From Terriglobia bacterium (GTDB lineage: Bacteria > Acidobacteriota > Terriglobia > Bryobacterales > Bryobacteraceae), in the NCBI GenBank assembly GCA_025350105.1, contig JANXYJ010000119.1, forward strand, positions 1-37,048: DNA of 37,048 nt, written 5' to 3'. The first letter of the stretch is position 1, and each line of letters starts with the position of its first letter. Positions 1 through 37,048 of the stretch are shown in pieces. Below the pieces are notes generated by a model. It was not told the origin of the DNA and searched no databases. It saw nothing but the letters and a program-made list of their open reading frames with translations. The position numbers and the translations under genes were made by a program.

Positions 1-3000
1 CCCCAAGGAGCACCTGTCTGCGCCAATAGGATGCCGTTCAATGACCAACCCGATAGCAACTGGCCGCGCATCTTTTTAGACGGAACCGCATAGGTAACCG
101 ACGCAGTAAAGTGATGCCTCACGTCGAAGGCGGTAGAGGAATAGAGTGACTTCTGATTGGTACTGTCGATGGGCAACGCGAATCTCCAGTTGTCGGACGA
201 CTCGGCCAGCGCATGCGACCAGGTGTAGCCGAGAACGTACGACAAGCCATGTTGCACGCGCTGTGTCAAGGAAACCTGCAGGCCATTGTAGTTCGACGAG
301 TTGCTATTGGACAGGTTGTAGATGTAGCCCAAATAAGGGAACGATTTGGCAAAGGGTTTGGCTGCGTTGATCAGAGCAGTGCTGGGACCGCCACCGAACG
401 GGTTCGTCCCGATTCCACAAAAGTCATAGTTCGCACGGCCCTTGATGGAACCAGCGTTGGCACTCAGTAGGCATTGTCCCGCAGGGCTATTGGGGTCCGC
501 CGGATTGCCCCAACCGGGACTGAAGCCGTTGACCTTCTGCGGTTGATTCAGATCGGAAAAGCCCAGCAACTTGGTGGCATGGTTGCCGACGTAGGTGGCT
601 TCCAAAGTGAGGCTGTTGGTAATGGCGCGCTGGATGCCGAGGTTGTAGGTACCGACGTAGGGCGTGCGAAGATTCGGATCCACGGAAAGGATGGAGCAGG
701 GCTGCGGCTTGTAGCCCGAAGAAAGAGTAACGGTGCCGTCGCCGCAGGATGGCGTCACGGAGTAGATGGGCACGCTGGAGCTGTTATTGGCCCATCCGTA
801 TTTTACGGTTCCGGGCGTGGTGGCCGAGCCCAAAGCCCCACCCGTAAAGGTGATTTGGCCGACGGCGATGGTGCCACCGGCTGTGGTGGGTATGGTGCTG
901 CCATTCGAATAAAGATTTACGCCGGTGGGAACCGTGCGCAGACCCAGCAAGTTTCCAACGGCCATAAACGAATCGAAGCTGCCCTGTTCAAAGTAGATGC
1001 CGGCGCCGCCACGGATGACGGTTTTGCCATTCCCGCCGAGGTCGTAAGCAAAACCGATGCGGGGAGCGAAGTTATTGTGATCGCCGTTGAAGACCGAACC
1101 GAGTTTACCGCCGCCCGTCTGCAACAAGCCCTGGCCGGGAATGAAATTACCGATCAGATTGTTGGCTTCGGTGAGGACGGTGGTCAACTCATAACGAATG
1201 CCCAGGTTCACCGTAAGGCGCGGCATAATGCGCCAGTCGTCCTGCGCGAAGACGGCGAAGCCTTTGTCCTGGAGATCACGCGAGAGGTCACCGGCTGTGA
1301 TGCGGGCCTGGTTCATCGTGCCGCTGAAGAAGTTTTGCAAGCTGCCAAAGCGAAGCGGCCCCTTAGTATTGGCGGTGACGTTATTCAGGCTGTGGTTGAT
1401 GAGAAATTCGGCGCCGAACTTCAAGGCATGATTGCCTTTTTGCACAGAAATGGAATCGGTAAACTGGCTGACCGTATTGGGGCCTACCGTTTTGGGCCAG
1501 CCCGCACCCAGCACCAGATTGTAGCCCTGGAAGGTAATGGCAGGGAGACCGAAATACGCGGGATTGGTTTGGCCGGTGTTGATGCTATAGGTGGAACCGT
1601 TGAGGCTATAGCTTTGCGGATTCTGCGAAGCGTCGTTACTGGCGAACACCTGCTTATATTTCGAATAGCCCACGCGGAATGAATTTACAACGGTGGACGA
1701 TGGAATGTAGATCCAGTTTCCGCTGAGTACTTGCGACCTTGCGGTTTGGGCGGTGAGCGATTGGGTAAGAAACTGGGCCGTGGGGTTATCGACAAAGGTG
1801 CCTTCGCCCGGGCTGATGAAATAAAGTCCGTTGAAAGAATTCTTGTCGTTCAAGCGGTAATCCAACTTGCCGACGCCGGAGTATATGGTATTGGTGCTGG
1901 CCAACGAGGTATTGATCAGCAGGCCGTTGGCTCCGCTGTTGACCGGAAACAGGCCGGGCGCGTTCGCCAGCGGCGTGCACGAGGTGCTGAGTCCCGCCAA
2001 CTGGGCGCTTAACGCGGTAAGATTTCCGGCAGCTTTCGCCAAACCGCAGGCCCCAATCAGATTATTTCCCGCCGCGCCTACACCCGCCGCAGTGATGGGC
2101 GTCTTGTGGCTGACGGAGTTGCCCACAGAATACATTTGCGATTCGTAGTTGGCGAAGAAGAAGAGTTTGTCCCGGATGATGCGGCCGCCGACGCTGGCGC
2201 CGTATTGTTCGAGCTCTAGCGGAGACTTGGGCGCGAAGAAATCCGCGGCATCCCAGGCGTCGGTGCGACCGTAAGCATAAGCGGTTCCGTGAAACGCGTT
2301 AGTGCCGGACTTCACACCGACGTTGACCACGGCACCCGGCTTCCAGCCATATTCGGCGCGGGGATTTTGTTGGGTGCGAAATTCGTCGATGGCATCGATG
2401 GGGAGCATTGTGCCCGCGTCGCCAGCCGCCATGACGGCATTCATGACGCTTTGCGCCATCCAGGGATCGTTGCTGTTGATGCCGTCCACCATGAAGAAGT
2501 TGTCGTGCGGGCGAAGACCGTTGGTGCTTTGGGTCCAACCGGAGTTGCCGGGATATTTGGCGACGCCGGGGCGGAGGTCCAAAAGATTTTCAAAGTTACG
2601 GCCGTTGAGAGGCAGATCATTGATCACCTCGTTCTGGAGCGTGCCACCGAGTTCGGCGCTGGTGGTGTTGAGCGCGGCGACCTCACCAGTGACGGTGATG
2701 GTTTCGGTCTGGTTGCCGGGCTGGAGCGAGAGATCGACTTGCAGTTCCTGGGCAACTTCCAAAGTGATGTTGGGACGTTCGGCAGTCTTGAAACCTTTGA
2801 ACTCCGCCTTCACGGAGTAGGCGCCGGGCGTGAGGTTGGGAGCGTTATAGCTGCCGGTGGCATCGGTAGTGAGAGTGCGCGTGCCGCCCCTGGCTAAATC
2901 GGTGATGATTACGGTGGCCCCTGGAACGGCGGCGTTGGTTTGATCGGTGATGGAACCGGCGATGCGCCCGCTGGCACCCTGTCCAAACATCACGCTGGAA

Positions 3001-3059
3001 AACGAAAACATAGCGATCATCGCAGCGACGAACTTGGTGCGAGAGATGAACGAACCCAT
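1..3059 (-). CDS. TonB-dependent receptor with carboxypeptidase-regulatory-like N-terminal domain (3' end off window)
   Basis: Outer-membrane beta-barrel transporter of the large acidobacterial family that imports a bulky substrate using TonB energy. The frame is open from ATG at 3059 to the window edge, giving about 1019 residues. It starts with a signal peptide ending near SVMFGQG. A beta-sandwich regulatory-like domain (about 30-115; GRIAGSITDQTNAAVPGAT) follows. Next come the plug region with ETITVTGEV and PLNGRNFENLLDLRPGV (about 148-164), then a long barrel with alternating aromatic residues. The last visible residues, FDVRHHF followed by LLSGWSLNGILLAQTGAPW, match the segment usually found roughly 100-150 residues before the C-terminus, so only the barrel end is missing. 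The substrate cannot be told. A consensus-like promoter lies upstream. The partner could be the TonB protein at 6153-6890. Family assignment is strong. Confidence 0.9.
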   Translation of the reverse strand, partial: MGSFISRTKFVAAMIAMFSFSSVMFGQGASGRIAGSITDQTNAAVPGATVIITDLARGGTRTLTTDATGSYNAPNLTPGAYSVKAEFKGFKTAERPNITLEVAQELQVDLSLQPGNQTETITVTGEVAALNTTSAELGGTLQNEVINDLPLNGRNFENLLDLRPGVAKYPGNSGWTQSTNGLRPHDNFFMVDGINSNDPWMAQSVMNAVMAAGDAGTMLPIDAIDEFRTQQNPRAEYGWKPGAVVNVGVKSGTNAFHGTAYAYGRTDAWDAADFFAPKSPLELEQYGASVGGRIIRDKLFFFANYESQMYSVGNSVSHKTPITAAGVGAAGNNLIGACGLAKAAGNLTALSAQLAGLSTSCTPLANAPGLFPVNSGANGLLINTSLASTNTIYSGVGKLDYRLNDKNSFNGLYFISPGEGTFVDNPTAQFLTQSLTAQTARSQVLSGNWIYIPSSTVVNSFRVGYSKYKQVFASNDASQNPQSYSLNGSTYSINTGQTNPAYFGLPAITFQGYNLVLGAGWPKTVGPNTVSQFTDSISVQKGNHALKFGAEFLINHSLNNVTANTKGPLRFGSLQNFFSGTMNQARITAGDLSRDLQDKGFAVFAQDDWRIMPRLTVNLGIRYELTTVLTEANNLIGNFIPGQGLLQTGGGKLGSVFNGDHNNFAPRIGFAYDLGGNGKTVIRGGAGIYFEQGSFDSFMAVGNLLGLRTVPTGVNLYSNGSTIPTTAGGTIAVGQITFTGGALGSATTPGTVKYGWANNSSSVPIYSVTPSCGDGTVTLSSGYKPQPCSILSVDPNLRTPYVGTYNLGIQRAITNSLTLEATYVGNHATKLLGFSDLNQPQKVNGFSPGWGNPADPNSPAGQCLLSANAGSIKGRANYDFCGIGTNPFGGGPSTALINAAKPFAKSFPYLGYIYNLSNSNSSNYNGLQVSLTQRVQHGLSYVLGYTWSHALAESSDNWRFALPIDSTNQKSLYSSTAFDVRHHFTASVTYAVPSKKMRGQLLSGWSLNGILLAQTGAPW

Positions 3060-3103
3060 CTTGATGACTCCCTTCGAACTATAAATACAGACCCTGCCGA
3101 AGG

Positions 3104-3132
3104 AAGTTATCACCTGCGCAATAGGTTGTCAA
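3104..3132 (-). promoter_or_regulatory. Candidate sigma70-type promoter of the TonB-dependent receptor
   Basis: On the minus strand a perfect -35 TTGACA (3132-3127) is separated by 17 nt from TAACTT (3109-3104). This would start transcription near 3097, about 38 nt ahead of the receptor ATG at 3059. Spacing and the -35 match are good; the -10 is 4 of 6. Confidence 0.5.
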
Positions 3133-3215
3133 TGAAAATCCGACAAACATCGAATTGCAGCGCGAATCCTCAGTCAACGTTCAGTGAACCTTAAGAAATC
3201 AGCGGATTATGGACG

Positions 3216-3233
3216 CGTGATCAACGTGATCAA
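3216..3233. repeat. Perfect 9-bp tandem duplication over the DUF885 stop codon
   Basis: CGTGATCAA occurs twice in tandem (3216-3224 and 3225-3233). The second copy contains the TGA stop of the minus-strand DUF885 gene (3230-3232), and the first copy repeats that stop just downstream. It is one of several stop-codon duplications in this window. Confidence 0.7.
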
Positions 3234-4906
3234 AGCGTTGGCGAATCGTTCCCCAACATGGCCCGGCGAACAATTTTGATAGGCGGATAACCTTGCTTCA
3301 GGAAAGCATCGTGAAATTCCTGCAGCGAGAATTGCGCGCCTTTCATTCTGCGATAATCTTCGCGCAGTTTCAGAATTTGCAATTTGCCAAGCGTGTAGTA
3401 AAGATAAGTGGGATCGGATGTGCCACGCTTGGTTTCGCGATCGGCAGTTTCGTGGGGCTGGTAGCATTCTTTCTCGAAGAAGTCGATGGCCTGTTGCATG
3501 TTTCGTTTGCCGGTATGCATCTCAATGCCGACGATGTAGCGGCCGTTGCGGAGCAGCGCATCCTGAATCTGCCCCAAGCGCAATTTGGGATCGTTGCTGA
3601 AGCCTTCGTCGAACATCATCTGTTCACTGTAATGCGCCCAGCCTTCAGCGTTAGATGCCGCGCCCAGGATCTTACGGACGCGGGATTGGATTTGCTGCAT
3701 CCACAAAAACTGCACGTAGTGGCCGGGATAGGCTTCGTGAATGGCGGTGGAAAGAATTGTGCCGCGATTGAAGGAGGCCATGAAACTCTCCACGCGTTCG
3801 GGTTTCCAGTGCTTCTCTGGCAAAGTTACGTTGAAGAATGCTTCCTTGGCAACACTCTCAAACGGGCCCGGCGTATCCATGGACGCAAACGTGGTCGCAC
3901 GCATGAAGGGCGGCGTTTCTTCCAAACGCGGCGGAACGGACGAAGGGATGGTCACGATTTTGTGGGCGGTGATGAAGTCCGTGATGAACTTCAGGCTGTC
4001 GCGAAAGGTTTGCAAAAGTTTATCGGGCGCGGGGTGATCTTTCTCGGTGTCCGCCAAAACCTGCTGCGGCGGATGGTTCTTGTCGATTAACGCGGCGGTT
4101 TCGCGGAATCTTTTTTGATTGGCATGCAGGTCCGCGTAGCCAATTTCCAGGAGGCGATCAAGCGGCGTATCCACCATTTCGTCATAAAGGAGTTTTTTGG
4201 AGTAATTGGCCGCGCCCAGGCGAAAATCCCCATTTGAGCGCGGCAGGACTTCGCTTTTCAGGAAAGTGTGGTAATCGTGCAGGGCCTTAATCACCGCAGC
4301 GTTGGAAGTTTTAAAGTCTGCCAGAAGTTTTGAATCCGTCACTGCCTGGAAAGCCAATGGGACATCATTCTCAAATAGAGAGATATTTCCCGGCAATTGT
4401 TCGATGGCAATTTCGGTTAATATTTTCGGCGGGTTTTTCAGATTGGTGCGGGCGGCGACCAACACTTGCGGCATCTTGCGCTCACGGGCAATTAACGAGC
4501 GCAAACGTTCTTCGGGTGGCGCGAAAGTCCGGCTCATGATGACGAAGGCGCTGTTGGTGATGCCGCTGGAGTAACGGTCCGGGTCCTGTTCCCACCAGCG
4601 GACGTTTTCGAGATCCAGCAGGGTGCCGCGAATGCAGGACAATACCAGATCGCGGTCCGGGCTTTCCGGAAGCTTGGCGAACTGAGGTTCGAACTGCTTT
4701 AGCTGGGCGATGCGTTTGTCAATGCCGGGGCGCGAGTAGTCTTCGATCTGGCTATCGTACTTGTGAACACCCAGTGAAGTGGCCATGGTGGGGTAGGTTG
4801 GCAGATAGTACTCATCGAAAAAGCGATCGCCGAGCGATTGGGCGTCCGCGCCCGCGAAGGTTGTGAAGAGCATGGCAAGAGGAATCCAGATTCGGTTGGT
4901 GTTCAT
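3230..4906 (-). CDS. Secreted DUF885 family protein (putative metallopeptidase-like)
   Basis: 558-residue protein with a signal peptide (cleavage near GADAQS). The motif HEAYPGHYVQ, near residue 389, is the hallmark of DUF885. It resembles a zinc-binding HExxH-type helix, and the family is often annotated as a putative peptidase without a defined substrate. Length is normal for the family (about 550-600). ATG at 4906 is chosen because it directly precedes the signal peptide. No strong Shine-Dalgarno sequence is visible. The gene diverges from tyrS, only 38 bp separating the two starts, and shares a palindromic -10-like element with it. Its stop codon lies in a tandem duplication. Family call is firm; enzymatic role is inferred. 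Confidence 0.88.
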   Translation of the reverse strand: MNTNRIWIPLAMLFTTFAGADAQSLGDRFFDEYYLPTYPTMATSLGVHKYDSQIEDYSRPGIDKRIAQLKQFEPQFAKLPESPDRDLVLSCIRGTLLDLENVRWWEQDPDRYSSGITNSAFVIMSRTFAPPEERLRSLIARERKMPQVLVAARTNLKNPPKILTEIAIEQLPGNISLFENDVPLAFQAVTDSKLLADFKTSNAAVIKALHDYHTFLKSEVLPRSNGDFRLGAANYSKKLLYDEMVDTPLDRLLEIGYADLHANQKRFRETAALIDKNHPPQQVLADTEKDHPAPDKLLQTFRDSLKFITDFITAHKIVTIPSSVPPRLEETPPFMRATTFASMDTPGPFESVAKEAFFNVTLPEKHWKPERVESFMASFNRGTILSTAIHEAYPGHYVQFLWMQQIQSRVRKILGAASNAEGWAHYSEQMMFDEGFSNDPKLRLGQIQDALLRNGRYIVGIEMHTGKRNMQQAIDFFEKECYQPHETADRETKRGTSDPTYLYYTLGKLQILKLREDYRRMKGAQFSLQEFHDAFLKQGYPPIKIVRRAMLGNDSPTL

Positions 4907-4931
4907 GCGTTTGGCCCAGTTAGCTTGACGT

Positions 4932-4943
4932 TTACAATTGTAA
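4932..4943. promoter_or_regulatory. Palindromic TTACAATTGTAA: shared -10 candidate for divergent tyrS and DUF885 genes
   Basis: This 12-bp perfect palindrome lies in the 38-bp gap between divergent starts and offers TACAAT, a 5-of-6 match to TATAAT, on both strands. On the plus strand TACAAT ends 6 nt before the tyrS GTG, which would give a leaderless mRNA. On the minus strand it would leave a leader of about 23 nt. The -35 elements are weak (TTTGGC at 17-nt spacing for tyrS). It could instead be an operator. Confidence 0.4.
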
Positions 4944-4944
4944 T

Positions 4945-6150
4945 GTGTCCTTTCTACCTGTAGCGGAACAGTTGGATTATTTGAAAAAAGGGTTCGCGGA
5001 AATCATTCGCGAAGAAGATTTGAAGCAGCGCCTGGCGGAGGCGGCCAAAACAGGAAGACCCCTTCGTGTGAAGGCGGGCTTTGATCCCACCGCGCCCGAT
5101 CTGCACCTGGGCCACACGGTTTTGCTGCGCAAAATGAAACATTTTCAGGACCTGGGCCATCAGGTTATTTTCCTGATTGGCGACATGACCGGACTGATTG
5201 GGGATCCGACGGGGCGTAACATCACGCGGCCGCCGATGACCCGCGAAGAGATTTTGAAAAACGCCGAAACCTATAAGACGCAGGTGTTCAAGATTCTGGA
5301 TCCGGCGAAAACCGAAATTCGTTTCAACAGCGATTGGTTGGAGCCGCTGAAGTTCGAGGACATGATCCGCCTGTGTTCGAAGTACACGGTGGCGCGAATT
5401 TTAGAGCGCGACGATTTCACGAAACGCCTGAAAGAGGGCACTGCGATTTCCATGCACGAGTTGCTGTACCCGTTGGCGCAGGGATACGACAGCGTGATGC
5501 TGAAGTGCGATGTGGAACTGGGCGGCACGGATCAGAAGTTCAATTTACTGGTGGGGCGAGAGTTGCAGCGCGACTCCGGCCAACCGCCGCAAATTGTGGC
5601 GACGGTGCCGCTGCTGGAAGGCACCGACGGCGTGGAGAAGATGTCGAAGTCGAAGGGCAACTACATTGGGATTACCGAAGCGCCGAAAGTAATGTTCCGC
5701 AAAGTGATGGGCATCAGCGATGGGCTGATGTGGCGCTACTGGGAACTGCTTACGGATTTGGCGTTGCCGGAGATCAACGCATTGAAGGCGCGCGAACCGA
5801 TGACGGTGAAGATGGAATTGGCTGCGCGCATCGTGACGGATTTTCATTCGGCCGCAGACGCAAAACAGGCTGCGGTGGATTTCGACCGCGAAGTGCGGCA
5901 GGGGGGCGAACCGGCGGACATTGAGACGGTACCGTTGCCCACCGATGCTCGCACGGCTAACGGTATTCAAGTTCCGAAGACGTTGGTTGGGGTGGGGCTG
6001 GCTCCGTCACGCACGGAAGCGGAGCGGCTGATTAAGGCGGGATCGGTGGAGATCAACGGGGAACGGTTCGTCGAGCTAAGCTATCCGGCGACAGCTGGCA
6101 CGCTGACCATCCGCGCCGGAAAGAAGTGGAAGAAGGTTATTATCGCGTAA
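4945..6150 (+). CDS. tyrS: Tyrosyl-tRNA synthetase
   Basis: Cytoplasmic class Ic aminoacyl-tRNA synthetase that charges tRNA-Tyr. 401 residues. The HIGH-type motif is HLGH (about residue 54), the KMSKS loop is intact (about 232), and a C-terminal S4 RNA-binding domain covers about 335-401 ([20 protein letters not shown]). The start is GTG; an ATG two bases upstream is in another frame and stops at once. The N-terminus from this GTG fits the family. No Shine-Dalgarno sequence is visible, and a TACAAT hexamer ends 6 nt before the start, so the mRNA may be leaderless. The stop is 2 bp from the convergent tonB stop. Confidence 0.97.
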
Positions 6151-6152
6151 GT

Positions 6153-6890
6153 TCATTGCGCGAGCGTAAACACCACATCAATCGGCGCGATGACTTCGAC
6201 CGGTTGTCCGTTCAGCACCGTTGGACGGTAGAGCCATTGGCGCACGGCGTCCACCGCCGCTTGCACTAAAAGCGGGTGGCCGCTGACCACTTGCAGTTGT
6301 TGAATGGTGCCGTCCCTGGCGATGATGCCCATCAGCCGAACCGTACCGGAAACACGTGTCACCACGGCCAAGCGCGGATATACGGGCAGAATCTTGCGAA
6401 GATTTTTGGCTGAGACCATTTCGCTGGTCATGCGCACGGGAGCGGTGGGCGGGACCGGTTTCACGATGGGAGTGAGCGGCGGCGGAGCGACGTCGTTGGG
6501 TGGAATGACGCTGAGATTGGCAATGTTGATTGCGGGACCGAGCGGCCCATCTGAGAGATTCGGAGGTGCTTCTCCTATAAAGGGAGACAGGTCCGGCGCT
6601 TTGGCTGGCGATAGGTTGGTGAAGTTCGGGACAAAAACGGGCCGCTGTGGCAGCAAACTACTGTGGCCTGGATCGGAAGGCGGCCTGGTGTTGGTGGACT
6701 CCGGCAAAGGCGCGGGCGTCAGCGGGGTGAATGTGGGCAGAGTCAGCGGGGTGAACTGCAACCGGTTGGTGTAGAGCAGCGGAAGCAGCAACATCGTGCC
6801 GATTCCCACGGCTTGCAGGGTGAGCGAAAGGCCTAGGGCTCCGGCGTTTTTCCGCAGAGTGGCATCGGGAAGCATGGATTGTTCGAACAT
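6153..6890 (-). CDS. tonB: TonB family energy transducer
   Basis: 245-residue protein with TonB architecture: a short cytoplasmic N-terminus, one membrane helix (about 18-40; LTLQAVGIGTMLLLPLLY), a Pro-rich periplasmic linker (about 45-150) and a C-terminal TonB domain (about 165-245) with YPRLAVVTRVSGTVRL and AVRQWLYRPTVLNGQPVE. It would pass proton-motive energy from an ExbB/ExbD complex, not present here, to outer-membrane receptors such as the one at 1-3059. ATG at 6890 is used; a second ATG five codons in is possible. It lies 148 bp downstream of the ABC ATPase on the same strand. Which receptor it serves is unknown. Confidence 0.88.
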   Translation of the reverse strand: MFEQSMLPDATLRKNAGALGLSLTLQAVGIGTMLLLPLLYTNRLQFTPLTLPTFTPLTPAPLPESTNTRPPSDPGHSSLLPQRPVFVPNFTNLSPAKAPDLSPFIGEAPPNLSDGPLGPAINIANLSVIPPNDVAPPPLTPIVKPVPPTAPVRMTSEMVSAKNLRKILPVYPRLAVVTRVSGTVRLMGIIARDGTIQQLQVVSGHPLLVQAAVDAVRQWLYRPTVLNGQPVEVIAPIDVVFTLAQ

Positions 6891-7002
6891 GCCTGAATAG
6901 ACACCGGGGTTGAGCGGAAAGTTCCCGGCGTGATTGCTTAGGCTGGTAGAAGGTCGGGCGCTGACTTACGTTCGCGGCTTGCTGTGGGTATTTAAGTGGG
7001 TG

Positions 7003-7065
7003 GTTTAAACCACGGGCCCGTCGCGCATGGTAGCTTGTTTAAACCACGCGCCCGTCGCGCATGGT
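7003..7065. repeat. 34-bp-period direct repeat duplicating the end of the ABC ATPase gene
   Basis: A 29-nt segment at 7037-7065 holds the last codons and TAA stop of the ABC ATPase. It is repeated at 7003-7031 with one mismatch and a 34-bp period. The downstream copy reads MRDGPVV-stop against MRDGRVV-stop in the gene. The outer copy also forms a perfect 14-bp palindrome, GTGGTTTAAACCAC, at 7000-7013. Confidence 0.8.
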
Positions 7066-7728
7066 TAAGATGCGATGCCCGTACGCCGCCGCTTCGGGAT
7101 TGTGCGTGATCATCAGAATGGTTTGTCCCAAGCGCGAATTCAGGTCGCGCAGCAGAGTCAACACGGCGGTGGAATTTTCGCTGTCCAGGTTGCCGGTGGG
7201 TTCGTCGGCCAACAGCAGCGCAGGATGATTCACCAATGCACGGGCAATCGCGACACGTTGTTGTTCACCTCCCGACAACGCTCGCGGTTTGTGATGCAGC
7301 CGGCCGGTTAGTCCTAACAGGCCCAACATGTCGTTGAACTGCGGATCACGCGGTCCCGTTTTGTGGGCGATGTGGCGAGCGATTTCGATGTTATCGGACG
7401 CGCTGAGGGTGGGCAGCAGGTTATATTTCTGAAACACAAAACCCACGGTGGTTTTGCGGAGATGCGTGCGCTCGGCTTCGCTCATGGCGAGGAGGTCACG
7501 ATTGTCAATGTGAATGGTGCCGGAGGTGGGCGGCGTCAACCCACCCAAAATATGAAATAGCGTGGACTTGCCGGAGCCGCTGGGTCCCACCACCGACACA
7601 AATTCCCCGCGGGCAACAGAAAGATCCACGCCACGCAAGGCGTGCACTTCGATCTCGCCAACTTTGTAGGTCTTTTTCAGATCGCGGATTTCGATCATGC
7701 TTGCATTGTTGTTTGCCCCGCTAGTCAT
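7039..7728 (-). CDS. ABC transporter ATP-binding protein, MacB/LolD type
   Basis: 229-residue nucleotide-binding subunit with Walker A GPSGSGKST (about 48-56), signature LSGGEQQRVAIARAL, Walker B LLLADEPTGN and an H-loop (MITHN). The sequence is typical of the LolD/MacB/FtsE group, which pairs with FtsX-like permeases in lipoprotein release, efflux or envelope remodelling. ATG at 7728 is preferred: it overlaps the permease stop by 8 nt (ATGACTAG), which indicates translational coupling. Alternatives are TTG 7743 and ATG 7698. The 3' end is duplicated downstream. The exact substrate is not evident. Confidence 0.93.
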   Translation of the reverse strand: MTSGANNNASMIEIRDLKKTYKVGEIEVHALRGVDLSVARGEFVSVVGPSGSGKSTLFHILGGLTPPTSGTIHIDNRDLLAMSEAERTHLRKTTVGFVFQKYNLLPTLSASDNIEIARHIAHKTGPRDPQFNDMLGLLGLTGRLHHKPRALSGGEQQRVAIARALVNHPALLLADEPTGNLDSENSTAVLTLLRDLNSRLGQTILMITHNPEAAAYGHRILTMRDGRVV

Positions 7729-8806
7729 AGGCCAGCGCCTCAATCGCGTCTTGCTTGGCGGCTTTCAGCCCAGGGTAGATTGCGCCGATCATGGAACCGG
7801 AAAGCGCAATCAACACGGCCCAGGGCCACCAGCGATAGACGATGAACATGGGCATGGTGGGGACAAACGTGCGCATGATCCATTGCGTGCCGTAGCTCAT
7901 CAGGATGCCGGCGATAGCGCCGACAACGGCCAGCAGAAATGTTTCACGCATCAGGATGCCCATGACGTAGCCTGGCGAACCGCCGAGCGCTTTTAGAATG
8001 CCGATTTCACGCGTGCGCTCCAGCACGGCGGTGTACATGGTGAGAAACACGATGAACAAACCGCCGATGACGGAAATGCCCACCACGACGTTGGTAAACG
8101 TCTTCAGCATGGGTACGCTATTCACGGAAATCAGCGATACGAATTCATCCACGGAAAAGACTTTGTAATCGGTCAGCTTGAGGTGGAGCGAATCGATCAC
8201 GGCCTGCATATTTTGCGGATCGTCCAATTTCACGTACACTACACTGACTTTGTTGGTGGCCGAATATTTTTCCTGCAGCGATTCCAGCGGCGCGAACAAA
8301 TGCGAAAGCTTGCCGGATTCCACCACTCCCGCTACGCGCCACTGCAAGCCCAGATTCAGAGTGGCGCCGGCGTGCAGTTTGTGGGCGCTGGCGTAGACGT
8401 CGTCGATCAACAAATCGTCGGGACCTTTAAATGGGCCGCCTTCGATGTAACGCAGGCCGGTGCTCATGGCGTTGAATTCGTCAAGATTAATGCCGGTGAT
8501 GGAATCGAAATTACCGATGGATTGGACCTTGGTGCCGGTGGCCAGCACGACGTGCGGCTCCTTGCGCACCAGACCGACAATGCCCTGCGGCATGTCGCCG
8601 GAAAAGGCGAGAACGGAACTGCCGGGCGGGCGCACCAGAATGTCCGCGCCGGTGCCGCGCGAACGCGTGGCCATGTCACCCAACACACCTTCGCTGACAC
8701 CCACCAACGTCAAAATCATGGTGACCTGAACGCCGATGGCGATGGCACTGAGGAGGGTTCGGATGGGGCGGTGCTTTAGATTTTCAACAACGAGACGATA
8801 GATCAA
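7721..8806 (-). CDS. ABC transporter permease, FtsX/MacB family
   Basis: 361-residue integral membrane protein: one N-terminal helix (about 17-38), a periplasmic MacB-PCD-like domain (about 45-235), then three C-terminal helices with the FtsX signature YTAVLERTREIGILKALGGS (about 265-285). It forms a transporter with the ATPase that follows. The start is TTG at 8806; an in-frame TGA lies a few codons upstream and no ATG or GTG fits the conserved N-terminus YRLVVENLKHRPIRT. It starts 38 bp after rsmE on the same strand. No periplasmic adaptor is encoded next to it, which makes a complete MacAB pump less likely. Confidence 0.92.
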   Translation of the reverse strand: MIYRLVVENLKHRPIRTLLSAIAIGVQVTMILTLVGVSEGVLGDMATRSRGTGADILVRPPGSSVLAFSGDMPQGIVGLVRKEPHVVLATGTKVQSIGNFDSITGINLDEFNAMSTGLRYIEGGPFKGPDDLLIDDVYASAHKLHAGATLNLGLQWRVAGVVESGKLSHLFAPLESLQEKYSATNKVSVVYVKLDDPQNMQAVIDSLHLKLTDYKVFSVDEFVSLISVNSVPMLKTFTNVVVGISVIGGLFIVFLTMYTAVLERTREIGILKALGGSPGYVMGILMRETFLLAVVGAIAGILMSYGTQWIMRTFVPTMPMFIVYRWWPWAVLIALSGSMIGAIYPGLKAAKQDAIEALAYD

Positions 8807-8844
8807 TGTTCTAGTGTAGCGTTTTCATGAATCGCTTTCGCGGT

Positions 8845-9564
8845 TTACTCCAGCCAATGGCAAGTAATGACGGCCGAGGCGGCAAGCGCAGCCGTTTCCG
8901 CGCGAAGGATGGACGGCCCCAAAGATACCGGAGACCAATTCGCGGCGGTGAACTCCGCGCGTTCGCTGTCGGTCCAACCGCCTTCCGGGCCAATCAACAG
9001 CGCAACAGAATCGGTGGTGGATGTTTGCGCGGGAAGTGAAGTTTTGAACCTGACGGCGGAAGGGTCTTCATCGAGTGCGTAGCGATACGTGCCGTTCAGT
9101 TTGAGAACGTCGCTGAGCAACATTGGCTCAGCGATTTCGGGCAAGTGTGCGCGGCGGGATTGCTGGCTGGCTTCCATGCCAATGCGCCGCCAGCGTTCCA
9201 GGCGCTTGGGCGCGGCCTTTTCCAAGCCGTGTTCGGTGCGAATGGCGATGACGGGAACAATCGCGGTCACACCCAACTCCGTGGCCTTTTCAATCATCCA
9301 TTCGAAATGATCGAACTTAATCAGCGCCGCCGCCAGGACCACCGCCACCGGAGGAGTCACAACAGGGAGCTTCTCCAATGTTCGAAACACAACATGCTCC
9401 TTACGTGCGGTTTCGATTTCCGCCAGATACACGCTGCTGTTGTCGGAGATTTCGTAACGCTGGCCCACTTCCACGCGCAGCACGCGGGTTAGGTGGCGGG
9501 CATCGTCGCCGGAAATCTCGGCGTGTTCGTTCCGCACTTGGTCTACAAAAAAACGTCGTCTCAT
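8845..9564 (-). CDS. rsmE: 16S rRNA (uracil-1498-N3)-methyltransferase RsmE
   Basis: 239-residue SPOUT methyltransferase that modifies U1498 of 16S rRNA in the 30S subunit with S-adenosylmethionine. It has the N-terminal PUA-like part (RRRFFVDQ, DARHLTRVLRVEVGQRY) and the C-terminal knot motifs LLIGPEGGWTDSE and LGPSILRAETAALAA. ATG at 9564 (MRRRFF) is chosen because it matches the family's N-terminus; the open frame upstream would add 32 unlikely residues running into ruvA. It is divergent from ruvA and is probably the first gene of the run towards the ABC permease. Confidence 0.94.
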   Translation of the reverse strand: MRRRFFVDQVRNEHAEISGDDARHLTRVLRVEVGQRYEISDNSSVYLAEIETARKEHVVFRTLEKLPVVTPPVAVVLAAALIKFDHFEWMIEKATELGVTAIVPVIAIRTEHGLEKAAPKRLERWRRIGMEASQQSRRAHLPEIAEPMLLSDVLKLNGTYRYALDEDPSAVRFKTSLPAQTSTTDSVALLIGPEGGWTDSERAEFTAANWSPVSLGPSILRAETAALAASAVITCHWLE

Positions 9565-9565
9565 A

Positions 9566-9609
9566 TTGATGGGCGGACAATTTGATGGGCGGATGAAATC
9601 CGGTATTCT
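9566..9609 (+). promoter_or_regulatory. Direct repeat and candidate ruvA promoter
   Basis: TTGATGGGCGGA occurs at 9566-9577 and again at 9582-9593 (period 16) in the rsmE-ruvA gap. The second copy supplies a -35-like TTGATG (9582-9587), 16 nt before TATTCT (9604-9609). That -10 ends 7 nt before the ruvA ATG, so transcription would start at or next to the start codon. No Shine-Dalgarno sequence is present. Confidence 0.4.
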
Positions 9610-9616
9610 TCTGTAC

Positions 9617-10213
9617 ATGATCTCGCATCTGCGCGGTGTGCTTTTGGAGAAACACCCCAATCAAGTTGTGGTCGACGTGAACGGCGTGGGTTACGACGTC
9701 ACCATTCCGGTCTCGGTCTTCTCATCTTTGCCGGAAAAAGATGGCGAAGTGCGGCTGTACATTCATACGCACGTCCGTGAGGATGCATTCAGTCTGTTTG
9801 GTTTTTTGAACGCGGCGGACAAAGCGCTGTTTGAGAAATTGATTGGAGTGAGCGGCATTGGTCCGAAGCTGGCGATTACTGCGTTAAGCGGACTGACCGG
9901 TGCGGACCTAGTGGCGGCCATTCGCGGTGGACAGATTGAAGCGCTGGTGCGCATCCCTGGCGTGGGCAAGAAGACGGCGGAGCGCATGATTCTGGAACTG
10001 CGGGACAAGTTGGGTCCGGTGACGGCGGAACGCCCTGGTGCGTCGCCCGCGGCCAGCGCCTTCGCGGCTACGGAAGAAGATGTGATTTCGGCGCTGCTAA
10101 ACTTCGGCGCTACGCGGGCGGCGGCCGAGGCGGCGGTGACCAAAGCGCGATCGGGGCAGGAATCGAATGAATTTGACGCGTTGTTCCGGCGGGCGCTAAA
10201 ACTAGTTCGCTAG
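9617..10213 (+). CDS. ruvA: Holliday junction branch migration protein RuvA
   Basis: 198-residue DNA-binding subunit of the RuvAB branch-migration machine. It has the N-terminal OB domain (MISHLRGVLLEK...VVVDVNGVGYDV), two helix-hairpin-helix motifs (LIGVSGIGPKLA and LVRIPGVGKKTAERMI) and the C-terminal domain III that contacts RuvB (EEDVISALLNFGAT). ATG 9617 matches the conserved MI start; the open frame runs 17 codons further upstream but into the promoter region. ruvB follows after 26 bp. ruvC is not in the window. Confidence 0.97.
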   Translation: MISHLRGVLLEKHPNQVVVDVNGVGYDVTIPVSVFSSLPEKDGEVRLYIHTHVREDAFSLFGFLNAADKALFEKLIGVSGIGPKLAITALSGLTGADLVAAIRGGQIEALVRIPGVGKKTAERMILELRDKLGPVTAERPGASPAASAFAATEEDVISALLNFGATRAAAEAAVTKARSGQESNEFDALFRRALKLVR

Positions 10214-10239
10214 ACTAGAGCTTCGGTTCACAAACAGAA

Positions 10240-11265
10240 ATGGAAAACGACGGCATCGTATCGGCATCGGCACGCGACGACGAGCGGCAATTTGAAGCCG
10301 CCATGCGCCCGGTGCGTCTGGCCGATTTTGCCGGACAGACCAAGGTAAAAGAGAATCTGGCCATCGCTATCGAAGCCGCGAAAAAGCGCGGCGAAGCCAT
10401 GGATCACGTGCTGCTGTACGGTCCGCCGGGCTTGGGGAAAACCACGCTGGCAGGCATCATCGCGCAGGAACTGGGCGTGGGCTTGCAGCAGACCTCGGGT
10501 CCCGTGTTGCAGAAGAAGTTGGACCTGGTGGGCATCCTCAGCAACATTCAGGAACGCGAAGTTTTTTTCATCGACGAGATTCACCGGTTGCAGCCCGACG
10601 TGGAAGAGATGATTTATTCGGCGCTGGAAGATTTCCGCATGGATATCCTGATCGGCACCGGCCCTGGAGCGCGCACCGTGGCCATGGACATCAAACGCTT
10701 CACCGCGATTGGAGCCACGACGCGGCAAGGGATGATCAGCGCTCCGCTGCGTGGGCGTTTTGGCCTGGTGCTGCGTTTGAATCCGTATGATGTGGAAGAG
10801 CTGGCGCGCATCGTTCATCGCTCCGCGAATTTGCTGGAAGTTGAAATTGACGCCGCAGGCGCGGAGGAAATTGCCCGGCGGTCACGCGGCACACCGCGCA
10901 TTGCCAACCGGCTTTTGCGGCGAGTGCGCGATTACGCGCAAGTGCGCGCGGCGGGTCACGTGGAATTGGAAGTAGCGCAGAAGGCTCTGGATTTGCTGGA
11001 AGTGGACCGCTATGGCCTGGATGAAATCGATCAAAAAATCATGAACACGGTGCTGGTGAAATACGGCGGAGGGCCGGTGGGGCTGAACACCATCGCCGCT
11101 TCCATCGACGAAGAGCCGGGCACGGTGGAGGAAGTCTACGAGCCGTATTTAATGCAGCTGGGTTTTCTGGACCGCACGCCGCGCGGGCGAGTGGGCACGC
11201 AGCGCGGTTTTGAATATTTTCGGATTCCGCGTCGAGCTGGCGGCGCGCAAGAGAATCTGTTTTGA
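10240..11265 (+). CDS. ruvB: Holliday junction branch migration ATPase RuvB
   Basis: 341-residue AAA+ hexameric motor that drives branch migration with RuvA. Motifs: Walker A GPPGLGKTTL, Walker B VFFIDEIHRL, sensor 1 and arginine-finger region IGATTRQGMISAPLRGRFG, and a C-terminal winged-helix domain (LGFLDRTPRGR). Length is standard. Start is ATG 10240, giving the usual acidic N-terminus before RPVRLADFAGQ. The TGA stop overlaps the TTG start of folK by 4 nt. Confidence 0.98.
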   Translation: MENDGIVSASARDDERQFEAAMRPVRLADFAGQTKVKENLAIAIEAAKKRGEAMDHVLLYGPPGLGKTTLAGIIAQELGVGLQQTSGPVLQKKLDLVGILSNIQEREVFFIDEIHRLQPDVEEMIYSALEDFRMDILIGTGPGARTVAMDIKRFTAIGATTRQGMISAPLRGRFGLVLRLNPYDVEELARIVHRSANLLEVEIDAAGAEEIARRSRGTPRIANRLLRRVRDYAQVRAAGHVELEVAQKALDLLEVDRYGLDEIDQKIMNTVLVKYGGGPVGLNTIAASIDEEPGTVEEVYEPYLMQLGFLDRTPRGRVGTQRGFEYFRIPRRAGGAQENLF

Positions 11266-11747
11266 AGACGGCGTACATCGCGCTGGGGTCCAACCTGGGG
11301 GACCGCGCGGCAAATCTGAAGGCGGCTTTGGAACTTCTGGAATCGGCCGAGTTGCACGTTTTGCGCCGGTCATCGCTCTACGAGACCGCACCGCAAGGAT
11401 TATTGGATCAGCCGTGGTTCCTGAATCAAGTGATCGAAGCCGAAACCACGTTGCTGCCGCGCCAGTTGCTGAAGCGCTTACTAAACATCGAGCGTGAACT
11501 GGGCCGCAAGCGAAGCATTCGCAACGGCCCCAGAACCATTGATCTGGATATTGTTCTGTACGGAAGCTCCGTCATTCGGACGGCGGAATTGACCGTGCCG
11601 CATCCCCGCATGAAGAAACGCCGCTTTGTGTTGGAGCCGCTGGCGGAACTGGCGCCGGATCTTCGCCATCCGGAAAGTAAATTGACCATGCGCGAACTAT
11701 TGGCGCGGGTGCAGGACCAGCCCGTGCGTTGTGCGAGCGAGGAGTGA
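11262..11747 (+). CDS. folK: 2-amino-4-hydroxy-6-hydroxymethyldihydropteridine pyrophosphokinase
   Basis: 161-residue HPPK, which transfers pyrophosphate from ATP to 6-hydroxymethyl-7,8-dihydropterin in folate synthesis. Family features: ALGSNLGDR at the N-terminus, YETAP and QPWFLNQV, and the signature GPRTIDLDIVLYG followed by PHPRMKKRRFVLEPLAE. The start is TTG at 11262, overlapping the ruvB stop in TTGA, so translation is probably coupled to ruvB. The ruvAB-folK order suggests co-transcription and not a shared function. Confidence 0.96.
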   Translation: MKTAYIALGSNLGDRAANLKAALELLESAELHVLRRSSLYETAPQGLLDQPWFLNQVIEAETTLLPRQLLKRLLNIERELGRKRSIRNGPRTIDLDIVLYGSSVIRTAELTVPHPRMKKRRFVLEPLAELAPDLRHPESKLTMRELLARVQDQPVRCASEE

Positions 11748-11755
11748 GCCGCCGC

Positions 11756-11796
11756 AAAAAATGCGGCCATCCGGAGGGAAGAACCTGGATGGCCGC
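11756..11796 (-). terminator. Intrinsic terminator of the Gly/Tyr-rich protein gene
   Basis: Read on the minus strand, a perfect 10-bp stem GCGGCCATCC / GGATGGCCGC (11796-11787 and 11772-11763) with a 14-nt loop is followed by A and six T residues (11761-11756). This is the layout of a Rho-independent terminator for the minus-strand gene ending at 11851. The convergent folK stop is 8 nt beyond the T tract. Confidence 0.7.
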
Positions 11797-11837
11797 ACGA
11801 AAGATTGGCCGCGCGAAAGATCGGCCGCACGAAAGTT
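11790..11837. repeat. Three 16-bp tandem repeats
   Basis: Three tandem 16-bp units (11790-11805, 11806-11821, 11822-11837) with consensus TGGCCGCACGAAAGAT, differing at one to two positions each. They lie between the stop of the Gly/Tyr-rich gene (11851) and its terminator, so they would be in its 3' UTR. The first unit overlaps the terminator stem. Confidence 0.8.
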
Positions 11838-11850
11838 TTTATGGAATGAC

Positions 11851-12279
11851 TTAGCGGTGACCACCGTGCCCGCCATAACCGCCGCGGAATCCGCCGCCAC
11901 CAACGAAGCCTGCGCGGAACCCGCCGCCGTAGCCGAATCCGCCGCGATAGCCGCCGCCGCCATATCCAACAAAGCCGCGCGGTCCGCCCCAGTATCCGCC
12001 TGCCCAGCGGCCGCCATAGAAGCGCGGCCCCACCCAGTAGGCGCCGGCATAAGGCGGCAATGCCCAATAGCCAGGAACGAAAACGCCATAGGCGTCATAG
12101 TAACCGTCAATCCAAATATATCCAGGACCGGGAAACGCTGGGCGATAAGCATAAGCCGGTGCACCGTAATATCCGGGACCAACGCCCACCCCAATGCCAA
12201 CCCGCACCTGACCGAACGCCTGGCTCGAGAAAAGCCCCGCGAACAGTACAACCATCAACAGCAAAATTTTGGTTTTCAT
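11851..12279 (-). CDS. Small secreted Gly/Tyr-rich protein
   Basis: 142 residues from ATG 12279: a signal peptide (MKTKILLLMVVLFAGLFSS, cleavage near AFGQ), a middle part with aromatic PGPGYIWIDGYYD and PGYWALPPY stretches like the YXWGXW / WXXGXW repeat families, and a C-terminal half of FGYGGG- and FRGG-type Gly-rich repeats. It is probably an envelope or surface protein; no enzymatic motif is visible. ATG 12279 is preferred over an ATG 15 codons upstream because the signal peptide starts there and a purine-rich GGGGAGG/GAGG site precedes it. A terminator follows. The function is unknown. Confidence 0.75.
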   Translation of the reverse strand: MKTKILLLMVVLFAGLFSSQAFGQVRVGIGVGVGPGYYGAPAYAYRPAFPGPGYIWIDGYYDAYGVFVPGYWALPPYAGAYWVGPRFYGGRWAGGYWGGPRGFVGYGGGGYRGGFGYGGGFRAGFVGGGGFRGGYGGHGGHR

Positions 12280-12499
12280 CCTCTGTTTGCCTCCCCGCGC
12301 ATTCCAGAAGTGCAATTCAATCACCAGGAGACAAATTACTGTATTTAAAGGAGATGATGACTTATTAATCCCTTTTTACTGGCCGCTTTTTGCCGGCGGG
12401 GTGGTGGAAATGAACCAGCGGCGCCGCCAGCATACGCTTCCTTCTTGAGACCGTAGATTTCCCTACCACTCAAATTAAGAATCTGTCATACTGAAGCCG

Positions 12500-13087
12500 G
12501 TGTCACGCACAAGAGAACTGGAAGCCCAACTGAAAAGCACCGAGCAGCAGCTACGTCTGCTCCAAAAGATCAGCCGATTTATGGTGCGCGATATAAGCCT
12601 CAGCAAAGCGCTGGATCAGGTTGTATCGCTGGTGGTAGAGTTCATGAATTCCGATTCCTGCCTACTGTATTTGCTGGACGGGAAAGAGGTGGTTTTATGC
12701 GCCGCGCATAATCCACAGGCGGATACGATTGGCAATGTCCGCTTGAAACTGGGCGAGGGCTTGACCGGTTGGGTGGCCAGCGAACGCCGCCTGCTGGCGA
12801 TTTCGCGCGAAGCTTATTCGGACCCACGGTTCAAACTGTTCACCGATCTTCCGGAAGACAGCTACGAGGCGTTTCTTTCCGCGCCCATCATCGTGCGTGG
12901 AAGGGTCGTCGGCGTCATCAACGTGCAGCACCGCGATCCGCACACCCATACCGGGGGTGAAATGGAATTGTTGAACACAGTGGGCGAGCAGATCGGCTGT
13001 TTGATCGCGTTGGCGTCTATTGATTCGGCGGTTCTGGCCAAGACCGATCTACTGGAACTGGTGTTGGCTACGGCAAAGCGGGGATAG
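12500..13087 (+). CDS. GAF domain protein
   Basis: 195-residue soluble protein. Residues 1-25 look like a coiled coil (RTRELEAQLKSTEQQLRLLQ). A single GAF domain fills about 28-175 with the typical LGEGLTGWVASERR, SAPIIVRGRVVGVINVQHR and EMELLNTVGEQIG segments. GAF domains bind small molecules or mediate dimer signalling; no output domain follows, so a partner protein is likely. A truncated GAF-ANTAR arrangement is an alternative, but no ANTAR domain is visible. The start is GTG 12500, without a Shine-Dalgarno sequence and 7 nt after CATACT, so possibly leaderless. It converges on the kinase gene cluster. Confidence 0.82.
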   Translation: MSRTRELEAQLKSTEQQLRLLQKISRFMVRDISLSKALDQVVSLVVEFMNSDSCLLYLLDGKEVVLCAAHNPQADTIGNVRLKLGEGLTGWVASERRLLAISREAYSDPRFKLFTDLPEDSYEAFLSAPIIVRGRVVGVINVQHRDPHTHTGGEMELLNTVGEQIGCLIALASIDSAVLAKTDLLELVLATAKRG

Positions 13088-13098
13088 TTTTTCTTGGC

Positions 13099-13290
13099 CT
13101 ATCGCAACGGGCCGCCAAACTGCGCGCGTTCATAAGACTGGCGGATTTCATTTTCCAGTTCGTCGATCAGGGAGGTGAGGCTGCGCACTTCCATGTTGCG
13201 AGCAACATTTTTCGCCACCGCCCATTGCTGGCCGAAAAGGACCGCGGCCAACGGACCGCTCAGCAGAATCAGGTACAGAATGCTTTTCAT
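13099..13290 (-). CDS. 63-residue membrane or secreted peptide
   Basis: ATG 13290 is preceded by a good Shine-Dalgarno sequence (GAGGGAATT-ATG), supporting a real small gene. The protein has an N-terminal hydrophobic segment (MKSILYLILLSGPLAAVLFG) that acts as a signal peptide or anchor. A charged helical region follows (VRSLTSLIDELENEIRQSYE), possibly a coiled coil. It lies 60 bp downstream of the Ser/Thr kinase on the same strand, so it may be the last gene of that operon. No family recognised. Confidence 0.6.
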   Translation of the reverse strand: MKSILYLILLSGPLAAVLFGQQWAVAKNVARNMEVRSLTSLIDELENEIRQSYERAQFGGPLR

Positions 13291-13350
13291 AATTCCCTCG
13301 TGCTTTTCTATACGGGGGCGTGAAGCAAACGGATTCGGCTTGAGAAGAAA

Positions 13351-15069
13351 CTACTGGCCCAAAAACTTGGCGATTTTGGCGGCGTTGCCTTCGGCGTAGG
13401 TCAGGCTCTGTTTGGCGGATTCGACGTCGCCGCCGCGGATGGACTGCATGGCTTCCTGCATCTGATAATCCATGCCAGTGCGCGATTGCACCATGTCGCC
13501 ACGCAAACCCAAACCTTGGCGCGACATCTGCTGTTCGATACGGCCCAGTCCGTCTTTCAACGCGGACGCTTTGATCGAGAGCTGATTGTAGCGTTCACGC
13601 AGCTCGTTTAGTTCCGGATTCACGGTTGGATTCCCAGGAGCCCGCGCGGGCGGAGATTGTACAACCGGTGACGGATTGGAAACGGCGGGTTCGGGCGCAG
13701 GCTGATGGGTCAAACTCTGCGCGCTCTTTACCGGCGTCGTCATTGACGGCACGACCATGTTGGTCGGCGTCAGATTCTGTCGCGGACGGCTAGGCAGTTC
13801 CCTCGGAGTAGACACCGGCGGCGGAGTAGAAACCGGCGGCGAAGCAGAAACCGAAGTGGACGCAATGGCTGTGGACCCAACCGTTTCGTTTGACGCGGGG
13901 ATTTGCGTTGGTGTTGGTGCTGGTGTTGGTACTGGCGTCGGCGCGGGTGATGTTGTATTGGCCACCGGTGCCGCCGCGCCACTCTTGCCGCCCTGAAATA
14001 GCTTGGGTCCTTCGATCACCGCAGCAATCAATACCGCCAAAGTTGCCAGCGATCCCAGCGCCATGTACAACCCACGGCGGCTGCCCGGCTGCGGAACCCG
14101 CGGTGGCGCGGAAAATGAGGCCGGTTGTGGCGTGCTCTGCGGCAATGCCGACGGCCCCGCAACCATTGGCCGCTGGACCGTCTGGGTTGGCGTTCCGAAG
14201 GATGGTGAGCCCGCCAACGGCATCGCAACCTCAGTTCCGATACTCGAAAGCGCTCCGCGAAAAGCCATTGCCGACTGAAAGCGATTTTCCGGTTCTTTCG
14301 CAATCGCCATCAGGATGATGTCGTTCAAATCCTGCGGCACGCCGGGGATCACTTCCATGGGAGCCACCGGCGGCTGCATCAAATGCGCGGACATTAATTG
14401 AAAATCGCTGTCCGCCATGAAGGGTCGGCGGCCCGTGACCATCTCGTAGAGTGTGATACCCAAGGAATAAATGTCGGCACGGCCATCGGGCTCGACGCCT
14501 TTGATCTGTTCCGGCGACATGTACAGCAGTGAACCTACCGCACCGCCCGCGCTGGTTAAACGCTGATCGGCCTTCATGCGGGCAATGCCGAAATCCATCA
14601 GCTTAACCACGCCCGAACTCGTCACCATGATGTTTGCGGGCTTGATGTCGCGATGCACCACTCCATGCTGATGCGCATAGGCCAGGGCATCCAGCACCTG
14701 CATAGCATACGAAATCGCGCTGCTCGTTGGAATCGCGCCCTGTTGCAGCAACTGTTCGACGGAGGTGCCATCGACAAATTCCAGGATCATCACAATCTGA
14801 TTGCCCACCTGCATGGCCGTGTTCAGCTTGGCGATGTTGGGATGATCGAGCGCGGCCTGCACCTTGATCTCGCGCAGAAACCGGTCGGCCAGGCCGGGCT
14901 CGCCTTCCAGATTCGGCAGCAGAATTTTCATGGCCTCGATGCGCTCAGAAATCACATTACGGACTCTGTACACCGCACCCATGCCGCCCTGGCCCAGGAT
15001 CTGCAGAATTTCGTAATCGCCAACGCGATCACCGGTCTTTATCGATACGGGCAGAGGAGACGGGTTCAT
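13351..15069 (-). CDS. Transmembrane serine/threonine protein kinase (Hanks type)
   Basis: 572-residue eukaryotic-like kinase. The cytoplasmic kinase domain (about 19-275) has the Gly loop LGQGGMGAVYRV, catalytic Lys in EAMKIL, the catalytic loop HRDIKPAN, the DFG metal site and the SPEQ motif; all key residues are intact. A Pro/Ala-rich linker leads to one membrane helix (about 332-352). The extracytoplasmic part is a Pro/Ser/Thr-rich spacer with TP(V/A)PTP repeats. A helical coiled-coil end (about 480-572) follows, and there are no PASTA repeats. ATG 15069 follows a good GGAG site. The CsgG-like gene ends 50 bp upstream and is probably co-transcribed. The signal sensed by the tail is unknown. 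Confidence 0.94.
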   Translation of the reverse strand: MNPSPLPVSIKTGDRVGDYEILQILGQGGMGAVYRVRNVISERIEAMKILLPNLEGEPGLADRFLREIKVQAALDHPNIAKLNTAMQVGNQIVMILEFVDGTSVEQLLQQGAIPTSSAISYAMQVLDALAYAHQHGVVHRDIKPANIMVTSSGVVKLMDFGIARMKADQRLTSAGGAVGSLLYMSPEQIKGVEPDGRADIYSLGITLYEMVTGRRPFMADSDFQLMSAHLMQPPVAPMEVIPGVPQDLNDIILMAIAKEPENRFQSAMAFRGALSSIGTEVAMPLAGSPSFGTPTQTVQRPMVAGPSALPQSTPQPASFSAPPRVPQPGSRRGLYMALGSLATLAVLIAAVIEGPKLFQGGKSGAAAPVANTTSPAPTPVPTPAPTPTQIPASNETVGSTAIASTSVSASPPVSTPPPVSTPRELPSRPRQNLTPTNMVVPSMTTPVKSAQSLTHQPAPEPAVSNPSPVVQSPPARAPGNPTVNPELNELRERYNQLSIKASALKDGLGRIEQQMSRQGLGLRGDMVQSRTGMDYQMQEAMQSIRGGDVESAKQSLTYAEGNAAKIAKFLGQ

Positions 15070-15119
15070 GGAAGCTCCTTATTTCTGGGCCACAGACTAC
15101 GGTGTGACGAATGGCGGCG

Positions 15120-16088
15120 TTACTTCTTCACGCGGTCGCCCACCTTCACGCCAGGCTGTCCGCTAAAGGTGCCTTCGGAAGAATCGCCATCGGCCTGGGT
15201 GATGGTCACCGTCCCCAAATCAGAATCGGTGCGGCGCAGCACTTTCCCGGTGGCGGGATCTTTGATCTCGCGGCCCATGCGCGCAACCGTGAGTTTGTCG
15301 CCCACCTTTACGCCAGCCTTGGTTCCTACGTTCAGCACCAGCGAATTTCCACTGACGTCTGCCACCAATCCGTCCACGGGAGCCACCGCCCGCGCGGGCA
15401 GTTTCGCTGCAACCGCATTCAGCTGAGTGGCCGATTTGGTGACCGCCTCGTTGGTGGCTTCGCCCAAAATCGTTGCCCCGAAGTTGGAGCTTTTCATATC
15501 CACGCCGCCGCCGCCGAAACCACCCGGACCAGCGCCCGCGCCCAGCAGAGAAACACCGCCGCGCTTGGATTCGCCCAGACCCTGTGCCGAAGCCAGAATC
15601 TCGCCGGTCTCGACATTCACCATGCGGGTGGTGATTTGCACCACGGCCTTCGATTCCTTCTTGCCGATGCCGCCCAAACCAAACTTGCCCGCCGCCGCGC
15701 CCACGCCGCCCAGGTTCAGGCTTTTGTCATCGCGGCCAAACTGAGTGATGCTGCCGACGATAATGGCATCCACGCCCAGCAACTTGCCGATGCGCGCCGC
15801 GCTGGAAGGATCGGCCCGATCGCTGTTGGAAAAATTCTGCTCGGCAATCAGCTTGTCCAAAGCCTTGCGCTCAATCACGGAGTAAGTGCCGTCGTTGACC
15901 AAACGGTCCACCAGCATGTCGGCAATGCCCTTGCCAATGTCGACGTTAGTGCCAAAAATCTGGGCCACATAACTCGAAACCGTTCCGTATTCGAAATTCA
16001 TCACGGCAACGCGCTTTTTATCCTGGGCGTGCAACGATGTTGCCGCAAGAGAGATCAGCAGCGTCAAACTAAAAAGATGCCTTCGCAT
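15120..16088 (-). CDS. CsgG family secreted protein
   Basis: 322-residue exported protein: signal peptide (MRRHLFSLTLLISLAATSLHAQ), then a CsgG/LpoB-like alpha/beta domain (about 22-195) with KRVAVMNFEYG, GKGIADMLVDRLVNDGTYSVIER, LGVDAIIVGSITQFG and TRMVNVETGEIL. A Gly-rich loop and a C-terminal beta domain (about 240-322) with repeated GVKVGDKL/GVKVGDRV follow. CsgG proteins form curli secretion pores, but the common acidobacterial form lacks curli genes nearby and has no lipobox Cys here, so curli export is not supported. ATG 16088 has an AGGAGG site 6 nt upstream. It lies between the caspase-like and kinase genes in one run. Confidence 0.85.
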   Translation of the reverse strand: MRRHLFSLTLLISLAATSLHAQDKKRVAVMNFEYGTVSSYVAQIFGTNVDIGKGIADMLVDRLVNDGTYSVIERKALDKLIAEQNFSNSDRADPSSAARIGKLLGVDAIIVGSITQFGRDDKSLNLGGVGAAAGKFGLGGIGKKESKAVVQITTRMVNVETGEILASAQGLGESKRGGVSLLGAGAGPGGFGGGGVDMKSSNFGATILGEATNEAVTKSATQLNAVAAKLPARAVAPVDGLVADVSGNSLVLNVGTKAGVKVGDKLTVARMGREIKDPATGKVLRRTDSDLGTVTITQADGDSSEGTFSGQPGVKVGDRVKK

Positions 16089-16154
16089 GATGTGCCTCCT
16101 GCCCAAACCTGAAAATTGGGCCAATGCTTAGAATCGACCGGACCGAACAATCCC

Positions 16155-16160
16155 ATTATA
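16155..16160 (-). promoter_or_regulatory. Perfect -10 TATAAT upstream of the CsgG-like gene
   Basis: TATAAT on the minus strand (16160-16155), 67 nt before the CsgG-like ATG. No convincing -35 stands 17 nt upstream. It suggests that the CsgG-kinase pair can be transcribed separately from the caspase-like gene. The rest of the 231-bp gap (16089-16319) shows no gene. Confidence 0.35.
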
Positions 16161-16300
16161 GTGTTGGTTTGTGTGGGTGGCATTCCGGCAGCCCTTGCCA
16201 TCCTGTTGTCTGCGATCGTGTTTGCACTGGGCTTGCTGCAACCTTGAGCCATCTGTTTCCGCGCGGATGCCCGAAAGAAGGGCTCAGGGAGCTTGCGCAA

Positions 16301-16328
16301 GATCAGCCGCCCAGTCGGATCAACCGCC
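16301..16328. repeat. 11-bp direct repeat duplicating the stop of the caspase-like gene
   Basis: GATCAACCGCC (16318-16328), which spans the TGA stop of the caspase-like gene, is repeated as GATCAGCCGCC at 16301-16311 (10 of 11 identical, period 17). Confidence 0.5.
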
Positions 16329-17495
16329 GATGGGGTCTCCCAAGGTGATTTTCAAACCTTCGGGCGAGCTGCGAATGGTGGGCGTTTGCGACGCGCTCAA
16401 GCGGTCGCGAACTTCATGGACCACTCGGTCATGCACCGATTGGAACAAATCGCCCAAACTGCGGTTGCCCCCATTGTTCTTTAGGGCTTCCAGCAAAAAA
16501 TAGGTAAAATATCCGTGTCCCAGCTTGGCGTCCTCGCGCGAAGGTTCGTCGGCGCGGCTGGCCGTAATCACCACCCGGGCCCGACCCATCGAGTTCTTGT
16601 CTTCGAAGCGATCGGCTGCCGCGCTAAAGTCGGTTTTTGCGCCTAAAGACTTGTCCGCCGAGTAAACCGCCTTACTCTTGCCGCCCGTCGCGTCGCCGCT
16701 GTAATAGGTATCCAGAATGAGAACCAGGCGGCTGGCCTGAATATCCCTCCGCAGCAGGTCCACCAAATCGATCATTTGCAGCGAGGTGGCGTAAACATTT
16801 GCTGGCGTATCCACCTTGGTATCGTGCATCAATATGTAGCTGACGCCGTTCGGGTCGGACTTGCGCGGCGAACCATGACTGGCGATATAGACCACAACCA
16901 AATCGTCCGGTTGCGCACGGGCGCGAATTCGTCCGATCGCGGTGCGGACCCCATTGAGCGTGGCTTTTTCGTTGAGCAAGCGAAAGACGTGGTCTTCCTG
17001 AAAGCTTCCCTTGCCCAGGTTCATCAGCGCGTCGCCGAAACTAGTGGCATCGTTGGCGGCGTATTGCAGCGACCCCGTATTTTGAAATTGATTGATGCCC
17101 ACCACCAACGCGTACGTATCGTGAATTTTGGTTGAGAGCACGGCAGGAGCGGTTTCACGAATGCCTGCAAACGGATTTACACCCGCAAGCAGGGCCTCCG
17201 AGCCGCGCTCCTTGGCCTTGTCGTTGGCGTACTTGTAATCCTTCGCATCTTTAAGCCGGTTGGCTACCAACGCGCGGTAATGCCACAAGTCCGGGTTATC
17301 AGGGCAAGCCGCAAGCTCCCTCTGTATCCGAAGGTGGAGCAACTTCAGAGTTTCGGCATCAATGTCCGGCGTCAGTTGCTCGCGGACCCGGTTTAGCGTC
17401 GACCAACCCGGGCTGCAACGGTCCGAAATTTGGGCGTGCAGCGAAATCGTCAGAGAAGCCGCTAGAAAAAGAACGTAAACACAGGGCCGCTTCAT
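16320..17495 (-). CDS. Secreted caspase-fold (peptidase C14) protein with Tyr in place of the catalytic Cys
   Basis: 391 residues from ATG 17495: signal peptide (VYVLFLAASLTISLHAQ), a helical region (about 25-110), and a caspase-like p20 domain (about 120-360) with YALVVGINQFQN, NDATSFGDALMN, the His motif VVVYIASHGSP (His about 207) and LVLILDTYYSGDA. Family members read DTCYSG at the last site, so the nucleophile position (about 264, codon TAT at 16706-16704) is Tyr; TGT to TAT is one base change. It is therefore probably a pseudoenzyme. Other fold elements are intact. TTG 17504 is an alternative start. The unknown gene upstream ends 11 bp before it, so the two are likely co-transcribed. 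Confidence 0.88.
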   Translation of the reverse strand: MKRPCVYVLFLAASLTISLHAQISDRCSPGWSTLNRVREQLTPDIDAETLKLLHLRIQRELAACPDNPDLWHYRALVANRLKDAKDYKYANDKAKERGSEALLAGVNPFAGIRETAPAVLSTKIHDTYALVVGINQFQNTGSLQYAANDATSFGDALMNLGKGSFQEDHVFRLLNEKATLNGVRTAIGRIRARAQPDDLVVVYIASHGSPRKSDPNGVSYILMHDTKVDTPANVYATSLQMIDLVDLLRRDIQASRLVLILDTYYSGDATGGKSKAVYSADKSLGAKTDFSAAADRFEDKNSMGRARVVITASRADEPSREDAKLGHGYFTYFLLEALKNNGGNRSLGDLFQSVHDRVVHEVRDRLSASQTPTIRSSPEGLKITLGDPIGG

Positions 17496-17506
17496 CGCCA
17501 CCAACG

Positions 17507-18667
17507 TTACTTCTGTCCCGCCGGTTTCGGAGCGGGTTGAGCCGCCGGCCTTGCTTGCGGTTGGACGACAGGCTTTGGGGCCGGTACCACGGCCTTGGCC
17601 GTCGGCGAATTTGTCGCCGCAGAAGGATCGACTGCCGCCGGGGCAGGTGGCGCAGAGGCATTCGGCCTTGCCGACTTACTCGTTAACTGGGCCTTGACCG
17701 CATCCAGAATCGACTTGGAATCGGCGCCGCATTCCTTACGGAGCTTAAGTTCTTCGGGTAGCGTAAGGCCTTTGTCGAAACGCAATTCCGTGGGGTGATC
17801 CCGGATCAATTGGGCCAACTCCGGGACGTGATCCTGGCACATTCCGATGATCTGGTTGAACCCGGATGCTGCCGGATCGGCTGTTGCACCAACCGCTGCC
17901 GATCGCGTTCCCGCCACAACCGGATGTTCCTTCTCACTTTGCTTCTTGAGAACGGCTTCCTCATATTCCATTTTGTGCCGGCTGATGGTGGCGTAAAGCC
18001 GAACCGCTTCCTCCATGCGACCGTCGGGAGAGCGGAATTCTTTTTCACCCGGCCTGGCTTCCATCGCATCCTTATATGCCTTCGCTGCTTTATCTAGGTA
18101 AGCCTGCGCGTCATTAAAATCTTTGTCCTCCTGAGCAATTGCTTGCTTGGCCTTGGCGGAAGTCACATCCCCGCGGCGAGACTTCTCCAATTCGGAGGCA
18201 TCCTTGGCCAACCCGATCAAGTATTTTCGATAGGCATCGTCTTCTGGCTTCGGCAGCGGATCACTCTTCTCCGCATCTTCCAACAATTTCGCCCATCTTT
18301 GGCTAAGGGCCAGCGCTGCCAGCGGTTCCAGCTTTCCTCCGGGTACCGGGACGCTAACCAATTCTTCAAACGGCGCGGCCCGGCGCGACATTTCGGTTAC
18401 GATCCCGTCCACCAGTTCATCGCGAGCTTCGTTCTCAGTCTTCTTGGCTTTCGTGCCACACCCACCGGTGGTGCGATGCAGAGGATTGAGCCCGCTGAGC
18501 GCCGACGTAGTCTTCACCCCTTCCTCCGTAATACCGTGCACCGAATTCTCGGAATCCAGGGGCGCTTCGGTGCCCACTTCAAGGGCGGAATAGCTGGCCT
18601 CAATCTTTCCCGTGAAAAAAGTACAGGCCGGGATGTTTTGCGTGGCTGCGTAGGTCCGCGATTCCAC
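17507..18667 (-). CDS. Uncharacterised Ala/Pro-rich helical protein upstream of the caspase-like gene
   Basis: Not recognised. From GTG 18667 it would have 386 residues; the open frame runs on to TTG 18742, and neither start has a Shine-Dalgarno sequence. The middle (about 85-290) is charged and helical with TPR-like stretches (DFNDAQAYLDKAAKAYKDAM, EEAVRLYATISRHKMEYEEA). The C-terminus (about 325-386) is an Ala/Pro-rich tail. No signal peptide is present in this frame. A hydrophobic segment that could serve as one lies just upstream in another frame (in the minus-strand frame covering 18821-18600), so the N-terminus may be lost by a frameshift. It ends 11 bp before the caspase-like gene, pointing to a shared role. 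Confidence 0.6.
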   Translation of the reverse strand: MESRTYAATQNIPACTFFTGKIEASYSALEVGTEAPLDSENSVHGITEEGVKTTSALSGLNPLHRTTGGCGTKAKKTENEARDELVDGIVTEMSRRAAPFEELVSVPVPGGKLEPLAALALSQRWAKLLEDAEKSDPLPKPEDDAYRKYLIGLAKDASELEKSRRGDVTSAKAKQAIAQEDKDFNDAQAYLDKAAKAYKDAMEARPGEKEFRSPDGRMEEAVRLYATISRHKMEYEEAVLKKQSEKEHPVVAGTRSAAVGATADPAASGFNQIIGMCQDHVPELAQLIRDHPTELRFDKGLTLPEELKLRKECGADSKSILDAVKAQLTSKSARPNASAPPAPAAVDPSAATNSPTAKAVVPAPKPVVQPQARPAAQPAPKPAGQK

Positions 18668-18702
18668 GTAGTGACAAAGTGCACTGCCTGCCCGGCGGAA
18701 GG

Positions 18703-19443
18703 ATGAGTATCGCGAGTAGAACCGCGGAGGTTGCCACGACAATTGATCCCTCCGCTACACCAACCACGATTCTTGCGGTGACCAAGCGGCGCCCCGCCGC
18801 GTCTGCTCTGCCCCTCGACAACTACTTCAAGCTCGCTGGCGCCGTCCGCGCTGGCACGCCCTCCTTTGTCTACTCCCCTCCAGGCGGCACTCCTGGCAGC
18901 GCGGTGCAACCGGCGACGGTGGTGTTGCGCTGGGTTCCTCCAGATGCGCCGGGGAACCTGAAGCTGTCGGTTCGCGATGAGTCTGGCGCGCAAATCTGGC
19001 CCCAGGACAAGTCCCAACGCGCGACCGTGGCAGGGGCCACCGGAGAATTGCTTTCCCGGGAATTGCGCGAGGCTCTGGCGGCTTATCAAACCCGCAAACA
19101 AAGGGGAATGTTAACGCTGATTCTAACCACCAGCGAAGGCGACGATGTCTCCGTGCGGTTTCGGGTCACCAGCAAGGAAGAAGATCAGATGCTGCGTCAA
19201 CAAATTGCGGAGTGCAACAAAGAGGAGGGCTTGCTTCCCTATATTTGCCGTTCGTATTGGAATTCGCAGCTGACCTTGTACACCGAAGCCGCCGCCGAAT
19301 ACGAAGCGGCGCTGAAGGATTACGCTCCGGAAAGCGAAGAACTGATGCGGCACGCCATGGTTGCGCAGCGGTTGACAGGAAACTATAAGCGGGAAAAGGC
19401 ACTGGAAAGCCAGTTGCCTTTGCCGGGGAATGCGACGCAATAG
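18703..19443 (+). CDS. Uncharacterised protein divergent from the caspase-like operon
   Basis: Not recognised. 246 residues from ATG 18703; GTG 18679 and GTG 18778 are alternatives and the first 25 residues are doubtful. Residues about 40-155 look like a beta-rich domain (VVLRWVPPDAPGNLKLSVRD, MLTLILTTSEGDDVSVRFRV). The rest is helical with a TPR-like pair (EAAAEYEAALKDYAPESEEL, MVAQRLTGNYKREKALESQ). No signal peptide is seen. The 5' end abuts or overlaps the start of the minus-strand gene at 18667/18742. Whether it works with the caspase/kinase genes is inferred only from proximity. Confidence 0.65.
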   Translation: MSIASRTAEVATTIDPSATPTTILAVTKRRPAASALPLDNYFKLAGAVRAGTPSFVYSPPGGTPGSAVQPATVVLRWVPPDAPGNLKLSVRDESGAQIWPQDKSQRATVAGATGELLSRELREALAAYQTRKQRGMLTLILTTSEGDDVSVRFRVTSKEEDQMLRQQIAECNKEEGLLPYICRSYWNSQLTLYTEAAAEYEAALKDYAPESEELMRHAMVAQRLTGNYKREKALESQLPLPGNATQ

Positions 19444-19549
19444 GACCGACCGCGCAACCAATGGGTCAACTTTTGGTGCCAATAAATTATGGAAACCAGC
19501 CAACCGGCTTGCCTTTCAGTCAATCGACGTTGGCAAGCAACGCTCCACT

Positions 19550-20338
19550 TCACTCCACCAGTCGAAACGTAAACAGCTTGCCGATGGAAGCACTGCTGTG
19601 CGAACCCGAAGCACCAGGCGGAAGGAACCCGTATTCCCCGGCACCCATTTTGGGTAGGATCACCCGGTACACACCCTTGGCCACCCGTTTGCCTTCGAAC
19701 GGAATCACATCGCGGGTGGCGCCGCCCGATTCGTGAAGAATGCCACCAGTAACGGTACGAAATTCGCGCGCGCCCCCATTTTCATGCAAATGCAGTAACT
19801 GATATTCCGTGATGGCCACACCCTCTGGCGCGTAAATCACCACTTCCACGGGAGATGCCAACGAATTGCGGCTATGGGCGCCGTCCACATGGCCGTTCAC
19901 GTCACCCTTCACCACCCCGACGGTGGCCATGTGTTTAATTACGCCACCGGTTTTCCAGTTCACCACTTCGGGCAACATCTCTTCCCAGTTGCCCGCTTTC
20001 TTGAAATATGCCCCGATATCCGCGTTTTTCGGGAGGTCGCTATCGGCAGTGGAACTTGCACTGGAAGCACCTGCGCCAGCCGCCGGCGGAGCGGCGCTAG
20101 GAGCAGACCCTTTTGCAACCATAGCCGCGATCACCTTGTCGCTGACACCCTGGGTTTTGAGGTTGACCAGCTCGTCCGTCGTAAGCGTGTATTTTCCGTT
20201 CTGGCTTTGCACCATGCTCAAAATAACCGACTCGCCCAGTCCGGCCTTGGTCATCTTGACGACGGAATCGTTGTTCAACACATCCTGACCATTCACCGCA
20301 GCCAACGTGAGCACGACAAACAAAGCAATTTTCTTCAT
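19550..20338 (-). CDS. Secreted protein of unknown function
   Basis: 262 residues from ATG 20338, with AAGGAG 6 nt upstream. It has a signal peptide (MKKIALFVVLTLAAVNGQ). A short helical domain follows (about 20-80: DSVVKMTKAGLGESVILSMV...ELVNLKTQGVSDKVIAAMVAKG); this resembles a module that recurs at the N-terminus of acidobacterial secreted proteins. After an Ala/Ser-rich linker (80-105), a beta-rich C-terminal domain (about 140-262) appears, with no catalytic motif I can name. It converges with the 18703-19443 gene; the 106-bp gap between them shows nothing clear. Confidence 0.75.
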   Translation of the reverse strand: MKKIALFVVLTLAAVNGQDVLNNDSVVKMTKAGLGESVILSMVQSQNGKYTLTTDELVNLKTQGVSDKVIAAMVAKGSAPSAAPPAAGAGASSASSTADSDLPKNADIGAYFKKAGNWEEMLPEVVNWKTGGVIKHMATVGVVKGDVNGHVDGAHSRNSLASPVEVVIYAPEGVAITEYQLLHLHENGGAREFRTVTGGILHESGGATRDVIPFEGKRVAKGVYRVILPKMGAGEYGFLPPGASGSHSSASIGKLFTFRLVE

Positions 20339-20606
20339 GCGATCTCCTTCGGCGACCTAGACCCCAGAATGGCGTCTTAACGGAAATTGTCTCGCATAAC
20401 ATCATATACGTTCTCTTCGTCCCGCGGCTGAGTCGCCTAGCGTGGCACTGAAGACCTCCACCTTCGTGAAGAGCAAAAGCATTCCGCAAACATGTACGCC
20501 GCACTCAGCGGGAATAGCAAGAGAATGCCCAGAAATGGCGCCCGCCAAATCTGCTACCATTTCAGCATATGCATAAGCCTTCGCTCGCTGGTGGTAACCT
20601 CGCTCG

Positions 20607-21299
20607 ATGAATCCACGAGGATTTGCACCGCGCCGCCCCAGAGTCCGGGAAAACGTTAACGAAGCGATCCGTGCGCGCGAAGTTCGCGCCGTATTCCCCG
20701 ACGGTTCCGTAGAAGTGATGCCCACGCACGAAGCCGTGCGCAAGGCCCAGGGAATGGGTCTGGATTTGATTCTGATCGCCCCTACCGCGGAGCCGCCCGT
20801 CGCAAAAGCGATGGACTACGGCCAGTGGCAGTACGAAAACAAGAAAAAGCAGCACGAAGCGAAACGCAAACAGCACATCATCCAGGTGAAGGAGCTAAAA
20901 TTCCGCCCCAACACCGATGATCATGATTACGATTTCAAGAAAAATCACGCCATCCGCTTCTTACAGGAAGGCAATCGCGTAAAAGCCATCGTGCAATTCC
21001 GCGGGCGCGAAATCGCGCACACCGATATTGGCCGCAAATTACTGATCCGCTTCTCGCAGGATCTGGCAACTTATGGTGTGGCCGAAGGCCAGCCGCGCAT
21101 GGAAGGCCGCAACGCCCACGTCATTGTCAGCCCGATTAAAGTGGTTCCGCCGCCGAAACCGGAAAAGCCGAAGCCGGCACCCGGGGCAACCTCCGGTGGT
21201 TCTGCGCAAAGTGGTTCTGCGCAAAGTGGTTCTGCGCCCGCAATGGCAAGTCCCGCGACGCCTTCACCGGCGCCTAAGCCTGAAACACCGCAGTCCTAA
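20607..21299 (+). CDS. infC: Translation initiation factor IF-3 with C-terminal extension
   Basis: 230-residue IF-3, which binds the 30S subunit, blocks 50S joining and checks the start codon. The N-domain (RVRENVNEAIRAREVRAVFP), the linker (DYGQWQYENKKKQHEAKRKQ) and the C-domain (KELKFRPNTDDHDYDFKKNH) are all present. About 45 residues beyond the normal end form a Pro/Ala/Ser-rich tail with a GSAQS repeat. ATG 20607 has no clear Shine-Dalgarno sequence. The usual rpmI and rplT partners do not follow; a convergent small gene does. Upstream, 268 bp without a gene hold nothing I can name. Confidence 0.95.
   Translation: MNPRGFAPRRPRVRENVNEAIRAREVRAVFPDGSVEVMPTHEAVRKAQGMGLDLILIAPTAEPPVAKAMDYGQWQYENKKKQHEAKRKQHIIQVKELKFRPNTDDHDYDFKKNHAIRFLQEGNRVKAIVQFRGREIAHTDIGRKLLIRFSQDLATYGVAEGQPRMEGRNAHVIVSPIKVVPPPKPEKPKPAPGATSGGSAQSGSAQSGSAPAMASPATPSPAPKPETPQS
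21198..21239 (+). repeat. 15-bp in-frame tandem repeat in infC
   Basis: GGTTCTGCGCAAAGT is repeated exactly at 21198-21212 and 21213-21227, with a third partial copy to 21239. It encodes GSAQS-GSAQS-GSA in the disordered tail of IF-3. Being in frame, copy changes would only alter tail length. Confidence 0.8.
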
Positions 21300-21305
21300 A
21301 TTGTT

Positions 21306-21614
21306 TTAGCGCCAGCGCCCATCGCGCCAGACGTACCCGCCACCGCGATGTTCCCAGCGTCCGTCTTCCCAACGGCGGCGGCCTTGTGGCGCCCGGTCCC
21401 AGCGTCCGCCAATCCAGTAATAACTATTGGCGCGCCAACCCCAATAGCCGTTGATCCAGACATAGCCTGGCCCCGGCGCCGGACCATAAGTCTCATAGCG
21501 CACCGGCGGCGGCGCCACTCGGGCGTAAACACCCACACGCGCCGCGCAGCCGTCTAAAGTCAGCAGTGTGAAAAGTACGCCGGTCGCGATTCCGGCTTTG
21601 ATCATGTTCTTCAT
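21306..21614 (-). CDS. Small YXWGXW-type repeat envelope protein
   Basis: 102 residues with a signal sequence ending TLLTLDGC, a lipobox-like site with an unusual Asp at -2, so lipidation is uncertain. The body consists of Trp/Tyr/Gly/Arg repeats (YVWINGYWGWRANSYYWIGG, RRRWEDGRWEHRGGGYVWRD) of the YXWGXW / WXXGXW type found in small envelope proteins of several Gram-negative phyla. Function unknown. It converges on infC with 6 bp between stops. ATG 21614 starts the signal peptide. Confidence 0.75.
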   Translation of the reverse strand: MKNMIKAGIATGVLFTLLTLDGCAARVGVYARVAPPPVRYETYGPAPGPGYVWINGYWGWRANSYYWIGGRWDRAPQGRRRWEDGRWEHRGGGYVWRDGRWR

Positions 21615-21693
21615 GATTCGCCTCCTACAAGTTAGAACCCCAACGGACCGCCCGGGTTTCGCGATCTTTCAAACGTGAATCGGAATTCATTTG

Positions 21694-21909
21694 TTAGCGA
21701 TAACGATAGCCGTCCCGATCACGGTCACGGTCCCGATCATGGTCACGCCGGTGATCCCGGTCCCGATCATTATCGTGATAGCGGGGGCCATAGTAGCCCA
21801 GCCCATAACCATAGTGGCGGGAAACACAGCCGCTGGAAAACAGCGCGGTAGCTAACAGTAGCCCGCCGAGCGTAAAACCGATGCCACTTTTGGCAAAAAA
21901 GTTCTTCAT
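21694..21909 (-). CDS. Small lipoprotein with Asp/Arg/His-rich tail
   Basis: 71 residues from ATG 21909, which has a strong GGGAGG site 5 nt upstream. It has a lipoprotein signal peptide (LLLATALFSSGC, lipobox SSGC), then a short Tyr/Gly part and a highly charged tail of repeated D-R/H pairs (HDNDRDRDHRRDHDRDRDRD). The tail comes from a simple GGTC/GATC-rich repeat in the DNA at about 21712-21776. Function unknown; metal binding by the tail is speculation. An ATG 20 codons upstream would spoil the signal peptide. Confidence 0.7.
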   Translation of the reverse strand: MKNFFAKSGIGFTLGGLLLATALFSSGCVSRHYGYGLGYYGPRYHDNDRDRDHRRDHDRDRDRDRDGYRYR

Positions 21910-21989
21910 AACCGCCTCCCTGTAAGCCGCATGTTTGCTGCGGTCACTCGATTGGAAGCGGCCCGGCACTGGCAGGTTGCAAGCTTAGC

Positions 21990-22030
21990 AGGAATTAATG
22001 GTGAAGGAAGTTAATGATGTGACGTTAATG
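21990..22030. repeat. Degenerate repeats over the obgE stop codon
   Basis: AGGAATTAATG (21990-22000) and AGGAAGTTAATG (22005-22016) are near-copies; the second contains the obgE TAA stop (22011-22013 as TTA). A further GTTAATG stands inside obgE at 22024-22030. The spacing of 14-16 bp suggests old tandem duplication. Confidence 0.4.
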
Positions 22031-23060
22031 CGCTGGTTACGGCTTCGTCCTGCACTACGGGAACGGCCCGTTCGGCCATGGCGCGCTTTAATTTGTCTAC
22101 GCCTTCGCCGGTGACAGCGGAGATCTGGAAAAAAGGCATTTTCTTTTTGCGCGCCATTTTCTTCACGGCTTCAATGCGTTCGGGATCCTGCGCGGCGTCA
22201 ATCTTGGTAGCGACAACCAGCATGGGCTTCTTCGCCAGGTCTGGGGAAAAACTCTTCAGTTCTTTCAAGATGACCTCGAAATCGTGAGCCGGATCCCGGC
22301 CCGTTTCCGAGACATCCACCAGATGCGCCAACACCCGCGTGCGCTCGACGTGTTTCAGAAATTGCACGCCCAGCCCGTGGCCTTCGTGCGCGCCTTCGAT
22401 CAACCCCGGAATATCGGCCACCACAAAAGTCGTCTCGTCATCTTTACTGCGATTGGCGCTCACCACGCCCAAATTCGGTTCCAGCGTCGTAAATGGATAG
22501 TCGGCAATTTTCGGTTTCGCGGCCGATATAACCGAAATCAACGTCGATTTACCCGCGTTGGGAAAACCCACCAGCCCGACGTCCGCCAACAATTTCAGCT
22601 TCAGGCGCAGGCGGCGCTCTTCGCCCGGCTTACCATCTTCGTGTTCGGTGGGAGCCTGATGCGTTGCGGTTGCGAAGCGGGCATTGCCGCGTCCGCCCTT
22701 GCCGCCGTGGGCCAAAACAAAGCGCTCACCCGGTACGGTGAAATCGTGAATCTGCTCGCCGGTCTCCGCGTCGTAAACAATGGTGCCGACCGGCGTGGCG
22801 ATTTCGATCGATTCGCCGTCGTGGCCGGTCTTATTGCTGCCTTCGCCATGCCGGCCGCGGCCGGCTTTGTGTTCGGGATTAAAGCGGAAATGCAGCAGCG
22901 TGTTGTGGTGCGGGCTGGACACCATCACCACGTCGCCACCGTGGCCGCCATCGCCGCCGCTGGGTCCGCCACGCGGTACGAACTTCTCACGGCGCATGGC
23001 AAAACAACCGTTGCCGCCATCGCCGGCCTTCACGGTGATCATCACTTCATCAATAAACAC
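22011..23060 (-). CDS. obgE: GTPase Obg/CgtA
   Basis: 349-residue essential ribosome-associated GTPase acting in 50S assembly and stress control. The Gly-rich Obg fold (about 1-158: [31 protein letters not shown]) is followed by the G domain with G1 GFPNAGKST, switch [10 protein letters not shown]3 [10 protein letters not shown]4 TKID and G5 SAVTGEG. The C-terminal OCT domain is nearly absent, as in many lineages. It follows rplU and rpmA, the usual order, but a terminator-like hairpin lies between rpmA and obgE, so obgE may be expressed at a lower level. Confidence 0.97.
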
Positions 23061-23083
23061 GGAGACTACCTCTCAGGAACCTA

Positions 23084-23139
23084 TAAAAAGACAAAGGCCA
23101 GGAACCCACGGCGCGTTGGCACCGGCAGAATTCCTGGCC
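23084..23139 (-). terminator. Intrinsic terminator or attenuator between rpmA and obgE
   Basis: On the minus strand a perfect 9-bp stem GGCCAGGAA / TTCCTGGCC (23139-23131 and 23104-23096), with a 26-nt loop containing an inner CGG/CCG pairing, is followed by TTTGTCTTTTTA (23095-23084). It ends 24 nt before the obgE start, so it would separate rplU-rpmA from obgE or attenuate the operon. Confidence 0.6.
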
Positions 23140-23167
23140 CTAGCTTTTGGTCGTGCTAGAAATTACT

Positions 23168-23222
23168 CCGCAGCGTCGTTATTCTGCCGCGGCGTTATTC
23201 TGCCGCAGCGTCGTTATTCTGC
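23168..23222. repeat. 35-bp-period repeats copying the rpmA stop region
   Basis: A 20-nt segment is repeated exactly at 23168-23187 and 23203-23222 (period 35), with a shorter degenerate copy between (23187-23204). The rpmA end (codons Ala-Ala-Glu-stop, GCTGCAGAATAA on the minus strand) is echoed downstream by two GCGGCAGAATAA copies and a shorter GCGGAGTAA. Confidence 0.8.
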
Positions 23223-23471
23223 AGCAACGATACTGACAAACTTGCCCATGCGGCCCCGGTCGCGGAATTCGATGACGCCGGTGACCTTGGCAAACAGCGT
23301 GTCGTCCTTGCCCACGCCCACGTTGATGCCGGGCTTGATCTTAGTGCCGCGCTGCCGCACGATGATCGATCCGCCCGGAACAAACTGCCCGCCAAATGCT
23401 TTTACGCCCAGCCGCTGGGCATTGGAATCGCGGCCATTTTTGGAACTGCCTAAACCTTTTTTATGTGCCAT
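23214..23471 (-). CDS. rpmA: 50S ribosomal protein bL27
   Basis: 85-residue bL27, whose N-terminus reaches the peptidyl transferase centre. It reads [20 protein letters not shown], then [20 protein letters not shown] and [10 protein letters not shown], all canonical. There is no N-terminal pre-sequence of the Firmicutes type. It lies 30 bp after rplU and is probably co-transcribed with it. Its last codons are duplicated downstream. Confidence 0.98.
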
Positions 23472-23501
23472 GACATTGCCTGTCGTAATTACGCAAAGTA
23501 A

Positions 23502-23807
23502 CTACACAATCTCCGTGATCTTTACGCGCGTGAAGTTCTGCCGGTGACCAATGGTCCGCTTGTACTGCTTCTTGCGCTTGAATTTGAACACCAGCGTTTT
23601 GGGGCCGCGGTCCTGCACCGTGATGGTGGCCTTGACGATGGAGCCCTGGGCCGCCGCGCCGGTTTTCACCTGCCCGCCGTCCACCAGTGCCAGCACCTTG
23701 TCGAACTGAACACTGGAGCCCACTTCGCCCGCCAGCGTCTCGACGTCAATCAACCCGCCCGGTATCGCTTTGTACTGTTTTCCGCCTGATTCAATTACTG
23801 CGTACAT
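23502..23807 (-). CDS. rplU: 50S ribosomal protein bL21
   Basis: 101-residue bL21 that binds 23S rRNA. It begins MYAVIESGGKQYKAIPGGLI and ends with the RNA-binding KFKRKKQYKRTIGHRQNFTR segment, both typical. It is the first gene of rplU-rpmA-(obgE). An upstream element at 23871-23882 is shared with the yvcK upstream region. Confidence 0.98.
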   Translation of the reverse strand: MYAVIESGGKQYKAIPGGLIDVETLAGEVGSSVQFDKVLALVDGGQVKTGAAAQGSIVKATITVQDRGPKTLVFKFKRKKQYKRTIGHRQNFTRVKITEIV

Positions 23808-23870
23808 GACTGTTTCCTTATGCTGTTTACTTTCGAGCTTTCAGGGTTTTTCGTTCATGCCGTGCCACAT

Positions 23871-23882
23871 TGTCGCTAGTAC
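23871..23882 (-). promoter_or_regulatory. Element shared by rplU and yvcK upstream regions
   Basis: GTACTAGCGACA on the minus strand, 64 nt upstream of rplU, follows a -10-like CATAAT (23888-23883). The same 12-mer occurs upstream of yvcK (34198-34187), there directly after TATAGT. The shared block may be the initially transcribed region of two similar promoters. No good -35 is visible at either. Confidence 0.35.
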
Positions 23883-23992
23883 ATTATGACAGGCCGGACG
23901 GAAAGCCGGAACTTTTAGTGTACTACAGGTGGGAAGCGTTGCCGTTATCGAATGGCAGTCCACAGAAAACCTTAATACTCTCTGAACCTTGC

Positions 23993-24026
23993 GCCCAATC
24001 TATTCGATGTGCCCAATCTATTCGAT
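23993..24026. repeat. 16-bp direct repeat in the rplU / Gfo-Idh gap
   Basis: GCCCAATCTATTCGAT occurs exactly at 23993-24008 and 24011-24026 (period 18), between the divergent rplU and oxidoreductase genes and just upstream of the candidate promoter at 24044. It could be a pair of operator half-sites on one DNA face (about 1.7 turns apart) or a neutral duplication. Confidence 0.7.
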
Positions 24027-24043
24027 CGCCAATGCCCCTTCAC

Positions 24044-24073
24044 TTGACACCCCGCTTCGCATTCCAGTAACGT
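24044..24073 (+). promoter_or_regulatory. Candidate promoter of the Gfo/Idh/MocA-MFS-Kelch cluster
   Basis: A perfect TTGACA (24044-24049) stands 18 nt from TAACGT (24068-24073), followed by GGGAGG (24082-24087), 9 nt before GTG 24097. The -10 is weak, but order and spacing are right. Confidence 0.4.
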
Positions 24074-24096
24074 CAGTTGTTGGGAGGAATCGCCGG

Positions 24097-25161
24097 GTGA
24101 AACAGAATAGCTTGAGACAAATTAGCGTTGGCATCCTGGGAACAGGCTGGTGCGGAGGCATCCGCGCGGTCGCGTCGTCCACCAGCCCTTGGGTGAAGGA
24201 CCTGCACATCGCCGAGATTAAAGAGGACCGTCTGAAAGAAGTGGCGGACCTGACCCGGCCGGTTACGGCCACTACGGACTATCGCAAAATCGTCGACGAC
24301 CCCAGTGTTGACGCCGTGATGATTTCAACCACGCCGGAGCCGACGCATTTCCCCATCGCCAAAGAGAGTCTGCTGGCAGGCAAGCACGTGTTTCTGGAAA
24401 AGCCGATCGCCATGAACCTGGACGAGGCGGACGAGTTGATCGCGCTGGCGCATGCGAAAAAGCTGTCGTTCACTATTGGCTATTCGCAGCGGTTCAATCC
24501 TAAATTTGCGTTCGTGAAACGGTCGATTGAAGACGGGACCATTGGCGAGCCGTGCAGCGCTCTGGTCAGCCGGCATATCACGCGCAATTTGGGGAAGAAG
24601 ATCGGCGGGCGCGTGAAGCTTTCGCCGGCCGCGATGGAAGCCACGCACGATATCGATTTTGTTTTATGGTGCCTGGCGCCGCGGCGTCCAGTAAAAGTTT
24701 ATGCGCAGGAAGTTCACAAAATCATGAAGGGGCAATACAACGTCCCCGATTGCGTGTGGATCATCGTGACCATGGACGATGGCACGGCCTTCACCATTGG
24801 CGCGGGTTGGGTGCTGCCGCCGGCGTATCCGAATTTTTCCTCAACCTGGATTGAGTTTGTGGGCACCGAAGGCGCGGTGATGGTGGACGATACGCATCGC
24901 GATGTCTACACCACTACTTTGCAAAAAGGCATTCAGTTCCCCATTTCAACGATGCCCGGCGAAAAAGTGAATCACGTTTACGCGGGTCCGATGGAAGCCG
25001 AAACTTTGCACTTTTTGGAATGCGTTGCGCTGGGCAAGCAGCCGTTGGTCACCGGCGAACAAGCGCGCCTGGTGATGCAGGTGTATCAGGCCGCGGATTT
25101 GTCGGCGGAGACAGGCATGCCGGTGGAATTGGCGAAGACGCTGGAGCCGTCTTTGGTGTAA
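24097..25161 (+). CDS. Gfo/Idh/MocA family NAD(P)-dependent oxidoreductase
   Basis: 354 residues from GTG 24097, chosen for its GGGAGG site 9 nt upstream; the open frame extends 36 codons further but through the promoter and repeats. It has an N-terminal Rossmann fold with VGILGTGWCGGIRA (binding loop), the EKPIAMNLDEADELI motif typical of the family, and a C-terminal alpha/beta substrate domain with GRVKLSPAAMEATHDIDFVL. The family oxidises or isomerises sugars, inositols and sugar acids; substrate unknown. MFS transporter and Kelch genes follow on the same strand, 213 bp and more downstream. The start codon and family are well supported. Confidence 0.93.
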   Translation: MKQNSLRQISVGILGTGWCGGIRAVASSTSPWVKDLHIAEIKEDRLKEVADLTRPVTATTDYRKIVDDPSVDAVMISTTPEPTHFPIAKESLLAGKHVFLEKPIAMNLDEADELIALAHAKKLSFTIGYSQRFNPKFAFVKRSIEDGTIGEPCSALVSRHITRNLGKKIGGRVKLSPAAMEATHDIDFVLWCLAPRRPVKVYAQEVHKIMKGQYNVPDCVWIIVTMDDGTAFTIGAGWVLPPAYPNFSSTWIEFVGTEGAVMVDDTHRDVYTTTLQKGIQFPISTMPGEKVNHVYAGPMEAETLHFLECVALGKQPLVTGEQARLVMQVYQAADLSAETGMPVELAKTLEPSLV

Positions 25162-25180
25162 GGCAGCGGTGTAAAACAGC
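25155..25180. repeat. 13-bp tandem duplication over the Gfo/Idh stop codon
   Basis: GGTGTAAGGCAGC (25155-25167) is followed at once by GGTGTAAAACAGC (25168-25180), 11 of 13 identical. The first contains the final GTG codon and TAA stop of the oxidoreductase; the second repeats GTG TAA downstream. Confidence 0.65.
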
Positions 25181-25374
25181 ACCACGCTGGAAGACGACCG
25201 TCAAACAACGGACCCGCCGAGCTACGTTTCAAGAAGCGCCAGCGTTGCCTGTCGCCAGTAATCGGGGGTCCGGAAACGATTCCGGGAAAGAACATGGATA
25301 CTCGTCGATCTGTCGCGTCAGATGTCGCTGCCCTTGCTGGAGAAGGGGGGGCGCCAGACACTCCCGGCGGATCC

Positions 25375-26697
25375 ATGTCGGCGCCGGCTAATTCCTTTCA
25401 GCAAACCAAACCCACCAAACGCCGCTGGTGGATTTTGTTCCTGATCAGCCTGATGTACCTGATCGCCTACATGGACCGCAGCAACATCTCCGTGGCGCAG
25501 CCGGAAATTGCCAAGGCGTTCGGCCTAAGCAAAACCCAAATGGGCGTAGTGTTGTCGGCCTTTACCTTAGCCTACGCGCTGGGGCAAGTCCCGGCAGGCT
25601 GGTTGGGGGACCGCTTCGGTCCCAAAAAAGTCTTGATGGTGATCATGTCCTGGTGGGCCGCCGCAGCGGCGCTCACCGGAGCGGCCAGCGGCATGAACTC
25701 TTTGCTGGGCGCGCGTTTCTTATTGGGCTTGGGCGAAGCTGGCGCGTTCCCCGTGGCCAGCCGGGGCATGCAGTTGTGGTTCCCCCGTTCCGAACGCGGA
25801 CGCATTCAAGGCACCACGCATTTCTTCAGCCGCTTCGCGGTCGCAGTCACGCCACTTGTCGCCGGCAGTATCATGCTGGCCTTCGGCTGGCGCGCCATTT
25901 TCTACATCTTCGGGTCGCTGGGCGTCATTTGGGCCGCCGCGTTCGCCATCATTTATCGCAATCGCCCCGAGGAACACGCCGGCGTAAACCGTGCGGAGCT
26001 CGCCGAAATTCGCGGCGTGAATCCCGACGGCAGCATCAAGGAATTAGGCGCTGTGTATCAACGCACCCCTTGGAAACAAATCCTGGGCTCCGCCAATATG
26101 TGGTACATCGCGCTCGGCTACGGCTGCTTTTTTTTCGGCACAAATTTCTATTTGACTTGGTATCCCACATACCTGCGTGAGCATCGTCATCTAACCGTGC
26201 AAGCCCTGGGACTGATCGGCTCGCTGCCTTTGTTCGCGGGCATGTTGGGAGATATTGTGGGCGGGTCACTCACGGACATCGCTTTTAAGCGCAGCGGCAA
26301 TGCCAAGTGGGCGCGCCGGGTTGTCGCGGCACCTGGATTTGTGCTCGCCGGCATCTTCGTCATCCCCGCGGCCATCACCGAAAGTGCTGGATTATCCGTT
26401 CTATTCCTGGCCATTTCCTTCTTCTTTTTGGAGTTTGTGATTGGCCCCGCCTGGGCCGTCCCCATGGATGTGGGCGGCCAGTTCAGCGGCACGGTCACCG
26501 GCATCATGAACATGGCGGGAGCGCTCACCGCCTCACTCACGCCGATTGTTTACGGCGGACTGTTTCAGCGCGGCTATTGGATTGCCCCGTTTTATGTATC
26601 CGCGGGCGTGTTGTTTCTGGGCGCGCTGGTCTGGCTATTCTTGATCGACCCCGAACGGAGCGTCGTTGAAAATACCATCGTTGAAAATACAAATTGA
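25375..26697 (+). CDS. MFS transporter, anion:cation symporter (ACS) family
   Basis: 440 residues from ATG 25375 with about 12 membrane helices. Key motifs are ISLMYLIAYMDRSNISVAQP (first helix, typical of ACS), GWLGDRFGPKKVLM (MFS motif A) and LLGLGEAGAFPVASRGMQLW. ACS transporters carry organic anions such as hexuronates, glucarate or phthalate in symport with protons. ATG 25294 is an alternative that would add 27 low-complexity residues. The Kelch gene starts 9 bp downstream, so the two are co-transcribed. The C-terminus ends in a duplicated VENT motif. Substrate is inferred to be an anionic sugar derivative from family and neighbours. Confidence 0.92.
   Translation: MSAPANSFQQTKPTKRRWWILFLISLMYLIAYMDRSNISVAQPEIAKAFGLSKTQMGVVLSAFTLAYALGQVPAGWLGDRFGPKKVLMVIMSWWAAAAALTGAASGMNSLLGARFLLGLGEAGAFPVASRGMQLWFPRSERGRIQGTTHFFSRFAVAVTPLVAGSIMLAFGWRAIFYIFGSLGVIWAAAFAIIYRNRPEEHAGVNRAELAEIRGVNPDGSIKELGAVYQRTPWKQILGSANMWYIALGYGCFFFGTNFYLTWYPTYLREHRHLTVQALGLIGSLPLFAGMLGDIVGGSLTDIAFKRSGNAKWARRVVAAPGFVLAGIFVIPAAITESAGLSVLFLAISFFFLEFVIGPAWAVPMDVGGQFSGTVTGIMNMAGALTASLTPIVYGGLFQRGYWIAPFYVSAGVLFLGALVWLFLIDPERSVVENTIVENTN
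26664..26690 (+). repeat. 12-bp direct repeat at the end of the MFS gene
   Basis: CGTTGAAAATAC is repeated at 26664-26675 and 26679-26690 (period 15, in frame), encoding VENT-I-VENT just before the stop. It resembles the stop-codon duplications at other genes, but here the reading frame was extended. Confidence 0.7.
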
Positions 26698-26706
26698 GGT
26701 GCACGC

Positions 26707-27753
26707 ATGGTCGCAAAATTAGGCCTTTCTAGCTTATTGATGGGGGTTACGCTTTTCGCGCAAGGCGGCAAATGGATCAACCTGCCCCCATTCCCGGAGC
26801 CGCATGAAGAAGTCATCGGCCAGGCCGCCAACGGCAAAATGTATGTGTTCGCCGGACTGGTTTCCGCGCCCGTGTGGTTGCCCGTCGGAATGGTCTACGA
26901 ATTCGATCCCGCAGGCGGCACGGTTGGCGGCACATGGACCAAAAAGAAACCCATGGCCGTGCCCGCCCATCATCTGGCCCTTACCGAATACGGCGGAAAG
27001 ATTTATGTTTTCGGCGGTTTCAAGGAAGGTAAGGTAGGCCAGCTGGCGGCGTGGACTCCCATCGACAACGCGTTCGAGTACGATCCAATCAAAGACACCT
27101 GGAAAGCGCTGGCCCCCATGCCCACCAAGCGCGGTGCGGCGGTGGCGGCCACGGTGAACGGAAAAATGTACATCATCGGCGGAGCGACGACGGCGCCCGG
27201 CGCCACGAACCCATCCATCCATCCGACGATTCCGCAGCGTGTGCTATCGACGGTGGAAGAATACGATCCCGAAACCAACACGTGGCGCACGCGCTCGGCC
27301 ATGCCCACACCGCGCAATCACACCGCGGCGGGAGTCGTAGGCGGAAAAATTTATGTGATCGGCGGACGCATTGGCGCGGCCTTCATCGCAGCGTCATCGG
27401 ATCTAGCCAACGTCGAAGCTTACGATCCGGCAACCGACTCCTGGAGCCGCCCGCTTGCCAAAATGCCTACCGCCCGCAGCGGCCTGGACGTTGGCGTTTA
27501 CAAAAACAAAATTGTCGTCGCTGGTGGCGAAAATCAGGATTTCTTCCAGCACACCGCCTATCACGCTTTCGAGATGTACGACCCCGCGACCAACACGTGG
27601 AACATTTTGACGCCGATGACCATCGGCCGCCACGGCGTAGCCGGCGGAGTGATCGGCAATCGCTTCTACGCCATCAGCGGCGACGTCCAATCCTCCGGCA
27701 CCGGCGTGATGGTGTCGACGCCATCCGCCGATGCGTTTGAGTTTGATAACTGA
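26707..27753 (+). CDS. Secreted Kelch-repeat protein
   Basis: 348 residues with a signal peptide (GLSSLLMGVTLFAQ) and about five to six Kelch blades, each with a GGKIYVFGG-type strand pair and a YDP..TW tail (FEYDPIKDTWKALAPMP, EEYDPETNTWRTRSAMPTPR, EAYDPATDSWSRPLAKMPTA, EMYDPATNTWNILTPMT). It forms a beta-propeller in the periplasm or outside. NanM-type Kelch propellers are sialic acid mutarotases, so a sugar-epimerising or binding role beside the MFS transporter is possible but unproven. ATG 26707 has a GAGGTG site and lies 9 bp after the MFS stop. Confidence 0.9.
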   Translation: MVAKLGLSSLLMGVTLFAQGGKWINLPPFPEPHEEVIGQAANGKMYVFAGLVSAPVWLPVGMVYEFDPAGGTVGGTWTKKKPMAVPAHHLALTEYGGKIYVFGGFKEGKVGQLAAWTPIDNAFEYDPIKDTWKALAPMPTKRGAAVAATVNGKMYIIGGATTAPGATNPSIHPTIPQRVLSTVEEYDPETNTWRTRSAMPTPRNHTAAGVVGGKIYVIGGRIGAAFIAASSDLANVEAYDPATDSWSRPLAKMPTARSGLDVGVYKNKIVVAGGENQDFFQHTAYHAFEMYDPATNTWNILTPMTIGRHGVAGGVIGNRFYAISGDVQSSGTGVMVSTPSADAFEFDN

Positions 27754-27761
27754 GAAGAGCA

Positions 27762-27795
27762 CCAAGCCGCGAGCGTAAGCGAGCGCCGAACTTGG
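27762..27795. terminator. Weak hairpin between convergent Kelch and amidohydrolase genes
   Basis: CCAAG (27762-27766) and CTTGG (27791-27795) enclose a GC-rich loop with a possible inner CGC/GCG pairing. It sits in the 49-bp gap between convergent stops and could slow both transcripts. There is no T tract, so this is a weak call. Confidence 0.25.
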
Positions 27796-27802
27796 AAAAC
27801 GC

Positions 27803-28888
27803 CTAACCCCTGAATTTCGGCCACAACCGTTCCGCGTTGCCGCGGTCCAGCGCATGCTGCACATCCGCCGGTAACTTCAGCGCAGGCATGTTCAGCACCG
27901 TGCTCTCCATCGGCTCAATCGGGAAATCCGTCCCGAACAAATATTGTGTGGGTGGAGCAAATGCCCGCAGGGCCGCAATCGGCATCGGATAAGCCGCGTG
28001 CGCGCATTCAAAATATAATCGCTTCAGTTCCGCGTATACTCCGTTCGGCGTTTTCGGACTCACCCCGTCCGTCAACTTGCCCACAATCTTATCGGTAGGC
28101 CCCGCGCTATTCGTGGTCGCACCTGGCACACGATCCTTCACCCGGCCCGCCAGCACCGGCACCGCGGCGCCAGAATGATTGATGATCCACTTGATATCCT
28201 GGCAGCGCGAAAGCACGCCGCTATACAGCAGGCTCACCACCGTACGTGTGGTGTCGAAGTCAAACTCCACCACACCGTCGCCCAAGCCAGCCAGATTGTG
28301 GCAGCAATTCCCAACCGTGGGATGAAAGAACACGGCCGACTGACGCCGGTTCAGTTCATCGAAGATCGGCAAAAACATCGGGTCGCCCCACCACTTGTCC
28401 CCCAGGTTGGTGAACAACGCCACGCCGTCGCACTTCAGCGTGTCGAACGCGTACTCGATTTCCTTCAAGCTGGCATCGATGCTGCGCCCCGGAAGCGCCG
28501 CGAAAAAACCCAACCGTTTGGGGTTCGCCTGCATCGCCTTCGCGCCATATTCATTGGAGTCGCGCGCAAACTTGATCGCTTTCTCCGATCCATCGTAGAG
28601 AATATCGCCTGCCACAGTCAGCGACAAAATCGCCTGCTCGGTGCCAAATTTGTCCATGGCATCCAGCGACGATTGCGGCGTATACTGCCGCGCCGTCATA
28701 TTCGGCTGGAACGGAGGCAGCATATGATGATGCACATCAATGCGCCCTCGCTTGCCCTTCTTGTTTTGTGCCAGCAACGAACCCGCGGCGAAGGTTCCTG
28801 CGGCCAACAGCTTCATCAAATCGCGGCGCGAAGGCTGGCCGTGAGTATCGCAAATGTGTCCCGCTGCCAAGTGGTTGTAATTCGTCAT
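27803..28888 (-). CDS. Tat-exported amidohydrolase (amidohydrolase_2 / ACMSD-like)
   Basis: 361 residues with a twin-arginine signal (SRRDLMKLLAAGTFAAGSLL), then a TIM-barrel metal hydrolase of the amidohydrolase_2 family. Metal ligands are visible in IDVHHHMLPP (beta1), AVFFHP, IKWIINHSGAAVP and GTDFPIEP (catalytic Asp). The family includes decarboxylases (ACMSD, OMPDC-like) and lactone hydrolases. Export by Tat fits a cofactor loaded in the cytoplasm. ATG 28888 lacks a good Shine-Dalgarno sequence and leaves an unusual 20-residue lead before the RR motif. It converges with the Kelch gene; a common pathway is only inferred. Confidence 0.9.
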   Translation of the reverse strand: MTNYNHLAAGHICDTHGQPSRRDLMKLLAAGTFAAGSLLAQNKKGKRGRIDVHHHMLPPFQPNMTARQYTPQSSLDAMDKFGTEQAILSLTVAGDILYDGSEKAIKFARDSNEYGAKAMQANPKRLGFFAALPGRSIDASLKEIEYAFDTLKCDGVALFTNLGDKWWGDPMFLPIFDELNRRQSAVFFHPTVGNCCHNLAGLGDGVVEFDFDTTRTVVSLLYSGVLSRCQDIKWIINHSGAAVPVLAGRVKDRVPGATTNSAGPTDKIVGKLTDGVSPKTPNGVYAELKRLYFECAHAAYPMPIAALRAFAPPTQYLFGTDFPIEPMESTVLNMPALKLPADVQHALDRGNAERLWPKFRG

Positions 28889-28986
28889 AAGAGTGAACCC
28901 GTCTGGGGTGAAACGATATCACTCTTCACCGCTTGGCGTCAAACGCCAGCAAAGCACTGTAATGCAAACGGTACGATCAAAACCCG

Positions 28987-29511
28987 CTATCGTCCGCGCC
29001 GCGCTTCCACTTGTTTGAAGCCCGCCGGTACCTCGAACTGAGCGCCATCCACCGTTCCGGGCGAAAAGCTATTCATCGTAGTGGTCATTTCCATCAGCGA
29101 ACCCGTCGCAGCCGGTTGATCGCTGCTCTTCTGCGCGGCCGCCGGCGGAGGCGCGTCCTGCGTATCGTCCTTGCGCTTTCGTCCAAAACCGCCCAGTCCC
29201 GGAATCCGTCCAATGGCAGCACCCGCAGCCGCGGCTCCCACCGATTCCCGTTCCTTCTGCGGTGGCGGCCCAGAAGATTGAGAAGAAGCTTGGGGAGACG
29301 CCCCCGCCGCAGAAGGCGTTCCCGATGCGCCCATCACCACCGTGCTCTCCACAGGCACGCCGTCAATTTTCGACATCTCCCGCGCCAGGTCCTCCATATT
29401 CATCGATATGTATTGGCCGCCCTGCGCCGCGCCCATCTGTGCAATCTGCTGCATGCCGGAGCCGAAAATATATCCCAGCTTCGCCGCCATGCGCTGGTGG
29501 AACGCCTTCAC
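28987..29511 (-). pseudogene. 3' part of a DUF4412-like secreted protein gene split by a frameshift
   Basis: 174-codon frame starting with GTG 29511 in the sequence GTGA, which overlaps the stop of the upstream frame by 4 nt. It has no signal peptide, starts inside what looks like a conserved block (YDEVKAFHQRMAAKLGYIFG), then has a Ser/Ala/Pro-rich low-complexity region and ends VPAGFKQVEARRGR. Removing two bases (one GC in GCGCGG near 29533) would join it to the upstream frame as DAWYAVPGYDEVKAF, an uninterrupted reading. I read it as the C-terminal half of one broken gene. The alternative is two translationally coupled genes. Confidence 0.6.
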
Positions 29512-30095
29512 TTCGTCGTAGCCCGGAACCGCGCATACCAGGCATCGGTGGTGATGTTCATCCCGCCGGTCTGGCCCGTGGTTTTGTCAGTGCCCTCCAT
29601 CGCCATGTTGATCTGCATTTCCTTGGCGTTCAATCCCTGCACGGTTTTGGTTTGGCCCGTCGCCTTGGCCGTCACTTTGAACTGCGCCTGCACATCGTCC
29701 TTCTTGGTGGCGTCTTTATCTTTACTGCGGCTCTGCGCGCGGCTGGCCGCTTCCTCCATCTGCTGCTTCATCTCGGCAAAGGTCATCACCGAGTAAGTCT
29801 TCTTCGCCGTATCAATGGTGGTGATGCTTTCTTTGTCCAGGTCAATCACCGTGGTGCGATCCTTGGTGATCGTCGCCATGCGGTTGCCCTTCAGCAAGTG
29901 CGTGGAAACGATCGGATCCCGCGCCCCCCTGGCCAGCGGACCCAGCGCCTTCATCATATTGAACAGCGACCCGCCGGTCATCTGCGTGGTGTCCTGATAA
30001 GTGAAGTCCGCGCGCAACAGCGTGGAGGTACCGCATAACAGCGTGGTAAAAATAATCCCTTGAAACATCCATTGATACGACGTTGTGAATTTCAT
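29508..30095 (-). pseudogene. 5' part of a DUF4412-like secreted protein gene
   Basis: 195 codons from ATG 30095, which has a GGAG site and begins a signal peptide (FQGIIFTTLLCGTSTLLRA). The body resembles DUF4412-like periplasmic proteins with a beta-sheet N-terminal region (DFTYQDTTQMTGGSLFNMMK, TTVIDLDKESITTIDTAKKT). A charged Lys/Asp linker and TVQGLNAKEMQINMAMEGTD follow. It ends with TTDAWYARFRATTK-stop, where RFRATTK is out of register with the expected AVPGYDEV. The apparent break is a 2-nt insertion near 29533. ATG 30119 is an alternative start. The gene diverges from truB with a 35-bp gap. Confidence 0.6.
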
Positions 30096-30118
30096 AGAGG
30101 CTCCGACTGCTTTCATCA

Positions 30119-30124
30119 TACAAT
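30119..30124 (+). promoter_or_regulatory. -10-like TACAAT directly before truB
   Basis: TACAAT ends 6 nt before the truB GTG, the same arrangement as at tyrS. No Shine-Dalgarno sequence intervenes and no -35 is obvious. If used, the mRNA would start at or next to the GTG. Confidence 0.3.
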
Positions 30125-30130
30125 GCGTAG

Positions 30131-31096
30131 GTGGATGAAACCTTGACTCACGCCGCGTTGGCCGACGGCAAACATCACTTGGAACCCGTCCCCGGCGTCG
30201 TCATCGTCAACAAGCCCACCGGCTGGACCTCTCACGACGTCGTCGCCAAAATGCGCCGCATCGCCCGCACTCGCAAAATCGGCCATCTGGGCACGTTGGA
30301 CCCGCTCGCCACTGGCGTGCTCCCTTTGTTGATCGGCCGGGCCACTCGCCTCGCCCAATTCTTCACCCGCAACGACAAAGTCTACGAAGGGACCATCCAC
30401 TTCGGCTATTCCACCGACAGCTACGACGCCGATGGCCAGCCCACTTCCGCGCCGGCACAGGTAAAGCTCGATCGCGAAAAATTGAACGCCCTCTTCGACC
30501 GTTTCCGCGGAACCTTCCAACAAATGCCGCCCGCAGTGTCAGCGAAAAAAATCGGCGGCCGTCCCGCCTATGAACTGGCGCGCAAGAACCTGCCCGTCGA
30601 TCTCAAGCCGGTGGAGGTCACCGTCACATCGCTCGAAATTCTGGAAATATTGGATCCCTGCCGTGTCCGCATCCGCCTGCATTGCTCCGCCGGAACTTAT
30701 GTGCGCAGCATCGCGCACGATGCCGGCCAGGCGTTGGGCTGCGGCGCGTTTCTCGATCAACTGTGCCGCACCGCGTCCGGCGATTTTCGCCTCGACCAGG
30801 CCCGCACTCTGGACGAACTCGCTGCGATGTCAGGGCAGAATCGTTTTGCTGACGCCGTGATCCCCGCCGGCCATCTTCTGCCGCACTTCCCCAGCGAAAT
30901 CGTCGACTCCGTTACCGCCGCCCAAATCCGTCAGGGCCGCAACTTCCGCGTTTCGCCCTTTCTGGTCCGCACCGCCCTGAACAGCGAAGCAACCGACGCT
31001 GCCAATCCCATCAAGGCCGTTACTGCGGAAGGAGAACTGGTGGCCATCGGCGCACTGGTTCTGCCCCACGTCTATCATCCCATTCTGGTTTTCTAA
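30131..31096 (+). CDS. truB: tRNA pseudouridine(55) synthase TruB
   Basis: 321-residue enzyme that makes pseudouridine 55 in the T loop of tRNAs. Motifs: VIVNKPTGWTSHDVV, GHLGTLDPLATGVLPL with the catalytic Asp, YEGTIHFGYSTDSYDADG, and SAGTYVRSIAHDAGQALG. The C-terminus carries a PUA-like region (about 235-321). The start is GTG 30131 with about 20 residues before the conserved PGVVIVNKP, normal for the family. No rbfA or rpsO neighbours, unlike many genomes. Confidence 0.96.
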   Translation: MDETLTHAALADGKHHLEPVPGVVIVNKPTGWTSHDVVAKMRRIARTRKIGHLGTLDPLATGVLPLLIGRATRLAQFFTRNDKVYEGTIHFGYSTDSYDADGQPTSAPAQVKLDREKLNALFDRFRGTFQQMPPAVSAKKIGGRPAYELARKNLPVDLKPVEVTVTSLEILEILDPCRVRIRLHCSAGTYVRSIAHDAGQALGCGAFLDQLCRTASGDFRLDQARTLDELAAMSGQNRFADAVIPAGHLLPHFPSEIVDSVTAAQIRQGRNFRVSPFLVRTALNSEATDAANPIKAVTAEGELVAIGALVLPHVYHPILVF

Positions 31097-31189
31097 CCCT
31101 GCTGGCGGCCCATTCACATTAAGTGTGTTTAAGGCAACAGGTGAAATAAATTTCATCCTTTTCCTGCCGTATTGCAGGTCATTTCACCA

Positions 31190-31546
31190 ATGACTTCAAG
31201 TATCCTGAAGAGAGTGCTCCGCGATTCCCTATTGGCCCTGATTCTATTGCTGCCCGGCGCCACGCCGACTCACGCCTCCGCTGATGAGGTCGCCCAAACC
31301 GGTGATGCCTTCTTTGCCGGCAGCGTGGTCGAGTTTTCCGCCGGCAAAATCACCGTCACCCGTATCGTCCGCGGCCAGACCGAAAGCCGCAGTTTCAAAG
31401 TGACGCCGCAAACCAAAATGGACGGCAAACCGCAAAAAAACGTCCGCGTTACAGTAGGCTACGTTTCCGACGACAGCGGCGACACTGCCACCATGGTCGT
31501 CGTGCGCCCCCCGGTGCCTGCGCCGCCGCAAAAAAGCAAAAAATAG
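31190..31546 (+). CDS. Small secreted protein (DUF5666-like)
   Basis: 118 residues from ATG 31190; TTG 31172 is an alternative. It has a signal peptide (LRDSLLALILLLPGATPTHA) and then a single small beta domain, about 35-105 (FFAGSVVEFSAGKITVTRIV, VTPQTKMDGKPQKNVRVTVG). This resembles the short OB-like units of DUF5666, where an expression for a fixed constant follows a KITV strand. The C-terminus is Pro/Lys-rich (PPQKSKK). Function unknown. Its 3' end is duplicated downstream. Confidence 0.65.
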   Translation: MTSSILKRVLRDSLLALILLLPGATPTHASADEVAQTGDAFFAGSVVEFSAGKITVTRIVRGQTESRSFKVTPQTKMDGKPQKNVRVTVGYVSDDSGDTATMVVVRPPVPAPPQKSKK

Positions 31547-31572
31547 TCCCACCGCAAAAGAACAAGAAATAA
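31526..31572 (+). repeat. Duplicated 3' end of the small secreted protein gene
   Basis: The last seven codons including the stop (31526-31546, Pro-Gln-Lys-Ser-Lys-Lys-stop) recur at 31552-31572 as Pro-Gln-Lys-Asn-Lys-Lys-stop; 17 of 21 bases match, period 26. The second copy lies outside the frame of the gene. Part of the match reflects A-rich codons, so this is less secure than the other cases. Confidence 0.5.
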
Positions 31573-31593
31573 CGGCTTGCAACGAAAAAAACC

Positions 31594-33024
31594 CTACCCC
31601 GGCGTTTTCACCTTCTTTTTTCGCGCCGCCGCCCACCCGGCTTTTACAATTTGATGACTCCGCCCCAGCGCCAGCGCGCCTTCCGGCACTTCTTTGGTGA
31701 TCACACTGCCCGCGCCCACATAGCTATCTTCGCCAATCTCCAGCGGCGCCACTAAAGTCGAGTTGCTCCCCACAAACGCCCCCGCGCCAATCTTGGTCAT
31801 ATGCTTGTGCACACCGTCGTAATTACAAGTGATGGTCCCTGCGCCAATATTCACCCGCTCACCGATCTCGGAATCGCCCAGGTACGCCAGGTGCTGGCTC
31901 TTCGCGCCTGCGCCCAGCCGCGTTTTCTTTAGCTCGACGAAATTGCCCACCCGCGCCTCCGGCCCCACCTGCGCCCCCATCCTCAACCTAGCAAACGGTC
32001 CCACCTGCGCCCCCGGATCAATCCTCGAATCCGATACCAGCGTGTAAGCTTCGACAACCGCCCGATCGGCCAGTTGCGCTGAATCGAGAATCGCACCCTG
32101 CCCAATCCGGCAGTCCTCGCCAATCACGGTTTGATTCACCAAACGCGCGAACGGCTCAATCACCGTGTCCATCCCCACGCGTACTTGCGTGTCGATGCTC
32201 ACCGTCTCCGGCCGCTCAATCGTCACACCAGAGAGCATCAGCTCGTGCGTCTTGCGGTTACGCATGATGCGGTCAGCATCCGCCAATTCCACCCGTGTGT
32301 TGATGCCCAGCAGTTCGCTGGGGTCATCAATATGCATGTGTTTGACCACATGCCCATGCTGATTCAGAATCGCCACCATGTCGGTGAGATACAACTCGTT
32401 CGCCGGATTATTTGTCGTAATTTCGCCAATGTGCTTCCAAAGTAGCGCGCTCTTGAAAATGTAAATGCCGGAGTTAATCACCTTTACCTTCAACTGCGCT
32501 GGCGTCGCGGCTTTGTGCTCCACAATCGCCTGCACGTTGTTCTGACTATCGATGATCACCCGCCCATAGCCCGTCGGATCTTCCAGCGTTGTGGTGATCA
32601 TCGTCGCGGCGGCATCATCCTGTTCTTGTGCCTCCTGCAAGCGTTTCAATGTTGCCGCCGAAAGCAGCGGCGTATCGCCCATTAGCACCATCAGCGACCC
32701 GGTCTGCTCCGGATCCGCCTTCACCAGCACTTCACGCGCGCACTTCAACGCATGCCCTGTGCCTTTTTGTTCCACCTGCCTCGCAAAACTCACCCCGGTC
32801 GGCTTCAACAAGGCTTCCACCGCATCCGCCTGATGCCCCGTCACCACCGAAATGCGCGCCGCCGGCGCCACCGCACGTGCCGCCTGCACCACGTGCTCCA
32901 CCAACGCCAGTCCCCCGGCGCGATGCAATACCTTGGCCTGCTTGGAACGCATGCGGGTTCCTAAGCCAGCCGCTAAAATCACCACCGTTGTCTTGGTTGT
33001 CGTTTTGCTGCTTTTGCTCGTCAT
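31594..33024 (-). CDS. glmU: Bifunctional GlmU: glucosamine-1-phosphate acetyltransferase / GlcNAc-1-phosphate uridyltransferase
   Basis: 476-residue enzyme that makes UDP-GlcNAc for peptidoglycan and LPS. The N-terminal pyrophosphorylase domain (about 14-245) has VVILAAGLGTRMRSKQAKVL and LMVLMGDTPLL. The C-terminal left-handed beta-helix (about 265-455) has hexapeptide repeats and the acetyltransferase motifs GNFVELKKTRLGAGAKSQHL and GAGTITCNYDGVHKHMT. ATG 33024 follows a GAGAG site that lies inside a 21-bp repeat unit. An ~11-residue Ser/Thr/Lys lead precedes the conserved start. It lies 33 nt after yvcK on the same strand. Confidence 0.97.
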   Translation of the reverse strand: MTSKSSKTTTKTTVVILAAGLGTRMRSKQAKVLHRAGGLALVEHVVQAARAVAPAARISVVTGHQADAVEALLKPTGVSFARQVEQKGTGHALKCAREVLVKADPEQTGSLMVLMGDTPLLSAATLKRLQEAQEQDDAAATMITTTLEDPTGYGRVIIDSQNNVQAIVEHKAATPAQLKVKVINSGIYIFKSALLWKHIGEITTNNPANELYLTDMVAILNQHGHVVKHMHIDDPSELLGINTRVELADADRIMRNRKTHELMLSGVTIERPETVSIDTQVRVGMDTVIEPFARLVNQTVIGEDCRIGQGAILDSAQLADRAVVEAYTLVSDSRIDPGAQVGPFARLRMGAQVGPEARVGNFVELKKTRLGAGAKSQHLAYLGDSEIGERVNIGAGTITCNYDGVHKHMTKIGAGAFVGSNSTLVAPLEIGEDSYVGAGSVITKEVPEGALALGRSHQIVKAGWAAARKKKVKTPG

Positions 33025-33066
33025 TTTGCTCTCAATTGAATCCGCTTTGCTCTCAATTTAATTCGC
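33025..33066. repeat. 21-bp tandem duplication linking yvcK and glmU
   Basis: Two adjacent 21-bp units (33025-33045 and 33046-33066), 19 of 21 identical. The gene-proximal one holds the last codons and TAA stop of yvcK. Each carries the purine run ATTGAGAGC; the copy next to glmU serves as its ribosome-binding site. Duplication of the yvcK end thus created the present spacer. Confidence 0.8.
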
Positions 33067-34077
33067 TTTTTTAAGCCGGGATTGCAAACGCCTGCCGCGT
33101 TGCGCCAACTCAAACGCCACTGCGCCAATTGCGCCCACATCGTGGCGGATCTTCCCGCCCATCTGCTTCCCGCTCATGCGCAATAGATCGGCGGAAATCA
33201 CCGTTAACCCCATTGCGGATAAATTTTCAATATCGTTTTCCACCGGCGTCGCCGTCTGCTCCTGATACTTGCTCAGTAAAGCCCGCCCGCGAATGGGTGC
33301 CGAATTCACCACGCACACATCCAAAATCGGCCGTTTGGTCCGCCGCTGGCTATGCCGCAAAATCGCCGCCACGTGCTCCGACGCCTTCAGATCCGTGGTC
33401 TCCCCCGGTTGCGACATCAGGTTTACGAAATACGCCTTCATCGCCGGCGACGCCGCAATTGCCTCCGGAATCCCTTCCACCAGCAGGTTCGGAATCACGC
33501 TGGTGAACAAACTCCCCGGTCCCATCGTGATCAAATCCGCTTCCGCAATGGCTTTCAATGCCGCCGGCAGCGGTTTCACATTGGCCGGCTTCAGCGAAAT
33601 GGTATCGATCCTCACCCGGCTCCGGCTGATTTTGGTTTCGCCTTCTACCTTGCGCCCGTTGGCCAGTGTCGCCCGCAAAATCACGTCCGACGACGTCGCC
33701 GGATAAATTTGCCCCAACACCGGCAACACTTGTGCCGACGCCTGAATCGCGCTGGCGAAATCGCCCGTCAAATGCGTCAGCGCCGTCAGAAAAAGGTTCC
33801 CGAAACTGTGCCCCTTCAGCCCGCGCCCGCTGGCAAAGCGATACTGAAACAGGCTAGTCATCAGCGTCTCATCGCGGGCCAGCGCCACCATGCAATTACG
33901 AACGTCGCCCGGAGGCAGAACGTCGAAATCGCGGCGCAATCGTCCCGAACTCCCGCCATCGTCCGTCACCGTGACAATCGCGGTCAGTTCAATGGCACAG
34001 CCTGCCTTGATGTAGCGCTTCAATCCACGAAGAAGCGTCGAAAGTCCATTGCCGCCCCCGATCGATACAATCCGCAA
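33058..34077 (-). CDS. yvcK: YvcK/GlmR family UDP-sugar-binding regulator (gluconeogenesis factor)
   Basis: 339-residue member of the CofD-like YvcK family: IVSIGGGNGLSTLLRGLK (nucleotide-binding loop), VTDDGGSSGRLRRDF, HSFGNLFLTALT, TMGPGSLFTSVIPNLLVEGI and VCVVNSAPIRG. In Bacillus, YvcK (GlmR) binds UDP-GlcNAc and adjusts amino-sugar supply and cell shape. The next gene, glmU, makes UDP-GlcNAc, so sensor and supplier are co-transcribed. Start TTG 34077 is uncertain: a CTG at 34104, in frame, has an AGAGGGG site 5-7 nt upstream and could be the real start. Confidence 0.94.
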   Translation of the reverse strand: MRIVSIGGGNGLSTLLRGLKRYIKAGCAIELTAIVTVTDDGGSSGRLRRDFDVLPPGDVRNCMVALARDETLMTSLFQYRFASGRGLKGHSFGNLFLTALTHLTGDFASAIQASAQVLPVLGQIYPATSSDVILRATLANGRKVEGETKISRSRVRIDTISLKPANVKPLPAALKAIAEADLITMGPGSLFTSVIPNLLVEGIPEAIAASPAMKAYFVNLMSQPGETTDLKASEHVAAILRHSQRRTKRPILDVCVVNSAPIRGRALLSKYQEQTATPVENDIENLSAMGLTVISADLLRMSGKQMGGKIRHDVGAIGAVAFELAQRGRRLQSRLKKAN

Positions 34078-34173
34078 CGGAGATGCCGGCGAAGCCTTAA
34101 CCAGAATGTGCCCCTCTTGTTTCCATCACAGGTCTGCAACCTGCACGCAAAACAATCCTGTTTCTGCCCGGTA

Positions 34174-34198
34174 CTGTCGCTAGTGCTGTCGCTAGTAC
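34174..34198 (-). repeat. Two tandem copies of CTGTCGCTAGTR upstream of yvcK
   Basis: CTGTCGCTAGTG (34174-34185) and CTGTCGCTAGTA (34186-34197) are tandem 12-bp units. On the minus strand they read CACTAGCGACAG and TACTAGCGACAG, and the second follows a TATAGT hexamer. The block GTACTAGCGACA is shared with the rplU upstream region. Confidence 0.55.
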
Positions 34199-34287
34199 TA
34201 TAGATACCATTTTAGGATCGCACGCAGCCCAGCCCAGCACAAATGCTACTGGGTTCATGCAGAGCGCGAATCATGTTCTAATCAGTC

Positions 34288-34644
34288 ATGCCAACTGACC
34301 CCGGAAAAGGCATCGACACCGCCACCCTCCCCTGGGAAGAGCTCTTCTTCGAACCAATCGGCTCGCCCATTTTTATCAAGAGCCTGCTCAAGGACCCCGA
34401 CACTGGCATGGAAGTCACCCTCCTCGGTTACCCTGCTGGCGTCTTGAATCCCAAACACACCCACCCCTGCGCACATGGCATGTACGTATTGCAGGGCACA
34501 CTGGTCACCCACAAAGGCCACTTCGGCCCAGGCAGTTTTGTTTGGTTCCCTGAAGGCGAAGTGATGGAACACGGAGCCACCAGCGCCCAGGACGTGGTGG
34601 CTCTGTTTCTGACCAATAAACCCTTCTCGGTGGATTACAAGTAG
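34288..34644 (+). CDS. Cupin domain protein
   Basis: 118-residue single-domain beta-barrel protein. Cupin motif 1 is visible as AGVLNPKHTHPCAHGMYVLQG (metal ligands His-x-His and Glu position replaced by Gly-Met region), followed by motif 2 GPGSFVWFPEGEVMEHGA with a conserved His. It resembles the ChrR-like and anti-sigma cupins and the DUF4437 group, but substrate or partner is unknown. ATG 34288 lies 5 nt after TCTAAT, which is 17 nt from TTCATG, and has no Shine-Dalgarno sequence, so the mRNA may be leaderless. It stands alone, convergent with the OmpA-like gene. Confidence 0.85.
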   Translation: MPTDPGKGIDTATLPWEELFFEPIGSPIFIKSLLKDPDTGMEVTLLGYPAGVLNPKHTHPCAHGMYVLQGTLVTHKGHFGPGSFVWFPEGEVMEHGATSAQDVVALFLTNKPFSVDYK

Positions 34645-34669
34645 CGCGCTTCGCCAAATCCTGCTACTT
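34639..34669. terminator. Inverted repeat formed by the two convergent stop regions
   Basis: AAGTAGC (34639-34645) and GCTACTT (34663-34669) are perfect inverted repeats with a 17-nt loop. Each arm carries Lys-TAG, the last codons of the cupin (plus) and the OmpA-like gene (minus). A 7-bp stem without a T tract would be a weak bidirectional terminator at best. Confidence 0.3.
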
Positions 34670-35398
34670 CACCACCACGCTCACCCGCCGGTTCCACGCA
34701 TCGGCCACCCCATCGGCCTTCACCGCTTCTTTAAGCGTGTTTACAATGATGCTCTCCCGCGCCACTCCCAGCCCCACCAGAATCTCCGCCACCTTGCGCG
34801 CCCGTAGCTCAGTCAGCCCCGTCTTCTCGGTGATTGTCTCCCCGCCCGATAACAACGTCGACGCCCGATAGCCCGTCACTTCGATGCTTGATGCTGTTTT
34901 TTCTTTCGCGTACTTCGCCGCCTCGCCCAATGCGTGCGTGGCGTGCGTGCTCAAAAAATCGTTGTCGAAGTCGAAATACACCGTGGTCGCCGCTGGCCCC
35001 TCAACCTTCACCCACGAAGGAGCCGGTGCCGAATATGGCCCACCCGCCGCACGTACCCTTGCCGGCGCCTCCAGCCCTTCCTCCGCTGGCAACATCGTAT
35101 TGCACGCCGGAGCCAATTCCGGCAGCACCGAAATCTTCACCGGCCGCAGCGGAATCCCGCCGCATACGCGGGCTCCGTCACCCACAACACCTTCCACCAG
35201 CACCTGATGCATCAACTGCGGGGGATAAAAATCATCCACCACTCCGCCTTGTATGCCCAGAAAATAGGTTTCGCCTTTGTACTCCGTCAACCAGCACGGC
35301 TGCGTCTTGGTGTCGCGAACCACCGGGCACGAGACGAACTGCAAACGCGATTGACCACACAGGTTCACCGCCATCAGCGCGATCAGCACGCCCCTCAT
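34664..35398 (-). CDS. OmpA-like domain protein
   Basis: 244 residues with a signal peptide (MRGVLIALMAVNLCGQ), an N-terminal domain of unknown fold (about 20-125, with several Cys) and a C-terminal OmpA-like domain (about 135-244): TTVYFDFDNDFLSTHATHAL, then SIEVTGYRAS and ELRARKVAEILVGLGVARE, ending WNRRVSVVVK. Such domains bind peptidoglycan; the usual Asp/Arg pair is only partly visible. The start overlaps the cytochrome gene stop in ATGA, so translation is coupled. It may anchor or partner the peroxidase at the envelope. Confidence 0.85.
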   Translation of the reverse strand: MRGVLIALMAVNLCGQSRLQFVSCPVVRDTKTQPCWLTEYKGETYFLGIQGGVVDDFYPPQLMHQVLVEGVVGDGARVCGGIPLRPVKISVLPELAPACNTMLPAEEGLEAPARVRAAGGPYSAPAPSWVKVEGPAATTVYFDFDNDFLSTHATHALGEAAKYAKEKTASSIEVTGYRASTLLSGGETITEKTGLTELRARKVAEILVGLGVARESIIVNTLKEAVKADGVADAWNRRVSVVVK

Positions 35399-36900
35399 AG
35401 AACCCCCAGAAAGTTGATCAGGTCTTGTTTTTCTTCGCCGGTCAGCCGCATATCGAAACGCCGGTCATAATAGTCCACCAATTCGCGCAGATCTTTGGCG
35501 GAGCCATTCGCAAAGTACGGCGCCCTCGCCGCCAGCCCGCGAAACTGCCCCATCGTGATCGCCCCCACATCCGCGCACACCCCCGTCACCAGCGCCCGTC
35601 CTGGATCCGACGTATAAATCACCCGCCCCAAAAACGGATGCGGCCGCGCCTCCGCCTTGCACGTCACTTTGAACACCGGCAACTCCGCCGCTTCGCTCCA
35701 AACCTTGGCCTCCGTCCATGTCGGATAATTCGTCGTTCCCAAATCCACCCACGCCGGAGCCCGATCCTGACCCGACATCCGTGCGTTGTGGCACACCGCG
35801 CAGCTCCGCTTCGCCGGATTCCCCAACCCCACCGTATTGATGTGCGTCACGTTTCGCACCCAGAATTGGCGGTTCAGAAAAATATCATTGCCCCGCGCCA
35901 CGGATTTTCGAAACTCCGCTTGCCGATCGGCCTTCGGCGTCTTCGCCCAGTCCTCGAAAAAATCAAATACGGGAGTCTTTGCGCTATTCAACACGCCGGC
36001 TTTCTCCCCCGCCATATTCGCCGGTCCCAGCGACTTTGGCCCATCCGTTTCCACCAAACTGCCCGCCTGCTTGTCCCACTCCTGCGCCATGTAGACCTGG
36101 CTTTCATACGCAATAATCCGCTGCAGTTGTTCCCGCGCCAGCCCTACGTGGCCCTCTTGATGATCCCGATACGCACTCTCCGCCTGTATCTTCAGCGTGC
36201 CCGCCCGCGCATCCGCCATCATGTTCATGCTCACCGGCGCGCCTGTTTCCGGGTCTTTCTCAAGCAGAACGCCCAACTTGATATTGAACACTCCATCGGG
36301 AGCCAATATATATTTCAGATTCGCCGCCGGCCGCGGTCTCCGGAACACCGAAACCGTCGGCTGCCCGCTGCGCAAACCATACTTCGCATCCCGATTCACT
36401 CCCGTCGGGTCGCTCACCACCTCAATCGCAAACTCCGGCGTCACATCTTTCGGTGGCCACGCCATCCCCACCCGAAACAGGCCCCTGTTTAGCAACAGCG
36501 AATGCGAACTCGCCTGTTCCTGCGGCAAACTCGGATTGTTCGACCCATCCACCGCCGCAAATATCGGATCCCGTCCTTGCGTCGCCCGCCAACGTTCGCG
36601 AATTCCCTCCACCGAAACGCTCATCGCATTTGACGGTTGATGACACGTCACACACGCACGCCCGTTGCTACCCACGGCCTCGAAAAACGGATGGCCTTTC
36701 GTTTCCACCGGCCCGTCTAAATTCAAAATTCCTAAACGCCCCAGCGGATTTTCAAACGACATCGCCTTCGGCAGCGCAACCGCTGAACCCGGCTCAACCC
36801 ACGCCGGTGTTGCGTCTTCCGCGCTCAGCCAGCCCACGCCCATCGTCAACAGCAACCCCGCGGAAACGACGCCCGCTATTCGTTTGTTATTTTTCAACAT
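35395..36900 (-). CDS. Di-haem cytochrome c peroxidase / MauG family protein
   Basis: 501-residue periplasmic protein. It has a signal peptide (RIAGVVSAGLLLTMGVGWLS) and two c-type haem sites: CVTCH near residue 82 and CAVCH near residue 366. The C-terminal block LAARAPYFANGSAKDLRELV is typical of the cytochrome c peroxidase / MauG superfamily, which handles peroxide or oxidises a protein partner. At about 500 residues it is longer than classical CcpA (~330-350), with an insertion between the haem sites. ATG 36900 is chosen because the signal peptide begins there; an ATG at 36945 lies inside the upstream repeat array and would add 15 repeat-derived residues. The OmpA-like gene overlaps its stop. 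Confidence 0.9.
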   Translation of the reverse strand: MLKNNKRIAGVVSAGLLLTMGVGWLSAEDATPAWVEPGSAVALPKAMSFENPLGRLGILNLDGPVETKGHPFFEAVGSNGRACVTCHQPSNAMSVSVEGIRERWRATQGRDPIFAAVDGSNNPSLPQEQASSHSLLLNRGLFRVGMAWPPKDVTPEFAIEVVSDPTGVNRDAKYGLRSGQPTVSVFRRPRPAANLKYILAPDGVFNIKLGVLLEKDPETGAPVSMNMMADARAGTLKIQAESAYRDHQEGHVGLAREQLQRIIAYESQVYMAQEWDKQAGSLVETDGPKSLGPANMAGEKAGVLNSAKTPVFDFFEDWAKTPKADRQAEFRKSVARGNDIFLNRQFWVRNVTHINTVGLGNPAKRSCAVCHNARMSGQDRAPAWVDLGTTNYPTWTEAKVWSEAAELPVFKVTCKAEARPHPFLGRVIYTSDPGRALVTGVCADVGAITMGQFRGLAARAPYFANGSAKDLRELVDYYDRRFDMRLTGEEKQDLINFLGVL

Positions 36901-37048
36901 ACGCAAACCATCGTTCAAGCCAAACCATCGTTCAAGCCAAACCATCGTTCAAGCCAAACCTTCGTTCAAGCCAAACCATCGTTCAAGCCAAACCATCGTT
37001 CAAGCCAAACCATCGTTCAAGCCAAACCATCGTTCAAGCCAAACCATC
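36901..37048. repeat. 17-bp tandem repeat array abutting the cytochrome c peroxidase start (runs off window)
   Basis: Eight full units of CGTTCAAGCCAAACCAT run from 36912 to 37047; one (36946-36962) ends in CTT, not CAT. A partial unit (36901-36911) touches the ATG of the cytochrome gene. On the minus strand most units contain an ATG, and since 17 is not divisible by 3 these fall in all frames; one (36945) is in frame with the gene. The array continues beyond the window. It has no variable spacers, so it is not a CRISPR. Confidence 0.95.

Follow-up and report, generated by a model that had tools for sequence, protein, structure and literature searches.

Tandem repeats at stop codons in a Bryobacterales genome probably mark the edge of the permissive spacer

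Are the stop codons of a bacterial genome prone to being duplicated into the spacer behind them? This question is raised by the window considered here, i.e. the whole 37,048-nucleotide stretch (positions 1-37,048 of contig JANXYJ010000119.1) from Terriglobia bacterium GCA_025350105.1 (Bryobacterales), labelled G000, a metagenome-assembled genome in 206 contigs that is 96% complete and of which 886 kb of 4.74 Mb was sampled. An earlier note had described repeats around or just before the stop codons of nine genes in this window, and had suggested that either spacers grow by local duplication near gene ends or tandem stops are selected. When each case was tested against 400 shuffled versions, randomized separately on either side of the stop, four repeats proved to be strong, all at the floor of p=0.0025, and a fifth fair, although these p-values carry no correction for the choice of nine cases among 36 gene ends.

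7003-7065, minus strand: stop-spanning duplication at the 3' end of the ABC ATPase gene (7039-7743, minus strand; Pfam ABC_tran), 28/29 matches, period 34, p=0.0025, copied TAA out of frame.
23168-23232, minus strand: three copies of a 16-19-bp unit at the stop of rpmA (L27), 20/20 matches, period 35, p=0.0025.
23214-23471, minus strand: the rpmA gene (Pfam PF01016).
33025-33069, minus strand: 21-bp tandem duplication covering the stop of yvcK (CofD domain) and the spacer separating it from the following gene, 22/24 matches, period 21, p=0.0025.
26661-26692, plus strand: 15-bp in-frame tandem duplication just 5' of the stop of the MFS gene (Pfam MFS_1), 13/13 matches, period 15, p=0.0025; the stop, at 26695-26697, is not copied.
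3216-3233, minus strand: 9-bp exact tandem duplication at the stop of the DUF885 gene (Pfam DUF885), 9/9 matches, p=0.0075.

By the same test, two of the remaining repeats come out as marginal and the other two do not rise above chance, so that the earlier list stands only in part.

16301-16328, minus strand: weak repeat at the stop of the caspase-like gene (Pfam Peptidase_C14), 10/11 matches, period 17, out of frame, p=0.032 (marginal).
31526-31572, plus strand: weak A-rich repeat at the end of the gene for a 118-aa protein, 17/20 matches, period 26, out of frame, p=0.037 (marginal).
25155-25180, plus strand: 3' end of the Gfo/Idh gene, 7/7 matches, p=0.077 (chance level).
22010-22030, minus strand: 3' end of obgE, 7/7 matches, p=0.10 (chance level).

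A Pfam search with the 118-aa protein returned no family, and by eye its TAG recurs as TAA downstream, while the other copy at obgE lies upstream, within the gene and out of frame. At rpmA the copies are spaced 16 and 19 nucleotides apart and supply two extra TAA triplets, neither in frame. The second yvcK copy has TCA instead of the stop and fills 21 nt of a 33-nt spacer. Judged by eye, the yvcK stop runs into the following start codon, as ATGA or GTGA, in 12 of 18 congeners. None of the 18 relatives compared has the G000 repeat at its rpmA stop, and that of yvcK is likewise absent at the orthologous stops of relatives. In one congener, G014, a separate tandem repeat starts just 3' of the rpmA stop.

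It had been proposed that eight of the repeats carry the stop into the spacer and thus provide back-up stops. A stop triplet does recur downstream in the DUF885, ABC ATPase, caspase-like, rpmA and Gfo/Idh genes, but only DUF885 (period 9) has the copied stop in frame, as TGA at codon +3, whereas periods of 34, 17, 35, 13 and 26 place the copied stops out of frame and the yvcK copy lacks a stop altogether. Across the sampled genome, the period is divisible by three in just 4 of 17 stop-spanning repeats (p=0.45), and among 436 genes 110 have an in-frame stop within the next ten codons, as against 121 and 139 with one in the other frames. These genes therefore differ from known cases of additional (tandem) stop codons: extra stop triplets do follow some primary stops closely, but they are neither in frame above chance nor enriched. 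The available part of the survey by Ho and Hurst (PMC6764699) likewise reports a paucity of additional stops in eubacteria. Selection for fail-safe stops against read-through, with duplication as their source, is thus a very improbable explanation.

Whether stops attract repeats at all was addressed with a score that demands a copied stop codon. In the 886 kb of G000, such repeats occur at 18/688 stops, as compared with 1/2064 shuffles, 3/663 starts and 20/3948 in-gene codons; at stops elsewhere the counts are 1/319 in the congener G011, 2/279 in G022 and 1/169 in Escherichia coli. Copies upstream of the stop are found in 1 of 688 cases. On the other hand, positions within spacers give 79/3830, a rate equal to that at stops (p=0.39). 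The comparison suggested by the earlier note hence sets stops far above shuffles, starts and in-gene codons yet level with random intergenic positions, the outcome which that note had itself named as speaking against its claim, and specificity for stops is not supported. The exact-codon score misses yvcK, where the copied codon is TCA, and it gives 0 at the G014 rpmA and G006 yvcK stops despite tandem repeats of their own that are visible by eye just 3' of these stops, while it gives 9 for G014 at the yvcK stop. The main comparison was consequently redone with a looser score tolerating an altered codon, which returned 23/688 stops, 120/3830 spacer positions (p=0.72), 7/663 starts, 15/3948 in-gene codons and 0/2064 shuffles; this score is also raised in the swap control (43/2060). 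Of the 36 stops tested in the window, three reach a score of 10 or more by it, namely those of the ABC ATPase, rpmA and yvcK genes.

Plotted against distance, the repeat rate forms a step at the stop and has no peak there. Among 274 genes followed by spacers of 60-600 nt, 0-3 matches are found at positions -150 to -15, 13 at the stop and 9-14 at +3 to +40, with 1.6-4.1% farther out; around 346 starts there are 8-11 matches at -80 to -30, 2 at position 0 and 5 at +3. A process tied to gene 3' ends, such as transcription termination or convergent conflict, might favour duplication at stops, and the rate does reach its maximum between the stop and about +40 and mostly falls off beyond, stops with 60-600 nt spacers scoring 13/274 against 52/1999 at later positions of the same spacers (p=0.053). 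There may accordingly be a mild true excess within the first 40 nt after the stop. Nevertheless, the profile is a step followed by a plateau, the full set of stops matches the spacer rate under both scores, and the spacer upstream of starts retains about 2-5% up to roughly -30, which is compatible with promoter constraint wearing away the distal part of spacers; a dedicated 3'-end process is therefore unlikely. Real as the repeats are, they probably do not belong to stop codons as such.

Tandem duplications are in fact found throughout this genome. The window holds ten strict tandem duplications (unit of 12 bp or more), of which those at rpmA and yvcK span a stop and that of the MFS gene lies just before one, and repeats of the same kind also occur away from stops.

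11791-11838, no strand: 16-bp unit in three tandem copies, situated in the spacer that follows the HPPK gene, away from its stop.
36904-37048, no strand: 17-bp tandem array upstream of gene 35395-36900, 8.5 copies visible, running off the contig end.
21195-21238, plus strand: in-frame tandem duplication of 15 bp within the part of the IF-3 gene that encodes the C-terminal tail, in the strict count.
13804-13841, minus strand: 18-bp tandem duplication within the gene called at 13351-15069, in the strict count.

Elsewhere in G000 a 15-bp array occupies L016:3320-3467. A fixed repeat family is unsupported, since the listed units vary by locus, save for one 17-mer common to the contig ends C115 and C57. 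The strict density in G000 is 16.7 per 100 kb (148/886 kb), as compared with 1.8 in G011 (7/400 kb), 1.5 in G022 (6/400 kb), 2.0 in E. coli (4/200 kb) and 4.0 in 80 relative loci (45/1125 kb), i.e. about nine times the density of G011 and four times that of the relative loci. The earlier suggestion that the repeats reflect a property of the genome is upheld by these figures. Across 14 thinly sampled congeners about 3 strict duplications per 100 kb are found, most relatives being represented by 27-100 kb, G026 (40 kb) being left out of the strict counts and G002 being absent from the sample; the strict count is raised in the small samples of G003 and G012 too. With low-threshold TRF, G000 (36.7 per 100 kb) is level with G006 (37.6), G012 (36.6) and G010 (35.0), while G007, G018, G013 and G014 reach 27-30, all of these congeners on samples of 27-82 kb and mostly through in-gene repeats; G026 (40 kb) gives 20.0. 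Because some congeners match its TRF density, the dense state is not unique to G000. In a tree of which much is weakly supported, G000 is joined to G003 and G002 with 88% support.

The units themselves bear the mark of reading frame. Among the 58 in-gene units at least 12 bp long, 57 have a length divisible by three, as opposed to 45 of 90 in spacers, and since the latter fraction exceeds one in three (p=0.001), some coding DNA is still present among the "spacers". A single shuffle yields 3 such units in genes and 1 in spacers, against the 58 and 90 observed. Chance matches in composition-biased sequence thus remain an adequate account of the weak cases, obgE and Gfo/Idh being indistinguishable from shuffles and the caspase-like and 118-aa genes marginal, and in-gene units of 10-11 bp (19) are even fewer than in one shuffle (32); for the class as a whole chance is refuted by the 1/2064 shuffles against 18/688 stops and by the large excess of longer units, and it is scarcely credible as a general explanation. 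An assembly artefact might be suspected in a metagenome-assembled genome of so many contigs, all the more so as the window ends within a 17-bp array. However, an assembler is blind to reading frame and would hardly leave all but one in-gene unit a multiple of three, the ABC ATPase and yvcK copies carry substitutions, and strict duplications are few in other fragmented assemblies of the genus, which makes such an artefact highly unlikely.

The explanation we consider probable is that this genome has accumulated short tandem duplications which are sorted by purifying selection, the copies found at stops representing the edge of the permissive spacer. Spacer units are mostly 10-18 bp long, and 65 of 100 counted spacer arrays have about two copies, some imperfect. 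Duplications would be retained in spacers, while in genes almost solely units that are multiples of three would survive and near start codons few would be tolerated. As the first copy retains the original stop, a stop-spanning duplication is harmless to the protein, and the permissive zone would for this reason begin at the stop codon itself; we infer that selection makes the step, and the extra stops would be by-products, usually out of frame. Of the two earlier proposals, local growth of spacers is consistent with the density and with the yvcK spacer, although gene ends do not clearly stand out in this respect, and selection of tandem stops finds no place. The duplications may arise by backward slippage or template switching with little flanking homology, followed by growth in copy number. 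Among perfect two-copy spacer duplications 14/42 have no junction homology; the mean in spacer cases, 3.1 nt, is above unaided chance, so that homology or lost third copies would play some part.

Sorting by selection leaves room for different sources of the excess. One tentative reading, to which we give rather less than even credence, is that this Bryobacterales lineage acquires tandem duplications of about 10-18 bp, equal to one to two helical turns, at a raised rate and with little homology at the junctions, thereby rewriting spacers and adding in-frame peptide repeats; spacer growth at 3' ends would then be a steady mutational flow. It is also possible, if somewhat doubtful, that formation is ordinary and removal reduced through weak selection or a low deletion rate: the coding fraction is only 0.78 by the caller used, and the excess extends to genes as well as spacers (8.3 per 100 kb in genes as compared with 1.3 in those of G011). 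Selection is nonetheless clearly effective in G000, given the frame of its in-gene units and the few repeats at starts, and G011 has few duplications although its coding fraction, as given by the caller used for G000, is similar (0.75, against 0.78 for G000).

The search for a mutational cause yielded none, the candidates considered being rejected. Loss of the PolA 5' nuclease does not account for the repeats, since G000 retains this nuclease, as do 29 of 31 genomes. End joining through Ku, which G000 possesses, is not required because no Ku was found in G003 or G012, both with a high strict count. These two genomes also have MutS1, and MutL is present, which speaks against mismatch-repair loss. 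A full MutS1 was not found in G000, and searches for two genes that neighbour it in G003, made without a positive control, found neither; the missing MutS1 fits a gap in the incomplete assembly as well as loss.

Bacterial minisatellites or VNTR loci consist of head-to-tail units of 10-35 bp in spacers, some with many copies. The 17-bp and 15-bp arrays of G000 resemble them, but its repeats are spread genome-wide and are mostly two-copy. Borg extrachromosomal elements (PMC9879509), as described in the accessible part of that work, likewise carry numerous tandem repeats that are specific to a locus and vary markedly from one related genome to another, with in-gene units divisible by three, as in G000, and intergenic units mostly not; here, in contrast, the repeats belong to a bacterial contig and assembly with rpmA, obgE and infC, not to an extrachromosomal element, and spacer arrays mostly comprise about two copies of 10-18-bp units. 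The TAACTGA repeats of Beggiatoaceae (PMC4679880) are also direct repeats in the intergenic DNA of a bacterial genome, but in the accessible part of that report a single heptamer recurs, whereas G000 units differ by locus bar the shared 17-mer. A literature search, mainly outside subscription journals, found among the matches listed none that dealt with short tandem duplications, whether in Bryobacterales or at the stops of bacterial genes.

In conclusion, what looked like a stop-codon signal probably illustrates how the supply of mutations and purifying selection together draw the edges of genes, the permissive zone starting at the stop codon and ending ahead of the start codon. The strict state differs among congeneric genomes, being high in G000 (and in the small samples of G003 and G012) and low in G011, and on the tentative reading of a raised rate comparative genomics could therefore pinpoint the repair or replication gene responsible. 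If the raised supply is real, these several-fold differences between congeners would offer a natural contrast in which to look for the control of short tandem duplication in bacteria, and would also inform on how spacers and C-terminal tails grow.

The earlier note had described nine gene ends of the window as repeated beside their stop codons, and Pfam confirmed the identities of eight of these genes (DUF885, ABC ATPase, caspase-like, obgE, rpmA, Gfo/Idh, MFS and, by its CofD domain, yvcK), while the 118-aa gene matched no Pfam family. When each site was compared with 400 shuffles (p floor 0.0025; p-values uncorrected for picking nine among 36 ends), the repeats at ABC ATPase, rpmA, yvcK and MFS reached the floor (p=0.0025) and that at DUF885 gave p=0.0075, so that the description holds for these, but not for Gfo/Idh (p=0.077) and obgE (p=0.10), with the caspase (p=0.032) and 118-aa (p=0.037) genes lying in between. 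The further proposal that eight genes carry a back-up stop into the spacer was not borne out: the copied stop is in frame at DUF885 only and out of frame at ABC, caspase, rpmA, Gfo/Idh and the 118-aa gene, the yvcK copy has TCA at the stop position, the obgE match lies upstream within the gene, and the MFS copy lacks the stop.

The window is one of 206 contigs (C115) of an assembly of 4.74 Mb that is 96.5% complete. Up to 20 kb from the start of each of contigs C1-C60, together with the window, were sampled (886 kb, about one fifth of the genome), and 692 genes were called (coding 78%) with a simple Markov caller of our own, on which all gene ends rest. TAG was the commonest stop (253, against 241 TAA and 198 TGA), which is uncommon in bacteria whose GC content is 57%. 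Positions 1-3200 of the window, about 3.2 kb, hold no convincing gene by this caller, and a 402-aa ORF at 474-1682 matched no Pfam family.

Repeats were scored with one copy on an anchor codon and the other downstream (period 6-60, score at least 10). Stops gave 18/688 hits, exceeding shuffles (1/2064; p=1.8e-10), in-gene codons (20/3948; p=1.8e-6) and starts (3/663; p=0.0014), in agreement with the expectation of the earlier note; swapped tail-spacer joins gave 14/2060. However, stops did not differ from spacer positions (79/3830; p=0.39), nor did they under a looser score that did not require an identical codon (threshold at least 12; stops 23/688, spacers 120/3830, p=0.72; starts 7/663, in-gene 15/3948, swaps 43/2060, shuffles 0/2064), and this equality, which the note itself had named as refuting, speaks against duplication specific to stops.

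The profile of hits shows a boundary, not a target, at the gene end. Among 274 genes with spacers of 60-600 nt, offsets from -150 to -15 before the stop gave 0-3 hits, rising to 4 at -10, 9 at -6, 11 at -3 and 13 at the stop, with 9-14 out to +40 and 1.6-4.1% beyond; around 346 starts, 8-11 hits at -80 to -30 fell to 2 on the start itself and stood at 5 at +3. The idea that duplication favours gene ends as special sites is thus disfavoured, although the stop compared with later offsets of the same spacers leans the other way (13/274 versus 52/1999; odds ratio 1.9, p=0.053).

It had also been suggested that tandem stops are selected. Only 4/17 stop-spanning periods are multiples of three, and an in-frame stop within the next ten codons occurs in 110 of the 436 genes whose spacer is 33 nt or longer, against 121 and 139 for the other frames, which argues against such selection. 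Ho and Hurst (PMC6764699) describe additional stops as scarce in eubacteria.

Strict tandem duplications (unit at least 12 bp, mismatch at most 10%) number 148 in 886 kb in the window's genome, G000 (16.7/100 kb), compared with 7 in 400 kb in the congener G011, 6 in 400 kb in G022 of the same order and 4 in 200 kb in E. coli K-12. Eighty relative loci around obgE gave 45 in 1125 kb (p=2.7e-20 versus G000), a count to which several loci contribute a 12-bp match at one site within obgE. Two further congeners exceed G011, namely G003 with 10 in 100 kb (p=5e-4) and G012 with 11 in 82 kb (p=3e-5), and the other 14 congeners, thinly sampled at 27-40 kb each, gave 16 in 527 kb (3.0/100 kb; range 0-9.4). 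Exact-codon stop hits were 1/319 in G011 (below G000, p=0.011), while G022 gave 2/279 and E. coli 1/169. The laxer measure, TRF at low threshold, separates G000 from its congeners less clearly: totals per 100 kb were 36.7 in G000, 37.6 in G006, 36.6 in G012, 35.0 in G010, 27-30 in G007, G018, G013 and G014, 10.8 in G011, 14.5 in G022 and 13.5 in E. coli, with the congeners' repeats mainly within genes; in spacers only, G000 had 78.8 versus 11.8 in G011. The view of these repeats as a property of the genome is supported by strict density, while by TRF totals G006, G012 and G010 are level with G000.

Spacer units in G000 are mainly 10-18 bp and reach 33 bp; by the strict count the sampled 886 kb contain no unit of at least 36 bp, while three of 36-39 bp appear in the TRF output. 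A single shuffle of this sequence gave 1 unit of at least 12 bp in spacers and 3 in genes, and in-gene units of 10-11 bp were at chance level. Units of at least 12 bp were divisible by three in 57/58 cases in genes and 45/90 in spacers; as the latter share exceeds one third, some spacer cases lie in missed genes, perhaps about a quarter. At 21138-21243 of the window, 15-bp in-frame tandem duplications lie in the long C-terminal tail that follows the IF3_C domain of the IF-3 gene (called 20718-21299). About three or more copies occur in 35/100 spacer or edge arrays. A ten-copy 15-bp array in another contig (C15, locus L016, 3320-3467) extends across the 3' end of a gene for a MutS paralogue, so that every added unit brings one more TGA; its copy number might vary. 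A 17-bp array (window 36904-37048) reaches the contig end directly upstream of the gene at 35395-36900; the same unit ends contig C57 (locus L058, 6160-6283) and the exact two-unit pattern is absent from all other contigs, so C115 and C57 are probably neighbours split by it.

The rpmA repeat was found in none of the 18 relatives listed for rpmA (correctly oriented loci) and the yvcK repeat in none of 19 listed for yvcK. Own tandem repeats just after the stop occur in G014 at rpmA and in G006 at yvcK; G014 scores 9 at the yvcK stop. The second 21-bp copy makes up 21 of the 33 nt of the window's yvcK spacer, whereas the stop overlaps the next start in 12/18 congeners (by eye); the duplication is an instance of spacer growth, as the earlier note had proposed. 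An inverted motif after rpmA (ggccagggg ... ctggcc; window ~23130-23150), similar by eye in G001, G006, G011, G012 and G015, may be a small element or a terminator that these genomes have in common.

Perfect two-copy spacer duplications lacked junction homology in 14/42 cases (mean homology over the spacer cases 3.1 nt), indicating that flanking repeats are not required, though some homology, or lost third copies, likely contribute. Backward slippage needing little homology is the favoured, putative source. Ku is not needed as a cause: it is present in G000, yet none was found in G003 and G012, both raised. PolA 5' nuclease and MutL are present in G000, while MutS1 and both neighbours of the MutS1 region of G003 (contig C13, 35707-38244) were not found in G000, through either an assembly gap or loss of the whole locus. 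Among the literature examined, the nearest published tandem-repeat pattern is that of Borg elements (PMC9879509). In G000, then, short tandem duplications are plentiful, selection would, judging from the pattern, purge those that break frames or disturb starts, and a duplication spanning a stop would survive because it leaves the protein unaltered.
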